From Arthrobacter sp. V1I7 (GTDB lineage: Bacteria > Actinomycetota > Actinomycetes > Actinomycetales > Micrococcaceae), in contig NZ_JAUSYS010000001.1 in assembly GCF_030817015.1 (NCBI RefSeq), positions 4,464,001 through 4,528,000 on the forward strand: a stretch of 64,000 bases of DNA. Direction: 5' to 3'. The notes beneath the pieces are model-generated. The model saw nothing but the letters and a program-made list of their open reading frames with translations. It did not search any database and was not told the origin of the DNA. Of this stretch, positions 1-64,000 are shown one piece after another. How positions within the stretch are numbered: the stretch's first letter is position 1; each line of letters begins with the position of its first letter. A program made the translations under genes and the position numbers.

Positions 1-402
1 AATCCCAAGATCCGCTTCGCCTGGAACTCCGCCATCACGAAGATCCACGGCGACGGCAAGGTCACCGGCGTCACGCTGAAGGACACCGTCACCGGTGAAA
101 CCCGCGAGCAGTCCGCCACCGGCATTTTCGTCGCCATCGGGCACGTCCCGCGCACGGAACTCGTGAAAGGCCAGGTCGAACTCGACGCCGAGGGCTACAT
201 CAAGGTCTATTCCCCCACCACGGTCACCAACCTCTCGGGCGTGTTCGCCTGCGGCGACGCTGTGGACCACCGCTACCGCCAGGCCATCACCGCCGCCGGG
301 ACCGGCTGCGCCGCAGCCCTCGACGCCGAACGCTACCTCGCCGCGTTGGATGACGCGGACAGCATCGCCACCGCCCTGGTGGAAGAACCCACCCACGCCT
401 GA
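1..402 (+). CDS. trxB: Thioredoxin reductase, C-terminal part (5' end outside window)
   Basis: Frame 1 is open from the first base and encodes the last 133 residues of an FAD/NADPH-dependent thioredoxin-disulfide reductase, which keeps thioredoxin reduced in the cytoplasm. Visible signatures are the ATG-x-F-VAIGHVP strand that closes the NADPH domain and the C-terminal FAD motif GVFACGDAVD followed by YRQAITAAGTGCAAALDAERYL, the usual end of TrxB. The CxxC site and the Rossmann folds lie upstream, outside the window. It is followed after 26 bp by a Cys-rich micropeptide gene and then by an FAD oxidoreductase with a Cys-rich tail. In actinobacteria such a trio often belongs to an arsenic-resistance operon, but no ars gene is visible here, so that link is inference. 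Confidence 0.95.
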   Translation, partial: NPKIRFAWNSAITKIHGDGKVTGVTLKDTVTGETREQSATGIFVAIGHVPRTELVKGQVELDAEGYIKVYSPTTVTNLSGVFACGDAVDHRYRQAITAAGTGCAAALDAERYLAALDDADSIATALVEEPTHA

Positions 403-428
403 ACCCGAACGGAGAGGAGGTGAGCTGA

Positions 429-500
429 ATGAAGACAGGATGCTGCAGCGACTCGGGTTGCTGCGACGACTGCCTGGATGACATGCAGGGCTGCTGCTAA
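429..500 (+). CDS. 23-residue cysteine-rich micropeptide (7 Cys)
   Basis: A 24-codon ORF begins with ATG and encodes a peptide with Cys at positions 5, 6, 11, 12, 15, 22 and 23, in three CC pairs plus one single Cys, along with several Asp. Its start is supported by a near-ideal ribosome-binding site (GGAGAGGAGG, 411-420) with 8 bp spacing, so translation is very likely. It lies between trxB and an FAD oxidoreductase whose C-terminus also carries clustered cysteines. Thiol pairs with acidic residues resemble soft-metal or arsenite ligands such as small metallothioneins, but no named family was recognised; function is inference. It is below normal gene-calling length. Confidence 0.7.
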   Translation: MKTGCCSDSGCCDDCLDDMQGCC

Positions 501-583
501 CACACTCACGCCTGCCGGCCCCACAGGGACCGGCAGGCATCTCCGCAAGTACCATCACAGCTAGGGATGAAACAGAGGAACCA

Positions 584-1951
584 TTGGATTCAGCGAAGAA
601 CCTTCCCGTTGCCGTAATCGGTGCCGGGCCCGTGGGCCTGGCCGCCGCGGCCCACCTCCTCGAACGCGGACTCGAACCGCTGATCTTCGAAGCCGGCCCC
701 TCCGCGGGCGCCGCCATCGAGCAGTGGCGCCACATCCGACTGTTCTCACCGTGGCGGTTCAACATCGATCCCGCCGCCGTCCGCCTGCTCGAAGCATCCG
801 GCTGGGAATCGCCACGACCCACGGCCCTTCCCTACGGCGGGGAACTCATCGACGATTATCTGGCCCCGCTGGCCGCACTCCCTGCTATCGGCTCGCGGCT
901 GCAGACCGGCGCCAGGGTCCTCGCCGTGACCCGCGCCGGTATGGACAAGACCCACACCCGTAACCGCGAGAGAACCCCCTACACCGTCCGGGTCGAACAC
1001 GACGGCGGCGAGGTCCGAGACCATACGGTCGCAGCCGTCATTGACGCCTCCGGTACCTGGTCCATCCGAAGCCCGCTCGGCACCTCCGGGCTGCCCGCCA
1101 TCGGCGAAGACTCTGCCGCTGACCGGATCTCATCGCCGCTCCCGGACGTCACGGGCCGCGATCGTGGAGCTTTCGCCGGACGCCGTGTCCTGGTCGTCGG
1201 CGCCGGCCACTCCGCCGCCAACACCCTGATCAGCCTCGCCGAGCTGGCCAAGGACGAACCCGACACCCGGATCCTCTGGGCGGTCCGCGGCGCGTCCGCC
1301 GAGAAGGCCTACGGCGGCGGCGACGCCGACGGACTGCCCGCCCGCGGCCAGCTCGGTGCCCGCCTGCGCCGCCTCGTCGAGGCAGGAACCATCGAACTGC
1401 ACACCGGCTTCGGCATCGGCTCGCTGAAATCGCTCGCATCGCACGTGAGCGTCGAATCCGTTGACGGACGCATCCTGGAGGCCGACGTCGTGGTGCCCTG
1501 CACCGGCTTCCGCCCGGACCTGGACATTCTGCGTGAACTCCGGCTGAACCTGGATCCGGCCGTAGAAGCACCCGTGGAGCTGGCCCCGCTGATCGACCCT
1601 GAATTCCACTCCTGCGGCACCGTCCCCCCGCACGGCGCAGCACTGCTGGCCCATCCGGACAAGGACTTCTACACCGTCGGCATGAAGTCCTACGGCAGGG
1701 CGCCGACCTTCCTGCTCGCCACCGGCTACGAACAGGTCCGCTCCGTCGCCGCCGCCCTGGCCGGGGACCAGGAAGCGGCGGACACCGTCCAGCTCAAACT
1801 CCCCGAGACCGGGCTGTGCTCCTCCGATGCCGGCACCAGCTGCGACGCCCCGGCAGCAGCCGCCGTTGACTCCCAGTCCTCGTGCTGCGCGGCCCCGGAG
1901 CCCGTCGGATTCCCCACCGGGCTGTCCCACGGCCGCTCCGGCGAAAACTGA
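584..1951 (+). CDS. FAD-dependent oxidoreductase / flavin monooxygenase-like protein with Cys-rich tail
   Basis: A 455-residue flavoprotein. The N-terminal dinucleotide motif VIGAGPVGLAAAAHL (about residues 11-25) binds FAD, and a second Rossmann motif VLVVGAGHSAANTLI (about 205-219) would bind NAD(P)H, as in flavin-containing monooxygenases and the ArsO-type proteins found near ars genes. The region PCTGFRPDLDIL is the usual ATG-like FAD strand. The last 50 residues are a Cys-rich tail with a single Cys, CSSDAG-x-SC and a CC pair, uncommon in the family and possibly a metal or arsenite site. The start is TTG, chosen because GAGG (575-578) sits about 6 bp upstream and no ATG fits. The substrate is not determined from sequence. 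Confidence 0.8.
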   Translation: MDSAKNLPVAVIGAGPVGLAAAAHLLERGLEPLIFEAGPSAGAAIEQWRHIRLFSPWRFNIDPAAVRLLEASGWESPRPTALPYGGELIDDYLAPLAALPAIGSRLQTGARVLAVTRAGMDKTHTRNRERTPYTVRVEHDGGEVRDHTVAAVIDASGTWSIRSPLGTSGLPAIGEDSAADRISSPLPDVTGRDRGAFAGRRVLVVGAGHSAANTLISLAELAKDEPDTRILWAVRGASAEKAYGGGDADGLPARGQLGARLRRLVEAGTIELHTGFGIGSLKSLASHVSVESVDGRILEADVVVPCTGFRPDLDILRELRLNLDPAVEAPVELAPLIDPEFHSCGTVPPHGAALLAHPDKDFYTVGMKSYGRAPTFLLATGYEQVRSVAAALAGDQEAADTVQLKLPETGLCSSDAGTSCDAPAAAAVDSQSSCCAAPEPVGFPTGLSHGRSGEN

Positions 1952-2027
1952 CCCGATCCTCTGTATGAGTCCCGTATCGGGCGCGCGCCGCCGCCCTCTT
2001 CTACAACAGGCACCGGATGAGCGGACG

Positions 2028-2327
2028 GGCAAGTTCCAGCCGGAATACGCCGGCAAGCTCAACTTCTACGTCGCCCTCGTCGATGACGTGCTCCGGCGAG
2101 ATCACGACAACGAAACCATCGGCATCCTCATCTGCGGCACTAAGAATGACCGCAGCGTCCGGTACAGCCTAGGACGTTCAACTTCCCCAATGGCCGTCGC
2201 CGCCTACACATACGACAAACTTCCCCTGGCCGAGCAACAAGTGCTTCCTAACGAAGGACACGTCGTTGCAGCTCTGGAATGGGCAGAACCCGACGCGAAC
2301 GAGGAAGCCAGCTTTGGGCAAGCCTGA
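2028..2327 (+). pseudogene. YhcG/DUF1016-type PDDEXK nuclease, C-terminal fragment
   Basis: About 100 residues match the end of the YhcG (DUF1016) family: KFQPEYAGKLNFYVALVDD, then GILICGTKND and a YSL-x-x-x-x-x-PMAVA-Y segment, which contain the PD-(D/E)xK-like core of these putative nucleases. The family is normally about 350 residues, so two thirds are missing. The upstream part of the same open frame (from 1827) is the shadow of the FAD gene and is not homologous. There is no ribosome-binding site before the fragment. It is a remnant, probably of an accessory or defence gene. Confidence 0.75.
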
Positions 2328-2506
2328 GATGTACCTCTGTCCGATTTCGCCAACGCAGTCTCGCAAGCCGCGGATGGCAATACAGCTCGAAAAGACTAAT
2401 CACGTCCAGTCATGCTTTGGAAGAGTGCGAGATTTCTGGGGGAGAGATGGGAAGCCTGTGCGCTGGAATGGCCACGAACGACACGGGGAGCTGGCATCCT
2501 GACCTC

Positions 2507-2935
2507 CTATTCGGGCAGCTCCATCTGGAAGCCGCAGGAGCACCGCAGGACGCGGGTGGAGAGGTACACCGCAAGAACGTCCTCGCTGGCCTGGTCGGTA
2601 GCTATGGGGGAGTAGAAGCGGTGCATTTCGGAACCTGCTTTTTGCATCGGTCGGCCACAGTGGATGTAGTGCCCGCCGAAGACGAGTACATCGGGTGTTC
2701 TTCTTCCTCTGCGGTTGAGGATCACGGCAACATGCGCGACGTCGGCGGCATGGGCAAGGAACTGCCCGCAGGCGGTGCAGGTGTAGGACACCGCGACCAG
2801 GGTCTCTGAGTACGGCCGAAGTGACTCGATGGACCTGATGGAAAGGTGGCGGTCCGTGCCACAGTCAGTACACTGCAGCGGAATCGCGCGGGGCAGCTGG
2901 CCGTCAGGGGTGTACCCGTTGGGGTCGATCGTCAT
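2507..2935 (-). CDS. Zinc-ribbon-like hypothetical protein
   Basis: A 142-residue protein of unknown function. Four Cys-containing knuckles are visible: CTDC (about residues 23-26), CTAC (about 53-56), HCG (about 92-94) and CSC near the C-terminus, giving potential structural zinc sites. It contains no signal peptide or membrane segment. The ATG start overlaps the stop of the upstream gene (2932-3195) in an ATGA junction, so the two are translationally coupled and probably form one transcript. I do not recognise a named family; nucleic-acid or protein binding would be typical of zinc ribbons but is inference. Confidence 0.65.
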   Translation of the reverse strand: MTIDPNGYTPDGQLPRAIPLQCTDCGTDRHLSIRSIESLRPYSETLVAVSYTCTACGQFLAHAADVAHVAVILNRRGRRTPDVLVFGGHYIHCGRPMQKAGSEMHRFYSPIATDQASEDVLAVYLSTRVLRCSCGFQMELPE

Positions 2936-3195
2936 GGCCAGGCCGCGGGTGGATAGCTGGACAGGATGTAATCGGCCATGGCCGGGCCGGTCATCCGCAA
3001 CCGGCTGTCATGGACATCGATACCGCAGCGGTGCATGGCAGCCCGGAAAGTGATGTCGGGCTTGGGCTCCAAGCCCTCGAGCAGGCACCAGCTGGTGTAC
3101 AGCCCGTAGAGACAGTCCGGGCCCAGAGGGCAGTCCGTATCAGGGTCCGGGACGGTGGCTTCATCAAGGAATCGTTCAAAGTGCGAGGGGACCAT
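2932..3195 (-). CDS. Small hypothetical protein, coupled to the zinc-ribbon gene
   Basis: An 87-residue acidic protein with the segments LDEATVPDPDTDCPLGPDCLYGLY and MHRCGIDVHDSRLRMTGPA. The Cys, His and Asp residues are spread rather than in a clear metal knuckle. The GPDCLYGLYTSWCLLEG stretch resembles short DNA-replication or phage-derived proteins of actinobacteria, but I cannot name a family. It is first in a two-gene unit; its TGA overlaps the ATG of the next gene by 4 bp (ATGA). Such coupling supports both as real genes. Confidence 0.6.
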   Translation of the reverse strand: MVPSHFERFLDEATVPDPDTDCPLGPDCLYGLYTSWCLLEGLEPKPDITFRAAMHRCGIDVHDSRLRMTGPAMADYILSSYPPAAWP

Positions 3196-3668
3196 CTCGG
3201 GTCTTTCCGCGAGTGTGCACCTTTGCCGCCGTTAGGCTACAGCGGCTATCTTCGCGGCCGTGCACGCGGCTGGAAGAGGAGGGGTCACACCCTGAGAGGT
3301 GGCATCCCCATTCGCTTCATAATGTAGGCATCGCTGCCGCCCGTTGTCCAGAGCAGGGCGGGCCCGGACGCGAAACCATCAGGGCGTATCGCGGGAGAGA
3401 CGCATGGTGTCAACCTCTTCTCGCAGCGTCCCGCGGCACTGTACTGATTCGAGGAAACGGATCGTTTAGGTCTGAGTAGCGCGTACGACCGGGATTTTGA
3501 GACCAGCACTCGGCGACATTTCCCTTGATCTTCCGGACCTTTTTCACGTCACCAGGACTCGGCTGTCCCAGCACCACCCCACGTGTCCTTCAAGAGACTG
3601 GAACAACGGCGCAATGATGTAGGTTGCATTCCCATCCAGCAACAACACCAGAAAAGGGAACGAGCCAA
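3196..3668. other. Intergenic stretch without recognisable gene
   Basis: No open frame here has a convincing ribosome-binding site or family match; the short frames on both strands look like chance GC-rich openings. The stretch upstream of the DUF4193 remnant contains an AAAAGGGAA ribosome-binding-site-like sequence at about 3652-3660. Confidence 0.5.
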
Positions 3669-3971
3669 GTGGCCACCGATTTACGATGAAGTTCGATCCG
3701 ATGTCAAGGAATCACAGGACAATCGCTAGAAGCGCTCCGATCCGAGAACGCCCCGGACGCCCGCAGCGTCGCTCGTGAACTGGATTACTCCGATGCGCTG
3801 GACGACACCATGGTCCCGGGCGGCGAAATTGTAGCGGAGGAACTGGTCGTGGAGGTCATCCCGCAGGCCGAGGACGAATTCACCTGCTACTCCTGTTTCC
3901 TGGTGCGGCACCGGTCGCAAATCGCCCGCGAAAAGAATGACCACGTTTACTGCATTGAGCGTGAAGGATAG
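3669..3971 (+). pseudogene. DUF4193-family protein, disrupted by two compensating frameshifts
   Basis: A GTG start at 3669 is followed by GTG GCC ACC GAT and then one extra T near 3681, which brings an immediate stop in frame. Removing it gives the DUF4193 opening MATDYDEVRSDVKESQD. One base is then missing near 3722, restoring the original frame for LEALRSENAPDARSVARELD through to FTCYSCFLVRHRSQIAREK and the TAG at 3969. The body is intact and the C-terminal CxxC matches this small actinobacterial zinc-binding family of about 100 residues. The usual final YCxxC is YCIE here, so the last Cys is missing. The only long open frame over this region is on the other strand and is a shadow. Confidence 0.8.
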
Positions 3972-4652
3972 GGCCTGGATCCGCCGAAAAACCAGCTCGA
4001 AGGGAGTGACGTAACGACGGCTACCCTCCGCCCCTACACCCCCCCGTCCACGGCGTGAACCGTATCTGCGGATCAGCGGGTTTGGGCTGGCGGATGTGTC
4101 TGCCGAGACTGAGGGGAACCCCAGCCCGCAGCCGGACCGTATTCAAGCTGACCGGCAAATGCGGTCTCTAGGGGTGCCAGCGGCTCGGGACGCTGGGGAA
4201 GACGCCTTGAGCTAGGTGCTCCTTCGCTCGTCTGATCGCTAGCTTGACGTAAGGCCATTTATCGGCGTTTGAAAACGAGGCGGGGGAGTGGCCGTAAAAG
4301 GGGGCTCTGCACGATATCCGGTGCGGGCCTTCTCCCAGAATTTTCGGTGCTCAGGACCGGTTTGCCAGCGTCCCGTTCACAGCAGTCCGCCACCGCGGTC
4401 GTCGTCCTTGCTGCGGAGCCTGCACCGCTTGCATAGCCTTCCGTCTTCCAGTGTCCGTTATCGACGCTTTTAAATCCGCCCGGGCCGCTCGAGGGGCTCT
4501 CCTAGCACGGCCGCTGTCGGCGGGTGTGCTCCGCCGCGTGACGGTGCAGTGATCGCCCGCCCGGTGTTTTGGATGGTCATTGCGCCGTAAACCGGCGGAA
4601 ACATTCACTGCTTACTGTTGCTGTGAGGGATCCAAATGGGGGAGGCAAAATC
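3972..4652. other. Intergenic stretch upstream of the racemase-like gene
   Basis: Nearly 700 bp with no gene I can support on either strand. Short frames around 4073-4258 and 4351-4608 are Arg- or Ser-rich in the manner of shadow translation and have no ribosome-binding site. The far end (4638-4645) holds the GGGGGAGG ribosome-binding site of the next gene. Confidence 0.5.
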
Positions 4653-5306
4653 ATGCATGTAGGTGTCATCCGTGCTTTGACCACGTCAGACCGGCGTCTG
4701 CTCCATTCGCACGGGAAGTTGCTGCACGAATCGTTCGGCTTTGAGGTAACGTCGCGCTGCATTCCGGGCCAGCCTTCGGGCGTCTACAACGACGAGTCAC
4801 TGCGGCAGGCCGTGCCCAAGGTCGCGGAATTGGCGCTTGCCATGGCCCCCGGTGTTGACGCTCTGATCATTAGCTGCGCGGCTGATCCGGGTCTTGCCGA
4901 AGTGAGGTCACTGGTGGACATTCCGGTGATCGGCGCGGGGTCGGCTGCAGCGGCGGCCGCACTGGCGCTCGGCGGCCGGGTAGGCGTCCTGGGCTTAAAA
5001 GCCTCGGTGCCCGGCCCGATTTCCGAGACGCTCGGTGAACGCATGGTACTTATCGACGGTCCCGAAAGTGTTGAGACGCCGGAAGGGTTCCTTCTGCCCA
5101 CCGGCATCTTCGACTCCCTGGCAGCTGCCCAGATGCTGGTTGATGCCGGCGCGGATGTCATCGTCGAAGCCAGTACGGGCTTGACCAGTATTGGAATGGC
5201 GGACGTGCTGCGCCGCCGGCTGGGGATACCGGTCATCGACCCCGTGATCGCCGCCGGCGCCATACTCGTCTCGGCCGCGGCAGCACGGGACCTGCAGGCC
5301 GTATAG
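4653..5306 (+). CDS. Asp/Glu/hydantoin racemase-family protein
   Basis: A 217-residue cytoplasmic protein of the aspartate/glutamate/hydantoin racemase superfamily, which inverts the alpha carbon of amino acids or hydantoins using two opposing cysteines without PLP. The first catalytic position is present (ALIISCAADPGL, about residue 73) and the glycine-rich GAGSAAAAAALAL and GVLGLK strands fit the fold. The usual second Cys, in a GC-T/A-G motif, reads VIVEASTGLTS here, so it is Ser. That loss suggests altered or lost racemisation, or a related lyase or isomerase activity. ATG 4653 was preferred to the upstream frame start because GGGGGAGG lies 8 bp before it. It stands alone, facing away from older neighbours. 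Confidence 0.75.
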   Translation: MHVGVIRALTTSDRRLLHSHGKLLHESFGFEVTSRCIPGQPSGVYNDESLRQAVPKVAELALAMAPGVDALIISCAADPGLAEVRSLVDIPVIGAGSAAAAAALALGGRVGVLGLKASVPGPISETLGERMVLIDGPESVETPEGFLLPTGIFDSLAAAQMLVDAGADVIVEASTGLTSIGMADVLRRRLGIPVIDPVIAAGAILVSAAAARDLQAV

Positions 5307-5517
5307 GCAGGCTGGGCAGAACGCTATCCCCAGCACAGTTGTACGGCCGGGTATACGCGACACCTTAAATGGCGATCCTGCAGAAACCAGTTCATAAGGG
5401 TACTCCTTTGAAGGGTGACCGGTTGCTGCAGGAAACTTGGCCCGAGGTGGCATCAGCCGCGCCGCGCCACATAACAATGGAAAAGGGAGTAAGGCGGGGC
5501 GGTCAGGCCCCGGTCGG

Positions 5518-6785
5518 TCAAGACACGGTGCGGTTCCGCTTCTTCTTCTCTCGCCAGGGGCCGAGCTTTTCCTTGTGGGCGGCAGCTTTCCCAACAGAGA
5601 TGGAGTCGGCGAGGTCGCCCACCTTGTGCACCTTCAGCGAGTTGGTGGAGCCAGCCTTTCCGGGAGGCGAACCGGCGGCAATAACCACCAGGTCGCCGTC
5701 GTTCACAAGCTCCATTTCCAGGAGGCTGCGGTCAACCTGCGCGGTCATTTCATCGGTGTGGTCCACCATCTGGACCAGCACCGGCTGGATGCCCCAGGTC
5801 AGCGCCAGCTGGTTCCAGACCTGCTCCACCGGAGTGAAGGCGAAGACCGGCTTGATGGGGCGCAGGCGCGAGAGGCGGCGTGCGGAGTCGCCGGACTGGG
5901 TGAAAGCACAGATGTACTTGGCGTCCAGCTGGTCGGCGATTTCGACGGCGGCACGGGTGATGGCGGCGCCACGGGTCTTGGGCTTGGTGCCCAGCGGGGG
6001 TACGCGTTCGAGGCCGTGGACCTCGGTGGACTCGATGATCCGGGCCATCACGTTGACGGTCTCGATCGGGTACTTGCCCACGCTGGTCTCACCGGAAAGC
6101 ATGACCGCGTCAGCACCGTCCAGCACTGCGTTGGCGCAGTCTGAGGCCTCGGCGCGGGTGGGGCGCGGGTTGTCGATCATGGATTCCAGGACCTGGGTTG
6201 CCACGATGACCGGCTTGGCCGAGCGGCGGGCCAGTTCGATGGCGCGCTTCTGGACGATCGGTACTTCCTCACGGGGAAGCTCCACGCCGAGGTCGCCACG
6301 GGCCACCATGATGGCGTCGAACGCGTCGATGATCTCGTGCAGCTGTTCCACGGCCTGCGGCTTTTCGATCTTGGCGATGACCGGCACGCGGCGGCCTTCT
6401 TCGTCCATGATCTCGTGCACGCGGACGATGTCGGACGCATCGCGAACGAACGAGAGGGCCACCAGGTCGACACCGCGGCGCATGGCCCAGCGGAGGTCGT
6501 CCTCGTCCTTTTCGCTCAGCGCGGGAACGTTGACGGCAACGCCGGGAAGGTTGATGCCCTTGTTGTTGCACCATGCCGCCCACGGTCACCTCGGTAACGA
6601 CCTTGACGTCATCGACCGCGGTGGCGCGCAGTGCCACCTTGCCGTCGTCGATGAGGAGGGCATCGCCCACGTTTGACGTCCTCGGTGAGGCTCTTCAGCG
6701 TGGTGGAGCAGATGTCTTTGGTGCCGGGAACGTCCTCGGTGGTGATGGTGAAGGTGTCACCGACGGCGAGGGCGTGCGGGCCATC
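5518..6785 (-). pseudogene. pyk: Pyruvate kinase, N-terminally truncated and frameshifted
   Basis: Glycolytic pyruvate kinase (PEP + ADP to pyruvate + ATP). The C-terminal 320 residues are one open frame containing VPVIAKIEKPQAV, the active-site signature IMVARGDLGVELP, and the conserved ATQVLESMIDNPRPTRAE and SGETSVGKYP segments. Upstream, homology continues in other frames: one base is inserted near 6671 (GTCAAACGTGGG where GTCAACGTGGG is expected) and the frame shifts again near 6575 (ATGGTGCAACAACAAG). Homology ends at GPHALAVGDTF near 6785; the first 120 or so residues, including the start of the TIM barrel, are absent. Being broken and lacking its 5' end, it is probably a duplicated fragment, with the working pyk elsewhere. 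Confidence 0.9.
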
Positions 6786-6994
6786 GACATCAGCTCCGAC
6801 CCCGAGGAGACACCCGTTATAAGATCCTCGGATAATTTTGCGACAGCTCGGCAGAGATAACGGAGAGACGCCCGAGTTGGGGGCACGGTGCTGGGGCAGT
6901 TCGGGAACCATTGGGATGTAATACCGTCTTCGTGAGGACGAAGTTGCGAGGCACATGCAAGGGTGCGGGCAGTTACTGGATTGGGAGTGCATGC

Positions 6995-7873
6995 ATGCTG
7001 GAGAGAAGGCCGTTTGGCGAAACTGCTTTGAACGTCTCTGTCGTCGGGCTGGGTGCCGGTCAAATTGGTGAACACGATGTCACTGAGGCCGAAGCGGCCG
7101 AGGTGCTCAACGGAGCACTGGATCTCGGAGTAACGCTCATCGATACCGCCGCTAGCTACGGGCTGAGCGAAGAGCGCATCGGTCGGCACCTTCACCGACG
7201 CCGGGACGAGTTCGTGTTATCAACCAAAGGTGGTCCCAGCATCAACGGTCAACGGGACTGGACGCCCGGCAGCGTGTTGGCCAGCATCGAACGGTCCCTG
7301 CGCCTGACCCAGTCGGAACGTATCGACATCTTCTATTTGCACTCTTGCCCAATCGAGATTCTGCGGCGTGGTGATCTTCAGGAAACCCTGGACAAGGCCG
7401 TCGCCGCCGGGAAAATCGGTGTCGCCGGTTACAGCGGCGACAATAAGCCTCTCGCATTCGCTGTGGATTCCAGCCGGTTCGGCTCCATCGAAACCAGTGT
7501 CAACATAGCTGACCAGTGGAATCTCAGACACGTTCTCGGCCGACGGCCCGAACTAGGAGTGATCGCCAAGCGCCCGATCGCGAACGCGCCGTGGCGGTTC
7601 GTCGACCGGCCGACCGGGCACTACGCAGAACTCTATTGGGAACGGCTACAGGCACTCAAACTTGATCCAGGCGACATGGATTGGACCGAGTTCGCCCTGC
7701 GCTTCACGGCGTACGCCCCAGGTGTGCACACCGCAATTGTCGGCACTGCCAAGCTCGCCCATCTGCGCCGGAACATCACCGCAGTCAGCCGCGGGCCCCT
7801 TCAGCCTGAAGCGTTGGGAGGCATCGACCGCGCTTGGCGCGAAGTTGGTTCGGACTGGTCCGCCTCGACCTAA
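6995..7873 (+). CDS. Aldo/keto reductase
   Basis: A 292-residue soluble NADPH-dependent oxidoreductase of the aldo/keto reductase superfamily, (beta/alpha)8 barrel. The catalytic tetrad is visible: Asp and Tyr in LIDTAASYG (about residues 49-57), Lys in LSTKGG (about 78) and His in IFYLHS (about 113). YG-SE-RIG after the Tyr and VIAKRPIANAPW resemble the oxidoreductases of the YghZ/PdxI-like branch. The start is ATG 6995 because GGGAG (6983-6987) lies 7 bp upstream; the frame is open for 84 bp before it. It is monocistronic and convergent with the ROK regulator. The substrate is unknown; a sugar or aldehyde substrate is possible given the neighbouring dextran locus. Confidence 0.85.
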   Translation: MLERRPFGETALNVSVVGLGAGQIGEHDVTEAEAAEVLNGALDLGVTLIDTAASYGLSEERIGRHLHRRRDEFVLSTKGGPSINGQRDWTPGSVLASIERSLRLTQSERIDIFYLHSCPIEILRRGDLQETLDKAVAAGKIGVAGYSGDNKPLAFAVDSSRFGSIETSVNIADQWNLRHVLGRRPELGVIAKRPIANAPWRFVDRPTGHYAELYWERLQALKLDPGDMDWTEFALRFTAYAPGVHTAIVGTAKLAHLRRNITAVSRGPLQPEALGGIDRAWREVGSDWSAST

Positions 7874-7910
7874 CGGGCAGAGCTCACTGGAGTGGGCGGA
7901 CGTTGCCCAG

Positions 7911-9140
7911 CTAGTCGAGCAGGGTAGCCAGAGCGCGGTCAAGTGCGATGCGCACGGCTCCCTGCAGCGCGGCACGGCCGGCCAGCGTTGAGGCGGCAAT
8001 GCGGGGGCGGGCGGACTTGAGCCGTTCAAGTTCTTCGTCCAGCAGCGGGATCAGGACGTCCCCAGCCCCGGCGGGCCCCCCGGACAGCACCATCAGCTGC
8101 GGATCCAACAGCGTGGCGAGGACGGCGATCGCCCGTGCGGTGCGCTCCGTGACAACCTCCACCACATCGAGTGCCGCTCGGTCCCCCTTCCGTGCGGCTC
8201 CGAGCACCATCTCAGCGTCCACGGCGGCCGGGACCCTGCCGCAGAGGCGCAGTAACTCACTACCGCCGGGCGGTTCCGGCCGTTCCCCGTTGAGGATTTC
8301 CGCAGCGGCTATTGCGCCAAGTTCCCGGCACATGCCGCCGATGGCGTCTGTGTTCCCTACGCCCTCTACTAATTCCAGAAAACGCATTTCACCGGCGGAT
8401 CCACCGCCGCGGATAAGTTGACCGCCGAGGCATATCCCGGCCCCCAGCCGCTCCCCGGAGAGGAGCACGACGACGTCGTCAACGTCCTGCGCCACGCCAA
8501 GCCATCGCTCTGCGATAACAGCGAGGTTGGCGTCGTTGTCGACGATCAACGGCCAGTTGAAGTCAGGGCGGAGTGCGAGACGCAGGTCCAGGGCGGCCAG
8601 CCCTGGCAGGTAGGACTCCAGCGCAACCGCGTGCCCGTTTGGTCTAACAGGGGCGGGTACTGCCATCCCCGCGGCCATCACCTTGGACGGGTCCACGCCG
8701 CACTGGGCCAGGACCTGCCGTACGCCCTGCCGGGCAACCAGTAAGCGTTCGGGTGCCCCGATATGCTCATCACGCCACCTTTCGGACCGCTCCGCAACGA
8801 TGGTGCCAGCGAGGTCTGACAAGCAGAGCTGTAGTTTGGTGGCTCCAAGATCGATCCCCATCACGTATCCGGCCCGGGCATTCAGCGCGAATCGACGTGA
8901 TGGGCGTCCGCTTCGCATGGCCAATCCAGGGGGCGTCTCGATTTCGGTCACCCAGCCCAGCTTGAGTAGTTCGTCGCAGACTGTCAGGACTGTAGGCCGG
9001 GAAAGGCCGGTGGCTTCCATAAGTTCGCTCGCATCCAGTCTGACGCCAGAAACGAGGGCTCCCATGACAGCGGCGGCAGAGATCTTGCGAAGCACGGGGA
9101 CCGTGGCTTCTGTTTTTCTTGTGCTGCTTTTCAACGCCAC
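7911..9140 (-). CDS. ROK-family transcriptional regulator (dextran locus)
   Basis: A 409-residue repressor: an N-terminal winged HTH (about residues 20-85, with LMEATGLSRPTVLTVCDELLKLGWV as the helix-turn-helix) and a C-terminal sugar-kinase-like ROK domain with the phosphate loop GIDLGATKLQLCLSDLAG (about 95-112) and PLIVDNDANLAVIAE. The family's zinc motif CxCGxxGC is not present; the corresponding stretch reads GNTDAIGGMCREL, so sugar sensing may differ. It is transcribed divergently from the glucodextranase gene, so it most likely represses that gene and perhaps itself until an isomalto-oligosaccharide or glucose derivative binds. The ATG at 9140 lies just before the opposing promoter. 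Confidence 0.88.
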   Translation of the reverse strand: MALKSSTRKTEATVPVLRKISAAAVMGALVSGVRLDASELMEATGLSRPTVLTVCDELLKLGWVTEIETPPGLAMRSGRPSRRFALNARAGYVMGIDLGATKLQLCLSDLAGTIVAERSERWRDEHIGAPERLLVARQGVRQVLAQCGVDPSKVMAAGMAVPAPVRPNGHAVALESYLPGLAALDLRLALRPDFNWPLIVDNDANLAVIAERWLGVAQDVDDVVVLLSGERLGAGICLGGQLIRGGGSAGEMRFLELVEGVGNTDAIGGMCRELGAIAAAEILNGERPEPPGGSELLRLCGRVPAAVDAEMVLGAARKGDRAALDVVEVVTERTARAIAVLATLLDPQLMVLSGGPAGAGDVLIPLLDEELERLKSARPRIAASTLAGRAALQGAVRIALDRALATLLD

Positions 9141-9144
9141 CCCC

Positions 9145-9174
9145 TTGACCGGCTCAACTGCTGCTACCCATACT
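9145..9174 (+). promoter_or_regulatory. Putative promoter of the glucodextranase gene
   Basis: TTGACC (9145-9150) and CATACT (9169-9174) are separated by 18 bp, a reasonable sigma-70-type match in an otherwise GC-rich stretch. It starts 5 bp beyond the ROK start codon and would give a leader of about 80 nt before ATG 9260. An A/T-rich segment (9185-9210) follows. A repressor bound here could control both divergent genes. Confidence 0.45.
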
Positions 9175-9259
9175 AGGGGGGCATTTGATTAACGGCGTTT
9201 ATATATTCCCTCTAAGCGCTGCTGGCAGGGAATCAAGAAGCACAATCCCCAGGAGAGCA

Positions 9260-12200
9260 ATGAAGCATCATCTTAGAACAGGCTGCGCTGCGGCAGCCTT
9301 GGCAGTCGCGGCATCGGCGGTGGCCTTCACACCCGCCAGCGCAGAAGCAGGACCGGCGCCGGGGGCGCCGGGAGCTTCCGCGACGTGGACGAAAGGCGAC
9401 AAAGAGGGGGTTGGAACCTCGGTCAGTACAGCGTCAAAGGTCTGGTACACCCTCACCGAGGGGACTCTCAGTGAGGTGTACTACCCGCGGGCCGATACAC
9501 CTAACACCCGCGAACTCCAGTTTGCGGTCAGCGACGGATCGCGTTCCCAGCGCGAGAATGAGGACACGACCCGGCGGGTGGAGCTGACTGACCCGCAAGC
9601 GCTGAGCTACCGGCAAATCACTGAAGACAGTGCTGGCCGCTGGCGGCTGACCAAGACCTACGTGACGGACCCCCAGCGGTCTGCTGTGATGCTCGGCGTC
9701 ACTTTTGAGGTACTCGACGGCGGCGATTACCAGCTGTACGCCCTGTTCGATCCTTCGCTGGCAGGCACGTCCGGTGGAGATTCCGGCAGGACCACTGGCG
9801 GCGGTGCCCTGGTGGCAGAGGACCTCTCGATTCCGGACACCCCGGTCGCCTCTGCATTGGTGTCAAGCTCGGGTTTCAGTGCTACTAGCACCGGATACGT
9901 CGGCACCAGCGACGGAGGAGCGGATCTTGCCGCTGACGGCAAACTCGACGGCGCATACACCGACGCCGGGCCGGGAAATATCGCTCAAACGGGAAGGATT
10001 CCCCTGACAGGGGCGAAGACGGAATTCTCTCTCGCCCTGGGCTTTGGTGCCAACGCCCAGGAAGCGCTCGATACAGCAAACGCAAGTGCGAGCCGTGGAT
10101 TTCCCAAGGTGTCCAAGGAGTACACGAAGGAATGGAAGCAGTACCTGCAGTCCCTGGACAAGCCTGCCAAGGCCCTGGACGGTGAACTCCGGACGCAGTA
10201 TGACGTATCGCTGATGACGGTCAAGGCCCATGAAGACAAGACGTTTCCCGGTGCCTTCATCGCCTCGCTGACGACGCCGTGGGGGCAGGTGGCGAATGCT
10301 GAGCAGCACCGCGAGGGTTACCACGCGGTGTGGGCACGCGATATGTACCAGTCGGTGACTGCCCTGCTGGCGGCCGGGGACAAGGACGCTGCCCGCCGCG
10401 GAGTCGAGTGGCTGTTCAAGTACCAGCAGCTGCCCGACGGGCACTTCCCACAGACTTCCAAGGTCGACGGGACCGTGGGCCAGAATGGCATCCAGTTGGA
10501 CGAAACAGCGTTCCCAATCCTGCTGGCGAACCAGATCGGCCGCACGGACGCTGACTTCTATGCAAAAGAACTGAAGCCAGCGGCTGACTACCTTGTTGCA
10601 GCCGGGCCCAAGACGCCTCAGGAACGGTGGGAGGAAACCGGCGGATATTCAACGTCGACCCTGGCCTCGCAAATCGCCGCGCTGGCAGCTGCCGGAGACA
10701 TTGCCGAGCTCAACGGCGATGCCGGTTCCGCCGCAATTTACCGGGCCACCGCGGACGAGTGGCAGCGCAGCACGGAAAAGTGGATGTTCACGACCAACGG
10801 ACCGGTCGGTGACGGCAACTACTACCTGCGCATCAGTAGAAGCGGCGACCCTAACGACGGTGCTGTCCGTGACTGGGGCAACGGCGCGGGCGTTCATCCG
10901 GAAAACGCCGTGTTGGACGCTGGCTTCCTTGAGTTTGTCCGGCTCGGTGTGAAACCACCCACCGATGCGCACGTCGCAGATTCCCTCGCCGAAACAGATG
11001 CCTCCATCTCGCAGGAAACGCCGGGGGGCCGTATGTGGCACCGCTACACCTATGACGGATACGGGGAAAAGGCTGACGGTTCCCCGTGGGACGGCACCGG
11101 CGTCGGACGGCTCTGGCCGCTGCTGACTGGCGAGCGGGGTGAATACGCTTTGGCGAACGGCCAGGATGCGTTGCCTTACCTGGCTACCATGCACGCCGCC
11201 GCCAATAACGGCTTTATGATTCCCGAGCAGGTGTGGGACCAGGACGAACCGACTTCTTACGGCCATGAACTGGGCCGCAGCACCGGCTCTGCCTCCCCGC
11301 TTTCGTGGGCGATGGCACAGTATGTCCGGCTTGCTGCGGGCATGAAGCAGGGTTCACCTGTTGAGACCCCGCGGAACGTCGCACAGCGATATGCTTCAGG
11401 TGCAGTCGCCGAGCCTGCCCTTGCGATTACTTCTCCCGATCACCTCACCACGTCGGACTCCCCCAGCACTACTGTGGCCGGCACGACGGCGGCGACTAAG
11501 GTCTACATTTCCGTCAACGGGAAGATTGTTGAGGCCCCGCTTACCCCGGCGGGGGGCGGCACGTCCACTTTCTCGTTGGATGTCGCTCTTCCGGGAGTCA
11601 AAAACACGGTGACCGTGGCCGCCGTGGGCGCCGACGGAGGCACTGCCGTCGAGGACCGGACCGTGCTGCACTATGGCAGCCGGATTGGCGGACTGCAGGA
11701 CCCATCAGGAGATGACAACGGCCCGGGCAGCTATACCTACCCGACCAACCCGGTCTACGTCCCCGGCGCTTTCGATCTCACCGGTGTCGACGTCTTTGAC
11801 GCTGGCGAGAACTATGCATTCGTCACCACGATCGCCGGCGACGTCACCAACCCTTGGGGCGGTCAAGGCATCTCTCACCAGCGGATTAACGTCTACCTCA
11901 GCAACGGCAATACGGCCGCCGTGCCGGCGCTGCCGGGTACGAACGTGAACGTTGAGAATGCCTGGGATTCCGTCGTCGTTACCGACGGGCGCTTCGATGG
12001 TGCAGGCGTTTTCGCCCCTGACGGCACGCGCACGTCGGCAGTCACACTGCTGACGGTGCCCGAAGCCCGCCAGATCGTCACTATGGTGCCCAAGACTGCT
12101 CTGGGTGACCTGGATCCTGCCTCCGCAGAGTTCGCCGTGGCCATGTTCGGGAACGCCGAGTCAAGTGAAGGCATCGGCAACGTACGGCCCGTGTACGACG

Positions 12201-12418
12201 GCGGATACTGGGCAGCCGGAGATCCCTCGTGGGTTAAGGAGTGGCGCTTCGGCGGCGGTGCCGGCGTGTTCGACGGCAGCACACCCTCCCGGGACACCGA
12301 CACCAGCGATCCAAATGCCCTGGATGTGATTGTCCGCGAGGGCCAAAGCCAGGCCGCGGTGCTTGACTGGCACGCAGCCTCACCCGTGGTGGTTCCCATG
12401 GTCGAACTGAAACCATAA
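9260..12418 (+). CDS. Secreted glucodextranase (GH15 with Ig-like and C-terminal domains)
   Basis: A 1052-residue extracellular enzyme. A Sec signal peptide with AxA site (ASAVAFTPASAEA, about residues 15-29) is followed by the N-terminal domain and the GH15 (alpha/alpha)6 barrel. Barrel signatures are EGYHAVWARDMYQSV, the probable general acid in ERWEETGGYS (about 455) and the probable general base in PEQVWDQ (about 655). An Ig-like domain then follows (LAITSPDHLTTSDSPSTT, about 715-790), and a C-terminal domain starts at IGGLQDPSGDDNGPG with the Glucodextran_C-type segment FDLTGVDVFDAGENYAFV. This order matches Arthrobacter globiformis glucodextranase (EC 3.2.1.70), which removes glucose from dextran ends. 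The start is ATG 9260 with AGGAGA 4 bp before it. No membrane anchor is visible, so it is probably released. Confidence 0.92.
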   Translation: MKHHLRTGCAAAALAVAASAVAFTPASAEAGPAPGAPGASATWTKGDKEGVGTSVSTASKVWYTLTEGTLSEVYYPRADTPNTRELQFAVSDGSRSQRENEDTTRRVELTDPQALSYRQITEDSAGRWRLTKTYVTDPQRSAVMLGVTFEVLDGGDYQLYALFDPSLAGTSGGDSGRTTGGGALVAEDLSIPDTPVASALVSSSGFSATSTGYVGTSDGGADLAADGKLDGAYTDAGPGNIAQTGRIPLTGAKTEFSLALGFGANAQEALDTANASASRGFPKVSKEYTKEWKQYLQSLDKPAKALDGELRTQYDVSLMTVKAHEDKTFPGAFIASLTTPWGQVANAEQHREGYHAVWARDMYQSVTALLAAGDKDAARRGVEWLFKYQQLPDGHFPQTSKVDGTVGQNGIQLDETAFPILLANQIGRTDADFYAKELKPAADYLVAAGPKTPQERWEETGGYSTSTLASQIAALAAAGDIAELNGDAGSAAIYRATADEWQRSTEKWMFTTNGPVGDGNYYLRISRSGDPNDGAVRDWGNGAGVHPENAVLDAGFLEFVRLGVKPPTDAHVADSLAETDASISQETPGGRMWHRYTYDGYGEKADGSPWDGTGVGRLWPLLTGERGEYALANGQDALPYLATMHAAANNGFMIPEQVWDQDEPTSYGHELGRSTGSASPLSWAMAQYVRLAAGMKQGSPVETPRNVAQRYASGAVAEPALAITSPDHLTTSDSPSTTVAGTTAATKVYISVNGKIVEAPLTPAGGGTSTFSLDVALPGVKNTVTVAAVGADGGTAVEDRTVLHYGSRIGGLQDPSGDDNGPGSYTYPTNPVYVPGAFDLTGVDVFDAGENYAFVTTIAGDVTNPWGGQGISHQRINVYLSNGNTAAVPALPGTNVNVENAWDSVVVTDGRFDGAGVFAPDGTRTSAVTLLTVPEARQIVTMVPKTALGDLDPASAEFAVAMFGNAESSEGIGNVRPVYDGGYWAAGDPSWVKEWRFGGGAGVFDGSTPSRDTDTSDPNALDVIVREGQSQAAVLDWHAASPVVVPMVELKP

Positions 12419-12429
12419 TTTTCAAATCC

Positions 12430-12460
12430 AAGGCGGGGCCGGAACTTCCGGTCCCGCCTT
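12430..12460 (+). terminator. Hairpin terminator after glucodextranase
   Basis: AAGGCGGGG-CCGGAA and TTCCGG-TCCCGCCTT pair almost without mismatch (one G-T wobble) around a very short loop, followed by CCCTTTAC. It sits 12 bp after the stop codon, so at least part of the transcription ends before the GH49 gene. Confidence 0.75.
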
Positions 12461-12496
12461 CCCTTTACATAGGCATACTTAGAACAGGGGAACGCA

Positions 12497-14362
12497 ATGA
12501 AGCACTGCCTCCGTCTTTTAATGTCAGGACTCGTCCTGCTGCTGCTCCTGCCATGTGCTGGCCCGTCGCCCGCCCGGGCGCAAACGCAACAGACGGCCTT
12601 CACCTCAGCGAGCACCGAGCTGCGGACCTGGTGGCATGACAACTACGAGTTCAATGCAACATCTCCAACCTCGGAAGACCGGGTCCGCCGTTCGTCCTTT
12701 TACGACGTGAAGGTGGCCACGGCAGCAGCTCCCGGAATGCGTTACGATTCCTTCGCATATATGAGCATTCCCCGCAGCGGGAAAGGTAAACCCGGCTACA
12801 CAGAGGAAGACGGCGCAGAGTTCTCATCGTCAGCCAACCTCTCCATGAGTTGGTCCAGCTTTGAGTACTCTACGGACGTTTGGGTGGACGTGAAGCTCAC
12901 GACTGGCCAGACGATCACTTCCGCGGACCAGGTGACCATCCGGCCCAGCAAATACACCTTTGAGAAACAGCTTGTGGACTCCAGCACCATCCGGGTGAAG
13001 GTCCCCTACTCGCTGTCGGGCTACCGGTTCTCGGTGGAGTTCGCGCCACAGCTCTTCACCGCATACAACGACATGTCCGGGACCAGCGGGGTGCTGACCG
13101 AGACTTCAGGCGGAGACCACCGTGCTATCCACACCGAGCCGCGGAATTCGATGATGATCTTCGCCGAACCTGTCCTGACGGGTGCTGAGGCGGACCGGCT
13201 CATTCCCACCCCGGCATCGGGCAGTACCTACTACCCGCAGGAAGGCCTGGTGAATGACCTCTCGTCGGTGACGGAGGACATCATCTACTTCCGGCCCGGC
13301 ACCTACTACATGGGTTCAGATCTTCACTCCTCAATGCCAGCGAACGTCAAATGGATCTACTTGGCGCCTGGGGCCTACGTGAAGGGCGCCTTCGCGTTCT
13401 ACAACTCCACCCAGGGCGTCTACAAGGTCACGGGCCGCGGAGTGCTCTCGGGCGAACAGTACGTCTACGAGGCTGATACAACCAGCGGCTACAACCATCT
13501 CAGCGGTGACGGAAACTGCCACGAAACGTGCGTCAAGATGCTGCAATTCTCCTCTTCGGCAACCATGCAGCAGTACCTGGATGTTGAGGGGATTACCATC
13601 AGCGAGCCCCCATACCACTCCTTTGTGATATACGGGCCGGAGAACGCCTATGACATGAAAATGCGGGTGGACAACTACAAGCAGGTGGGCAGCTGGTATT
13701 GGCAGACCGACGGCATGGAACTCTACGAGGGCGGGCGGATGAACAATACTTTCTTCCACTCAAATGACGACGTCCTGAAGCTCTACCACAGCAACGTAGC
13801 GGTGGATAACACTGTGATCTGGAAAAACGAGAACGGACCAGTCATCCAATGGGGCTGGGCACCACAGAACATCGAAAATGTGGTGGTGACCGACACAGAC
13901 GTCATCCATAACCGCATGTACTGGAAGGACGTCAAATACAACACGTGCATCATCAACTCGTCCTCCCATTGGGCCGACATGGGTTCCACCACCAAGGCGA
14001 ATCCGGCCACCACGATCAAGAATTTCCGGCTGGAGAACATCACCGTCGAGGGAATGACCAACTGTGCTGTCAGGATCTATGCGCTCTCCAACACCGAGAA
14101 CATCCACATCAAAAATTTGAAAATTGGAAGCTGGAACGGGCTGGACTACACCTCCCAGGTAAGCCACCTGAAACGCCATTCGGACACTGCCAACAACAAG
14201 GTCACGCTGGGCAACGAAACGACGGACAGCAGGGGCATCAAGCTGGAGAACTACACCGTCGGTGGCCTCGTGATCGACAAGACTAGGACCAACTGGAGCA
14301 ACACTCAGCCAGGCCGGCTCGGTTTCGACGGCGAAACTTGGGATAACTGGAACGCGTGGTGA
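12497..14362 (+). CDS. Secreted GH49 dextranase (first copy)
   Basis: A 621-residue secreted endo-dextranase of glycoside hydrolase family 49, which cuts internal alpha-1,6 bonds of dextran with inversion. A signal peptide (LLMSGLVLLLLLPCAGPSPARA) precedes the mature enzyme near residue 28. An N-terminal beta-sandwich is followed by a right-handed beta-helix; its catalytic region has WYWQTDGMELY (about 399-409) and SNDDVLKLY (about 421-429), holding the conserved Asp residues of GH49. It is about two-thirds identical by eye to the second copy at 20802. It lies downstream of the glucodextranase behind a hairpin and has its own ribosome-binding site. An isopullulanase or isomaltotrio-dextranase specificity is possible in this family, but dextranase fits the neighbours best. 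Confidence 0.9.
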   Translation: MKHCLRLLMSGLVLLLLLPCAGPSPARAQTQQTAFTSASTELRTWWHDNYEFNATSPTSEDRVRRSSFYDVKVATAAAPGMRYDSFAYMSIPRSGKGKPGYTEEDGAEFSSSANLSMSWSSFEYSTDVWVDVKLTTGQTITSADQVTIRPSKYTFEKQLVDSSTIRVKVPYSLSGYRFSVEFAPQLFTAYNDMSGTSGVLTETSGGDHRAIHTEPRNSMMIFAEPVLTGAEADRLIPTPASGSTYYPQEGLVNDLSSVTEDIIYFRPGTYYMGSDLHSSMPANVKWIYLAPGAYVKGAFAFYNSTQGVYKVTGRGVLSGEQYVYEADTTSGYNHLSGDGNCHETCVKMLQFSSSATMQQYLDVEGITISEPPYHSFVIYGPENAYDMKMRVDNYKQVGSWYWQTDGMELYEGGRMNNTFFHSNDDVLKLYHSNVAVDNTVIWKNENGPVIQWGWAPQNIENVVVTDTDVIHNRMYWKDVKYNTCIINSSSHWADMGSTTKANPATTIKNFRLENITVEGMTNCAVRIYALSNTENIHIKNLKIGSWNGLDYTSQVSHLKRHSDTANNKVTLGNETTDSRGIKLENYTVGGLVIDKTRTNWSNTQPGRLGFDGETWDNWNAW

Positions 14363-14400
14363 ACCCGGAGTTGGTGGACTAGGAGTCGCTGCTCACGTCA

Positions 14401-14438
14401 CTAGCCGGGGAGCCGCAGTAGTCGGTCTCCCCGGCTAG
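14401..14438. terminator. Bidirectional hairpin terminator overlapping the ROK2 stop codon
   Basis: CTAGCCGGGGAG (14401-14412) and CTCCCCGGCTAG (14427-14438) form a perfect 12-bp stem with a 14-nt loop. It lies between convergent genes; the right arm contains the TAG stop of the minus-strand ROK gene. Confidence 0.7.
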
Positions 14439-15637
14439 CCAACCCTGTGTGCATCGTCCCTCAATTCCACGCCGGGCAGTGTGCCGTGGACGAAGGCCTG
14501 TATGGCGAGAACAGCAGCCCCACGACACCATTGGACGTTGTCTTTGGTTCCCAGAACAATGGGCGGAGTTGAGGCGCGGGGGTCGCGGTCCATAGCTATG
14601 CCTTCCCTCATTGCGTCCCCTGCAATGTACGCGAGGCGGACGCCCTCGCCCGCGATGATGATGCGTTGCGGCAGGGTGAGGTTGCAGATAGCAGCGATGA
14701 GGCGCCCAAGGCCCCGCCCGGCGTCGTCCGTCACCCGAGCCGCAGCGGGATCTCCCGCTTGGGCCAGGTCAAGCGCCTGCTCGTAGTCCACCGTTCGGCC
14801 CAGAGCATCCGATACGTGCCGGGCTATGGCCGCCGAGTTCAGGACGCTTGTGGCGCACCCGCGGTGGCCGGCAAAGCACAGCGGCCCGGTGGGGTCGAGG
14901 GGCCAGTGCCCTACCAGGCCAATACCGTAATCGTCGCCGGTGACGATGGTGCCGTTTGCCACCAACCCAAACCCGGTGCCGGCCCCCAACGTGACCACGG
15001 CGAAGCGATCGTCCTCACGCCCCTCACCGAACCATTGCTCATACTCGGTGAAAGCAACAAGATCGTTGTCCACCAGGGTGGGAATACCTGTGGCCTCACC
15101 TACCAGCTTCGCCAGCGGCAGCTCAGTCCAGCCAAGGAATGTCGCGTCCACCACGTATTCCCGGTCCCGAATCAAGCCTCCGATGCCGATCCCGATGCCG
15201 TTAATTTCCGCACCTTCGCCCAGCTCCCGGGCAAGCAGGGCAATTTGTTGGACCACTGCCTCCGGGTCCCGGTCACTGACCTCAACCGTCCGGTGTCGCT
15301 GAATCTCGCCCCGAAAATTTGTCCGCGCGGCAATAATTTCGTTCTCACGTAGCTTCATCCCCACAAAGTGCCTGGCGTCGACGTCCACATCCAGCAGCCG
15401 CGTGGGCCGCCCCACGCGCCCGTCATTGTGCTCCCCCACCTCCCGCAGCAGGCCGCCTTCCAGCAGCGGGGCACTTAGCCGACTCAGTGACCCGGGCGAA
15501 AGCTGAAGCCGCCGGGCTATAGCCGCACGGGAAATCGGACCCCTTCGGAGAACTTCAATAGCCACGGGAAGGGAGGCATCCGTGGGAGGGACCGACCAGG
15601 TTGAGGGGCTCTTCACCTCTTTATCTTTGCACGGCAT
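14435..15637 (-). CDS. ROK-family transcriptional regulator (ABC-transporter side)
   Basis: A 400-residue repressor with an N-terminal HTH (about residues 22-85; ISRAAIARRLQLSPGSLSRL is the recognition region) and a C-terminal ROK domain carrying GIGIGIGGLI, VDNDLVAFTEYE and VTLGAGTGFGLVANG. The zinc site reads CFAGHRGCATS, so two of the usual Cys positions remain. It is divergent from the sugar ABC operon and probably represses it through the palindrome at 15706-15718. ATG 15637 was chosen because homology to the family begins soon after it; the frame stays open upstream to 15757, but that would overlap the promoter. A GTG start at 15616 is an alternative. Confidence 0.87.
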   Translation of the reverse strand: MPCKDKEVKSPSTWSVPPTDASLPVAIEVLRRGPISRAAIARRLQLSPGSLSRLSAPLLEGGLLREVGEHNDGRVGRPTRLLDVDVDARHFVGMKLRENEIIAARTNFRGEIQRHRTVEVSDRDPEAVVQQIALLARELGEGAEINGIGIGIGGLIRDREYVVDATFLGWTELPLAKLVGEATGIPTLVDNDLVAFTEYEQWFGEGREDDRFAVVTLGAGTGFGLVANGTIVTGDDYGIGLVGHWPLDPTGPLCFAGHRGCATSVLNSAAIARHVSDALGRTVDYEQALDLAQAGDPAAARVTDDAGRGLGRLIAAICNLTLPQRIIIAGEGVRLAYIAGDAMREGIAMDRDPRASTPPIVLGTKDNVQWCRGAAVLAIQAFVHGTLPGVELRDDAHRVG

Positions 15638-15689
15638 TTTAGTTCCGTCACAAAAGATATCACGCCCCCCAGCGGGAATAATGTGATGC

Positions 15690-15719
15690 TTGACACTGCT
15701 AATAGTTCTGGTCCAGAAT
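15690..15719 (+). promoter_or_regulatory. Promoter with overlapping 13-bp palindrome upstream of sugar ABC operon
   Basis: TTGACA (15690-15695) and CAGAAT (15714-15719) are 18 bp apart. The perfect palindrome TTCTGGTCCAGAA (15706-15718) overlaps the -10 element, a position where a bound repressor would block RNA polymerase. The adjacent divergent ROK gene is the natural candidate. The binding assignment is inference. Confidence 0.6.
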
Positions 15720-15769
15720 AAACCCCAGCCCGGAGGCGGGAACCTAACTTGGACCAATGGAGGTCAGCA

Positions 15770-17066
15770 GTGCTAGGCATGAAAAAACCTTGGAAGGCGG
15801 CGTCGGCGCTAGTCGCAGCAACCGCAATCGCAACGATGGGACTTTCCGGATGCGCAGCTCCGGCAAACGAACCAGAAAGCAAGACCCTCAAGGTCTGGTG
15901 GTGGGAAAACGACGACAGCGCACTGGCCACTGGCTGGAACCGGGCCATCGAGATCTTCAAGGAAAAGCATCCGGACGTGACGGTTCAATACGAACTCAAA
16001 ACCTACGAACAGATGCAGCAGTCGGGTCAGCTCCTGCTCGACTCCAACGACGCACCGGACGTGCTTGAGTACCTGAAGGGCAACGCCACCGCCGGAGTGG
16101 TCTCGCAGGCCGGACTCCTGACTGACTTGACGGACGTGGCCAAGGAACGCGGCTGGGATCTGGACAGCACGGCCCAGGACGTGGGCCTCTACAAGGACGG
16201 CGTGATGGGCTCCGGCCAGCGCTACGGCCTCACCAACTACGGCGAATACGTTTCGGTCTGGTACAACAAGGACCTCTTCACCAAGCAGAACCTGACGGTG
16301 CCCACCAACCTGCAGGAATTGGAACAGGCCATGGACAAGTTCGCCGGTGCAGGCATCACCCCGCTGGCACTGGGTTCCCAGGACTACCCGGGCACCCACC
16401 TGCTGTACGAACTGGCGCTGGCCAACATGGACAAGGACGCCTGGTCCGCCTACCAGAAGTTCGAAGGCGATGTGGACTGGAGCGCCTGGGAAAAGGCAGC
16501 CCGGACGGTGCAGGACTGGACGCAAAAGGGCTTTATCAGCAAGGACTCCACAGGGATCGCCGCCCAGGACGCAGGCAATGCCTTCGTGGCCGGGCAGTAC
16601 CCCATTTTCGTTTCCGGTACCTGGTGGGCAGGCAGCTTCGCCGATGAGATCAAGGACTTCCAGTTCGATCAGTTCCTCTTCCCGGCCAATAACCTGCACC
16701 CGGGCTCCGGCGGCAACCTGTGGGTGGTGCCCGAGAAGGCACGCAACAAGGAACTCGCCTATGACTTCATGGAGATCACCATGAGCCCGGAGATTCAGAA
16801 CCTGTTGGGCAACGAAGGCGCCGTTCCGGTCGCCGCGGACGAGGCGGCCATCACTTCCCCGATCGGCAAGCTCACCACGCCGCGGTTCAACGAACTGTTG
16901 AACAGCAATGACGGCGGCTTGGGCTGGTACCCCGACTGGCCGGTGGCAGGACTTAACGATGTCCTGGTTGCCCAGACCAGCGACCTGGTCCAGGGGCAAT
17001 GTGACACCCGAAAAGGCCGTGGAAAACATCAAGGCAGCTTACGAACAGGGCAAGCCCAGCAAGTAG
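15770..17066 (+). CDS. Sugar ABC transporter substrate-binding lipoprotein (frameshift near 3' end)
   Basis: Extracellular solute-binding protein family 1, lipid-anchored: signal peptide with lipobox GLSGC and Cys at residue 28, then LKVWWWENDDSALATGWNRA and other features of oligosaccharide-binding proteins. Start GTG 15770 is chosen over ATG 15779 because GGAGG (15759-15763) is 6 bp upstream. An extra G in the GGGG run at 16993-16996 shifts the frame. With one G fewer, the protein ends normally in NVTPEKAVENIKAAYEQGKPSK with TAG at 17064. As written, the frame instead runs through into the permease gene, giving a false fusion of 789 codons. It probably binds isomalto-oligosaccharides, given the locus. 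Confidence 0.88.
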
Positions 17067-17143
17067 GCAGGCACCAACACGTGTGGCGGCGCACCGCTCG
17101 GCACATCGATTCAACGCGCCGCCACACTCCCAAAGGACCTATC

Positions 17144-18118
17144 ATGACCGCAGTCACCCCAGCCCCACGGGCCACCGCCTCCCGAAAGCTCCAGTACAAA
17201 ACAGGAATACCGCGGCGAACCGCACGGGAGACCTCGCGCGGCTACTGGATCTACCTCCTGCCCGGCGCCGTCGGCTTCATCGCCATTGTGGCCATCCCGT
17301 TCGGCATGAACCTCTACTACAGCCTCACCAGCTGGCGCGGCGTGGGCACCCCCAAGTTCGTCGGCCTGGACAACTACGTACGGCTGGTGGCTGACCCCGC
17401 GTTCTGGGCATCCTTCCTGCACAGCGGCGCCTTCATCATTGCCATGGCCGTCATTCCCACCGCACTTGGCGTCTTCGTGGCCGCTATCCTCTTCGACTAC
17501 ATCGCCCCCAAGTTCGGCACCCGCGCCGCCAGCATCCTCCGCGCCACTTTCTATCTCCCGCAGATCCTCCCTATCGCCGTGGCCGGCGTCCTGTGGAAGT
17601 GGCTGTACCAGCCGCAGTACGGAATCATCAACACAGTCCTGGACGGCCTGGGACTTGGCTGGCTCCAGCAGAACTGGCTCGGCGACTCCGACACCGCCAT
17701 GCTCGCCGTCATGAACGTCCTGATCTGGCTGCAGATCGGCTACACCGTGGTCGTATTCATGGCAGGGCTGTCCCGTGTTGACCCTGCCCTCTACGAGGCC
17801 GCGGAGATTGACGGCGCAGGCTGGTTCCAGCGCTTCTGGAGCATCACCATCCCGCAGCTGCGCCCGGAGATCGCCGTCGTGCTGATCACCACCTCCGTGG
17901 CAGCGCTAAAGGTCTTCGCCCCGATCTACGTCCTCACCAAGGGCGGACCGGGAACCAGCACCATCGTCCCCGCCTACTTCTCGTACTCAAACTTCTTCAC
18001 CACCACCCAGGTGGGCTACGGCGCCGCCGTCGCCTCACTCCTGGCGCTGCTCGTCACCATCATTGCGATCGTGCTGCTGCGCTACCAGACCCGCAACGCA
18101 GAGGGATTCGAAAAGTGA
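17144..18118 (+). CDS. Sugar ABC transporter permease 1 (MalF/UgpA type)
   Basis: A 324-residue inner-membrane permease with six predicted membrane segments, beginning YWIYLLPGAVGFIAIVAIPF and ending LLALLVTIIAIVLL. The EAA loop that contacts the ATPase reads EAAEIDGAGWFQRFWSITIPQLRP (about residues 218-241). ATG 17144 has AAAGGA upstream and starts about 75 bp after the true end of the binding-protein gene. The next permease overlaps by 4 bp. No ATPase gene is present in the locus; a shared MsmK-type ATPase encoded elsewhere would be needed, as in many actinobacterial sugar importers. Confidence 0.93.
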   Translation: MTAVTPAPRATASRKLQYKTGIPRRTARETSRGYWIYLLPGAVGFIAIVAIPFGMNLYYSLTSWRGVGTPKFVGLDNYVRLVADPAFWASFLHSGAFIIAMAVIPTALGVFVAAILFDYIAPKFGTRAASILRATFYLPQILPIAVAGVLWKWLYQPQYGIINTVLDGLGLGWLQQNWLGDSDTAMLAVMNVLIWLQIGYTVVVFMAGLSRVDPALYEAAEIDGAGWFQRFWSITIPQLRPEIAVVLITTSVAALKVFAPIYVLTKGGPGTSTIVPAYFSYSNFFTTTQVGYGAAVASLLALLVTIIAIVLLRYQTRNAEGFEK

Positions 18119-19026
18119 CCACCACCCTAGCCTCCCCTGACACCGCCCCAGCAGCACCCGAACGCCGGCAGAAGCCCGCCCGCACCAACAGGAGCGCCAG
18201 GTCCCGGCGCGGCATCAGCGGCTGGACTATCCTGATCCTCCTGGCCGCGGCCGCTGTCCTGATGGTCTTCCCGTTCTGGCTGGCCCTGATCAACGCGTTC
18301 AAACCATCTGCGGAGTACATCGCCGACGGGCCCATCGGAATCCCCACCGAACTCGACTTCACCGCGATCATTGACTTCTGGATCGGCGTCAACTTCAACC
18401 AGAAACTGCTCAACAGCGTCATCCTCTCCGGCAGCGTTGCCTTGATCGCCGCCACGCTGAGCCTGCTGAGCGCCTTCGCCATTGGCATCGGCCGGATCAA
18501 GGGCAGGGTCTGGATCCTCGCCGTCTTCATGCTGGCTTTCACCATCCCGCAGGAAGCGCTGGTCTACCCGCTCTTCGTCCTCTCCCGGGAACTGAACCTC
18601 TATGACTCCCTGGTCGGCGTGACCATCATCCTGGCCGTCCTGCAGAGCGCGTTCGGCACCTACATGCTCGCCTCCGTGCTGGGATCCTTCCCCGTGGAAG
18701 TCCTCGAAGCCGCGCGCCTTGACGGTGCCAGCCGCTTCCAGATCCTCCGGCTCATCGTGCTGCCCCTCACCCGCTCAACCCTGGCCGTACTGGTGACCTT
18801 CTTCTTCATCTGGACCTGGAACGACTTCTTCCTCCCCCTGGTCCTGCTGCCATCGGCCGCCAACCAGACCGTGTCCGTGTCCCTCGGAGCGCTCAGCGGC
18901 CAGTACACCAGCGACCCCACCGCCCTTGCAGCGGCATCCATGGCGGGTATCCTTCCCGCCCTGATCTTCTTCCTACTCTTCCAGCGCACCCTCATGCGCG
19001 GCGTTAACATCGGAGCCATCAAGTGA
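18115..19026 (+). CDS. Sugar ABC transporter permease 2 (MalG/UgpE type)
   Basis: A 303-residue permease with six predicted membrane segments; the first is WTILILLAAAAVLMVFPFWL. The EAA motif is EAARLDGASRFQILRLIVLPL (about residues 200-220). Its GTG start overlaps the TGA of permease 1 (GTGA), and its own stop overlaps the GTG of the GH13 gene, so the three are translated as one unit. It pairs with permease 1 to form the membrane channel for the imported oligosaccharide. Confidence 0.93.
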   Translation: MTTTLASPDTAPAAPERRQKPARTNRSARSRRGISGWTILILLAAAAVLMVFPFWLALINAFKPSAEYIADGPIGIPTELDFTAIIDFWIGVNFNQKLLNSVILSGSVALIAATLSLLSAFAIGIGRIKGRVWILAVFMLAFTIPQEALVYPLFVLSRELNLYDSLVGVTIILAVLQSAFGTYMLASVLGSFPVEVLEAARLDGASRFQILRLIVLPLTRSTLAVLVTFFFIWTWNDFFLPLVLLPSAANQTVSVSLGALSGQYTSDPTALAAASMAGILPALIFFLLFQRTLMRGVNIGAIK

Positions 19027-20762
19027 CCACCCTCCAGCCCGCACTACAGCACCCCAGCCTCCGCCCCACCGACGAATGGTGGAAGGCCGCCGTCGTCTAC
19101 CAGGTCTATCCGCGCAGCTTCGCCGATTCCAACGGCGACGGCGTCGGTGACATCCGCGGCATCATCAATCACTTGGACCACCTCGAGGACCTGGGTGTCG
19201 ACGTCCTCTGGCTCTCCCCCGTGTACGCGTCGCCCCAGGACGACAACGGCTACGACATCAGCGACTACTACGCCGTGGATCCCATGTTCGGGACCCTGCA
19301 CGACCTCGACGAACTCATCGCGTCCCTGCATGCCCGCGGCATGAAGCTGGTCATGGACCTGGTGGTCAATCACACGTCCGACGAGCACGCCTGGTTCCAG
19401 GAATCCCGCGCCGACCGAAGCAGCACCAAACGCGACTGGTATATCTGGCGCGACCCCCGCGACGGTGCAGAACCCAACAACTGGGGCTCCTTCTTCTCCG
19501 GCCCGGCATGGGAACTGGACCAAGACAGTGGGCAGTACTTCCTCCACCTCTTCTCCCGGAAGCAGCCGGACCTCAACTGGGACAACCCGGAAGTCCGCGC
19601 CGCCATCTACCAAATGATGAATTGGTGGCTGGACCGCGGCATCGACGGCTTCCGGATGGACGTCATCAGCTTTATCTCCAAGCATCCTGCCCTGCCGGAC
19701 GGGCTGATTGACGACGGCGGCACCTGGGGCAACGGGATGCCGTTCTACGGGTCCGGGCCACGGGTCCACGAATACCTCCAGGAGATGCACCGTGAGGTTT
19801 TCGCCCACCGGGACGCCGACCTGATGACCGTGGGCGAGATGGTGGACGCCACCCCGGAGCTAGCCAGGCTTTACACGGACCAGGCACGGCAGGAACTGGA
19901 CATGGTGTTCCACTTCGAACACGTAGGACTGGACCACGGGCCCGGCGGGAAGTTCACCCGCAAGCCCCTCGACCTGGTAGCCGTGAAGCACTCATTCGCC
20001 CGGTGGCAGGAAGCGCTGGCAGACGGCGGCTGGAACAGCTTGTACTGGAACAACCACGACCAGCCCCGCGCCGTCTCCCGCTTCGGCAACGACACTGACT
20101 ACTGGTACCAGTCCGCAACCGCCCTGGCCACCGTGCTGCACCTGATGCGCGGCACACCCTACATTTACCAGGGCGAAGAGTTGGGCATGACCAACATGCC
20201 CTTTTCCAGCATCGACGACTTCCGCGACCTGGAGAGCTTGAACTACTACCGGGAAGCAGGCGCGGGCAGCGACGGCAGCCGGGCAGCGGAAATTCTGGCT
20301 GGCATCGCGATAGGCGGACGCGACAACGCCCGCACTCCCGTGCAATGGGACAACAGGCAGCACGCAGGGTTCACAACGGGCAAGCCCTGGATTCCCGTCA
20401 ACCCCAACCACACGTGGCTCAACGCGGCTGCCCAGCGGACTGACCCGGGTTCCGTGCTCGCCTGGTATCGCCGACTGATCCGCCTCCGGCACGAAGAACC
20501 CGTCATCATCGAGGGCCACTTCAGCCTCCTCTACCCCGAGGACCCCCAGCTCTTCGCATACACGCGCGCCAATGCCTCCACGAGCCTGCTGGTCCTGGCA
20601 AACTGCTCGACGCAACCAATGGCACTGAACCTGGAACTCACCAGGAATCTTGCCACGGACTGGGCCACGGCCGAGATCCTCCTCCACAACCAGCCCGGCC
20701 ACCGCTGGGCACACCAGGAACTGCAGCCGTGGGAGGTGGTCGTCCTTCGCCGCGTTATCTGA
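19023..20762 (+). CDS. Cytoplasmic GH13 oligo-1,6-glucosidase / alpha-glucosidase
   Basis: A 579-residue enzyme without signal peptide. GH13 regions are clear: DLVVNHTSD (about 113), GFRMDVIS with the Asp nucleophile (about 213), TVGEM with the acid Glu (about 270) and NNHDQPR (about 344). QVYPRSF near the N-terminus and PYIYQGEELGMTN are typical of the oligo-1,6-glucosidase subfamily. The Val after the nucleophile (MDV) is the residue associated with alpha-1,6 rather than alpha-1,4 preference in isomaltases. It therefore probably splits imported isomalto-oligosaccharides to glucose. The GTG start overlaps the permease stop (GTGA), tying it to the transporter operon. Confidence 0.9.
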   Translation: MTTLQPALQHPSLRPTDEWWKAAVVYQVYPRSFADSNGDGVGDIRGIINHLDHLEDLGVDVLWLSPVYASPQDDNGYDISDYYAVDPMFGTLHDLDELIASLHARGMKLVMDLVVNHTSDEHAWFQESRADRSSTKRDWYIWRDPRDGAEPNNWGSFFSGPAWELDQDSGQYFLHLFSRKQPDLNWDNPEVRAAIYQMMNWWLDRGIDGFRMDVISFISKHPALPDGLIDDGGTWGNGMPFYGSGPRVHEYLQEMHREVFAHRDADLMTVGEMVDATPELARLYTDQARQELDMVFHFEHVGLDHGPGGKFTRKPLDLVAVKHSFARWQEALADGGWNSLYWNNHDQPRAVSRFGNDTDYWYQSATALATVLHLMRGTPYIYQGEELGMTNMPFSSIDDFRDLESLNYYREAGAGSDGSRAAEILAGIAIGGRDNARTPVQWDNRQHAGFTTGKPWIPVNPNHTWLNAAAQRTDPGSVLAWYRRLIRLRHEEPVIIEGHFSLLYPEDPQLFAYTRANASTSLLVLANCSTQPMALNLELTRNLATDWATAEILLHNQPGHRWAHQELQPWEVVVLRRVI

Positions 20763-20801
20763 GGCTCCCAACCTTCCGATCCATCCACGAGAGGAACCAC
20801 C

Positions 20802-22724
20802 ATGCCCGGAACAGGGCTAGGCCAACTGGCCAAACGCATATCCGCGGCAGCCGCCGTCATAGTTTTCAGCAGCGGTGCGGCGTTGCCGGCGCAGGCAGCT
20901 GCAGTATCTACCGCACCCTCTCAATCGGTGCCCGCCGCAGCCGCGAAAGACACCCCCATCACTACCGCCGACAACGGCAATCTGCACACCTGGTGGCATG
21001 ACAACGGAGTCTTCAACACAGAAAGCCCTATCAGGAACGACGAGGTCCGTCGTTCCTCCTTCTACGACGTTCAGGTGGCCTCGGCCAACCAACCGGAGAA
21101 GGCCTACGACGCGTTCACCTACATGAGCATTCCCCGCAGCGGAAAGGACAAGATCGGCTACACCAAGGAAGACGGCGCCGAGTTCTCCTCCCAAGCCGAC
21201 CTGACCATGAGCTGGTCCAGCTTCGAATACGCCAAAGACGTCTGGGTGGATGTCAATCTCAAGACGGGCCAGACCATCACGTCGGCGGACCAGGTCCAGA
21301 TCCGCCCCAGCAGCTACAACTTCGAAAAGAAGCTCGTGGACGCGGACACCGTGAAGATCAAGGTGCCCTACTCCGATGCCGGCTACCGGTTCTCGGTGGA
21401 ATTCGAGCCGCAGCTGTACACGGCCTTTAACGACATGTCCGGGGACAGCGGCAAGCTGACCACCGAGGCCGAGGGCAACCGCGCCATCCACACCGAGCCC
21501 CGGAATTCGATGATGATCTTTGCGGAGCCGAAACTCCGCGGCGAGCAGAAGGAGCGGCTGATTCCCACGGAGGAGTCGGGCAGCATCCACTACCCTGCGG
21601 AAGGCGAGGTGACGGACCTCAACTCTGTTACCCAGGAAATTATCTACTTCAAGCCCGGCACCTACAGCATGGGTTCGGACTACCACGCGGTCCTGCCGCC
21701 CAACGTAAAGTGGGTCTATCTGGCGCCGGGAGCGTACGTAAAGGGAGCCTTCCGGTTCCTCCACGACAACCAGAGCCAGTACAAGGTCACCGGCTACGGG
21801 GTCCTCTCCGGCGAGCAGTACGTGTACGAGGCGGACACCAACGACGACTACAACCACCTCAGCGGAGCATCCAACTGCCACGCGTCTTGCGTTAAGATGC
21901 TGCAATTCGCCTCGGCCGACGCCGAACAGAAACTGGACCTCCAGGGCGTCACGATCAACGAACCTCCCTACCACTCCTTCGTCGTCTACGGCAACGAGCA
22001 GACCTTCCGCATGAACGTGGAGAACTACAAGCAGGTGGGCAGCTGGTACTGGCAGACAGACGGCATCGAGCTGTACAAAGGCAGCACCATGAAGAACACC
22101 TTCTTCAACGCGAACGACGACGTGCTGAAGATGTACCACAGCGACGTCACCATCGATAACACCGTGATTTGGAAGAACGAGAACGGACCCGTGATCCAGT
22201 GGGGCTGGACTCCCCGGAATATCGACAACGTCAACGTCACCAACACCACAGTCATTCACAACCGGATGTACTGGAAGGACGTCAAATACAACACCTGCAT
22301 CCTCAATTCCTCCTCACACTGGGAGGACATGGGCTCCACCACCAAGGCGGACCCCAACACCACAGTGAAGAACATGCGGTTCGAAAACATCACGGTTGAA
22401 GGCATGACCAACTGCGCCATCCGCGTCTACGCCCTGTCCGACACGGAGAACATCCACGTGAAGAACCTCAACATCGGCGGCTGGAACGGGCTCGACTGGA
22501 CCTCCCAGGTCAACCAGCTCAAGCGCTACACCAACCCGGCCGGCGAGAAGGTCATCATCGGCAACGAGATTCCTGAGGGTCAGGGGCTCGCGCTTGAGAA
22601 CTACTCGGTGGGCGGTGAAGTGATCGAGAAAGCGGGCGGCAACTGGGCTGACTACCAGCTGGGCCGGCTCGGTTTCGACGGCGACAACTGGGACAGCTGG
22701 AACGCCTTCAAGTCAACGCCGTGA
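20802..22724 (+). CDS. Secreted GH49 dextranase (second copy)
   Basis: A 640-residue paralogue of the GH49 enzyme at 12497. The signal peptide runs through IVFSSGAALPAQAAA. The catalytic beta-helix carries WYWQTDGIELY (about residues 415-425) and ANDDVLKMY (about 438-446). Most differences from copy one are in the signal peptide, the first 40 mature residues and the C-terminus. ATG 20802 has GAGAGGAA 6 bp upstream. It lies 39 bp after the GH13 gene and probably is the last gene of the transporter operon, so one dextranase is coupled to uptake and the other follows the glucodextranase gene. Confidence 0.92.
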   Translation: MPGTGLGQLAKRISAAAAVIVFSSGAALPAQAAAVSTAPSQSVPAAAAKDTPITTADNGNLHTWWHDNGVFNTESPIRNDEVRRSSFYDVQVASANQPEKAYDAFTYMSIPRSGKDKIGYTKEDGAEFSSQADLTMSWSSFEYAKDVWVDVNLKTGQTITSADQVQIRPSSYNFEKKLVDADTVKIKVPYSDAGYRFSVEFEPQLYTAFNDMSGDSGKLTTEAEGNRAIHTEPRNSMMIFAEPKLRGEQKERLIPTEESGSIHYPAEGEVTDLNSVTQEIIYFKPGTYSMGSDYHAVLPPNVKWVYLAPGAYVKGAFRFLHDNQSQYKVTGYGVLSGEQYVYEADTNDDYNHLSGASNCHASCVKMLQFASADAEQKLDLQGVTINEPPYHSFVVYGNEQTFRMNVENYKQVGSWYWQTDGIELYKGSTMKNTFFNANDDVLKMYHSDVTIDNTVIWKNENGPVIQWGWTPRNIDNVNVTNTTVIHNRMYWKDVKYNTCILNSSSHWEDMGSTTKADPNTTVKNMRFENITVEGMTNCAIRVYALSDTENIHVKNLNIGGWNGLDWTSQVNQLKRYTNPAGEKVIIGNEIPEGQGLALENYSVGGEVIEKAGGNWADYQLGRLGFDGDNWDSWNAFKSTP

Positions 22725-22755
22725 GCAGCGGCTGAGCAAGCATAGATCCTGCCAC

Positions 22756-22790
22756 AAGTGGGCAGCAGGCCAACAAGCTGCAGCCCACTT
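22756..22790 (+). terminator. Hairpin after the dextran operon
   Basis: AAGTGGGC (22756-22763) and GCCCACTT (22783-22790) pair perfectly, extended by inner GCAG/CTGC. It lies 32 bp after the dextranase stop. There is no T-tract after it, so efficiency is uncertain. Confidence 0.5.
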
Positions 22791-23180
22791 CTGCCATCAA
22801 TGACGTGCATTCGAGTCACTACACCCCGGTTAGCCAACCCCGATTCTGTCGGCGAGGCTATCCCAGATCGCGGATGAGCTCTCCGCAGGATACGAAGGCC
22901 CAGACCCTGCCGCGACTGTAGGCGCGCCCTGCCCGGTGCGTCAGACGGGGACCTCTAAGTCAGCAGCGAGCCGCGCCCTTCTCAACTCTGCCGTCCCGTC
23001 GCCGCCGACTTCGCTATAGTCCTTGTGGCACTCACCATGACCGCTCTGAACAGCCACGCCTGCGACTGACCATGTCCTGAAAAGGCGGAAGGGTCCGCCT
23101 AGGAGCGGGCCCTTCCGTCCAGGTCCGATGGGTTCCCGCCCATCCTCCCCAGCTATGTATTCACCACCTAAGGAGGGCTC
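22791..23180. other. Intergenic stretch with a minus-strand terminator-like hairpin (23087-23116)
   Basis: No gene is supported here. GGAAGGGTCCGC (23087-23098) and GCGGGCCCTTCC (23105-23116) form a strong stem with a 6-nt loop. On the minus strand it is followed by GCCTTTTC, the arrangement of a terminator for leftward transcription, though no leftward gene now precedes it. The right end (about 23168-23177) holds the AAGGAGGG ribosome-binding site of the next gene. Confidence 0.5.
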
Positions 23181-23459
23181 ATGTCTCACAATGTTCACCG
23201 GCCACGCACCAACGACAGCCCCATCACAGTCAAAGACCTGCTCCCTGGCCACCCAACGCTCCCGCTGTCCCTTGAGGTCACGACGGGCGACGACCCGCTA
23301 AGCCGGGACAGCAACCTCAGCGAAGCGGTCGACCGGGTGATACCTGCCGCGTTGAGGTGCAGGCACGGCATACTCGTCACTCAACGCGACCGCGGCAGGT
23401 ACACCGTGCAGGTCGATCCCGGCGTGCCCTGCGGCACCATCCACGAAAAGCGCTGCTGA
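23181..23459 (+). CDS. Small hypothetical protein
   Basis: A 92-residue soluble protein of unknown function with a strong ribosome-binding site (AAGGAGGG) before ATG 23181. The second half, with RHGILVTQRDRGRYTVQVDP, has an amphipathic strand pattern of a compact alpha/beta domain; Cys occurs at three places without a metal motif. It stands between a terminator-like hairpin and a polyphosphate-glucokinase remnant. I do not recognise a named family. Confidence 0.6.
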   Translation: MSHNVHRPRTNDSPITVKDLLPGHPTLPLSLEVTTGDDPLSRDSNLSEAVDRVIPAALRCRHGILVTQRDRGRYTVQVDPGVPCGTIHEKRC

Positions 23460-23547
23460 AACAAACACTTCGGCACACCGCTGCCCACCAAGGGCCGCCT
23501 GCGGCCGCCCCCTTCCCTGCCCGCTCCTGCCTCGAACGGAACCCCAA

Positions 23548-23938
23548 TTGGACGAGAAGCTGCACAAGAACCTCCCGCTGATCGGCATCGACATCGGTGG
23601 CACGGGAATTAAGGGCGGCATCGTCGACCTGAAAAACGGCACGCTTCTGTGTGCACCATTCCGCGTACCCACCCCGCAGCCAGCCACCCCTGAGTCCGTT
23701 GCCGAAGCCGTGGCGCTGGTGGTCGCCGAGCTCTCGGCCAGGCCGGAAGCCCCTGCTGCCGGATCCCCCGTGGGCGTCACCTTCCCCGGGATCATCCAGC
23801 ACGGCGTGGTCCACTCCGCCGCGAACGTTGACAAGAGCTGGCTCAACACGGACATCGGCGCCCTTCTGACGGCGCGCCTCGGCCGGCCCGTTGAGGTCAT
23901 CAACGACGCCGACGCCGCCGGGCTTGCGGAAGCCGCTG
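23548..23938 (+). pseudogene. ppgK: Polyphosphate glucokinase, N-terminal fragment
   Basis: The first 130 residues are those of a ROK-fold polyphosphate/ATP glucokinase, which would phosphorylate glucose released by the dextran enzymes: GIDIGGTGIKGGIVDLKNG (about residues 12-30), GVTFPGII, SWLNTDIGALL and VINDADAAGLAEA. The sequence then switches without a stop into a short-chain dehydrogenase at about 23938. The rest of the kinase, including the catalytic loop and zinc motif, is missing, so it cannot work as a kinase. The start is TTG 23548. Confidence 0.85.
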
Positions 23939-24456
23939 CAGCGCAGACCATCGAGGCCGACGGTGGACTGGACGTGCTCGTTAACAACGCCGGCATCGAA
24001 GGACGGGCGCGAAACGGAGGTGTTGCCGGTGCCGCAGAGGTGACCGCAGACATGATGCGGACCCTGTTCGAGACGAACGTCTTCGGCGTTGTGCGCGTCA
24101 TCCACGCATTCCGGCCGCTGCTGCAGCGCTCCACTGCCCCGGTCGTGGTCAACCTCAGCAGCGGCCTGCCTCCATTACCCGGGTCACCGCGCCGGGCACG
24201 CCGACATATGCTTACCCAGGGGTCGCCTATCCGGCGTCGAAGACCGCGGTCAACATGATCACCGTGCAATATGCCAAGGCGTTCCCGGGCATGCGGATCA
24301 ACGCGGTCGAGCCCGAATACACCGCTACGGACCTGAACGGGAACACAGGCACCCAGACCGTTGAGCAGGTGCGGAGATCATCGTCCGCATGGCGCAGGTA
24401 GGCCACGACGCCCGACCGGAGGCTACTTCGACGTCGACGGACCCCTCCCCTGGTAA
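23939..24456 (+). pseudogene. Short-chain dehydrogenase/reductase, C-terminal part with three frameshifts
   Basis: SDR sequence starts in the middle of the protein: LDVLVNNAGIEG, then FETNVFGVVRVIHAF, VVNLSSGL, YPASKTAVNMITVQYAK (catalytic Tyr and Lys), and TGGYFDVDGPLPW before TAA 24454. The nucleotide-binding GxxxGxG half is missing. Single-base losses near 24167, 24368 and 24410 change the frame three times. The first part is in frame with the ppgK fragment. The bases at the joint include CTGCAG (23936-23941) and a repeated GCxGC pattern. Confidence 0.85.
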
Positions 24457-25029
24457 GAGAAGGACACCCGGTGCAAAGGAGCAGCTCGATTTACCAGCAG
24501 GTCGCCGCATGGGGAACCTTGGGTTCTTGCGGTGAATGAAATCTCATCCCGACTGAAGCGGGTGCAGTTTCTAAGAATCCGTGCAGCGCTCATCCAGACG
24601 GATCCGCCATCAATGTGATACTTGGGCGTCCAGGGCAAACTTTGATGCGTGGTACCAACCACCCAGGGGCGAGCTGAACTCCCCTGGGAGGCTGGATACC
24701 AACGTCGGATGTTGCGACCGCTGCGCTTCGCCGCCATAGCCGACTTTTTCGGGCTTGTGTTGCGCCCGGCCCGCCGATCATCCACACTGACTACAGATCT
24801 GCAGGAGAGTGCTTCCGCCGATCCAGCCCGCCGGACACCGGCCAGGCACCGCCCCATCAGAGACTGTCGGGCAACCCCTCTCGAACCACCGCTTCCTGCC
24901 TCCCCGGGTGCGCCCGGACCGGAAACCCGTGCCCACTGAGAGCCCCGGCCATCCCGCCGAGAAAGAGACCAACATGATCAAATGCCACTCGGACGTCGTC
25001 CTGGAAATCATTGCCCACGAGATCCGTTC
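24457..25029. other. Degenerate stretch before the ISL3 remnant
   Basis: No family match on either strand. Overlapping open frames here are Pro-, Arg- or Ser-rich and lack ribosome-binding sites. The missing N-terminal half of the ISL3 transposase should have been here, so the stretch is probably rearranged DNA. Confidence 0.5.
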
Positions 25030-25635
25030 CGCGGCTACGCCAACGCGATCCGCGACGAGCTGCCCGAAGCCATCACCGTCCTGGATCCATTCCATGTCGT
25101 GAAACTGGGATCGGCCATGGTCGATGAGGTCCGCCGCCGGGTCCAGCAGGACACGCTGGGGCACCGGGGCCGCAAGGGCGATCCGCTCTACGGGATCCGC
25201 CGGACCCTGCAGATCGGCGCGGAACATCTGACCGAGAAACAGGCTTCCCGGCTCGATGCGAAGCTCACTGCCGGAGACCCGGGCCAGGAGGTCACGCTGG
25301 CCTGGCATTGCTACCAGAAGCTCCGCAACATCTACCACGGCCGCCCGGAGCGCGGTAGGGAACTTGTGGCCGAGGTGATCACATCGTTCCCGACCTGCCC
25401 GATCCCGGAAGTCGCCCGCCTCGGCCGGACACTCAAACAATGGAAGACGGCGATCCTGGCCTACTTCGACACCAACGGCGCCTCGAACGGGCCCACCGAA
25501 GCGATCAACGGCGTCATCGAAACCACCCGAAGGATCGCCCGCGGCTTCCGCAACTTCACCAACTACCGGCTCAGATGCCTACTTGCCGCCGGTGGACACC
25601 GCCCTTACCGGATCCAAAAGACCAACCATGCCTAA
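25030..25635 (+). pseudogene. ISL3-family transposase, C-terminal fragment
   Basis: Two hundred residues of a DDE transposase of the ISL3 family: YANAIRDELPEAITVLDPFHVVKL holds the middle Asp region, then VDEVRRRVQQ-x-x-x-GHRG, and the end SNGPTEAINGVIETTRRIARGFRNFTNYRLR with the catalytic Glu. Full-length members have about 400-430 residues, so the N-terminal zinc finger, HTH and first catalytic Asp are absent. No inverted repeats were found on either side. Confidence 0.85.
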
Positions 25636-25973
25636 ATGCGAAGGGCCCCTTATCCTGTCTTTGCCGATGAGGTGGGCCGACGATTTCAGCCAGAGAACTT
25701 TCCAGATCACCTCGAACAGGAGAATCGACTGTTTTCCGATGGGCTATCTGACGTCTAGGAATGCCGCCAGCCAAATCGCTATCAGAATGCAGACGGCTCC
25801 CCCTCGTCACTGGCGTGAAGCCGCGTAGAAAAGGACCGGCCACTTGACGGTCCTGAAGCCTACGGCCACCAACAACAGCATGGTTGACGCTTCCGGGTGT
25901 CTCAGCGCGACCGCCACCGTTTCCCGAACTTCGGAGCCGAAGTTTCCGAGGCACAAGTGAACTTAGACCGAAA
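25636..25973. other. Intergenic stretch
   Basis: About 340 bp between the ISL3 remnant and a leftward membrane-protein gene. No gene can be supported. It would contain the 3' untranslated region of the leftward gene. Confidence 0.45.
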
Positions 25974-26600
25974 TCAGGCCTCTTGCCGGGCCGGTGCCGC
26001 GGTCTGGTCGGCGTATTCGTTAGGGATGTTCCGGAGCATCCATATCGCCAGCCAGATGGCGGCCACGGCTAGGCCAACCAAACCCAGCTGAAGCACAGTT
26101 TCCGGAAAGACAGTACGCAAGGAGATGGGCATGGCACTCGCCGTGTAGAGGAAGATCGCGCCCTTCGGCACAACTGAGGTGCGCCAGAGCGCCACCATGA
26201 AGAGCACGGTGCCGAGCAGAAACAGAACTGATACCGCTGTCAGGGCGGTACCGAGCGGGCCCGCACGCAACGCACTTATTACACCAGGATCGACGTAGGG
26301 AAAGACAAGGTTGAGAACAAATTCGACCCCGACGAGCCCAGCCAACGAAGTTACGCTGAGCAGGGCACCTGAGGTGGCCAGCGCCCCGATTTTGCGCGCA
26401 ATCAGCAGGTAAATACCTATCACCAGTCCCATAGCGGCGAGTTGGGCGACCGGTGCGGCCAGCTGGGTGAAGGGCGACGTAGGGATGATTCCAGCCCGTT
26501 TAGCCGCGTTCACCACCAATATGGCTCCTGAGAGTAATCCCGCGAAGGCGAAGATCTTAATCAGTACGGCAGGTAGGAATACCTGAATTTTGGAGGACAT
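25974..26600 (-). CDS. Integral membrane protein, unknown family
   Basis: A 208-residue protein with about six predicted membrane segments: LIKIFAFAGLLSGAILVVNAA, LAAPVAQLAAMGLVIGIYLLIA, LLSVTSLAGLVGVEFVLNLVF, ALTAVSVLFLLGTVLFMVALW, and two further ones. It has no recognised catalytic motif. The size and layout are like those of the 229-residue membrane protein at 27990-28679, suggesting related roles. The two upstream regions share a 17-bp operator-like element, so both may answer to the same regulator, perhaps the MalT/LuxR-type protein encoded nearby. Confidence 0.75.
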   Translation of the reverse strand: MSSKIQVFLPAVLIKIFAFAGLLSGAILVVNAAKRAGIIPTSPFTQLAAPVAQLAAMGLVIGIYLLIARKIGALATSGALLSVTSLAGLVGVEFVLNLVFPYVDPGVISALRAGPLGTALTAVSVLFLLGTVLFMVALWRTSVVPKGAIFLYTASAMPISLRTVFPETVLQLGLVGLAVAAIWLAIWMLRNIPNEYADQTAAPARQEA

Positions 26601-26703
26601 TTGAGGCTCTTGTCTGTTTGGGTAATGCGGGAAATAACGAGTGCTTCAACATTCGTCATGCCGGCGTGGGTGCCAGCGACAATTGAAAGCTACCGGCGTG
26701 GGT

Positions 26704-26720
26704 GGTGACCGGGCATCACC
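26704..26720 (-). promoter_or_regulatory. Operator-like element GGTGACCGGGCATCACC upstream of the membrane protein gene
   Basis: Inverted repeat GGTGA-N7-TCACC, lying 103 bp before the ATG at 26600. The same arrangement with 15 of 17 identical bases is found at 28748-28764 before another membrane-protein gene on the same strand. Conservation in two separate upstream regions supports a protein-binding site. Confidence 0.55.
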
Positions 26721-26724
26721 CTCC

Positions 26725-26760
26725 GTGGTGATTAATGTGGTGATTAACGTGGTGATCGGA
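26725..26760. repeat. Three tandem 12-bp repeats GTGGTGATTAAY
   Basis: GTGGTGATTAAT (26725-26736), GTGGTGATTAAC (26737-26748) and a diverged third unit GTGGTGATCGGA (26749-26760) follow each other directly and adjoin the operator-like element. On the minus strand they would encode a His-rich stretch (HHVNHHINHH), but the frame that does so has no support. Confidence 0.6.
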
Positions 26761-27019
26761 TTCTTGGTGGTGCGTTAGATCAGGCACACTCTTGGCGATG
26801 GGAGCGGGGGATGACGACCAGGGTCGCGACCGTTCCAACAACTGAGGAGCCTGTTTGTCTGGGCACGTACACGACAGGGCGCTGGTCATCGTCGTCGCTC
26901 GCGGCAGGTACGTCGAACGGCTCAGCTGAACCATGGGAAAGGGGACCTGCAGGAGGTGTGCTGGATGTCAGAAAAGTCCAGTTCGAACGCTCCGAATCAT
27001 TTGCCGACCGCTCAGTTCT

Positions 27020-27313
27020 CTAGCGGCCCGGGGCCTGGTTAGTGGTTTCGCCCTCCCACGCAATGCCGTCACCGACGCTGCCGATCTGGTCCGTTGCCTC
27101 GATTGGCTCCACGGAAATCAGGAGGATGCCGAGGTCACGGATCTTTGTAAGCAGCCCGTGCAGGGCAGCTTGGTCGGTGACGGGACCGCTGAGGCTTGTC
27201 GTGCCGTCGTTTTCGCGGGTCAGGGTGAGGTAATCGAACCAGACTGACCAGTGGTCCGGAAGATGCCCGTCGACCCGAAGCCGGTAGCCGTGGGGTATGT
27301 GGGACTGACTCAT
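27020..27313 (-). CDS. Small hypothetical protein coupled to the DUF2306 gene
   Basis: A 97-residue soluble protein beginning at ATG 27313, overlapping the stop of the upstream DUF2306 gene by 4 bp (ATGA). The text RLRVDGHLPDHWSVWFDYLTLTRENDGTTSLSGPVTDQAALHGLLTKIRDLGI has the pattern of small actinobacterial proteins that follow membrane-protein genes; no catalytic motif is visible. A larger open frame up to 27943 is not real upstream of this start. It is the last gene of a three-gene unit. Confidence 0.75.
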   Translation of the reverse strand: MSQSHIPHGYRLRVDGHLPDHWSVWFDYLTLTRENDGTTSLSGPVTDQAALHGLLTKIRDLGILLISVEPIEATDQIGSVGDGIAWEGETTNQAPGR

Positions 27314-27987
27314 GAGAGCAGGACCTCGCCCGTTGCCCTGGCTGCTCGGTTGCCGCCGCTGCGGATGATGAACTCCGCAGCAATAAGATTCAGGGCCCAT
27401 CCTGCCCCCAGCATGAGGTCCGTGGTGAGTTCGCTGACGCCGAAGACGGCATTCCCGATGCCTTGGGTGAAGACCTGGGTGCCGGCGCCGAGAGCCAGCG
27501 CGTAGGCGCGTGTCATCCAGGCCCGGTGACGTGCTACGTCGGCGTGGCAGACCGCTGCGAGGCCGAGGATGATGCTGGCCGCCATGCCAGAACCGAACGC
27601 CAGCCGGAGGAGGTAGGCGAGCTCCCCGGTGCCGGGCTGTCGGGGGTAAAACTGCGTCATCCACAGCGCGGAGAACGCAACGGTGAGTCCCAGGATCACG
27701 AGGACGTGTCCGGCCGCACGGTGCCAGGCCGGCCAGCGACGCCGGCACCCGGGGGAGAACTGGAAAGCGCCCAGGACCGCGTAGGGGATCGCGCTGACGA
27801 TGTGCACGACCACGGGCACGGGTGAGGCCGTCATGCTGGCGTTCTCCGGGATAAGAGTCTGGCCGCCGGCCAGCTCGATAAGCCGTAAAGGGCCGGCTGC
27901 GGCGGGGACGAAGACGAGGGCGACCAGTGCGAACGGCACCCACCCGGTCGATCGTGTCGACCAGGTGGGGCGCGCTGCCTTGTGCAT
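27310..27987 (-). CDS. DUF2306-type membrane protein
   Basis: A 225-residue protein with about six membrane segments, from GWVPFALVALVFVPAAAGPL to the C-terminal AGWALNLIAAEFII. The features HIVSAIPYAVLGAFQFSPGCRRRWPAWHRAAGHVLVI and HRAWMTRAYALALGAGTQ, with conserved His residues placed near helix ends, match DUF2306/YozB-like membrane proteins, which may bind heme or quinone. ATG 27987 comes 2 bp after the stop of the upstream gene; the frame remains open before it but has no signal. Function is unknown. Confidence 0.8.
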   Translation of the reverse strand: MHKAARPTWSTRSTGWVPFALVALVFVPAAAGPLRLIELAGGQTLIPENASMTASPVPVVVHIVSAIPYAVLGAFQFSPGCRRRWPAWHRAAGHVLVILGLTVAFSALWMTQFYPRQPGTGELAYLLRLAFGSGMAASIILGLAAVCHADVARHRAWMTRAYALALGAGTQVFTQGIGNAVFGVSELTTDLMLGAGWALNLIAAEFIIRSGGNRAARATGEVLLS

Positions 27988-27989
27988 CG

Positions 27990-28679
27990 TCACTTGGCGC
28001 CGGCAGAGTTGAGCGGAAAGCTTATTTTCTGGGACGGGGATCGAACCGCCCCGGAGCGCTGGTCCCGCCACAACGAGTATCCCAGACCCACCAGTGCGAC
28101 ACCGGTGGGTATGGCGAACAGCCTTTCGTTGACTTGCGGAAGCAAGGGGATGGCCAGAGTTGCCACGGAGCCGACGGCGAGCAGCAAGGCGGCCCAGCGG
28201 GCGAGGACCTTGGCGCGGAAGAGGCCGATCCCGAACAGAAGTCCGCCGCCCAGGAACGTGGCTGCCGAAACGAGGATAAGGACTTGCATCAGGCCGATGT
28301 CGCCGCTGGCGCGCCCGCCGGTAACCACGGCAAAGACGTCGTTGACGTATCCGGGTGAGGTGTGGGCAAGAGTCGAAAAGACAACGGCCCCGATCACTTC
28401 AACGCTCATCATAATGAGGTAACCGGCGCCGAACACGAAGTACCCGATCAGTCCCAGCACTCCGGCCTGCTTCACCTGGCGCAGGTACATCCCGGTGATG
28501 CCGGCCAGCGACAACCCGGCCATGAGCACCTTCAGGCTTTGGCGGACCGTGTACTCGGTGGTCGTGGCGAACTCCGCATCCAGTTGGGGGTGGTTAATTT
28601 GGACGCCGATGAACAGCAGGCCTGCAGCGACGGCGGACAGGCCGGCCGCCCGTGTGAGGTTGGTGGTGGTGATGGACAT
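27990..28679 (-). CDS. Integral membrane protein, unknown family
   Basis: A 229-residue protein with about six membrane segments including AAGLSAVAAGLLFIGVQI, GVLGLIGYFVFGAGYLIMMSVEVIGAVV, LMQVLILVSAATFLGGGLLFGIGLF and ALLLAVGSVATLAIPLL. It is the first gene of the operon with the DUF2306 protein and the small 97-residue protein. The LuxR-type regulator gene lies 124 bp upstream on the same strand. Upstream is the operator-like element at 28748-28764. The absence of a known motif leaves the function open. Confidence 0.75.
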   Translation of the reverse strand: MSITTTNLTRAAGLSAVAAGLLFIGVQINHPQLDAEFATTTEYTVRQSLKVLMAGLSLAGITGMYLRQVKQAGVLGLIGYFVFGAGYLIMMSVEVIGAVVFSTLAHTSPGYVNDVFAVVTGGRASGDIGLMQVLILVSAATFLGGGLLFGIGLFRAKVLARWAALLLAVGSVATLAIPLLPQVNERLFAIPTGVALVGLGYSLWRDQRSGAVRSPSQKISFPLNSAGAK

Positions 28680-28746
28680 CTTCGGCTCCTGGGTCTGGGT
28701 TCCCGCATCAGGGCGTCGCGGGATGATCCAAACCTAGGGACGGGCT

Positions 28747-28765
28747 GGGTGAGCAGGCATCACCC
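28747..28765 (-). promoter_or_regulatory. Operator-like element GGGTGAGCAGGCATCACCC upstream of membrane-protein operon
   Basis: Inverted repeat GGGTGA-N7-TCACCC, 68 bp before the ATG at 28679 and in the space after the LuxR-type gene. The core GGTGA-NNN-GGCATCACC is the same as that before the gene at 26600, with the same orientation to its gene. The adjacent LuxR-type regulator is the most likely binder. Confidence 0.55.
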
Positions 28766-28803
28766 CATGATGTGACTTACAGGGTGAGATTTGGCTGTCC
28801 CGG

Positions 28804-31521
28804 TTACGTGAGGCCCCGGTCGCGCGCCTGGCGGACCGCGGCCTGGCGGGTGGTGACGGCGAGCTTCGTGAAGATGTGCCTCGTGTGGGTCCGGAGCGTG
28901 TTGAGCGAGATGAACAGCGCCTGGGCGATCTCCGGACCGCTCAGCTCGCTGTCGAGGAGCCGGAGCACCTGCAACTCGCGCCCGCTCAACTTCTCTCCTG
29001 CCGACGAGGTCAGCCGGTACCCCTGAAGGAAGGCTTGCGCTTTGGGCGGCGCAGCCAGGTCGAGTAGTCGCTGGGGGTGGTCTTCGGCGATTCCGTGGTC
29101 GGCGGCGTCACGCAGCAGCTTCAGCATCGGCGCCCCTTCGGCGATGAAGAGACCGGCATACCCGGCAGGTTCGGGCGCCTCCTCGAAAGCCCTGCCAAGG
29201 ATCCCGCGGGCCCGCCCCCGGTGTCCCTGAAGGGCCTGGGAAAGAGCCTGCAGCATGCGGATCTCGACCATGCTCCCGGCGCGTCCGCTTGTCTCTGCGG
29301 ACGCGAGCAGCCGTCCCAACAGGCGATCGGCTTGCCCGGACGCGCCGCGGTCGGGATGTTCAAGGTTCTGCGCTAAGAGCAGCCGCACGAGCGTGAGGTG
29401 GTCGAACTCGCTCAGGTAGCGGACTTTATCCGTTACAGACACCCCTCGTGCCTGTGCCCACTCAGCAGCTTCCGATGTCTTGCCTTGGACGATCCAGATC
29501 CGGGCTCTCATCGCTCCAATCGGCCGCACCTCCGGAAAGAATCCTGGCCGGTAGATCTGCTCAGCCTGGTCAAGCAGGTCGGTGGCTTGGTCCAAGCTTC
29601 CCTCGGCACGGGCAATCAGCGCCCTCGCTACGAGCCACCGGTAGCGGCTCTCGGTCATCGGCGCCCGTTCGAAGAACTCACCGGCGGTCGTGAGGTGCCG
29701 TGTCGCGGCAGCGAGGTCTCCGGCCTCCCGGTCAATATCGCCCAGACCCACATGCAGCTCGGCGGTCGCCCTGGCGACGGGCTCACCCTGAGCCTCGGCC
29801 AGCTGCAACGCATCCTGGTAGAGCCGCCGCGCCTTGCCGGGCAGGCCTGCCACGAGCCACATGTCACCGAGCACGACGGTGCTGCTGAGCGCGTCAATAT
29901 GGTTGCCGGAGGCGCGCAGGCTGGCCACGGCCTGCGTGAACGTATGCAGCGCAGACGACAGCTCCCCGTTCGCCCACGCGGCGAGCCCTAGAAAACCCTC
30001 AGCAGCGCCGCGTGCAAGATGGTCACCGGGGCCGGCCAGGGCAAGGGCGTGCTGGGCGTGCTCGGACGTGTCTGCCGCATCCCCCCGTGCCTGCGCAAGG
30101 GAGGCACGGTAGACGGCGATGGTCGCCGGCAGCGTCCGGAGCTCCTCAGTGACGGCCCAAGGCGGAGCTGCCCCGGACGGGATCGCAGCCATTGCACGTT
30201 CCGCATCCGCAAATCGCGGCTCCACCCCGTGGAGGTCCCCGGAGACCATGAGCATGAATCCGTAAAAGACGCTAAGCACTGGGCTGGACCGGACGGCGTC
30301 GGCCGGCAATGCCTTCAGCCAGCTGAACAAGATTGCATCCTGCCGGTTTCGCCGGATTATCGGCACGGCTAATTCCACCAGGTGGGCCGCGCGGTTATAG
30401 TCCTGGGCTTCCAAGGCATGCCTGACCGCTTCTTCCATCAGGTCCCTGCGCTCGTACCATGCGCTGGCACGCTGATGAAGCAACGGCATCAATCCAGGCT
30501 GTTCGTTGAGCAGACGCGCCCGCAGCACGTCCGCGAAGAGGGAGTGGTAGCGATACCACTCCCGACGGTCATCCAACGGGACGATGAAAAGGTTGGCGCG
30601 CTCCAGTGACGTGAGCATCTCCGTCCCGTCACTGCGGCCCGTCACCGCATCACAGAGGGGCCCGTTGAAACGGTCGAGAACGGCTGTGAGCAACAGGAAA
30701 CTGCGAACCGGATCGGGTTGATGCTCAAGTACCTCCTCGACGAGGTAGTCGACGATGTACCGGTCATTCCCGGCGAACCCGGCAATAAAACCGGCAACGT
30801 CCTCGCGGCCCTGGAGCGAGAGCGCTGCCAGCTGCAGCGCTGCTACCCACCCCTCAGTACGCTGCTCCAACGCCTCGACGTCTACGGCGGAAAGATCCAA
30901 TCCTGCTACCTCATTGAGGTATGCGGTAGCCTCCTCGGACGTAAATCGCAGCTCCGCTGCACGCAGCTCGACAAGCTCGCCGCGCACCCGCCAACGGGAC
31001 AAAGGGAGCTCGGGGTCCGCGCGCGTGCTGATCACAACGTGAACGTGGGACGGAAGGTGGTCAAGCATGAAGACCATCCCGTTGGCGACCTCGTGACTGT
31101 CAACGAGGTGGTAGTCATCGAGCACCAACCAGACATCACCCGGTGCCATGGCCAGATCGTTCAGCACCATGGTGAGCACGGACTCGGCCGAGACGACTGA
31201 AGAGGAGCAATGAGCTCCAATGCCAGACGGCCCGACACTGGGCACCGCCGTTTGCAACGCGGACACAACATAGGTCCAAAAAGACGCAGGGTCGTTATCA
31301 GCAGCGTCGAGCGAAACCCACGCAATACGACGGTGGTCCTCGTCCATTCCGCCGAGCCACTCGGCAAGGAGTGTTGTCTTTCCGAACCCGGCCGGAGCAG
31401 ACACCAACGTCAATCGCGACTCAGTTCCCCCACGCAGGCGATCCAAGAGCCGCAGGCGCGTCACAACATGGCGACGCACTTTTGGGATGAACAGCTTCGT
31501 TGCGATCAGCGGACGTGCCAT
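28804..31521 (-). CDS. MalT/LAL-type LuxR-family ATP-dependent transcriptional activator
   Basis: A 905-residue regulator. The N-terminal STAND NTPase has Walker A SAPAGFGKTTLL (about residues 41-52) and Walker B-like VWLVLDDYHLVD (about 130-141). A long alpha-helical TPR-like region (about 350-800) has paired-helix repeats such as GKARRLYQDALQLAEAQGEP. The C-terminal LuxR HTH reads LSGRELQVLRLLDSELSGPEIAQALFISLNTLRTHTRHIFTKL. Such proteins are activated by a small inducer and ATP and then oligomerise on repeated sites. It probably controls the downstream membrane-protein operon and the 26600 gene through the shared element; the inducer is unknown. Confidence 0.9.
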   Translation of the reverse strand: MARPLIATKLFIPKVRRHVVTRLRLLDRLRGGTESRLTLVSAPAGFGKTTLLAEWLGGMDEDHRRIAWVSLDAADNDPASFWTYVVSALQTAVPSVGPSGIGAHCSSSVVSAESVLTMVLNDLAMAPGDVWLVLDDYHLVDSHEVANGMVFMLDHLPSHVHVVISTRADPELPLSRWRVRGELVELRAAELRFTSEEATAYLNEVAGLDLSAVDVEALEQRTEGWVAALQLAALSLQGREDVAGFIAGFAGNDRYIVDYLVEEVLEHQPDPVRSFLLLTAVLDRFNGPLCDAVTGRSDGTEMLTSLERANLFIVPLDDRREWYRYHSLFADVLRARLLNEQPGLMPLLHQRASAWYERRDLMEEAVRHALEAQDYNRAAHLVELAVPIIRRNRQDAILFSWLKALPADAVRSSPVLSVFYGFMLMVSGDLHGVEPRFADAERAMAAIPSGAAPPWAVTEELRTLPATIAVYRASLAQARGDAADTSEHAQHALALAGPGDHLARGAAEGFLGLAAWANGELSSALHTFTQAVASLRASGNHIDALSSTVVLGDMWLVAGLPGKARRLYQDALQLAEAQGEPVARATAELHVGLGDIDREAGDLAAATRHLTTAGEFFERAPMTESRYRWLVARALIARAEGSLDQATDLLDQAEQIYRPGFFPEVRPIGAMRARIWIVQGKTSEAAEWAQARGVSVTDKVRYLSEFDHLTLVRLLLAQNLEHPDRGASGQADRLLGRLLASAETSGRAGSMVEIRMLQALSQALQGHRGRARGILGRAFEEAPEPAGYAGLFIAEGAPMLKLLRDAADHGIAEDHPQRLLDLAAPPKAQAFLQGYRLTSSAGEKLSGRELQVLRLLDSELSGPEIAQALFISLNTLRTHTRHIFTKLAVTTRQAAVRQARDRGLT

Positions 31522-32028
31522 ACGAACCCCGCTCCAAGCCTGTCCCTAACCTCCAGTGGTGGCCACGGATGGTCGATAAAGTTCCCTACAAAAAGGGAAG
31601 GACCGCCAGAGGAGCTGTGGTTCCGTGGACTGTTCTCGAAAAGCGACGCCCGGCGGACATCCATCAGGGCCACGGCCGCTGTTCTCCGCGTTCGTTGAAA
31701 CGATCGACTTCACCCGCATCGTTTTCCAACCCCGTCCCAGCAGCGCTGGTCGTCGGGGCCACGCTTTTCGGGGCCGGCTTTGGGCTGCGCGGCGCAGCAT
31801 TCTGGCCTTCAATCATCCACACATCACCGTTTATGTGGGGCGTGAGTTGAGCCCGGAGGGGGCTTGCACCGCAACGACACTCGGGTCTGACTGCGTGCAA
31901 GATCACCGATACAGCGTGCGGACGCACGTTTGACTGCTTCGTGCCGCCAGCGCAAATGGCTGCTGAAATACGTTGTCTGGGGTGTATGCCGGGGGACCAA
32001 TCATCCATTGCCGGGCTGGCTTCAACAA
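31522..32028. other. Intergenic stretch with a possible YeeE/YedE-like scrap
   Basis: No gene is supported. One rightward frame around 31724-31800 reads AALVVGATLFGAGFGLRGAAF, which resembles the GALLFG-G-GL-G motif of YeeE/YedE/DUF6691 sulfur-transport proteins often found beside CsoR/CstR genes, but the frame has no start signal and the match is short. It may be a decayed remnant. Confidence 0.3.
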
Positions 32029-32370
32029 TTAGGCGCGAACGTAGCGCGCGATAGCCTCTGTGGCCTCCTGCATTTTGGCCCGTCCGGCCTCATCACCGAG
32101 CTGCGCTGCATCCAATACGCAGTGCTTCATGTGGTCATCCAGCAGTCCCAATGCGACGCCGCGCAATGCGGCTGTCATTGCTGAGACCTGGGTGAGGATG
32201 TCGATGCAGTACTGCTCCTCATCGACCATCCGGGCAATGCCTCGGACCTGACCCTCGATGCGCTTGAGGCGGGCAAGGTAGCGCTCTTTGTCAGTGATGT
32301 AGCCGTGGGTCGTGAGGCATTGCTCGTCGACGTTGGAGGCGGCAGGCCGTTTGGTGGTGGGTGTAGTCAT
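32029..32370 (-). CDS. csoR: CsoR-family copper-sensing repressor
   Basis: A 113-residue all-helical repressor (DUF156). The copper-ligand triad is complete: Cys55 in YCIDIL, His80 and Cys84 in DDHMKHC, the Cys-His-Cys pattern of true CsoR rather than RcnR or CstR. In the family, Cu(I) binding releases the protein from operators of the type ATACCC-N5-GGGTAT; several such sites are in this window. ATG 32370 has AAGGAAA upstream. Its start overlaps the stop of a small upstream frame (ATGA). It would regulate its own leader promoter (32585-32601) and the copper genes at 34-51 kb. Confidence 0.92.
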   Translation of the reverse strand: MTTPTTKRPAASNVDEQCLTTHGYITDKERYLARLKRIEGQVRGIARMVDEEQYCIDILTQVSAMTAALRGVALGLLDDHMKHCVLDAAQLGDEAGRAKMQEATEAIARYVRA

Positions 32371-32555
32371 AATTTTCCTTGGGGTGAGGTGGTTGAGGGG
32401 GATCCTGCGGCCCCACGGGTTGCCGTGTCCTGCAGAATTTGGGCGGTGACATCGGCCGCGCACCGAAGCAGGCAGCCCGCTGCCCAAGCGATCACTTTAC
32501 TTATGGGGGCGTTGCGCTGGCTGACGCTGAAGATGATATTGCCACGGGACTTCAC
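32367..32555 (-). CDS. Possible small Cys-containing leader protein before csoR
   Basis: A 62-residue frame begins with GTG 32555, preceded by AGGAGGGATGCC, and ends with TGA overlapping the csoR ATG (ATGA). It lies between the CsoR operator and csoR, so it would be on the same transcript. Features are VIAWAAGCLLRCAADVTAQ with a CxxxC pair. No family was recognised. It may be a genuine coupled gene or merely a leader frame; evidence is the ribosome-binding site and overlap only. Confidence 0.4.
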   Translation of the reverse strand: MKSRGNIIFSVSQRNAPISKVIAWAAGCLLRCAADVTAQILQDTATRGAAGSPSTTSPQGKL

Positions 32556-32584
32556 TCGGCATCCCTCCTGGCTCACCTACTTAT

Positions 32585-32601
32585 ATACCCCCTAAGGGTA
32601 T
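32585..32601 (-). promoter_or_regulatory. CsoR operator ATACCCCCTAAGGGTAT
   Basis: A palindromic 17-mer of the CsoR type before the leader frame and csoR, consistent with autoregulation. Similar sites occur at 34446, 34478, 37811, 43398, 43433 and 50191. Confidence 0.8.
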
Positions 32602-32666
32602 CGTACTCCAATAGCAAGCTCAAGCCCCCGCGTTGACTCGTAGAAAACCTCCGCGTAGCCGGATAC

Positions 32667-33967
32667 GTTGCCTCAATTGAAAACCTCCGCGTAGCGGCGT
32701 GGTTTCCGGCCGGGGCGGCGGATGGGGGTTATGCCCGTTTTCATGGAGCTAACGATGGACCAGCGGCAAGCTGTGACAAAGAAGAAAGCCCTCGCCTATA
32801 AGAGCGCCGATCGTGCAGGGAAATCCCGGATCCTGAACGAGCTGGTCGAACTGACCGGTTGGCACCGCGACTATGCCAGGGTAGCCTTGCGGGAGGCCCT
32901 GGTCCTGAAAATCGTCAAGCCCAGACAGGACGCCGGTCTACGGCCCTGATCTGCTCCCGCCGCTGATCAGGTGCTGGGCGGTGCTGCGGGCTCCTGCCGG
33001 CAGGCTGCTGGCCCCGATGCTGCCGGTTCTGGTGCCGCTATTGCGGCGGGACAAGGAGCTTGCGATCACGGATGATCAGGCTGCTTTGCTGATGCGCATG
33101 AGCGCGGCGACCATCGACCGGAAACTCGTCGGTGACGGGCGAAACTTTTCCCGCCGGGCCGGTCACACACCAAGCCCGGCACCCTCCTGAAATCCCAGAT
33201 CCCGATCCGGACCTGGGCCGAGTGGGACGACGCCGTCCCGGGATTCGTGGAGATCGATCTGGTCGGCCACGAGGGCGGCAACAGCTTCGGGGAATTCTGC
33301 TTTACCCTGACAGTGACCGACATTTCCACCGGCTGGACGGTGAATCGGTCCGTGCGGAACAAGGCGGCCAAATGGGTCTTTGAGGCCCTCGAACACGTCA
33401 CCGCTGTGTTCCCGTTTCCCATCATCGGGATCGATTCGGACAACGGCTCGGAGTTCATCAACGAGCACCTGCTCGCCTACTGCCACGGCCACCAGATCAC
33501 GTTCACCCGCTCCCGTCCCGGGAACAAGAACGACGGCGCGCACGTGGAGCAGAAGAACTGGGCCAGGGTCCGGGAACTCGTCGGCTACCTCCGCTACGAC
33601 ACCGCCGCGGAACTCGAGAAACTCAACGAGATCTGGGAACTGGACCGGATCTTCACCAACTACCTGCTGCCCCAGCAAAAGCTCCTCGAGAAACACCGGC
33701 ACGGCGCGAAAGTGACCAAGAAACACGACGCACCTGCCACGCCCCACCAGCGCGCCATCCGGCACGAAAAGATGCGCAAGCGCCCGGTCATTCGGATGAA
33801 CGCCGCCTTCAGGCAGATCAAACCCGGCGCACTCTCACGCCAGATCCTGGCACTCACAGCGCAGCTCGAAACACTGGCCCGAGCCAAACAGCCGGGCGCG
33901 GTCAAACCCGTCAACAGGGCCATGAGGCAACGAATCACCTTTCCCGGAGGTATTGCAATGAGGCAAC
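32667..33967 (+). mobile_element. Insertion sequence with integrase-type transposase (inactive)
   Basis: Imperfect terminal inverted repeats frame about 1.3 kb: left GTTGCCTCAATTGAAAACCTCC (32667-32688; 22 bp, first 9 conserved) and right GGAGGTATTGCAATGAGGCAAC (33946-33967; reverse complement shares GTTGCCTCA and ACCTCC). The left end is flanked by a 17-bp direct repeat GAAAACCTCCGCGTAGC at 32643-32659 and 32679-32695. The transposase inside is frameshifted. No clear target duplication was seen. Confidence 0.65.
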
Positions 33968-33990
33968 AGGGCCCCGCGCTGCCTCATTAA
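32755..33990 (+). pseudogene. Integrase-catalytic-core transposase, frameshifted
   Basis: The N-terminal part (from ATG 32755; ADRAGKSRILNELVELTGWHRDYARVALREAL) is a HTH-like domain. The frame shifts near 32925, continuing as RAPAGRLLAPMLPVLVPLLRRDKELAI, and again twice between about 33145 and 33170, giving the catalytic core: FVEIDLVGHEGG (first Asp), IIGIDSDNGSEFIN (second Asp) and NKNDGAHVEQKNW (Glu). The core is intact and resembles rve-domain transposases seen in Arthrobacter, but the reading frame is broken, so it is inactive unless the breaks are sequence errors. The final residues read through the right terminal repeat. Confidence 0.85.
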
Positions 33991-34050
33991 TAATCCTACG
34001 GCTGGGTGCCGGTTGGTGCCGGGGGCTACGCCGGGTGATTGGGATTGACG

Positions 34051-34330
34051 ATGGCTGAGCGCAAGGCCGTGACGAAGCATCTGGCCAGGTCCTATCAGGC
34101 CGGTGACAGGGTCCGGAAAGGAAGGATCCCGGACGAGGTCGTTGAGCTGACCGGCTGGTACCGGGACCATTCCGGGCGGTGCTGCGGCATGCCCTTGATC
34201 CTCCCAAGCCCAGGCGGGTGACGCCGGGCCGAGCACCGGTATGCGGCGCGGATCTGCAGCCCGCGCTCCGTTGGCCTGCTGAGCGGTGCTGCGCGCACCG
34301 GCCAGCAGGCAGATCATATTCAGCACACTC
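34051..34330 (+). pseudogene. N-terminal fragment of a related integrase-type transposase
   Basis: From ATG 34051 the protein AERKAVTKHLARSYQAGDRVRKGRI is the start of a transposase like that at 32755, and VVELTGWYRDH continues the HTH-like region. A frameshift near 34165 moves to ALRHALDPPKPRRVTPGRAPV. Homology fades by about 34330. It is a different, more diverged copy from the preceding element, whose end lies less than 100 bp upstream, so one IS landed beside the scar of another. Confidence 0.7.
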
Positions 34331-34445
34331 TGGGATGGGCTATTCGTTGTGGCCGATAAAGGGGGCGTCGACGAAAAGAGCGCCGCTTCTGTGATCTGGA
34401 TCCAGCGACGAGGGGTGCTCGTTTCATCAGCACCCTTGCCCGGGG

Positions 34446-34462
34446 ATACCCCCATGGGGTAT
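34446..34462 (+). promoter_or_regulatory. CsoR operator ATACCCCCATGGGGTAT
   Basis: The first of a pair of CsoR-type palindromes 15 bp apart before the HxHP protein gene at 34538. Paired sites allow cooperative binding. A TATATTTATATG stretch between them may hold the -10 element. Confidence 0.8.
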
Positions 34463-34477
34463 ATTTATATGTATGAG

Positions 34478-34494
34478 ATACCCCCTGGGGGTAT
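34478..34494 (+). promoter_or_regulatory. CsoR operator ATACCCCCTGGGGGTAT
   Basis: A perfect palindrome, second of the pair in front of the HxHP protein gene; it ends 43 bp before the start codon. Confidence 0.82.
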
Positions 34495-34537
34495 CTATGG
34501 AACGAATGCCAGCAACGACTGCAGAGGTGGAATCATT

Positions 34538-35392
34538 ATGATGACCAGTCACGACCAGGGTCACGGCGGGCATGAGGGCCACGGGGCTGCCCAGCCCGGC
34601 GGCCTTCTGGTGTCCGAGCACGGGTACACCCTGGAGCTGGATACCCCTATCCTCAGCAGCGGCACACAGACGGTGACCTTCCGGGTCACCGGCCCTGACG
34701 GGCAGGCGGTGACCGACTTCGAGCTCACGCACGAGAAGGAGCTGCACTTCATCGCCATCCGGCGCGACACCATGGGTTTCCAGCACGTGCACCCTGTGAT
34801 GGACCCGTCGGGGACATGGAGCACCGACCTGGATGTGACCCCCGGTGTATGGCGGTTTTTCGCGGATTTCGACCCGGCTGGACACGGTCAGCCCATGACG
34901 CTGGGCATCGACGCCTCGGTCGCCGGGGAATATGACCCGCAGCCGCTGCCGGCGATCACCCGGACCACCGAGGTCGGGGACTACACCGTCACCCTCAAAG
35001 GCTCACTCTCATCGGGCGAGGCGAGCGAACTTACCTTCAGCGTCCAGAGGAACGGAAAGCCGGTGATCGACCTGCAGCCATACCTGGGCGCCTACGGGCA
35101 CCTCGTGGCGCTCCGGGACGGCGACCTGGCCTACCTCCACGTGCACCCGGAGGGAGAGCCCGGTGACGGCAGGACCGTGCCCGGCCCGGAGATCGCGTTC
35201 ATCGCTGCCGCTCCGTCGATGGGGTCGTACCGCCTGCATCTGGATTTCCAGCACGAGGACATCGTCAGGACCGCGCAGTTCACGGTGTCGGCCGGCGGCA
35301 GCGTCCACGGTTCCGGGCACCAGAACGGCCACAACCCGGTTCCGCCGGCGGAAGAGCCAGCTCACCACGGCGGCCACGGGCATCACGCCTAA
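34538..35392 (+). CDS. HxHP-repeat, His-rich probable copper-binding protein (cytoplasmic form)
   Basis: A 284-residue protein without signal peptide. Its N-terminus (HDQGHGGHEGHG) and C-terminus (HHGGHGHHA) are His-rich. Two similar internal units carry HFIAIRRDTMGFQHVHPV (about residues 79-97) and HLVALRDGDLAYLHVHPEG (about 188-206), so the core is an internal duplication with an HVHP site in each. A paralogue with an N-terminal membrane segment lies at 42156-43166. His/HxHP sites suit Cu(I)/Cu(II) binding; a pair of CsoR operators in front strongly suggests copper induction. The start could be ATG 34538 or 34541; GAGGTGG (34524-34530) favours 34538. Exact role, buffering or delivery, is inference. 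Confidence 0.8.
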   Translation: MMTSHDQGHGGHEGHGAAQPGGLLVSEHGYTLELDTPILSSGTQTVTFRVTGPDGQAVTDFELTHEKELHFIAIRRDTMGFQHVHPVMDPSGTWSTDLDVTPGVWRFFADFDPAGHGQPMTLGIDASVAGEYDPQPLPAITRTTEVGDYTVTLKGSLSSGEASELTFSVQRNGKPVIDLQPYLGAYGHLVALRDGDLAYLHVHPEGEPGDGRTVPGPEIAFIAAAPSMGSYRLHLDFQHEDIVRTAQFTVSAGGSVHGSGHQNGHNPVPPAEEPAHHGGHGHHA

Positions 35393-35469
35393 CCCACAGA
35401 CGTCGGTGGCCGGACGGCCGGCCGATGTCAACACCAAGATCTACGCTCTCGAGCGCAAAAGGACCCATC

Positions 35470-36000
35470 ATGCCTCGTTTTACCCGACTCACACCCGCCA
35501 CAGCAGTTGGCGCCTCCCGTGGTCTGCTCTCCGACCTGGTCTCCCGTCATGGCCAGGTCGGTGGCATGGTCTCGATGATGGCGCACTCCCCCGCAGTCCT
35601 GGGCGGCTACCTTGAACTCAGCCGGGCGATGAAGCGCGCCAAGCTCAACCGCAAGCTCAGTGAGCGGATCTCTATCGCGGTCCAGGTCCAGCAAGGCTGT
35701 GGACAGTGCCTTGACTCGCACGTGAACGCCGCCCGCGCCCTGGGAATCGACGAGGACGAGATCGAATGCGCCCGCGCAGGCACCTCGGCCGATCCCGCGA
35801 TGGCGGCGATCATCACGCTGGCGCTCCAGATCTACCGTGAACCAACGACAATCACCGACGAGCAGATCAACGCACTGCGCGGCCACGGCTACAGCGACCG
35901 GGAGATCGCCGACGTCGTCGGCATCGTCTCCCTCAACATCCTCACCGGCGCTTTCAACCTCGTTGCCGGGCTTAGACAACTTCCCCAACCGGTCCCCTAG
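35470..36000 (+). CDS. Carboxymuconolactone-decarboxylase/AhpD-like protein
   Basis: A 176-residue helical protein. The AhpD-type redox centre is present: CGQCLDSHVNAA (about residues 76-87), giving CxxC followed by His, the pattern of alkylhydroperoxidase-D-like disulfide reductases. ERISIAVQVQQGC and LGIDEDEIECARAGTS flank it as in the family. ATG 35470 has AAAAGGA upstream. It lies behind the HxHP gene, presumably on the copper-induced transcript, and would counter peroxide or disulfide stress. A second, frameshifted copy is at 44782. Confidence 0.88.
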   Translation: MPRFTRLTPATAVGASRGLLSDLVSRHGQVGGMVSMMAHSPAVLGGYLELSRAMKRAKLNRKLSERISIAVQVQQGCGQCLDSHVNAARALGIDEDEIECARAGTSADPAMAAIITLALQIYREPTTITDEQINALRGHGYSDREIADVVGIVSLNILTGAFNLVAGLRQLPQPVP

Positions 36001-36072
36001 GGACCATTGACCCCACCTCGGGGGCGCGCCTCAGGCAAGGCCACCCCCTCTTGCATGGATGAAAGGAACACC

Positions 36073-37383
36073 ATGCGTTTGTTCGCAATCCGCGACTACC
36101 GCCATCTATTCAGCGCCCAGGTGATCGCCCTGTTTGGCACCGGGCTGGCGACTGTAGCCCTGGGCCTGCTCGCCTACGAGCTTGCCGGCCCGCGCGCCGG
36201 GGCCGTTCTTGCTACCGCCCTGACGATCAAGATGGTCCTGTACGTCCTCATCGCCCCTCTCGCTGCTGCCTACGTCGATCGACTCCCGAGGCGAGCGTTC
36301 CTTGTCATCCTGGACGTGGTGCGTGCCGCAGTGGTTCTCGCGCTGCCGTTCGTCACCGAGGCCTGGCAGATCTACGTCCTGATCGGCCTGCTCCAGTCAG
36401 CTTCCGCGGCGTTCACCCCGACGTTCCAGGCCGTGATTCCCGACATCGTGACCGACAAAGCCGCCTACACCCGTGCTCTGTCCGCCTCCCAGGTCGCCTA
36501 CACCATGGAGAGCCTGCTCAGTCCCGTGCTCGCTGCAGTCGCGCTGAGCTTCATGACATTCAACTGGCTCTTCCTGGGCACATCGGTAGGATTCATCGTC
36601 TCCGCCGTCTTGGTCCTGTCCACACGCATCCCCAACGCCCAGCCCAGTGCGCATGCCAAAGCATGGGACAGGGCTGCGGCAGGAATCAGAACATTCGTCA
36701 GGACACCGCGGCTGCGCGGCATCATGGCACTGAACCTGGTCGTCGCAGCCGCGGGATCGATCGTCATCGTCAACACCGTGAACTACGTCCGCGACCAACT
36801 TGGCGGTTCCCAGTCGGACGTCGCGTGGATGTTCGCAGCCTCAGGCGGCGGAGCTCTGCTGGCAGCTCTCGCTCTCCCGCGGATACTCGACCGGATCCCA
36901 GAGCGCACCGTCATGATGACCGGCGCCGCAATCCTCGTTGCCGGCACTGCAGCCGCGCTCACGCTCGGCGCAGCGGGGCTCCTGACGTGGACCGCCACCG
37001 CAGTAACGTGGGTGGTGATCGGCGGTGGCATGGCGATGATCGTCACGCCGACGGGCAGGGTCCTTCGCGCCTCGGTCGACGCAAACCGGATACCGGAGGT
37101 CTTCGCAGCCCAGTTCTCACTATCCCACCTTGCCTGGCTGATCACCTATCCCATCGCCGGCTGGCTCGCCGCGAGCTCGGGCTTGACCATCACCTGGTCA
37201 GTCCTGGCAATCCTCGCTCTGGCAGGCGCCGCCGGGGCCCTCTTCCTGTGGCCTCGCCATGACACCCTGACCGCAGCTGCCGCGCCCGCACCCGGGCCCG
37301 CCGAAGTGGACACACTCAGGGAGATGGAAGCCGCAGAAGGCACTCTGGCAGCATGCCAGTGCGCTTCCGTCCGCACAGCCTGA
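36073..37383 (+). CDS. MFS transporter (EntS/MFS_3 type)
   Basis: A 436-residue membrane protein with about 12 segments. The first helix region reads LFAIRDYRHLFSAQVIALFGTGLATVALGLLAYEL, and PLAAAYVDRLPRRAFLVILD is the loop 2-3 signature; both match MFS_3 exporters such as EntS. The short C-terminal tail has CQC. The start is ATG 36073 with AAAGGA 5 bp before it; an in-frame ATG at 36055 lacks this signal. It is the third gene after the CsoR operator pair, followed by a strong hairpin, so it may be copper-induced. Substrate unknown. Confidence 0.88.
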   Translation: MRLFAIRDYRHLFSAQVIALFGTGLATVALGLLAYELAGPRAGAVLATALTIKMVLYVLIAPLAAAYVDRLPRRAFLVILDVVRAAVVLALPFVTEAWQIYVLIGLLQSASAAFTPTFQAVIPDIVTDKAAYTRALSASQVAYTMESLLSPVLAAVALSFMTFNWLFLGTSVGFIVSAVLVLSTRIPNAQPSAHAKAWDRAAAGIRTFVRTPRLRGIMALNLVVAAAGSIVIVNTVNYVRDQLGGSQSDVAWMFAASGGGALLAALALPRILDRIPERTVMMTGAAILVAGTAAALTLGAAGLLTWTATAVTWVVIGGGMAMIVTPTGRVLRASVDANRIPEVFAAQFSLSHLAWLITYPIAGWLAASSGLTITWSVLAILALAGAAGALFLWPRHDTLTAAAAPAPGPAEVDTLREMEAAEGTLAACQCASVRTA

Positions 37384-37428
37384 GTGAAGCAGAGGAGACA
37401 ACTCCTTGAATACAGGATTCTCAGAGCC

Positions 37429-37461
37429 GGAAGCCGGGACCCTTGGACGGTCCCGGCTTCC
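37429..37461 (+). terminator. Hairpin terminator after MFS gene
   Basis: GGAAGCCGGGAC (37429-37440) and GTCCCGGCTTCC (37450-37461) form a perfect 12-bp stem with a 9-nt loop, 45 bp after the stop. A T-tract is weak. Confidence 0.7.
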
Positions 37462-37810
37462 GTACATTCCCCACACAGTGCATCGGCGGAATGCCCCATG
37501 CTGTTGCCAGTAGCGGCTCAGATCCACAGGCGGCCCTGCTCGCCAACAGCAGCAGTTGGCCGCGAGCCGCCGAGGCGACTTTACCGGTCTGCGCTAAGAG
37601 CGTCCTCTCGGCGCTGGCGGAGTTAGCTGTCGGATTCGGACGAGAGTGGACTGTCATGCTGCCCTGACGGATGCGTGCAACACGGCATGCAGGGCAGCTT
37701 CACCCCATGGCGCGCCCACTGGCACACCGTTAATTGGGTCCCCCGCCCCCGCCAGGACAAGTAAGGAGAAATGACCGGCGGGGTTCGGCAAAGCGATCAT
37801 GAGCATACCT

Positions 37811-37827
37811 ATACCCCCACTGGGTAC
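37811..37827. promoter_or_regulatory. Degenerate CsoR-like site ATACCCCCACTGGGTAC
   Basis: One half (ATACCC) is perfect and the other is GGGTAC instead of GGGTAT. No intact gene follows on either strand, so it may be the operator of a lost copper gene. Confidence 0.45.
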
Positions 37828-38039
37828 ATGGTATTAGAGATCCGGAGAACATCATCTTTATCACCGGCAACCGCTGAACCAAAGGTCGCATTTTCAGCCA
37901 GCGTGGCAAAAGTGTTGGCGCGTTGAATCGACGGTACCCGCCCTCCCGGAGAGCAAAGAGACGTACTGCGCCTAATGGGGCGATTGCCATGGCCCTGATG
38001 TCCAGATACGCACTCTTACGGCGGACGCTAGCTGTATGG

Positions 38040-38109
38040 ACCACGGACGTTAGGAACATGCGGCGTGGTTAGGTGATAAAAAGAAGGCCTCCAAGTGGAG
38101 CGGGCTTGT
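38040..38109. repeat. Dispersed imperfect repeat, copy 1
   Basis: About three quarters of the bases match 52521-52588: both begin ACCACGGACGTT and share GCGTGGTT, AAGAAG-CCTCC and GGGCTTG in order. It may be the end of an IS or an old intergenic element copied at both places. Confidence 0.55.
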
Positions 38110-38349
38110 CTAGAGTCCCAACCACAAAGAGGTCTTCAATTTCCCATGCTAACGCGGTCCTGACACCCAAATGGCGTGCTCCGCTTTGCCCGATGCATCG
38201 TCGAAGACAAATGGCCGTTGCGCCGGGCAGCTGAGCGATCCCAGGTCGCCACGACCGCCGCGCGGTGGACAGCCCGGTTACCGGGAGCATGGTGAGCGCG
38301 GGATGCGCGATCTTTCCAGCGGGCCTGCCAGCGCCCCCGGCAGACCTCC

Positions 38350-38484
38350 GTGCGGCGGAAGCGCCCGATCATCGCGATCAGGGTCAACCATCGGTGGGGA
38401 CCGGCCAGGATCGGCTATCTGCTGGGCATCCACCCCTCCGCGGCGCACCACCGGGTGCTGTCCAAATTTGATCTCAATCTGGGT
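38350..38484 (+). pseudogene. IS481-like transposase, short N-terminal fragment
   Basis: Forty-five residues, IIAIRVNHRWGPARIGYLLG followed by IHPSAAHHRVLSKFDLN, match the HTH part of IS481-family transposases (RWGP-RIG-LGI-PS-V). There is no downstream catalytic core. Upstream sequence in other frames may continue the match but is too degraded. Confidence 0.55.
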
Positions 38485-38695
38485 CAGTACTTTCGCCTTA
38501 ATGGTTGCTTGTCAGGCCAGGCCTTGTTACGTGTAATCCATACCGGAGCTTTTAGCGTCATGCTCAGGAACGTTGGTAACCGATGCTTTGAGTTTGCCCT
38601 GCTTGGCTTCCCGCCGCTAGGGGAATGCCCCCGTTGCCCTAGCTCTGTTGCGGGCCTGTCCGTCCACGAACCTAGTATGAGCTGCCATGAAGTTA

Positions 38696-38866
38696 CTACT
38701 CCCGATCGGCAGTTTCGCGCTCCGCTTTGAATACCCGCGCTACATCAGCGAGGAAACCTCCGAATGTGTCCTGGCAGTCGGTGCAACTTGCGATGTGCAG
38801 GAGGCCCTCCTCGTCCGGGATGTCGTCATGGGTGGGGTGCTGAACGCCTGCCGGGTCAATCTTCAT
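38696..38866 (-). CDS. Small CxxC-containing hypothetical protein
   Basis: A 56-residue acidic protein with HIASCTDCQDTFGGFLADVARVF, a His-x3-Cys-x2-Cys arrangement like that of anti-sigma zinc sites. ATG 38866 has GGAGAACC directly upstream. An upstream minus-strand frame containing CGKCG ends in TGA overlapping this ATG, which may be another tiny zinc-knuckle gene. The frame remains open to 38941 but without signals. Function unknown. Confidence 0.5.
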   Translation of the reverse strand: MKIDPAGVQHPTHDDIPDEEGLLHIASCTDCQDTFGGFLADVARVFKAERETADRE

Positions 38867-38977
38867 GGTTCTCCAGGTGGTCTCTGCATCCGTATATCCG
38901 TGAGGGCAGTGCGGTTCTCGTGTCCGTTGGTGGTGCCGCATTTTCCGCAGTGCCGGCTAATCGAGGGACCCCATCGT

Positions 38978-39274
38978 CTAGGGCCGCGTTCGCGCGAGCG
39001 CGGCTAGCCGTTCCCTGTCGTGTGCCTTGCGTGCGCTGACGTTCCCGGACATCCCGCCGCTGAGTTCGCACCCTTCTAGGTAGTCCTCCTGCTCAGGAGT
39101 GAGCCGATCGCGTTCCATTGAGTGGCGTGCCGCGAGGATCCCGAACCGGATCCGCTGGGCTTGTGCGTGGGTTATCGCTGGGATTCGCTTTCGAGGAGGT
39201 CTGGGTCGTGCTTGGTTGCTGCAGGCTGGCTCGTCGCATTCGAGCCGGTAGTCCGTGGAGCTCTTGACGGTCAT
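38978..39274 (-). CDS. Hypothetical protein
   Basis: A 98-residue basic protein, starting at ATG 39274 in the middle of a longer open frame. LECDEPACSNQARPRPPRKRIP holds two Cys; HAQAQRIRFGILAARHSMERDRLTPEQEDYLEG is a charged helical region. There is no signal peptide or membrane segment. It may be in a unit with the CxxC gene downstream. I cannot name the family. Confidence 0.5.
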   Translation of the reverse strand: MTVKSSTDYRLECDEPACSNQARPRPPRKRIPAITHAQAQRIRFGILAARHSMERDRLTPEQEDYLEGCELSGGMSGNVSARKAHDRERLAALARTRP

Positions 39275-39475
39275 GCTTGTATTTTTTCTTTCATTAGGTC
39301 CCGGACGATACCGGCACACCTTTTGGTGAACTGCTCTTGTAGGCGGAGCCCGCGGCGACTGGGGAATGAACCCTGCGCTCAGAAGCTTCGTTTTCGCCGA
39401 TGGTCCGGAGTTGGCAGGGCGGGGCGCGGTGGCTTGCCACCGCGCCCTCAAAGATGCTCCTGCTGACGTGGGTGG

Positions 39476-39730
39476 TTAGCTGGCGTTTGCGTATTTTGCC
39501 GGGTCGGCGTCGAAGGCCGGGCCGCAGCCGCCGCAGCAGAACCAGTAGCGGTTGCCTTCGTAGTCGCGGAAGAGGCCGGTGGCTTCCGCGACAGCCTTGA
39601 CTACAGGTGTGCCGGCCATGACTGGGCATGTGGTGACGGCATCATCAGCTTGTCCGGGGCCTGTGGTGAGGGTCAGGTCCTCGGTTTTGGTGTCTTTGGG
39701 GGTGTTGTTGGTGCTGCAGCAGCTTCCCAT
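39476..39730 (-). CDS. YHS-domain metal-associated protein
   Basis: An 84-residue protein. After a Cys-rich start (MGSCCSTNN) comes the YHS domain: TTCPVMAGTPVVKAVAEATGLFRDYEGNRYWFCCGGCGPAF, which in the family binds metal through the CPV and CCGGC cysteines and is often fused to or encoded by copper ATPase loci. ATG 39730 has AAAGGA 9 bp upstream. The gene follows copA closely on the same strand, with 34 bp between, so it is presumably its operon partner and may bind Cu(I). Confidence 0.88.
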   Translation of the reverse strand: MGSCCSTNNTPKDTKTEDLTLTTGPGQADDAVTTCPVMAGTPVVKAVAEATGLFRDYEGNRYWFCCGGCGPAFDADPAKYANAS

Positions 39731-39764
39731 GGTGGGGTTTCCTTTCGGTGGTGGGGTTGTTGGT

Positions 39765-42083
39765 TCAGGCGTCGATCGGCTGTCGTGCACGGGAGCGCGC
39801 GGCGGCCGGTGACGGGTTTCCTGCCTGGCTTTTGAAAGAGCGCAGACGGAGACTGTTGGAGACCACGAAGACGCTGGAGAACGCCATCGCGGCTCCGGCG
39901 AGCATCGGGTTGAGCAGCCCGAGGGCGGCCAATGGGATCGCAGCCACGTTGTAGGCGAAGGCCCAGAACAGATTGGTCTTGATCGTGCTGAGGGTTTTGC
40001 GGGCAAGCCGGATCGCATCTGCAGCAGCGCGCAGGTCACCGCGTACCAAGGTGAGGTCAGCCGCTTCGATGGCGACATCGGTGCCGGTTCCCATGGCCAG
40101 GCCCAGGTCCGCCTGGGCCAGGGCTGCGGCGTCGTTAACACCATCACCGACCATGGCTACGACTTTGCCCTGCTTCTGCAGGTCCGTGACAACACGAACC
40201 TTGTCCTGGGGCAGGACTTCGGCGATGACCTGTTCGATCCCTACCTGGGCGGCGACCTGTTCGGCGACTACCCGATTGTCACCCGTGAGCAGCACCGGCG
40301 TCAGGCCCAGGGCGCGGAACTGTGCGATGGCCTCGGCGCTGGTTTCCTTGATCGCATCAGCGACGGTTAGCACTCCTCGGACCTGCCCGTCCCAGGCAAC
40401 GACCACGGCGGTCTCCCGGGCTGATTCGGCCTGTGCTTTGACGCGGGCCAGGTCTGCGGGCATGGTCAGGGACCAGTCCTCGAGCATGGCTTCGCGTCCA
40501 ATAATGACCAGGTGTCCATCGACCACACCCTGCACGCCGCGCCCTTCGATGTTCTTAAAGGATTCCGGGGTGGGCAGGTTCCCGACACGCTCGGTGGCGC
40601 CGCGGGCGATGGCCTGGGCGATGGGGTGCTCGGAAGCGTCCTCCAGGGCCCCGGCGACGCGGAGCAGTTCGTTCGTGTCGGTGCCCGGTGCGGTATGGAC
40701 ACCCTGCAAGGTCATCTTGCCGGTGGTGACTGTGCCGGTCTTGTCCAACAGGATGGTATCGACCTTGCGGGTGGATTCGAGCACTTCCGGGCCCTTGATC
40801 AGAATGCCCAGCTGGGCCCCGCGGCCGGTACCGACCAGCAGTGCAGTGGGGGTGGCCAGACCCAGGGCGCAGGGGCAGGCGATGATCAGGACGGCTACGG
40901 CGGCGGTGAATGCTGCCGTCACCGGGAACCCTGCACCAAGCCACACGGCCAGTGTGCCAACAGCGATGGCGATCACGATGGGCACGAACACCCCCGAGAT
41001 CCGGTCGGCCAGCCGCTGGACTTCGGCCTTGCCGGACTGGGCGTTCTCCACGAGCTGGGCCATTTGCGCCAGCTGGGTGTCCGAACCGACCCGGGTTGCG
41101 CGGACGAGAAGGCGGCCGCCGGAGTTGACGGTGGCGCCCGTTACGGTGTCCCCTTCCCCGACTTCTACCGGAACGGATTCGCCGGTGAGCATCGATTCAT
41201 CAACGGCGCTGCGGCCGCTGACGACGACGCCGTCGGTGGCGATTTTCTCGCCGGGACGGACGATGAACTCATCGCCGACCGACAGCTGGTCGGTGGGGAT
41301 GCGGATTTCGTCGCCGTCGCGCAGCACGGCCACGTCCTTGGCGCCGAGCTCCAGCAGCGCGCGCAGCGCCGCTCCGGCCTGGCGCTTGGATCGCTTTTCA
41401 AAGTAGCGTCCGGCGAGGATGAACAGGATTACCGCCGCGCCGACTTCCAGGTAGATGTTGGCAGCCCCGTCAGTGGGGGCAACTGTCAGTTCGAAGGGGT
41501 GCGTCATTCCCGGTGTTCCGGCGGTGCCGAAGAACAGGGCGTAAAGGGACCACAGGAACGCTCCCGTGGTGCCCATGGAGATCAGGGTGTCCATTGTCGC
41601 GGCACCGTGGCGAAGGTTGGTATATGCGGCTTTGTGGAAGGGCCAACCGGCCCAGAGGATGACGGGAGCGGCCATCGCCAAGGACAGCCACTGCCAGTAA
41701 TTGAATTGCAGGGCGGGGATCATAGCCATTGCGATGACGGGGATCGCGAGCACGGCGCTGCCGATAAGCCGGTGTTTCAGGGACGTCAGTTCGGCGTCGG
41801 GCCGGTCGCTGTCTTCCCCGCCCTGCTGCTGTTCCCGCCGTGCGCTGGGCAGGGCTGCGGTGTAACCGGTCTTCTCCACCTCAGCGACCAGGTCCTGAGG
41901 ATCATATCCGGCAGGGGCGGTGATACGTGCCTTCTCGGTAGCATAGTTCACCGAAGCGATGACGCCATCGAGCTTATTGAGCTTGCGTTCGATCCTGTTG
42001 GCGCACGAAGCGCAGGTCATCCCGCCGATCTCAAGTTCGATGTCGATGCCCGGCGCCTGTTGAAAGGCCGCGGTTTCAGACAT
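39765..42083 (-). CDS. copA: Copper-translocating P1B-type ATPase
   Basis: A 772-residue membrane ATPase that exports Cu(I). The order is: heavy-metal domain with GGMTCASC (about residues 20-27), eight membrane segments, the actuator ([21 protein letters not shown]), the membrane metal site [10 protein letters not shown], the phosphorylated Asp in DKTGTVTTG, the SEHPIAQAI loop and [16 protein letters not shown]. All key residues are present and length is normal. It is preceded by the HxHP paralogue and CopZ in one leftward unit, controlled by the operator pair near 43.4 kb. The antisense frame of 579 codons is a shadow. Confidence 0.96.
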
Positions 42084-42155
42084 TGGATACTTCTTTCTCC
42101 CTGTGCGGGCCCCCGGCCTGTCCGGCCGTGGGTCCTCGGGGATGGTAGGGGTGGG

Positions 42156-43166
42156 TCAGTGATCGCCATGCCCGTCGTCAGCTGCGCTGTCGGTGGGAGT
42201 GATCTCGGGGGTGACCGTTGCGGAAGGCTCCGATGCTGCCGCCGGGGCTGATCCCGTGGTGTCCAAGACGAACCGGGCGGAATGGACTTGCCCGTCGACC
42301 TGGAAATCGAAATAGAGGTAGTAGCGGCCAGGGGTCGGAGCGGTGGTTGCGAATTTCACTTCGGGCCCGGAGACTTCGCCGTTGACCGGTTCAGCACCTT
42401 CAGGGTGGGTGTGCAGGTAGGCTAAGTCCCCCGCACGCAGCGCCACCAGATGCCCGTAAGCCCCCAAATAGGGCTCCAGGCTGGTTACCGGCTGACCGTC
42501 ACGGCTGACACTAACCGTCAGAGCCGCGGCTGATCCGGCCCCCAGGTCACCATTCAGGGAGACCTGGAACCCGTCCACTTCATCGGCGGCCGACACTTCC
42601 AAGGAGGCGGGCTCGAAGGGCCCGGCCACATCTATCGTGCGGGTCAGTGTCAGGCCCTCACCGGCTCCGGCCGGCACAACGTCGGCGTAAATCCGGTACG
42701 TGCCTGCCGCTTCCCACTGCCACGGCAGCGACCAGCGCCCGGCCTCGTCCATAACGGGATGCACATGACGGTAATTGGATCCGTCAGAACGCACCACAAT
42801 CAGGTGGGCCTGCTTTCCGTGCGAGGTCTCAAACTGGGTCACTGGGGACCCTTCGGGGCCGGTGATCGTGAACGCCAGCTCCCCGGCAGTTCCGATTGCC
42901 GCGGGAGCGGTGATCCCACCGAGCAGGTAGCCGCCCCGTTCGGCAGTGACGCCCTTTACCGGGGACCCGGCCATGGCTGCGCCCGGAGCCGGCGCCGGTG
43001 ACTCCGCGTGTCCGGCACTGGCGTGCCCGCCAGTGGAACCCTGCGCGGACTGCGCCCAGGCAGTAACTGCCTGCTCCGGCACCACGGCTCCTGCCACAGC
43101 GAAACCCGCGGCAAAGACCACGGCGAGTCCCGCTGCGTAAGCGCCCAGTCGTCCGGCTGCGTTCAT
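42156..43166 (-). CDS. HxHP-repeat probable copper-binding protein (membrane-anchored form)
   Basis: A 336-residue paralogue of the 34538 protein. An N-terminal membrane segment (LGAYAAGLAVVFAAGFAVAGAVV, about 7-29) sends it to the cell surface. The duplicated core is the same: SNYRHVHPV and HLVALRAGDLAYLHTHPEG. The linker and C-terminus (HASAGHAESP, DDGHGDH) are moderately His-rich. Its ATG overlaps the copZ stop by 4 bp (ATGA), and copA follows after 72 bp, so metal could pass between CopZ, this protein and CopA. Function in Cu handling outside the membrane is inferred. Confidence 0.8.
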   Translation of the reverse strand: MNAAGRLGAYAAGLAVVFAAGFAVAGAVVPEQAVTAWAQSAQGSTGGHASAGHAESPAPAPGAAMAGSPVKGVTAERGGYLLGGITAPAAIGTAGELAFTITGPEGSPVTQFETSHGKQAHLIVVRSDGSNYRHVHPVMDEAGRWSLPWQWEAAGTYRIYADVVPAGAGEGLTLTRTIDVAGPFEPASLEVSAADEVDGFQVSLNGDLGAGSAAALTVSVSRDGQPVTSLEPYLGAYGHLVALRAGDLAYLHTHPEGAEPVNGEVSGPEVKFATTAPTPGRYYLYFDFQVDGQVHSARFVLDTTGSAPAAASEPSATVTPEITPTDSAADDGHGDH

Positions 43167-43375
43167 GCCGACCGCACCCCGCGGTAGCCGGCCGTTTGAA
43201 CAGCTGCGATGACAGCTGCGTCGTCGACGGTTCCGTTGCCACTGACCACGAGCTTGCCGGTTCGGTGGCTGACCTCTACAGACCCGACGCCGGGCACTTC
43301 CTGGACTTCTTCGCGAATGGACATCTCGCAGTGACCGCAGGTCATGCCGGTTACCTGGAATTCAGTGGTGGCCAT
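43163..43375 (-). CDS. copZ: Copper chaperone (heavy-metal-associated domain)
   Basis: A 70-residue single HMA domain, ferredoxin-like fold: MATTEFQVTGMTCGHCEMSI carries the CxxC Cu(I) site (Cys13, Cys16), and AAVQTAGYRG closes the fold. ATG 43375 is preceded by AAGGAAAG. It is the first gene of the leftward unit copZ-HxHP-copA, directly below two CsoR operators, so it should be strongly copper-induced and donates Cu(I) to CopA. Confidence 0.94.
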   Translation of the reverse strand: MATTEFQVTGMTCGHCEMSIREEVQEVPGVGSVEVSHRTGKLVVSGNGTVDDAAVIAAVQTAGYRGVRSA

Positions 43376-43397
43376 GGTCTTCACTTTCCTTCGGTTT

Positions 43398-43414
43398 ATA
43401 CCCCTAGGGGGTAT
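43398..43414. promoter_or_regulatory. CsoR operator ATACCCCTAGGGGGTAT
   Basis: One of two CsoR-type sites in the 108 bp between divergent copZ (-) and the FAD enzyme gene (+). It begins 23 bp from the copZ start. Confidence 0.82.
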
Positions 43415-43432
43415 GTGTATAGTGGTGAGCAT

Positions 43433-43449
43433 ATACCCGCAGGGGGTAT
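43433..43449. promoter_or_regulatory. CsoR operator ATACCCGCAGGGGGTAT
   Basis: Second site of the divergent pair, 35 bp before the ATG at 43484. The two could shut down both directions together. Confidence 0.8.
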
Positions 43450-43483
43450 GTCTGTCAAACGGGATATTCACCAGGAGGCCGGA

Positions 43484-44647
43484 ATGGCTCAGCAGGGAAT
43501 CATTATTGCGGGAGCGGGGGCCGCTGGCATGAGCGCCGTTGCCTCGTTGCGCGCCGAAGGTTACGAAGGGCCGCTGACAGTGATCAACGGCGAACCGCAC
43601 CTGCCCTACAACCGGACACTGGTCAATAAGGGCGTGCTGCCAGGCCTGCTCACCGTCGAGCAGATCACTCAGCCTGGAGCCCGTGCGCTGGAGGGCGATC
43701 TCGTGCAGGGCCGTGCGGCCTCTCTGGATACGGAGAATTTTCTTCTAACCCTGGAGGACGGCCGGGCCTTGCCCTACACGGCCCTGATCGCCGCCACGGG
43801 AAGTGCTCCGCGGCCTGACAGCCGGATCACGGCCGCCCCTGAGCGGGTATTCCATCTCCACACTGCCCAGGACGCCGTCCGGCTGCGCGCACAGCTTGGC
43901 GCAAGCGCTGACACGAAGACCATCACAATCCTGGGTGCGGGCTTCATTGGAGCCGAAACGGCCAGTTACCTCGCCGACGCTGGCGCACGCGTAAATCTCG
44001 TCGCCCGCTCCGCCACGCCGCTGGCCGCTGCGCTCGGTAGCCACATCGCCCAGCAGATCGGCGAACTGCACCGCCTCAACGTCACTAGCCACTTCGGCCA
44101 GGACATCACCGCCCTGATCCCCGGGCCAGCTTCGGTCACCGCCACCCTCAGCGATGGGCAAATCCTGGAGTCTGACCTCGTTGTCATTGCCCACGGTAAC
44201 GCGCCGAGCTCGGCATGGATCACCGGCGACGATAACGGCATTGCCGTCGACTCCCACCTCCGGGTCCGGGGTTTCGAGCGCCTCTATGCAGCCGGCAGCG
44301 TCGCCCTTCACCCCGCCAGCGACGGGCAGCTCTACGGCATCGACCACTGGGACGCTGCCGCCGCCCAGGGCGCCCACGCCGCCAGGGCAGTTCTGCATGA
44401 CATCACCGGCGCGCCTGACCCCGGCCCCTACACCCCCGACACCGGATATACCCTCACCGTCTACCGGCAATCCGCAGCCGCCTACGGCACCGTGCTACCT
44501 GGCAGCCATGAAACCCAACATGACACCGGCACCCCCAAATCGGCCCTGTCCAGCTTCCACCGCCCCGACGGCACAATGATCGCCGTGGCCGGACTCAACG
44601 CCTTCCCGCAACTGCTCGCCGCCCGCAACCAGCTCACCACCCCCTAA
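43484..44647 (+). CDS. FAD-dependent NAD(P)-disulfide/ferredoxin-reductase-like protein
   Basis: A 387-residue flavoprotein of the rhodocoxin/ferredoxin reductase type. FAD binding is in IIIAGAGAAGMSAVASLRAEG (about residues 6-26), the NAD(P) site in ITILGAGFIGAETASYL (about 147-163) and the second FAD strand in LYAAGSVAL. No CxxC redox site is seen, so it is not a thiol reductase of the TrxB type. ATG 43484 has AGGAGG 5 bp upstream, deciding it over the 43196 frame start. It is divergent from copZ with shared CsoR operators and leads an AhpD-like and a thioredoxin gene. Reducing Cu(II) or organic partners is possible. Confidence 0.85.
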   Translation: MAQQGIIIAGAGAAGMSAVASLRAEGYEGPLTVINGEPHLPYNRTLVNKGVLPGLLTVEQITQPGARALEGDLVQGRAASLDTENFLLTLEDGRALPYTALIAATGSAPRPDSRITAAPERVFHLHTAQDAVRLRAQLGASADTKTITILGAGFIGAETASYLADAGARVNLVARSATPLAAALGSHIAQQIGELHRLNVTSHFGQDITALIPGPASVTATLSDGQILESDLVVIAHGNAPSSAWITGDDNGIAVDSHLRVRGFERLYAAGSVALHPASDGQLYGIDHWDAAAAQGAHAARAVLHDITGAPDPGPYTPDTGYTLTVYRQSAAAYGTVLPGSHETQHDTGTPKSALSSFHRPDGTMIAVAGLNAFPQLLAARNQLTTP

Positions 44648-44781
44648 CCCCGCCGGATCACTAGCTTCCCAGGAGACACCATGATGCCCGAAGCATCGCC
44701 TCAGGGGTCCGTCCTGCCGGGCGGCACCCGTCCCGGCGCCGGAGCGACGCCCATAGGAACCGCGTCGGAGTCCCGAGCCGG

Positions 44782-45352
44782 ATGGAACCGATGAATGTCG
44801 TCAAGGCTGTGGGGGCAGCCTGGGACATGGTGACCGACGTCGTTGCCCGACAGGTAGAGCCCGGCAACATGGCAGTCACCATGGCCCTGTCCCCCACAGT
44901 GTCCGAACGCACGCGGGCACTGGTCTCGATCGCGATACAAGCCCGACTGGACTGCGGCCCTTGCCTGGCCTATTACGAGTCGACCGCCCGGTCTGTTGGC
45001 CTTGACGAGGCCCAGATCGAAGCAGCCCGACTCGGCACCTCTTCCGACCCATGCGGTCGCCACGCTGATCAAAGTAGCTCTGGCCGTCCACGCCAGTTCC
45101 ACCACTATCACGGCCGGGCAGGTAGCAGCCCTAAGAAACGTCGGATACAGCAACCGCGAGATCGCCGACGCCGTCTTGGTCGTGGCTCAGAACGTAGTCC
45201 TCGGCGCGTTCCAGCTCATCGCCGACCACCATACCGACCGCACTGTACAACCCCTGGGCCTCCTGCCAAGACCCCGTCACCGCGGGGGGCGCAGAGGCGA
45301 TCCATCCGGCTCCATCACCACCGATAAAGGAAAACCCCATGTCCACCATTAA
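44782..45352 (+). pseudogene. AhpD-like (carboxymuconolactone decarboxylase) protein, frameshifted
   Basis: Paralogue of the 35470 protein. From ATG 44782, AVGAAWDMVTDVVARQVEPGNMAV and ARLDCGPCLAYYESTARSVGL (CxxC present, the His replaced by Tyr) run to ARLGTSSDP. A frameshift near 45050 moves the rest to another frame: HAVATLIKVALAVHASS, NREIADAVLVVAQNVVLGAFQL. The second frame stays open to 45352, overlapping the start of trx. A single-base error would restore it, so it may be functional in reality. It is second in the operon after the FAD enzyme. Confidence 0.8.
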
Positions 45353-45695
45353 CCTCACGGAACAAGATTTCAGCCGCACCATCGAAGACAACGACATCGT
45401 CATGGTCGACTTCTGGGCCAGCTGGTGCGGCCCATGCCGGATGTTCGCCCTTACTTACGAAGCGGCTTCCGTGAAGCACACCGATATCGTCTTCGCCAAG
45501 GTCGACACCGAGGCCGAACAGGCACTGGCTACATCGGCCGGGATAAATTCCATCCCCACACTGATGGTCTTCAGGGAAGGGGTTCTGGTGTTCTCCCAGC
45601 CCGGAACCATGCCGGGCGGTGACTTGGAAAAAGTCATTGCGGGCATCAGGAAGTTCGACATGGCAAAAATTCGTGCAGACCTGGCAGACCAGTAA
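45339..45695 (+). CDS. trxA: Thioredoxin
   Basis: A 118-residue cytoplasmic thioredoxin with VDFWASWCGPCRM (active Cys30 and Cys33), the cis-Pro SIPTLMVF (about residue 73) and PGGDLEKVI near the end. Length and motif order are standard. ATG 45339 has AAAGGA 8 bp upstream. It follows the AhpD-like gene and FAD enzyme behind copper operators, so it probably reduces disulfides formed under copper stress and could be the partner of the AhpD-like protein. The trxB fragment at the window start is too far to be the same operon. Confidence 0.93.
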   Translation: MSTINLTEQDFSRTIEDNDIVMVDFWASWCGPCRMFALTYEAASVKHTDIVFAKVDTEAEQALATSAGINSIPTLMVFREGVLVFSQPGTMPGGDLEKVIAGIRKFDMAKIRADLADQ

Positions 45696-45817
45696 GCGCA
45701 CCGGTCTGATCCGGCTGGCCGTGAAGGAGTCGGCCGCAGCCGGTCCTACCTTTCGCCAGCTCTCCCCGTACTGACCAAGGGACGACCGGCGCCATCGGGG
45801 AATCAATCAGGAAGGTC

Positions 45818-45943
45818 ATGAAAATGATGCACGCCCGTATCGCGAGAATACTGATGGAAGTTGGCCGACGAACCTCCATTGATCCGACGCTGGAAGCCAA
45901 AGGCTTGCACGTCGCCCTTCGCGCAAACATCACCCGGCGGTAG
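45818..45943 (+). CDS. Possible small basic protein (41 residues)
   Basis: A short frame ATG 45818 to TAG 45941, MHARIARILMEVGRRTSID-x-x-LEAKGL-x-V-LRA. GGAAGG lies only a few bases before; the in-frame ATG at 45824 would have an 8-bp spacing and is more likely. The IS110 end begins 80 bp further. No family recognised; it may be the truncated start of a gene lost by the insertion. Confidence 0.3.
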   Translation: MKMMHARIARILMEVGRRTSIDPTLEAKGLHVALRANITRR

Positions 45944-46023
45944 CACGTGTCCGTCGATACTTTCCCCAATACCAACCCCGCCCGCACTCTGCAACGGAAA
46001 GTCGTCCGGGTGCTGGGGGTCTG

Positions 46024-47385
46024 ATGCTCCTATCGTGTGTCAAGCGGTGGCGAGCCAGTTTCTGTAGCGATCGGCGAGTTCGGGCAGCGGCCGGGCTTTG
46101 CGCTCGATATCGGAGATCCGGGCGGGCCACGTGCTTAAGGCTACGGCCACTTGACTGAGGGTGATGTTCTTTTTCGTGCGAATGGCGCGGAGGTCGGCTT
46201 GGACCGTCCTTACTGCTGGGCTGGTAAGGATGCGGTAGATCTCTCGGACGATGGCCCTTTTGAGGCAGCGGATGATTTCCTTCTTGCTCTTGCCATCCTG
46301 TGTGCGGCGCTCGACGTAGGCGCGGGTTTTGGGGTCGTGGCGCATTCGGACGAGTGCGATGCGGTGGAGGGCGGCGTTACCCTGTCTGTCGCCGCCACGG
46401 TTGAGCCGGTGGCGGGTGGTGCGCCCGGAGGACGCCGGGATTGGCGCGGCGCCGCAGAGCGCGGCGAACGACGCTTCGTTGCGGATCCGCTCTGGGTTGC
46501 CGCCCGCGGTCACGACGAGTTGCGCGGCGACCAGGGTCCCGACGCCGTAGACATCCAGCAATGCTGGGTGGTGCGCCTGGACGAGTTCATGCAATTGCGT
46601 CTCGATGCCGGCGACGCGGTCTGAGAGCTCCTGGTGGGCGCAAGCCATCGTCTTCAGGGCCAGCCCGGCGGCGTCTTCAGGGCCGGCCAGATCGGATCCA
46701 GGACGACTACTGGCCAGACGGCGCAGCAGCGCGTCCGTGTCCAGGTCCCGGTATCTGGCGCGGACCGGTTCTGGAGCGGTGATCAGCAGCCCTTTAATGG
46801 CGTTGGAGATCGAGGTCATGGAGGAGACGAACCGTTTCCGCGCGCCGAGCAGGAATCGGATGGATTCAGCGGCGGTGTTGGTGTCTTTCGGGATGGAGAT
46901 GCCACGGCCGGAAAGCACCGTACGGGCAGCTTCGACTGCGTCGACAGGATCTGATTTCCCATTCATCCGGCGCACCTGCCGGGTAGGGCGCAGGACTTCC
47001 AGCACGGTGTGTCCGGCGGACTGAAGGGCCCGGGTCAGGCCGGCGCCGTAGGAGTTGGTGCCCTCGACACCGATCCCCCGGACGGGGCCGGCTGAGGCTA
47101 CGGCATCGATGAGCGCGGCATAGCCACGGCTGTCCGCCGTGAACGTCGCGGTGGAGACCACCGCGCCGTTCTCGGTGAGAATGGCAAGGGTGTGAGTGTC
47201 GGTGTGGGTGTCGACCCCGGCGACGCGTCCGGCCGCGTCGACATCCGCTCTCGCGTGTGGCATATGGTGTCCTTCCAAGCAACGGTTCGGGTTGTCACCG
47301 TTGGCCCTGTCGGCCGCAGACAGGACGCTGAAGGGACGCGCACCATGGCAGGGCCAACTGGTCATGGGATCGGTCATGCTCCTAT
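46024..47385 (-). mobile_element. IS110-family element
   Basis: The 10-mer ATGCTCCTAT occurs at 46024-46033 and 47376-47385, just outside the two ends of an IS110 transposase gene, and nowhere was a usual inverted repeat seen. IS110 elements lack inverted repeats and recombine at a short core (often CT), so such a shared sequence is a plausible pair of junctions. The outer boundary at the right may lie further out, since a structured segment continues to 47520. Confidence 0.6.
46040..47263 (-). CDS. IS110-family transposase with C-terminal HTH extension
   Basis: A 407-residue DEDD transposase. The N-terminal RuvC-like domain has GVDTHTDTHTLAI (Asp), GVEGTNSYGAGL (Glu) and RRMNGKSDPVDAVEAART (two Asp). 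The C-terminal Tnp2 domain has PALLDVYGVGTLVAAQLV, ASFAALCGAAPIPASSG and RGGDRQGNAALHRI with the Ser nucleophile region. The last 60 residues, RAIRTKKNITLSQVAVALST and WPARISDIERKARPLPELADRY, look like an Xre-type HTH, which ordinary IS110 transposases do not have. ATG 47263 has GGAAGGA 7 bp upstream. The transposase appears intact. Confidence 0.92.
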   Translation of the reverse strand: MPHARADVDAAGRVAGVDTHTDTHTLAILTENGAVVSTATFTADSRGYAALIDAVASAGPVRGIGVEGTNSYGAGLTRALQSAGHTVLEVLRPTRQVRRMNGKSDPVDAVEAARTVLSGRGISIPKDTNTAAESIRFLLGARKRFVSSMTSISNAIKGLLITAPEPVRARYRDLDTDALLRRLASSRPGSDLAGPEDAAGLALKTMACAHQELSDRVAGIETQLHELVQAHHPALLDVYGVGTLVAAQLVVTAGGNPERIRNEASFAALCGAAPIPASSGRTTRHRLNRGGDRQGNAALHRIALVRMRHDPKTRAYVERRTQDGKSKKEIIRCLKRAIVREIYRILTSPAVRTVQADLRAIRTKKNITLSQVAVALSTWPARISDIERKARPLPELADRYRNWLATA

Positions 47386-47450
47386 GAGGTCATGAACCGG
47401 CAGAGCCCACGGCTGGTCCCGGGAACGCAGGACAAATCAGGTCAAGGACA

Positions 47451-47468
47451 GGTCCCCCGAAGGGGGCC
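47451..47468 (-). terminator. Strong hairpin in non-coding segment beside IS110
   Basis: GGTCCCCC-GAA-GGGGGCC forms a 7-bp stem with a 4-nt loop in the non-coding stretch between the IS110 transposase start and IS256. It could be part of the IS110 guide (bridge) RNA or a terminator. Confidence 0.4.
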
Positions 47469-47520
47469 GCCAGTCAAGTATCGGGTCACTGCATTCCCGG
47501 ACCCTTCCAGTATCAGCGTC

Positions 47521-48884
47521 AAGTTTTCGGTGTAACTGGTTTTGATTTTATTTCTTGCCGGCGGACAGGCGTCCGTCGAAGGTGACTTCGAAGGCATTGA
47601 GCGCAGCCTTCCAGCGGTTGGACCAGCGTTGTCGGCCCGTCCCGGTGGGGTCCAGACTCATGACCGCCAGATAGACGCATTTGAGCGCGGCCTGCTCCGT
47701 GGGGAAGTGTCCGCGGGCATTCACGGCTCGCCGGATGCGCGCGTTGATGCTCTCTATGGCGTTGGTCGTGCAGATGATGGTGCGGATCTCGCGGTCGAAC
47801 TGCAGGAAGGGCACGAATTCGGCCCAGGCGTTGGTCCAGAGCCGGATGATCGCCGGGTAGCGCTTTTCCCACTTCTCGCTGAACTCCACGAACCGGTCCA
47901 GGGCATCGGATTCCGACGCCGCCGTGTAGACGGGCTTGAGGTCCTTCGCGATCGCGGACCAGTCCTTCTTCGACGCGTAGCGGAACGAGTTGCGCAAAAG
48001 GTGAACAATGCAGGTCTGGGTGATCGTCTGAGGCCAGACGGTGGCGATGGCCTCGGGCAGGCCCTTGAGCCCGTCACAGACCACAATCAGGCAGTCCTGG
48101 GTGCCGCGGTTCTTGATCTCGGACAGGACCCGCAGCCAGTACTTCGCCCCCTCCCCGTCACCGTGCTCGCCGGCCCAGAGCCCAAGGATGTCACGGGTGC
48201 CCTCGCAGGTCACCGCCAGCGCCACGTAGATCGGCCGGTTCGTGACCTGCCCGTCGCGGATCTTCACGTTCACCGCGTCGATGAAGATCACCGGATAGAC
48301 CGGATCCAGCGGCCGGCTCTGCCAGGCCGACAAACCCTCCAAGACCTTCTCCGTGATGGTGGAGATCGTCTGCTTGGAGACCTCCGCGCCGTAGACCTCG
48401 GCCAGGTGGGCGCAGATCTCCCCGTGCGTGAGTCCCTTGGCGGACAGCGAGATGACCAGGTCATCGAGCCCGGACAGGCGGCGCTGCCGCTTCCTGACCA
48501 GCTCCGGGGTGAACGAGCCGTCCCGATCCCGCGGCACCGCGATCTGCACCGGACCGGCCTCGGTCAACAGCTCCTTGGACCGGGTGCCGTTCCGCGAGTT
48601 CCCGCCGTCCCTGCCAGCCGGATCGTGCCGGGCGTAGCCCAGATGGTCCTCCATCTCGCCCTCCAGCGCCGATTCCACGACCATCTTCGTCAGCCGGGAC
48701 AGCAGCCCGCCCTCACCGGTCAGCCGCAGGCCTTCCGCACGCGCCCGCTCACTCAGCTGCTGCACCAACTGCTCATCCAGCGCGTCCGCCGGAGCCGGCG
48801 CAACCATGCTCGTCGCAGCAGTCACATCACTAATCACATCAGTCACGGCAACCTCCTAATTCTCTGGAGTTACACCGTTTAAAT
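47521..48884 (-). mobile_element. IS256-family element
   Basis: Terminal repeats AAGTTTTCGGTGTAACT (47521-47537) and AGTTACACCGTTTAAAT (48868-48884) are inverted with a shared GGTGTAACT core, enclosing 1364 bp with one transposase gene. The 8 bp on each side (TCAGCGTC and TTACAGTC) are not the same, so no target duplication survives. The right end cuts the start of an MFS gene. Confidence 0.8.
47548..48846 (-). CDS. IS256-family transposase
   Basis: A 432-residue mutator-type transposase: HLGYARHD motif region, first Asp in IFIDAVNVKIR (about residue 198), second in LIVVCDGLKGLPEAI (about 264), Glu in TTNAIESINARIRRAV (about 375). Length and all catalytic residues are normal, so the element may still be mobile. 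The start is GTG 48846 with TAGGAGG 5 bp upstream. The antisense frame of 446 codons is a shadow. Confidence 0.95.
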   Translation of the reverse strand: MTDVISDVTAATSMVAPAPADALDEQLVQQLSERARAEGLRLTGEGGLLSRLTKMVVESALEGEMEDHLGYARHDPAGRDGGNSRNGTRSKELLTEAGPVQIAVPRDRDGSFTPELVRKRQRRLSGLDDLVISLSAKGLTHGEICAHLAEVYGAEVSKQTISTITEKVLEGLSAWQSRPLDPVYPVIFIDAVNVKIRDGQVTNRPIYVALAVTCEGTRDILGLWAGEHGDGEGAKYWLRVLSEIKNRGTQDCLIVVCDGLKGLPEAIATVWPQTITQTCIVHLLRNSFRYASKKDWSAIAKDLKPVYTAASESDALDRFVEFSEKWEKRYPAIIRLWTNAWAEFVPFLQFDREIRTIICTTNAIESINARIRRAVNARGHFPTEQAALKCVYLAVMSLDPTGTGRQRWSNRWKAALNAFEVTFDGRLSAGKK

Positions 48885-48894
48885 TACAGTCCCG

Positions 48895-50073
48895 GTGCTG
48901 GCCATGGCGCAGCTCCTGGGAGGAATCGGCACGGGAGCCACCATGAGCCTTGGGGCGATGCTGGTCGTTAACGTCTCAGGCTCCGCAGCTTGGTCCGGCA
49001 TGGCTATGACGATGGGAGCTCTGGGCGCTGCGCTGCTGGCGATACCCCTTGCCCGCCTGGCTCAGGCCAAGGGCAGGCGAATTTCGCTTAGTACAGGAGC
49101 TGGGATCGCTGTGGCAGGCGGGCTAATTGTGATCGTCTCGGCGGGCATGACCATTTTTCCGTTACTTCTGGTCGGCATGATTCTGATGGGCTCGGGCTCC
49201 GCGCTGAGCCTGCAGGCCCGCTTCGCCGCAACTGACCTCGGGAGCGAGGCCACCCGGGGGCGGGATTTATCTCTTGTTGTTTGGTCGACAACCATCGGGG
49301 CAGGAGTCGGCCCTAACCTATTCGGACCCGGAGAAAGTCTGGGCCAGGCCATGGGGATGCCCCAATTCACCGGCGGGTTCATCATTGGCGGCATCGCGCA
49401 GCTGCTCGGCGCCGCCGTCTACCTCATTGGTTTACGGCCGGATCCATTGCTTACCGCAGCTAAAGCTCGCAGTGCTGAGGAAGGTTCCCTGCCCCAAGCC
49501 AAAGTGGCTTCCGTCGACGGTCTGAGTCTGTTGCGATCTTCGCCGGCCGCGAAAAGCGCGGTGCTCGCTCTGGCCCTGAGCCACGCAGTCATGGTCGCGC
49601 TCATGGCCATGATCCCCGTGCATCTGACCGGCAATGGCGTGTCGCTGAACCTGGTAGGACTAACGATCAGCCTGCACGTGGTTGGCATGTTCGCGTTCTC
49701 CCCTGCCCTGGGTCACCTCACGGACCGCTTTGGCGCACGGGTGGTTGTCTTGGCAGGGCAGGCCATACTCCTCGCCGCCCTGCTGCAGGCCATGCTGGGA
49801 TCCGACAACCAGGTTCTGGTCATCGTGACCCTGGTCCTGCTGGGCTTGGGCTGGTCGGCCTCCACTGTGGCTGGCTCCACGATGGTCGGTGCAGCGGTCG
49901 AGCCCATTCATCGGCCGCGGCTTCAGGGTGTATCCGATTCACTCATGAATTTGGCAGGAGCGGCAAGCGGCGCCGCCGGACCCGTCCTGGCGCACATCGG
50001 ATTCAACGGGCTAAGTGCTGCCCTTATCGCGCTGGTCGCTGTCACGGTAATAGCCCAAATGGGGCAAAGATGA
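48895..50073 (+). CDS. MFS transporter with 5' end cut by IS256
   Basis: A 392-residue membrane protein with about 12 segments; the first visible one is AQLLGGIGTGATMSLGAMLVV. RLAQAKGRRISLSTGAGIAV is the loop 2-3 motif, and HLTDRFGARVVVLAG the corresponding loop 8-9. Related proteins have a short cytoplasmic leader before the first segment; here IS256 ends only 10 bp before the first possible codon (GTG 48895), so the natural start and promoter are lost. It may still be made from a promoter at the IS end, or be dead. Substrate unknown. Confidence 0.8.
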   Translation: MLAMAQLLGGIGTGATMSLGAMLVVNVSGSAAWSGMAMTMGALGAALLAIPLARLAQAKGRRISLSTGAGIAVAGGLIVIVSAGMTIFPLLLVGMILMGSGSALSLQARFAATDLGSEATRGRDLSLVVWSTTIGAGVGPNLFGPGESLGQAMGMPQFTGGFIIGGIAQLLGAAVYLIGLRPDPLLTAAKARSAEEGSLPQAKVASVDGLSLLRSSPAAKSAVLALALSHAVMVALMAMIPVHLTGNGVSLNLVGLTISLHVVGMFAFSPALGHLTDRFGARVVVLAGQAILLAALLQAMLGSDNQVLVIVTLVLLGLGWSASTVAGSTMVGAAVEPIHRPRLQGVSDSLMNLAGAASGAAGPVLAHIGFNGLSAALIALVAVTVIAQMGQR

Positions 50074-50190
50074 CAGGGGCCTCCGCCGCCTGCGGGACTT
50101 TGCGCCCGCTCCCGATCCATTATTGGGCGCTGGCGAGATGGCTCACTTTTCGACCATCGCTGACACAGGTGTTGTTTCTTGCTCCTATCT

Positions 50191-50215
50191 ATACCCTACA
50201 GGGGTATGGTATAAA
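50191..50215 (+). promoter_or_regulatory. CsoR operator with overlapping promoter
   Basis: ATACCCTACAGGGGTAT (50191-50207) is directly followed by TATAAA (50210-50215), a good -10 element. A repressor at the palindrome would cover the -35/-10 spacer. The site lies 101 bp before the MFS gene at 50317. Confidence 0.78.
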
Positions 50216-50316
50216 TTGTTCCCGCAGGTTCCACTCACGCATCCAGTTAGAACTCCCGCCCCTAATTTGCGACCTCCGGTCCGCAGAGGCGGACTCCCCA
50301 ACCCTAGGAGTATGAA

Positions 50317-51765
50317 ATGTCTGCTATACCCCCGCCATCGCCTTCACGGAGGTGGCTCGCTCTTGCTCTCATAGCAACAGCGCAATTCATGGTCATCATG
50401 GATACGTCGATCATCGGCGTCGCTCTGCCTCGCATCCAGGAAGATCTCGGATTCTCACAGGAAGATCTTTCTTGGGTCTTCAACGCCTATGTGGTCGCCC
50501 TTGGCGGCCTGTTGCTCCTCGGTGGGCGTTTGTCGGACCTGTTCGGTGCACGCCGCATTTTTGGAGTCGGCTGGGCAATTCTGCTCATTGGTTCCCTCAT
50601 CGCCGGCGCTGCCGGAGACGTAGCCATCGAGCTCACGGGTCGTGCTGTGCAGGGCCTGGGATCAGCCCTTATCGCACCTTCCGCCTTGACCCTGTTGATG
50701 ATGCTCTTCGGTGCGGAGCCGAAGCAGCTGACCAAGGCTCTGGCAATCTACGGTGCTGCCGCACCTGCCGGTGGAACCGCCGGTGTCTTCCTTGGCGGAA
50801 TCATCACCGAGTACGTTTCATGGCCGTGGGTCTTCTACATCAACATCCCCATCGCGATCATCGCCCTACTCGCAATACCCGTCCTCATGCCGGCCAGCAT
50901 CGCCCGCAAAGGCTCGGTTGATCTGCTCGGCGCCGCCACCGCCACCGCAGGAATTGGTGCGCTCGTCTTCGCGATCGTGCGTGCCCCAGAGGTCGGGTGG
51001 GGATCGCCGGAGACCTGGCTGGTGCTGATAGCGGCGGTCGCCCTTTTGGGAATCTTCCTTAGGCTTCAAGCACGCCTGGCTAACCCTCTGATGCGGTTGG
51101 GGATCTTCCGCACTTCAAACCTAGGTGCGGCCAACATTGCGCAGCTGCTGCTGGGTGGGGCCTGGATTCCGATGTGGTTTTTCCTGAACCTCTACCTGCA
51201 GCAGGTCCTTGGATACAGCGCATTCCCCAGCGGAGCCGCACTGCTCCCCATGACCGTGCTCATCATGATCGGGATGATCGTCCTCGCACCCCGGATGATC
51301 AACCGCTTTGGCCCTAAAGCCATGACCGTTGCAGGCCTTGCCATACTGGCCGTCGGAATGGGATGGCTCTCCCTCATCCGTCCAGACGGAAATTTCTGGA
51401 TTGACGTGCTCCCGGCCTCGCTCGTGGCGGCGTTGGGTATGTCATTGGCCTTCATTCCCTCGCTCGGTACCGCAATCTCCAGCGCCCGGCCGGAAGAAGG
51501 AGGACTTGCCGCCGGCATCGTGAACACCAGTTACCAGATAGGTTCGGCGATCGGCCTGGCTGGCATGACCGCAGTCGCGACAGCCTTCGGAGCTCATCAG
51601 ATTGGTGACCCTGCCGCCCTGACCAACGGATTCTCCGCAGCCTTCATCGGGGCCGGGCTGATCGCGCTCATCGGGGCAGTGCTGGCAGCCCTCATGCTGC
51701 GTAATCAAAACAATGGCAGCTCACGCCAGGACCAGGAGGTCCCAGAGGCCGGCGCCCGCTCCTAG
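50317..51765 (+). CDS. DHA2-type MFS drug/metal efflux transporter (EmrB/QacA)
   Basis: A 482-residue membrane protein with about 14 segments. DHA2 features are FMVIMDTSIIGVALPRIQEDLGFS (motif D1), GGRLSDLFGARRIFGVG (motif A) and GTAGVFLGGIITEYVSWPWVFYINIP (motif C). Such pumps expel drugs or toxic compounds with protons. A CsoR operator sits on its promoter, so it should be copper-induced, an unusual control for this family. The ATG at 50317 has CTAGGAGT upstream. A strong hairpin follows. Confidence 0.9.
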   Translation: MSAIPPPSPSRRWLALALIATAQFMVIMDTSIIGVALPRIQEDLGFSQEDLSWVFNAYVVALGGLLLLGGRLSDLFGARRIFGVGWAILLIGSLIAGAAGDVAIELTGRAVQGLGSALIAPSALTLLMMLFGAEPKQLTKALAIYGAAAPAGGTAGVFLGGIITEYVSWPWVFYINIPIAIIALLAIPVLMPASIARKGSVDLLGAATATAGIGALVFAIVRAPEVGWGSPETWLVLIAAVALLGIFLRLQARLANPLMRLGIFRTSNLGAANIAQLLLGGAWIPMWFFLNLYLQQVLGYSAFPSGAALLPMTVLIMIGMIVLAPRMINRFGPKAMTVAGLAILAVGMGWLSLIRPDGNFWIDVLPASLVAALGMSLAFIPSLGTAISSARPEEGGLAAGIVNTSYQIGSAIGLAGMTAVATAFGAHQIGDPAALTNGFSAAFIGAGLIALIGAVLAALMLRNQNNGSSRQDQEVPEAGARS

Positions 51766-51860
51766 CCGTACTCCGAGCCATATCGGTGACGCGAGAACGA
51801 TCTGTAGAAGAGCCGGTCAGAACTCGCCCCGGAAAGCCGGACTAGCTTTCTAACCCGAGG

Positions 51861-51891
51861 GCCTGAGCCCGGTGCAGCACCGGGCTCAGGC
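51861..51891 (+). terminator. Perfect 14-bp hairpin terminator
   Basis: GCCTGAGCCCGGTG (51861-51874) and CACCGGGCTCAGGC (51878-51891) pair perfectly around a CAG loop, 96 bp after the MFS stop. It lacks a long T-tract. Confidence 0.75.
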
Positions 51892-51942
51892 AACCATCCT
51901 GAGCGCAACTGCCCAGCCATCAATGCCTAGAAGGAAAACGCA

Positions 51943-52438
51943 ATGCTTACTCCAAAACTGCTCATCGCCTACGACGGGTCCCCCAACGCACAAGTGCAAC
52001 ACAAACCGCCGCCAGCCTTTTCCCTGCGCTACAGCGGTGCTGCTCTATGCCCGTCAATCGCTGGAGGGCTTCGCGGCGCATCTGGAGGGCCATCCGGCGC
52101 TGGAGGAATTACAGGGCCTCGACGCCGCTGCGCTCGACGTTTCAGAACAGATTGCCGCCGAAGGTGCGGAACTGGCCCGTAGCCTCGGCCTAATCGCTGA
52201 ACCGTTAGTCGCTTCCACGATGGCCACAGCGTCCGAGACTATTGTGAACACCGCCGAGGACCTGAACATAGATCTGATCGTTCTTGGTTCCCGCGGGTTG
52301 CGTGGCTTCAAAGCGACCCTACTAGGAAGCACATCGGCAAACGTCCTTCACCATGCCACCCGACCGACCCTCGTGATTCCCTCGGAAGCTGTGGCTTCGG
52401 CTCGCCGCAACAGCCGGGCATTAACGGACAGGGTCTAG
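51943..52438 (+). pseudogene. Universal stress protein, frameshifted
   Basis: From ATG 51943 (AGAAGGAAAA upstream) the start LTPKLLIAYDGSPNAQ is that of UspA proteins. Between about 51990 and 52020 the frame changes; the rest, TAVLLYARQSLEGFAAHLEGHPAL, then LIVLGSRGLRGFKATLLGSTS with the G-x2-G-x9-GS nucleotide-binding motif and LHHATRPTLVIPS, is in another frame. The length is otherwise near normal (about 160 residues). ATP-binding UspA proteins help under stress; this copy cannot be made unless the break is an error. Confidence 0.85.
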
Positions 52439-52520
52439 GCATTCCCCACCGTCAGGTCGCCGGATCCTCGAGCAGAAACGCATGTTGGATCCGGCAACCA
52501 GGGGCCAGCTAATTGAATTG

Positions 52521-52588
52521 ACCACGGACGTTGGGGACGCTCAGCGTGGTTTGGTACATGAAGAAGACCTCCGGGTGGAATGGGGCTT
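52521..52588. repeat. Dispersed imperfect repeat, copy 2
   Basis: Partner of 38040-38109. Shared blocks in the same order: ACCACGGACGTT, GCGTGGTT-x-GGT, AAGAAG-x-CCTCC, GTGGA and GGGCTTG. Confidence 0.55.
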
Positions 52589-52744
52589 GCCTCAAGGGGC
52601 AAGCAGCTTTTCGACGCGGCCCTTACAGAGGAAGCTGTGGGGCTCGGACCATTTCGCTTCGGCTGCGTCACGGGAATTTTCGCAGTCCGAGAGAGCAGTC
52701 CAAGAGATTAGGACAGATTGATGCATACCAAAGGAAAGAACCAG

Positions 52745-52918
52745 ATGAGTGATATATGGTTCGCTGTCGAGGACAACAACGGCAAAAAGATATTGTCGAT
52801 GGACCAAGTAAAGGTCACCTTTAAAAAGGATCCGCGAGTCGGAAGAGTGTGGATTATGTCTTATGCCCAACTGGCCGACCTTCAAGTCGCAATCGAAGCC
52901 CACTTGGCGATGAACTAA
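52745..52918 (+). CDS. Small hypothetical protein
   Basis: A 57-residue protein starting at ATG 52745, with AAAGGAAAG about 6 bp upstream. The codon use is more A/T-rich (ATATGG, AAAAAG, ATATTG) than that of neighbours, suggesting recent transfer. GKKILSMDQVKVTFKKDP and RVWIMSYAQLADLQVAI suggest a small alpha/beta domain. No family recognised. Confidence 0.5.
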   Translation: MSDIWFAVEDNNGKKILSMDQVKVTFKKDPRVGRVWIMSYAQLADLQVAIEAHLAMN

Positions 52919-52996
52919 CTAGCTTATCCTCGGCCGGCCAGGAAACTCGATGCGGGAAACCGGCGGCTTTGACGCGACGGATAAAGGAGCACCGGT

Positions 52997-53101
52997 CCAG
53001 TTTCGGTTGCCCATCGTAGTACCCGAAACGCGACACCCGAAAGTGCCAGGCCGTGTGCAGGTCCGGGTAGTCTCGGCCTCCATCAGTTCGAAGCATTCCG
53101 A
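52997..53101 (-). pseudogene. IS3-family OrfB N-terminal scrap
   Basis: The minus strand reads ECFELMEAE in one frame and, after a shift near 53070, DYPDLHTAWHFRVSRFGYYDG in the next, the FELMEAE...RVLGVSRSGYYDW start of IS3 OrfB transposases. Only about 35 residues are left. Confidence 0.5.
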
Positions 53102-53284
53102 TTCTCTGCTTGGAAGCGAAAAGGCTGCGGCTCTTCGTATCACTCCCCCGCTGACCCCCTCCCAGCGCAAACGCTCCGGCGCCGCCTTAGCCGTCTCAGC
53201 CGCCACGCACTCCTCCGTTCCAGCCCGGGCCCGTTCTTGGGCACCCACCGGCCAAGCAACTGTTCTCAGACAGCCCCAAGTCCC

Positions 53285-54430
53285 GACCTCCTGGCCACCA
53301 TCACCCTCATGGGCGGTGCCAGCACCCTGATCGGCGTCCTCCCGACCTACAACGGCTCATCCGGCGACTGGTACCAGGGCGGCGCCGGAATACTCGCGCC
53401 TATCCTGCTGATCCTGCTCCGCCTGCTGCAAGGCCTCGGTGCCGGCGCTGAGATGGCCGGCGCCTCCATCCTTATGACCGAATACGCTCCACGCAAGGAA
53501 CGCGGCTTCTACGCCTCACTCCCCTTCATGGGTGTCCAGGTCGGCACTGTCGTTGCAGCACTGGTCTACTTCCTGCTCTTCAACGCCAACCAGACCGTAA
53601 AGATCACCGAAATGTGGCTGTGGCGGGTACCGTTCCTGGCCAGCGTCGTCATCCTCGTCGTCGCTATCTTCATCCGCCTCAAGCTGAGAAGCCGCTGCGC
53701 ACACTGGTCAAGTCCTCCCGCAGGACCCTCCTGCGCGGTATTGGCCTCCGTCTCGCAGAGAACGGCTCATCCTCCATCTATCAGGCCCTCGCCGTCGCAT
53801 ATGTCACAAGCGCCGCTGTCGGCGTCACCGGCCCCATCGGTGCACTGTCCCTCGTGTTCGCCGCCAGCCTCGGATCAATAGTGGTGCCGATCGCCGGCAA
53901 GCTTTCGGACCGGTTCGGGCGGTCAAGACCTACCGCGGCTTCGCGATTTTCCAGTTCGTCGCAGCCTTCCCGATCTGGTACGTGTTGAGCCTCGGCGACA
54001 CCGTCCTCACGATTGTCGTAATCTCCCTCGCGCTGGGCATCGGAACCTGGGGCATGTTCGGATCACAGAGCGCCTTCATGTCCGAGCTCTTCGGCTCCCG
54101 TCAGCGCTACCTCGGCGTCTCCGTCGCCCGTGAAATCTCCGCCGTGATCTCCGGCGGCGTCGCACCCTGATCGGAGCATGGATCATCTCCTTGGTCATCA
54201 CAGCAGACGGCGGAGCCGGTGTTCACGGTGCAGGACTGGGCGCCTGGGTACCCATTGCCGCCTACCTGTCACTCCTGACCGTGATCACTATCATCGCTAC
54301 CTTCTTCACACCCGAGACCATTGGACGCGACCTGGACAGCATCAAGGACGCAATTGACGACCCGGCAACCGTCGCGGGCCACCACAAGGCGGTCTACGCA
54401 AAGACGCACGAACACGAGTCGGCTTTGTAG
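53285..54430 (+). pseudogene. MHS-type MFS transporter, truncated and frameshifted
   Basis: A metabolite:proton symporter of the sugar/proline/shikimate type. The N-terminal two helices are missing. Visible are LLATITLMGGASTLIGVLPTYN, LRLLQGLGAGAEMAGASILMTEYAPRKERGFYASLPFMGVQVGT (family hallmark), then after a shift near 53685 KPLRTLVKSSRRTLLRGIG, after another near 53924 TYRGFAIFQF, and after a third near 54167 LIGAWIISLVITADGG to the end TPETIGRDL. Length without gaps is normal from about residue 75 on. A proper hairpin terminator follows. Confidence 0.88.
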
Positions 54431-54480
54431 GACAACCGTCACGAGGACGCACAAGCCGTCCAACAGTGCAGTCTCTACGT

Positions 54481-54514
54481 CCGGCGGTGGTCACCTACTG
54501 GTGATCGCCGCCGG
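54481..54514 (+). terminator. Hairpin terminator after MHS pseudogene
   Basis: CCGGCGGTGGTCACC and GGTGATCGCCGCCGG form a 15-bp stem with two G-T wobbles and a 4-nt loop, followed shortly by GTTTTAG. It is the original terminator of the transporter gene. Confidence 0.75.
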
Positions 54515-55017
54515 ACGCGCGTGTTTTAGTTCTCAGCCAGACCGGAGATGGCGGACCTACGATCCACTTGCGCCCTGCCAGCCTGAAGTACACCCCAACC
54601 TGACGTCAGGTAGTCCTCTGGGGCGTCAGAATAGGATCCGAACCTGCCATTCAATACACCCCGGTGGGAGGGTCTTAGATTCCAACCGGACGCATTTGGC
54701 GATCGCATGCTTTGAGGATGGCGTGAGCGCAAGATGTCGATCGTGCACGCGATGTCTGCACAAATCAGCGATGTCTGCTTATGTTGTCGCGGGCTTGGCC
54801 CGGAAACTGTCAAGCGGTGATTCCCGCCAACCCCGTCAACAATTAGGCCGTTTGCGTGTCAGGTGGCCTTCGGCGCGGCGTGCAGATATTTTCCGTTCGC
54901 AAGCTTTCCGTCTGATTCAGGATTCGCTGCACCCACCCGGTACTCTGATGAGCGCGGCCAAGACGCGTCCTGCGGATCGGCAAATACGCCGTCCAGAGCA
55001 GGGGGATCGGGGAATCA
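54515..55017. other. Intergenic stretch
   Basis: Five hundred bp with no gene supported on either strand. It lies between the transporter remnant and the DUF3223 gene and should hold that gene's promoter; I see no clear -35/-10 pair. Confidence 0.45.
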
Positions 55018-55349
55018 TGGCCAAGTATGAAGTCGGCGAATACGCGTTCGGAAAAAAGGGCGCCGTCAGTGAACTGCTCAGCGCCGCTCTGAAGAAGTAC
55101 GAGCCCGGTGACAAGGTGGCGGATCTTTTCGTGTCGGGGCTGTTGACCGCGCTTGTCCGTGAACACCCTGAGGCGGCCGAGAAGATCGGACCAGGCATCG
55201 AGCACTGGGTGGTTTGCTCAAACAACGACCGTCAGTACAACACCAGGGGCTTTAGGGCGAAGCAGATCGGTCGCGAGGGCCTCGTGAAGTTCAAATACAC
55301 GGATGTGCTTTCGCCACCCACTCGGCACGCACTCTTCGCGGAGGCCCTT
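55018..55349 (+). pseudogene. DUF3223 (DCL-like) protein, 5' half, cut by IS1380
   Basis: ATG 55018 begins AKYEVGEYAFGKKGAVSELLSAALKKYEPGDKV, followed by GPGIEHWVVCSNNDRQYNTRGF and FKYTDVLSPPTRHALFAEA, the DUF3223 domain with its Trp/Phe-rich core. At 55350 the IS1380 left repeat begins and the frame runs on into the element. The missing C-terminal half is found on the other side at 57097. DUF3223 proteins occur in plant plastids and in phage- or plasmid-related bacterial DNA; biochemical role unknown. Confidence 0.8.
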
Positions 55350-57096
55350 CCTAGCCCGGGGATTTCATGGCGGGTGGCTGAGGGTGTGTGTTTAAGCAGG
55401 GAAAGGGTGCTCTGAGCTGGGAAAATAGTGGTTGTCGAGACCGTTATTTGCCGAGTGAAGGAGCACCCTTTCGATGCAAAAGTCTACCTGTGTTTTTCCG
55501 TCGGTTCCGGTCACTTTCACCGGCCAGTCGCTGGTCTCCCACGCCGGGGTGAAGGTCCTGACCGGTTTCATGGATGCCCTGGGTTTCGGGGCACTGTGCG
55601 AGGACCGGTTGGGCCAGTTCGTTCCCGCAGGCGCGACGCACCGGCCCGGCCGGCTGGTCGGTTCTCTGGCGGCGATGCTGGCCGCCGGAGGTGAACACGT
55701 GTCCGATCTGGACATCCTGCGGGTCTCACCGGGGGTCTTCGGCCAGCTGCCCTCGAACGCGACGGTGTCCCGGTTTTTCGAACGGACCGTGACGAACCCC
55801 GAGCTGTTCGGCTATGGCATCGAAACCCTCACCCGGCAACTGCGCTCCACGGCCTGGGAAGCGGCCGGGAACCGGAACCCGGCGTTGTCGGCGACAGCGG
55901 CGGATCCGCTCATCCTGGACCTGGACGCCACCCTCGTGGCCTCACACTCGGAGAAGGAAAACGTCGCCGGCACCTACAAGGGCGGCTACGGCTTCGCCCC
56001 CTTCATCGCGTCCTGTGACTACGGTGCCGGTAACGGCACCGGGGAAATCCTCGCCTGCCTGCTGCGGACCGGCAACGCCGGCGCGAACAGCGCCGATGAC
56101 CACATCCGCGTCTTCGAGACCGCCGTGTCCGGCCTGCCCGAAGGATTCTTCGACGAGACCGGGGCGCTGGCCGGAGAGAACGTCCTGGTCCGCACCGACA
56201 GCGCCGGAGCCTCAAGGAAGTTCCTCTGGTACCTGCACAGCCGGAACGCCCAGTTCTCCGTCTCCTACCCCGTCCCCGCGGCCAAAGCCCACATGGTCGA
56301 TTGGATCAACGACAAGAAGAACTGGCAGCCGGCCCTGGACCAGGCCGGCAACGACCGGACCGATGCCTGGGTCATCAACGCCACCGACATCATCCCGCTC
56401 ACCGACTACCCGCCGGGAACGAACCTGTTCCTGCGCGCCGAGCCCTTGCACCCCGGCGCGCAACCGACGCTGCTGGACATCGACGGGCACCGGATCACCG
56501 CGTTCCTGACCAACTCACCGCGCTGGCACGGCCCGTTCCTTGACGCCAGACACCGCGCCCGGGCCCGGTGCGAAAACCGGATCAAGACCCTGAAAAACAC
56601 CGGTCTGGGCAAGCTGCCGTTCTTCGACTTCGCCGCGAACCAGGCCTGGGCGTGGATCGCAGCCCTGGCCTCCAACCTCGTCTCCTGGCTCCAGCTCACC
56701 GCGCTCCCCGCCGGCGACCACGCCAAGGGATGGGACATCAAACGCTGGCGCTACCGGCTCTTCGCCACTGCAGGCAAGATCATCACCCGCGCCAGAAAGA
56801 GCTATCTCCTCCTGCCCGGAACGGCACCCGAACACCAACTGATCCACAGATTACTCGAAGCCACCGCAAGCATCGCGGCGAGCCTCAAGAACCCCACCGC
56901 CATCATGCAGACCTGACGCCCGGAACCAGCCCCATCACTGCGAGCAGACAGACAGCCATCACGGGTACGTGGAAACCCGCGCCAACCCCGGCGCATGGGA
57001 CGGTCGAGGGTGCCCGGAATCCGCCCAGACAACACGCCAGCCGCTCAGCCGCCATCAACACCCCCGACCGACGACCGATGCAAAATCCGGGCTAGG
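55350..57096 (+). mobile_element. IS1380-family element inside the DUF3223 gene
   Basis: Inverted ends CCTAGCCCGG (55350-55359) and CCGGGCTAGG (57087-57096), followed inward by GGATTTC and GGATTTT-like bases, enclose 1747 bp with one intact transposase. Both flanks continue the same DUF3223 gene, proving insertion rather than adjacency. An obvious target duplication is not seen (flanks CCTT and GAAG). Confidence 0.85.
55474..56916 (+). CDS. IS1380-family transposase
   Basis: A 480-residue DDE transposase: LILDLDATLVASHSEKENVAGTYKGGYGF (first Asp, about residue 150), VLVRTDSAGASRKFL (second Asp) and RCENRIKTLKNTGLGKLPF (Glu, about 370), with the typical C-terminal RARKSYLLLP. Length and catalytic residues are complete, so it looks active. 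ATG 55474 has GAAGGAG upstream, 10 bp away. Confidence 0.95.
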   Translation: MQKSTCVFPSVPVTFTGQSLVSHAGVKVLTGFMDALGFGALCEDRLGQFVPAGATHRPGRLVGSLAAMLAAGGEHVSDLDILRVSPGVFGQLPSNATVSRFFERTVTNPELFGYGIETLTRQLRSTAWEAAGNRNPALSATAADPLILDLDATLVASHSEKENVAGTYKGGYGFAPFIASCDYGAGNGTGEILACLLRTGNAGANSADDHIRVFETAVSGLPEGFFDETGALAGENVLVRTDSAGASRKFLWYLHSRNAQFSVSYPVPAAKAHMVDWINDKKNWQPALDQAGNDRTDAWVINATDIIPLTDYPPGTNLFLRAEPLHPGAQPTLLDIDGHRITAFLTNSPRWHGPFLDARHRARARCENRIKTLKNTGLGKLPFFDFAANQAWAWIAALASNLVSWLQLTALPAGDHAKGWDIKRWRYRLFATAGKIITRARKSYLLLPGTAPEHQLIHRLLEATASIAASLKNPTAIMQT

Positions 57097-57393
57097 GAAG
57101 CAATCGACATCACACAGCAGCTAAGGACGGATGCGTTCAGCGACGGCCCCGTCAGGTGTGCGTACACCGGCGAGAAAATCACGGAAAAGACCGACGCAGC
57201 GGCCGTCCACCGGAACCCTTCCCGGGCCGAGCTTCACAGGCAGTTCCTCGCCAGTGAAGGGCTCACCGAGGAATCGGTCAAACTGCTCGTGCACCCTTCC
57301 CGGCTCGAAGACCGTGAGCTTGCCCAGAGATGGCGCCGCTTCCAGACTGCGCACCTCAATGGAATGTCCATCGTAAAAATCCGGCGGCACTGA
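57097..57393 (+). pseudogene. DUF3223 protein, 3' half, downstream of IS1380
   Basis: After the right IS repeat the frame REAIDITQQLRTDAF joins onto FAEA of the 5' half. It continues with VRCAYTGEKITEKTDAAAVHR and ASEGLTEESVKLL, the C-terminal part of DUF3223 proteins, and ends in TGA 57391. The upstream part of this open frame belongs to the IS. The gene ends 45 bp from the convergent OLD nuclease gene. Confidence 0.72.
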
Positions 57394-57438
57394 AGGCGAG
57401 TGGGTAGGACACGACGCTGTCTTGAGCCGCCAAGGTGC

Positions 57439-59853
57439 CTATACCCCAGCCTGACTTTTTGTTCCTGCAGGACGCTGGAGCTCAACTGAAATCATCTGTG
57501 TGACTGCAGACGCCGGGTCCTTGGTTGCATCGTCCTGGTACAAGATACGTTCGCTGGAGCTGAGCGCCTTAACCTCTTCTCGGAAGCTATCAAAGCGAGG
57601 CACATTATAGGTGCTGAGGTCCCCGAGTTCGTAATCACGGGCGATATACGACAGGCGAGGGCGGATAGCGTCCCCAAATGGCGAGACGTCAAGAGCGGAG
57701 TCGAGTTCCCGCATCAATTTCTTGGCGTCATGTTTCCTCATACCTTGCGGATGGTTTCGCAGGAAGTTGTTAACTGCCCGCTTCATACGATCATCGCTGC
57801 GGTTTCTGTCTTCTTCTTCCGACGCGTCTTCTAAACGCTCAGCAAGGAAGCTTAGGAGGGCAGCAAATCGCCTTCGCAGCATCTCGGCGCCGGCAGTATC
57901 AGGGAAAACGGCGAGCAGGGAAATGACTTCTCGCGCTAGCCCGGCCTTCTCTATATGCTCCTCAGCGAAGGCAGACGTGTAGGCCCCTTCCAAAGCGTCC
58001 CAAAGCCGGCCGCCCGACTTGGCGAGGTTCTTTCCTATGCTTTCAGGGGTGAAGGACTCCGTGTCCTGCTCCTGCAGATCCTCGAAACGCGCCAAGTAAT
58101 TCAGCGCAGCTCTGTGCGCGATCTCAATCGGCAGCAGATCTTCGATCTCTATAATGCTGACCCCGTTGTCGGGTACCAAGCCAGACTCCGCGGCCCACGT
58201 ATCAAGACGAACAATATATTCATCGCGTAACACGCGCTTTCGCCGAGCTTCTCCCCGTTGGAGCACTTTCTCGGCTATCAGGCCCGATTTGTCGCCGTCC
58301 AGGAGCGCGACACAAGGAGGCTTGATAACATCCCGGCCCCTGGCCAGGTAGGCCATGTAGGGAATACCGTCTGCACCCCCGCACGCTACGACGGTGACCT
58401 CATTCAGGTCCAGAACCCCTGCTGTACTTTGTTCTCGTTTCGCGATGTGAGCTGAAATGCCTGCCAGCAGTACTTGATCCCCCTGTCCTTCGACAAGGAG
58501 ATTCTTACCACCTATGAAGGTTGTCTCCGCCAGATTGGCACCGATTGAAGAACGTAAGGGTTCGTAGCGGTTGTTGGCTGCATCGCGGACTACACGAGTT
58601 CCTTCGTCTTCGGAGCCCTTGTCTAACACCCGGATCCTGTGAGGGGCATTCTTGTCGATCAAGAATGGTGAATGCGTCACATATACGACCTGACTTTGTT
58701 GACCATCGTCCTCAGGTAGAGCGTAGTCATGCAGCACCCGCATCAGGTCTTGCTGTCCCACGCTTGATAGGAAAGCATCCGGTTCGTCCAAGAGCAGTAT
58801 GTCCGGCTTGCGGTTCTTCAGCCGGTGGGCAGTGAGTTGCACAAAGTAGCTCAGGAAGAAGCGAAGTCCTTGGCTCCTTTCTCCGAAGGAATACTTTGAC
58901 CCGGTCCGGTCCAAGATCGTGAACGCCAACTCGTGCTCACGCGCTTCAACTCGAAGCTCGAAGTCTCGATCCTGGGACCACCAACGCTGGACGTTCAGGT
59001 TTTCCTTGATAGCGGAGTTCATGGCCCCAATGATTGCCTCAACCTGGCCTTCGCGTCCGGATTTAATCGAGTCTTGCAACTCCACGAATGCTTGTTGATC
59101 TATACCGGCGGCATCGACTAGTAGCTGGCGGGCAAGCTCGAACTCCGCCCTGCGTCTTGCTTCAGCCTGAACACTAGCGGGATCCGTACCTTTAGAAAGC
59201 GCCGGCAGAACCGCTTCTCCAACTGTCTCAGCGGTCAGTGCAACGAGATCCTCTAAGCGTTCCAGTACTTCAGTTCGGGTCTTCCTGAGCTGTAGCTGAC
59301 TGTGAGGTTGTCCGGCGAGTTCGGCTATGGAGACGCTGTCCGGAACAGCCAGGTCCGTCCTCAGCTCGTGATAAGACGGGAGAATTGCTTCCAGGCTTGC
59401 GAGTTCATCCCCAGTCAGCGGGACCCTCTCGCCGTTGACTAGCAGGAAGGGCGCCGCGGCTCCCGGACGGTAAAGGCTGAACTCTCTCGCACCCTCAAGA
59501 GCTGCAATACCTGCTCGATCATCCGTCGAATCAAGCTCGAATGTGCAGCCGAACTCAGGCAACCTGAGCTCGTTGGTCTTGACGGAATACAACTCGCTGT
59601 ACCGGCAGAAGTCAGCGCGGTTGATGGGGTTTCCCGTCAGAGAAGCCTTAATGGCAGTCAGCAATTGACTTTTGCCGGATTCGTTCGCTCCAACAATGGC
59701 CGTGATTTCTGGATCCAAAGGTATTCGAACAAAGGGGTACCATGCAGGATCAGTATCCTCCCAGGGGGCCGGCTGATTCGTGATTCGCGACTTCAATTCG
59801 TAGTCGTAATTGAACGAGCGAAAGAATCTGACATCTAGCCTGTTGAACTTCAT
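57439..59853 (-). CDS. OLD-family ATP-dependent nuclease (AAA ATPase + TOPRIM)
   Basis: An 804-residue protein of the overcoming-lysogenization-defect group. The N-terminal ABC-type ATPase has Walker A GANESGKS (residues 55-62), a long inserted helical region, the signature FGERSQGLRFFL and Walker B PDILLLDEPDAFLS. A TOPRIM nuclease domain follows: LLVEGQGDQ (Glu, about 455) and ALLDGDKSG (DxD, about 518). OLD proteins and the GajA subunit of Gabija cut nucleic acid and stop phage. No GajB-like helicase is next to it, so it is more like a single-gene OLD. ATG 59853 has GGGGGAG 5 bp upstream. Base composition is lower in GC than neighbours, suggesting transfer. Confidence 0.88.
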   Translation of the reverse strand: MKFNRLDVRFFRSFNYDYELKSRITNQPAPWEDTDPAWYPFVRIPLDPEITAIVGANESGKSQLLTAIKASLTGNPINRADFCRYSELYSVKTNELRLPEFGCTFELDSTDDRAGIAALEGAREFSLYRPGAAAPFLLVNGERVPLTGDELASLEAILPSYHELRTDLAVPDSVSIAELAGQPHSQLQLRKTRTEVLERLEDLVALTAETVGEAVLPALSKGTDPASVQAEARRRAEFELARQLLVDAAGIDQQAFVELQDSIKSGREGQVEAIIGAMNSAIKENLNVQRWWSQDRDFELRVEAREHELAFTILDRTGSKYSFGERSQGLRFFLSYFVQLTAHRLKNRKPDILLLDEPDAFLSSVGQQDLMRVLHDYALPEDDGQQSQVVYVTHSPFLIDKNAPHRIRVLDKGSEDEGTRVVRDAANNRYEPLRSSIGANLAETTFIGGKNLLVEGQGDQVLLAGISAHIAKREQSTAGVLDLNEVTVVACGGADGIPYMAYLARGRDVIKPPCVALLDGDKSGLIAEKVLQRGEARRKRVLRDEYIVRLDTWAAESGLVPDNGVSIIEIEDLLPIEIAHRAALNYLARFEDLQEQDTESFTPESIGKNLAKSGGRLWDALEGAYTSAFAEEHIEKAGLAREVISLLAVFPDTAGAEMLRRRFAALLSFLAERLEDASEEEDRNRSDDRMKRAVNNFLRNHPQGMRKHDAKKLMRELDSALDVSPFGDAIRPRLSYIARDYELGDLSTYNVPRFDSFREEVKALSSSERILYQDDATKDPASAVTQMISVELQRPAGTKSQAGV

Positions 59854-60010
59854 GATCTCCCCCGAGGGCCGCTTATTTCCGAGCCAATACTTCTGATGTG
59901 AGCTTAGGGCATGCGGCAGACAAGGATTGGGCGGCTGTGCGCGAGTCCGGTAAGCCGACGTGTTGCAAAAAGGCCCCCCACTAGCCAGAGGCCCCAACCG
60001 GCTTCCTCGA

Positions 60011-60089
60011 AATTGCGGGCGTTTGGCCAGCGAAGATCAGTGCCGAGCCGCTACCGAAAACAGCCTGTTGCACAATTGCGGGTGTTCGG
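60011..60089. repeat. Direct repeat pair AATTGCGGGYGTTYGG
   Basis: AATTGCGGGCGTTTGG (60011-60026) and AATTGCGGGTGTTCGG (60074-60089), both soon followed by GCGAAGA, with starts 63 bp apart (about six helical turns). The spacing and conservation suggest a protein-binding pair such as iterons. Confidence 0.55.
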
Positions 60090-60135
60090 GGCGAAGACAC
60101 GCTCGCTGCCCACAGCCGGGGACAATCCTTGGAGG

Positions 60136-60199
60136 TTATCCACCGCTACTGCTGCCGAGGGAGCTACCTCCATGGCTCCCAATTTCCAGCCGTGGATAA
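60136..60199. promoter_or_regulatory. Two inverted DnaA-box-like 9-mers
   Basis: TTATCCACC (60136-60144) and CGTGGATAA (60191-60199, read as TTATCCACG on the other strand) each differ by one base from the consensus TTATCCACA. They face each other 46 bp apart in a non-coding stretch. Confidence 0.5.
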
Positions 60200-60320
60200 C
60201 CCGGATTGACCCCAGCCATGGACAGCTAGAAGTCGGGTCAGCTCCGGCCGTTTGGTCCGGGCAGTAAAGGCCTAAGCGCGCGCCTCGTTCTTTTCATCCG
60301 ATCGTGACCAGCCAGCGGTG

Positions 60321-60746
60321 CTAGTCAAAGATTCCGGCTTCAGGGGTTGTGTGGGGAAGAGCAGTTCTGTCCCGGGCGGGAGTTTTGTGCCCGTCGTACG
60401 CGCATTTTTTGAAGGGGCCTTCTTTGTCCATGAGGACGCGCATGTGTGGGTCGGCGTGGTTGAGCCACCAGGTGCTGACCCCGAGCGCAGGCTCCAGCCG
60501 TAAGTGTTCCCAGGCCCGCCAGATGGCTTCCATCCGGATCAGGGCTTCGGGGTGTTTGTACCACTCAGGGCACCACGCGTAGGCTGCGCCCTCGTTGACT
60601 TCCCGGACGTAGGACTGGGCCAGGAGGTCAGCGAAGAACTCCACGGCGCTGGAGTACACCAGTTCCGGTTCGGGCTCAGCGTGGCTGTTGCCGGCCGGGG
60701 ACTGCTCCTCTTCGTCCCCGAAGGCGTCCGCGAACTCTTCGCTCAC
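60321..60746 (-). CDS. DUF4913-domain protein
   Basis: A 141-residue soluble protein. The DUF4913 core is clear: SSAVEFFADLLAQSYVREV, CPEWYKHPEALIRMEAIWRAWEHLR and STWWLNHADPHMRVLMDKEGPFKKC, with conserved Trp pairs. Such proteins are encoded next to VirD4/TraG-like coupling ATPases in actinobacterial plasmids and conjugative elements. The GTG start 60746 overlaps the TGA of the coupling protein (GTGA), so both are made from one message. The biochemical role is unknown. Confidence 0.85.
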   Translation of the reverse strand: MSEEFADAFGDEEEQSPAGNSHAEPEPELVYSSAVEFFADLLAQSYVREVNEGAAYAWCPEWYKHPEALIRMEAIWRAWEHLRLEPALGVSTWWLNHADPHMRVLMDKEGPFKKCAYDGHKTPARDRTALPHTTPEAGIFD

Positions 60747-62302
60747 GCCTTGTCCCCGTCCGTCCACGGGTTGTGGGCGGCAACAGCCACAGGGGCACGC
60801 TCAATTGTTTCCTTGGCTGCGAGGGAGTCTTTGACCTTTTGGGCATGGGGCCCGTTCATCCAGGGAATCGTTTCGATCATGGTGGCCGGGGCACCGGAGG
60901 CGAGCAGGATGGCTCTGAACCTTGGCAGCGCTGTCAGGTCGGCAACGGACAGGATTTCGTCCTTGCTTTCCTGCCTGGACGAGGAGGATCCGGTTCTGCT
61001 GTGGCTGCGGGAGACGTTGATGTAGCTGTATTGGCCGATGAGGCGGGAGAGCTCGTCGAGGTAGCCGACTTCGGAGACGCCGCCGCCGTAGATTTTGACG
61101 TTGGATGCTGACCAGAGTTTCCGCATTCCTTCGAGGTTCCAGACTTCCACGCCCTGGGACCAGGACTGCAGGATGGTCATGAGGATGATGCCGCGGGAGC
61201 CGTAGTGGCTGTATTGGTCCGGCAGGGCTTTCCACCGGCAGACGTTCGCGGCTTCATCGAGGATCCCCAGCAGCGGTGTTGCGAGGCGCCCGCCGGGTTG
61301 GGAGGTGGCGTACTTTTCGGCAGCTTCGACGACGGCGACGGTCAGGGCCGTGACCAGGGGGCCGGCGGTGCCGAGTCCTTCGCGGGAGAGGCTGTACAGC
61401 GTGCCTGTGCCGCGCACGAAGTCCTCGGGAACGAACTGCGGCCGCGGGTCGCTGTCCACCGTCGTGTCCCGGGCCGGGGTGACCCATTGGCTGACCTCGC
61501 GGTCGGTCAGGAAGGAAACCATTTGCCGGGCGGTGCCGTAGACGCCGGCCCGCTGCTTTTCCGGTTCGCGGATGTGGCCCATCACCATGTCCGAGAGCAA
61601 GTCATACCCTGCGGTCCTCAGCAGTTCTGCGGGGGCCTCGTCGTGCGGGCGGGTCAGCCAGGTATAGACCTGTGTGACCGGGGCGGAGCCGAGTGAGGCG
61701 GCGAGCAGGAAGGCTTTGAGCAGGTTCTGCCCTGCCGGGTCGAAGTAGGCATCAGGTTTGGTCCCGGGTTCCCGGGAGCCGTTGGCGAAGTGCTGTGCCA
61801 GGTTCCCGGCCGTGGCTTCGTTCTTCACATACGACAGCGGGTTCCACCACCACGTGGGATCGTCTTCGGCGACGGCCTGCGGGTCAAAGACCCACATCGC
61901 GCCTGCCTCTGACCGGATCGGACGTGTCACGTCCACGATGTCGCGCTTGTTCGAGGTAGCGATCATCGCACCGGGTGCGTCCAGGATCGCCGGGACGGCG
62001 TAGGAGGTGGTCTTCATGGTGCGGGGCCCGGCGATAAGGATCAGCATGTCCTCCCAGGAGGCCCACAGCGGGCGTTTCCCGGCGACGCTGCGGCCAAGCC
62101 GCACACCCGGGGAGTTCTCGACCCCGAGGCGCACCGCGGTGGCGGTGGTCCCTTTGGTGCCCAGGTGATTGAGGTCTTTTCCCCGGCCCATGTGGACGGC
62201 GGCCTTATCCACACGGGTGCGTTTGCTCGCGGTCCGGGAGCGGACCACCAGCACCGTCACCAGCAGTGCGATCAGGACAGCGGCCAGCACGCAGGCGACC
62301 AC
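60743..62302 (-). CDS. VirD4/TraG-like type IV coupling ATPase
   Basis: A 519-residue protein with an N-terminal membrane segment (VACVLAAVLIALLVTVLVV), Walker A GPRTMKTT (residues 92-99) and Walker B LGILDEAANVC (about 350). It would link relaxosome DNA to the secretion channel in conjugation. The GTG start 62302 is a minimum: homologous sequence goes on upstream but is cut by a TAA codon (62309-62311) and a frameshift. If the upstream part is really lost, the protein lacks its first membrane segments. DUF4913 and VirB4-like genes are its neighbours. Confidence 0.85.
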   Translation of the reverse strand: MVACVLAAVLIALLVTVLVVRSRTASKRTRVDKAAVHMGRGKDLNHLGTKGTTATAVRLGVENSPGVRLGRSVAGKRPLWASWEDMLILIAGPRTMKTTSYAVPAILDAPGAMIATSNKRDIVDVTRPIRSEAGAMWVFDPQAVAEDDPTWWWNPLSYVKNEATAGNLAQHFANGSREPGTKPDAYFDPAGQNLLKAFLLAASLGSAPVTQVYTWLTRPHDEAPAELLRTAGYDLLSDMVMGHIREPEKQRAGVYGTARQMVSFLTDREVSQWVTPARDTTVDSDPRPQFVPEDFVRGTGTLYSLSREGLGTAGPLVTALTVAVVEAAEKYATSQPGGRLATPLLGILDEAANVCRWKALPDQYSHYGSRGIILMTILQSWSQGVEVWNLEGMRKLWSASNVKIYGGGVSEVGYLDELSRLIGQYSYINVSRSHSRTGSSSSRQESKDEILSVADLTALPRFRAILLASGAPATMIETIPWMNGPHAQKVKDSLAAKETIERAPVAVAAHNPWTDGDKA

Positions 62303-62513
62303 TGTGGATTATTCCGGCCAGGGCACCCGGCCCTTGACCAGCCCGGCCACCAGATCAATCGGATGGGCCGGGGGCGCGGCAAGACCGGCCAGCCAGGATC
62401 CGAGATGGGCCGAGACCCAGCTGCCGCCCCCCAATGACGACAGCTGCGCCGATGGCCAGCCAGATCCCTAGCCCGTCGCCCATGCCCGTGCCTTTACGAT
62501 TCGGAGCACTCAT
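62303..62513 (-). pseudogene. 5' part of the coupling-protein gene, broken
   Basis: ATG 62513 starts SAPNRKGTGMGDGLGIWLA, a membrane leader that runs to IGAAVVI. The C6 run (62427-62432) carries one base too many; skipping it gives SWVSAHLGSWLAGLAAPP and VDLVAG-like sequence up to WPE, then TAA, then the frame of the intact gene. The ATG lies inside the end of the VirB4-like gene (20 bp overlap). Confidence 0.65.
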
Positions 62514-64000
62514 GCCGCACCTTCTTCCCTACCGGAGCCGGCGCTTCCAGCAGGGTCTCTGCCCGGGCATGCCATTTTTTATTTGTGTCGTTCAGGGTCG
62601 CTTCGATGGAGGTGAGGCCGATCTGGACGGGGATGCCGGGGCGGCCGCCGACCTTGATCAGGAATTTCCCACGTCCGGGAGGTTCGACGTCGCCGCCGCG
62701 GGAATCCCAGGCGGGCGGGTCCTGCCACGAGATGAGCTTCTGCTGTTCCTGCCGCGACAGCGGGATCGCTGCGGTCAGCAGCGGCATCTCGGAGGCGGGG
62801 AGGCCGCCGCAGATGACCATGCCGGAGCGGTTCGACGAAGCCGCGGGCCTTCATCCGGTCTTCTTCGGCCGGGAGCGCGAGGAGGTCGGACATGGTGTGG
62901 GAGATCATGACCTGCCCGACACCGACGGAACGGTTGAGCCGGGTCAGGGCGTCCACCCGGTCCACCATGCCCTTGCCGGCGCGCAGTGCCCGCCAGAGCT
63001 CGTCGAGGACGACGAAGTAGTTCCGGCGCGGTTCCAGACCGGCGTCAGCGAGGGCGTTGGCGATGTTGACGGTGCCGAAGCCGTAGGACCAGCAGGCCAG
63101 CAGCACGGCGGCCTGAAGGTCCGTTTCGGTCTCATCGATGCTGGAGACATCGAAGACGACGGCCCGGTCGCGCCGCATCTGGTTCGTGGTGTGCCGGGAG
63201 AAGATTTCCCCGAGTTTCCCGCCGCCGGTCAGCCCGAGGAGCGTGGCTTCCAGGGCCCGGGTTTCCTGCAGGTAGACGGTCATGTCGCCGCGGTCCAGTG
63301 CGACCTGGCGCAGCTCGTCCGGCGCGGCGGTGATGACGTCGAGAAGGTCTTTCAGGACCGGAACACCGTCGAAGGATTCATCGAGGACGCGCAGGGCGCG
63401 GTCCAAAATGGTCTGTTCCTGATCGATGGGCGGGTTGTTCCGGCTGATCGTGATGAGGGAGACGACCACGTTCAGGCGCCGGCCGTGTGCGTCGGCGCCC
63501 GGACCCGGACGGCGGCGTCGTGGTGGCCGCGCTCCTCGAGGAGCTGAGCGACCTCGATGGCCTGTCCGGGGTCAAGGATGTTCCGGTAGCCACGGCCGCG
63601 GCCGAGTTCGATGACCTGCCCGCCAATGGCCTTGATGGCGTCCACGTGTTCGCCCTTCAGGTCCCCGAGTACGAGCGGGTGGACGCCCTGGCCGGAGAGG
63701 CCCAGCTTCATGCGGCGCACGGGCGTGGATTTTCCCAGGCCGGGTTTGCCGAGGATGAACGCGGAGGGGTTGGAAATCAGGTGGGCGCGCTGGAACCAGC
63801 TGATCGGGTCACAGCAGACCGTGGCCTGGGTTTCCTCGTGCCGGCCCAGCGGGACGCCGATCATGGGCGAGGACGTGCCCGAGGAAAATGGCCACAGCCC
63901 GCAGACCTGCACTGTGGTCCCACAGTATTCACGCACCGCCGGGACCAGGGCGGCAGCCCCTCCCCCGCGGCCGCCCCAGCCGCGGGACCCGGGGACACGC
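62494..64000 (-). pseudogene. VirB4/TraC-like conjugation ATPase, frameshifted, continuing past window end
   Basis: The C-terminal 500 residues of a T4SS ATPase. Walker A ILGKPGLGKSTPVRRM and GVHPLVLGDLKGEH are in the first frame (to 63472); a shift near 63495 leads to NVVVSLITISRNNPPIDQEQTILDRAL, then FVVLDELWRALRAG (Walker B) and QVMISHTMSDLLAL; a further extra base near 62830 leads to SGMVICGGLPASEMPLL and the normal end. The N-terminal half lies outside the window. Both shifts are in GC-rich runs and could be errors. It powers pilus assembly and DNA transfer with the coupling protein. Confidence 0.85.

Follow-up and report, generated by a model that had tools for sequence, protein, structure and literature searches.

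Does CsoR govern only copper pumps, or do its operators reach a wider set of genes? The question is raised by a group of operator-like palindromes in Arthrobacter sp. V1I7, which we analyzed in a stretch of 64,000 nucleotides, hereafter the window. Seven CsoR-type sites between 32585 and 50191 had been claimed in a first-pass annotation, and a pattern scan of the window found each of them in place: six are exact matches to ATACCCNNNNNGGGTAT (ATACCC-N5-GGGTAT), starting at 32585, 34446, 34478, 43398, 43433 and 50191, and one, at 37811, departs from it by one mismatch.

32585..32601, minus strand: CsoR box ATACCCCCTAAGGGTAT, 215 bp upstream of csoR
34446..34462, plus strand: box 1 of the HxHP1 operon, exact match
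34478..34494, plus strand: box 2 of the HxHP1 operon, 32 bp start to start from box 1
37811..37827, no strand assigned: degenerate box, one mismatch
43398..43414, no strand assigned: box 1 of the divergent copZ/FAD promoter, exact match
43433..43449, no strand assigned: box 2 of the divergent copZ/FAD promoter, at a spacing of 35 bp
50191..50207, plus strand: box of the DHA2 gene, 110 bp upstream of its start

The six exact boxes have the form of the published type-2 CsoR operator, TAC-X9-GTA flanking G/C tracts. Allowing up to two mismatches, the window holds 7 boxes, a number reached by none of 100 shuffles (mean 1.19, largest 5). Across the genome there are 11 exact boxes, 6 of them in the window, and 17 places with at most one mismatch, compared with 1 for the reversed control; by the gene lists, the promoters of csoR, cop and island genes account for 10 of the 11. 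A set of 49 related loci (941,683 bases) gave 130 boxes with at most one mismatch, against 0 to 2 for each of five control patterns; not all of these loci are independent, as many come from the same genera, several Microbacterium loci are very alike and L124 repeats part of L038. One exact box outside the cluster precedes a gene for a rhodanese-fused metallo-hydrolase, and none of 28 orthologs keeps it, so that a single box is no proof of control, while the conservation test does discriminate. The degenerate box had been read as the head of a gene group, which was not borne out: a blastn search of 37380-39760 against the related loci fetched by then aligned only the last ~350 bases, so box 37811 heads no conserved gene and looks orphaned.

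We then asked which repressor these boxes would serve.

32029..32370, minus strand: csoR, a DUF156 repressor with the C-H-C Cu(I) ligand pattern

The longer ORF (32029-32487) scores 101.1 bits against PF02583 (cut-off 22.8). The best PDB match is S. lividans CsoR (4adz, 1.9e-29), with YCID...H...C aligned. CstR, a persulfide sensor, has two Cys and no ligand His; the His of the C-H-C pattern is present here, unlike in CstR. The protein also passes the CsoR/RicR motif R.{13}M.....YC.D.*H...C quoted in PMC4531530, as do 41 of the 45 CsoR-family ORFs of the related loci; 3 of the other 4 keep C-H-C, making 44/45. At 128.8 bits against NCBIfam NF052430 (cut-off 175), it was rejected as a RicR. Only two genes of the genome reach E 0.001 for PF02583, this one and a second csoR at genome position 4688490, and both carry C-H-C. 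The core of the csoR box recurs with one mismatch as GTACCCCCTAAGGGTAT in loci L026 and L027 and as TTACCCCCTAAGGGTAT in L121, 298-380 bp before the local csoR.

Without copper, apo-CsoR would sit on the TAC-X9-GTA boxes at the promoters and block transcription. In two promoters the boxes visibly appear to lie between −35 and −10 elements: box 34446 falls within the spacer that parts the two elements of a promoter-like TTGCCC-18-TATATT (34436-34465), and box 43398 is inside a promoter-like TTTATA-17-TATAGT (43395-43423, plus strand). The boxes also tend to be paired at 31-35 bp, a spacing found in 31 of the 43 neighboring pairs less than 120 bp apart in the 49 loci. Cu(I) at the C-H-C site would then release the repressor, as is established for S. 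lividans CsoR; for the window, CsoR binding and induction by copper are what we infer from these likenesses.

One pair of boxes stands before the expected copper genes.

43163..43375, minus strand: copZ, an HMA-type copper chaperone, within ORF 43163-43600
42156..43166, minus strand: HxHP2, an N-terminal membrane-type helix and two Ig-like beta-sandwich domains
39765..42083, minus strand: copA, a Cu P-type ATPase (TIGR01511, 547.7 bits, cut-off 397)

The name copZ is our own reading of the ORF, which is 77-81% identical to the matching ORFs of L026-L028. In HxHP2 the helix spans residues 3-28 of the AlphaFold model, and His 116, 121, 134, 136 and 239, 252, 254 are invariant.

The box at the far end of the cluster belongs to a putative exporter.

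50317..51765, plus strand: DHA2 exporter of EmrB/QacA type, from a clade that lacks Cys and is linked to copper

This protein belongs to the MFS family PF07690 (164.4 bits, cut-off 33.4). It misses the cut-off of the EmrB subfamily TIGR00711 (215.1 against 230.2), which is still its best NCBIfam match, and we thus use "DHA2" as a likeness. A box with at most one mismatch lies within 180 bp in all 6 non-self family loci and in all 4 genome-contig loci. Class-wide, 18 of 26 loci have such a box no more than 400 bp upstream, 2 more have one at two mismatches, and 6 have none at up to two; plasmid loci carry it in 5/11 cases at up to one mismatch and in 11/11 at up to two. On six annotated Rhodococcus plasmids the gene is divergent from copZ-hypothetical-copA. 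Annotated as "MFS transporter" or drug exporter, the clade recurs beside csoR, copZ and copA across Actinomycetes, in many families, and is likely to be under copper-linked control. What it carries is a separate matter. An ordinary multidrug pump, for which copper merely signals copper-dependent antimicrobials and is not itself handled, is quite conceivable, if short of an even chance: among solved structures, those closest to DHA2 are EfpA, QacA and EmrB, all exporters, and no Cys occurs in 11 aligned members, but the linkage to csoR/copZ/copA holds in many families, and the drug-pump-like paralogs of the same genome are without it. As this reading concerns cargo, not control, it is compatible with a CsoR-controlled island. 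More tentatively, the clade may be a dedicated, proton-driven second copper exporter under CsoR, working alongside CopA on Cu(I) or a copper complex, with HxHP and the ferredoxin-reductase-like enzyme as partners.

A second pair of boxes precedes a three-gene operon.

34538..35392, plus strand: HxHP1, a His-rich two-domain protein, within ORF 34286-35392
35470..36000, plus strand: AhpD1, a CMD/AhpD-family protein with CGQC (PF02627, 48.4 bits for the longer ORF)
36073..37383, plus strand: MFS1, an MFS transporter with a C-terminal CQC tail (PF07690, 99.4 bits for the longer ORF)

HxHP1 is 40% identical to HxHP2 in the alignment, and no N-terminal helix stretch was found at its sequence start. 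The earlier proposal of one surface and one cytosolic HxHP protein fits this difference, HxHP2 being presumably membrane-anchored and HxHP1 cytosolic. For homologs of HxHP1 of at least 60% identity, 6 distinct loci other than the window's own extend far enough upstream to be judged (L026, L027, L028, L107, L108 and L109), and all 6 have a box within 400 bp. AhpD1 has the core of the AhpD family (TIGR00778, 50.7 bits, cut-off 27.8; CxxC = CGQC) and adjoins csoR, copA, copB or HxHP1 in 15/15 non-self loci, with a box in 12 and none found in 3. MFS1 scores 260.4 bits against TIGR00900, below the cut-off of 319.6; the loci of its orthologs in L078 and L079 hold no box, nor does L164. Together with DHA2, it most likely moves either copper itself or a compound that carries copper or is generated by it, a function that we infer.

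On the other side of the copZ promoter lie the redox genes, the box pair of the first being common to copZ.

43484..44647, plus strand: FAD enzyme, ferredoxin-reductase-like (PF07992, 129 bits for the longer ORF)
44782..45327, plus strand: AhpD2, with CGPC, its reading frame broken in the second half
45339..45695, plus strand: thioredoxin with WCGPC (PF00085, 86.1 bits, cut-off 23.5)
48895..50073, plus strand: MFS2, which follows the thioredoxin in L026 and L027

The FAD enzyme is of the ferredoxin reductase (BphA4) type by homology over most of the chain, with PDB matches to 3lxd, 4h4x and 1d7y (E 1e-30 to 1e-27, residues 5-305 or more), BphA4 entries among them, and it falls below the cut-offs of all NCBIfam equivalogs. 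A disulfide reductase of the thioredoxin or mycothione type was rejected, as the sequence has no CxxC and 4 orthologs share no invariant Cys. Of 41 actinobacterial loci that encode the enzyme, 22 have boxes 27-201 bp upstream of it, in 21 cases between it and a divergent copZ; in 6 similar Microbacteriaceae loci the box is 358 bp away, and 13 of the 41 have none (at most one mismatch) within 400 bp. AhpD2 is split over two frames (ORFs 44782-45327 and 44996-45352), the first of which gives just a partial match to the CMD profile. The thioredoxin narrowly misses TIGR01068 (94.3, cut-off 96.8); it follows the FAD gene in L026 and L027, the only loci examined, besides the window, to hold it at 60% identity or above. 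Two ORFs, 46040-47377 and 47548-48846, which we read as transposase-like, stand between the FAD promoter and MFS2, whose N-terminus is shorter than in L027. The genes named in the first-pass annotation are present, with AhpD2 frameshifted, the FAD enzyme devoid of CxxC and MFS2 separated by two ORFs. Its broader claim, of one regulon for redox proteins and drug-type exporters as well as copper pumps, is well supported by the conserved boxes at orthologous promoters, while thiol repair is weakly supported as part of the regulon, because the FAD enzyme has no redox Cys pair, the thioredoxin occurs in few loci and AhpD2 is broken. The flavoprotein and AhpD would most likely handle redox damage or the redox state of copper.

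Several genes of the island are either broken or set apart by ORFs of transposase type. This, the box pair that the FAD gene shares with copZ, and those FAD loci that lack a box of their own could all suggest that only copZ-copA and csoR are controlled, the FAD gene, HxHP1-AhpD1-MFS1 and DHA2 hitch-hiking in a mobile resistance island; we consider this unlikely, given that DHA2 and HxHP1 have their own boxes, which in many loci lie at a distance from copZ and which are kept in other families, and that paralogs are without them (DHA2, 0/7 in the same genome; MFS1, 1/24). It is most improbable that the boxes at the non-pump genes belong to another DUF156 regulator, of the CstR persulfide or FrmR type, with the redox genes answering sulfur or aldehyde stress, since, although CsoR relatives such as CstR also recognize G/C tracts (PMC3902906) and one exact box precedes the rhodanese gene, that box is unconserved (0/28), C-H-C is near universal in the CsoR-family proteins of genome (both) and related loci (44/45), and the genes for the FAD enzyme, AhpD1 and DHA2 are found alongside copper ATPases or csoR/copZ.

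We hold, with considerable confidence and from the DNA itself, where boxes, gene order and their conservation can be read directly, that CsoR controls this region as an island of copper resistance and that its regulon extends beyond pumps. Derepression would yield CopZ, CopA and the two His-rich HxHP proteins, one membrane-anchored and one cytosolic, and also the ferredoxin-reductase-like flavoprotein, AhpD- and thioredoxin-type proteins, the MFS transporter and the DHA2 exporter. If so, a class-wide group of "multidrug exporters" would gain a physiological setting, an uncharacterized His-rich protein family and a flavoprotein would join copper handling, and all these proteins would become candidates for the copper survival of soil actinobacteria.

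As far as the available parts of the literature go, CsoR regulons in print are small and pump-centred. That of S. lividans (csoR, copZA1, copZA2) resembles the window in its C-H-C CsoR, its TAC-X9-GTA operator and its boxes upstream of csoR and copZ-copA, and the copZA1 core, GTACCCCCTAGGGGTAT, agrees with the minus-strand reading of box 43398 in all but a single base at one end. Its three operators serve csoR and copZA only, whereas the window adds HxHP1-AhpD1-MFS1, FAD-(AhpD2)-thioredoxin and DHA2. The available part of a published table of CsoR regulons likewise lists csoR, copA and HMA proteins, with dual sites common, and, unlike the window, has no FAD reductase, AhpD, MFS or DHA2 entries. 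The RicR regulon of M. tuberculosis reportedly comprises mymT, lpqS, mmcO and others; like the window's, it is said to be run by an actinobacterial CsoR paralog and to be wider than the pump, with different genes, and the window CsoR falls below the RicR cut-off given above. The COP module of Arthrobacter plasmid pA40H1/Tn6516, described in the available part of its report as three genes, has copZ, a heavy-metal-binding protein and copA, as in the window (PMC6305408). In our analysis, the same plasmid also holds a csoR-type gene and, preceded by an exact box, HxHP1, AhpD1 and MFS1.

A pattern scan of the window for the candidate CsoR operator ATACCC-N5-GGGTAT (hereafter box) recovered the seven palindromes listed in the first-pass annotation, six of them exact (32585, 34446, 34478, 43398, 43433 and 50191) and one, at 37811, carrying one mismatch. 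This observation is correct and well beyond chance, the seven boxes found at up to two mismatches comparing with a mean of 1.19 and a maximum of 5 in 100 shuffles. The window corresponds to C1:4464001-4528000 of the host genome (5.03 Mb, two contigs; nearest named protein relatives of the window in Arthrobacter and Pseudarthrobacter). Genome-wide, the box occurs exactly 11 times and 17 times if one mismatch is allowed; the reversed control pattern gave 1. Exact boxes outside the window, in genome coordinates, are as follows:

646426, exact box before an HMA/CopB-type ATPase pair
2788087 and 2788118, exact boxes before a second copZ-HxHP-copA operon
4688825, exact box (with a one-mismatch box at 4688849) before a second csoR near a copA
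C1:4420246-4420262 (L020:5247-5263), exact box upstream of a metallo-hydrolase/rhodanese gene, at a distance of 123 bp

Three of the four remaining one-mismatch places in the genome lie inside open frames of at least 100 codons. The box at 4420246 is kept in 0 of 28 metallo-hydrolase orthologs in relatives and is, from this comparison, probably accidental or strain-specific; an exact box can therefore be accidental, and the conservation test can come out negative.

The S. lividans CsoR requires TAC-X9-GTA around G/C tracts, a form that the window boxes share, and has csoR, copZA1 and copZA2 as its targets (PMC3902906). The best PDB match of the window csoR is this same protein (4adz, 1.9e-29), with the YC...H...C ligands aligned, and the window csoR also satisfies the CsoR/RicR motif as quoted for Frankia (PMC4531530). 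A DUF156 search of the genome (E 0.001) found no CstR- or FrmR-like repressor able to account for the boxes, because the only DUF156 gene besides the window csoR likewise has YC...H...C in its sequence. A sigma-70 scan of 32000-51900 gave 5 promoter-like sites against a shuffle mean of 3.1 (sd 1.7), and therefore no excess of such sites; boxes fall within two of the five, 34446 in TTGCCC-18-TATATT and 43398 in TTTATA-17-TATAGT. Among the 43 neighboring box pairs less than 120 bp apart, which include similar loci and one repeated locus, 31 are spaced by 31-35 bp, or about three helical turns, and GTCAA (TTGAC on the copZ strand) follows the second box in 14 of 29 distinct listed pairs (manual count). 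A 69-codon ORF on the minus strand (window 32367-32576) overlaps the 215-bp leader from the csoR box to csoR.

Candidate boxes and gene order in relatives lend good comparative support to the claim that the predicted CsoR-type regulon would extend beyond the pumps. Its most surprising member is the clade of DHA2, an EmrB/QacA-like exporter gene (50317-51765), which we recognized as named in none of the papers listed by our literature searches. Of the 295 family genomes searched, 6 encode a DHA2 ortholog (E ≤ 1e-130), the window's own being one of them. A box with no more than one mismatch lies within 180 bp in all six non-self family loci, which come from 5 genomes, and likewise in 4/4 genome-contig loci (at least 61% identity; the re-fetched stretches L122 and L123 left out). 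Class-wide, orthologs (E ≤ 1e-150) occur in 26 of 394 genomes, again including the window's own; the 26 non-self loci come from 25 genomes, 7 of one genus, and in 18 of them a box within 400 bp has one mismatch or none (at 307 bp in locus L148), 2 more have one only at two mismatches, and 6 have none at up to two mismatches. All six boxless loci contain a CopZ-, CopA- or CsoR-like ORF within the same ~4-kb locus, weak in L143. In all 11 plasmid records found, two of which (R. opacus) have identical proteins, a box lies within 400 bp at up to two mismatches, and in 5/11 at up to one. Six annotated Rhodococcus plasmid records show an "MFS transporter" divergent from copZ, an HxHP-matching "hypothetical protein" and a heavy-metal ATPase. 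Rhodococcus plasmid loci L166-L168, L173 and L176-L178 carry box forms such as ATACCCCCCTACCGTAT, and these sequences suggest lineage-specific operator drift. Among own-genome DHA2 paralogs, 0/7 loci have a box, even at two mismatches. Control of the DHA2 clade is likely by copper.

For the HxHP1-AhpD1-MFS1 operon, a box lies no more than 400 bp from the HxHP1 relative (identity of 60% or more) in each of the 6 distinct non-self loci whose upstream sequence is long enough, and plasmid records L165, L174 and L175 show an exact box before HxHP1. The family search (295 genomes) gave AhpD1 orthologs (71-78%) in 15, counting the window's own; each of the 15 non-self loci adjoins csoR, copA, copB or HxHP1, and 12 have a box (none in L106, L118 and L119). 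MFS1 orthologs (at least 67% identity) mostly lie in an HxHP1 operon or behind their own box; the loci L078 and L079 are without a box, yet in each MFS1 follows a FAD-like ORF. Only 1 of 24 MFS1 paralogs has a box (L083, beside a divergent CopZ-like ORF). Window MFS1 ends in CQC, and its tail cysteine recurs in 11/11 aligned orthologs and 0/28 paralogs; this tail is a lead only, because relatives with other tails exist, including L164, which sits behind HxHP1- and AhpD1-like ORFs with no box nearby.

The gene for the FAD enzyme, divergent from copZ, has orthologs (E ≤ 1e-60) in 4 of 245 family genomes, the window's own among them; in the three others (62, 48 and 43% identity) the gene likewise diverges from copZ-HxHP2, and each gap contains two to four boxes (0-2 mismatches). 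A genome-contig scan gave 42 loci, reduced to 41 by removal of L067 (Bdellovibrionales, without a cop gene). In 22/41, boxes with at most one mismatch precede the estimated FAD start by 27-201 bp, with copZ divergent in 21 of these; in 6 similar Microbacteriaceae loci a box lies 358 bp away, and 13/41 have none within 400 bp. A CopA- or CopB-like ORF is found in 39/41 loci, being absent from L061 and L063.

Thiol repair, which the first-pass annotation had made a theme of the regulon, is not well supported: the FAD enzyme, which by sequence groups with BphA4-type ferredoxin reductases, has no redox cysteine pair, and AhpD2 (44782-45352) shifts reading frame within its second half. Two transposase-like ORFs (46040-48846) separate thioredoxin from MFS2, which directly follows it in the continuous clusters of relatives L026 and L027. 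Because the AhpD2 frame is broken and MFS2 is split off, the FAD transcript of this strain would probably yield the FAD enzyme and thioredoxin. A gene read as USP-like (51872-52438), which follows DHA2 and also lies near it in several relatives, seems from its sequence to change frame near its start. After copA there is a small Cys-rich ORF (39476-39730) that looks like the annotated YHS-domain gene beside the cop cluster of pA40H1 (L165).

HxHP1 and HxHP2 matched no Pfam or NCBIfam family at E 0.001, and YtkA weakly matched 8 of 30 HxHP members (best E 7.8e-4). The predicted HxHP2 model (mean pLDDT 82.3) consists of an N-terminal helix and two Ig-like beta-sandwich domains, with four invariant histidines in the first domain and three in the second; we infer that HxHP proteins bind metal. 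In P0192, an HxHP-type protein of Arthrobacter crystallopoietes, a CopZ-type HMA domain is naturally fused to HxHP.
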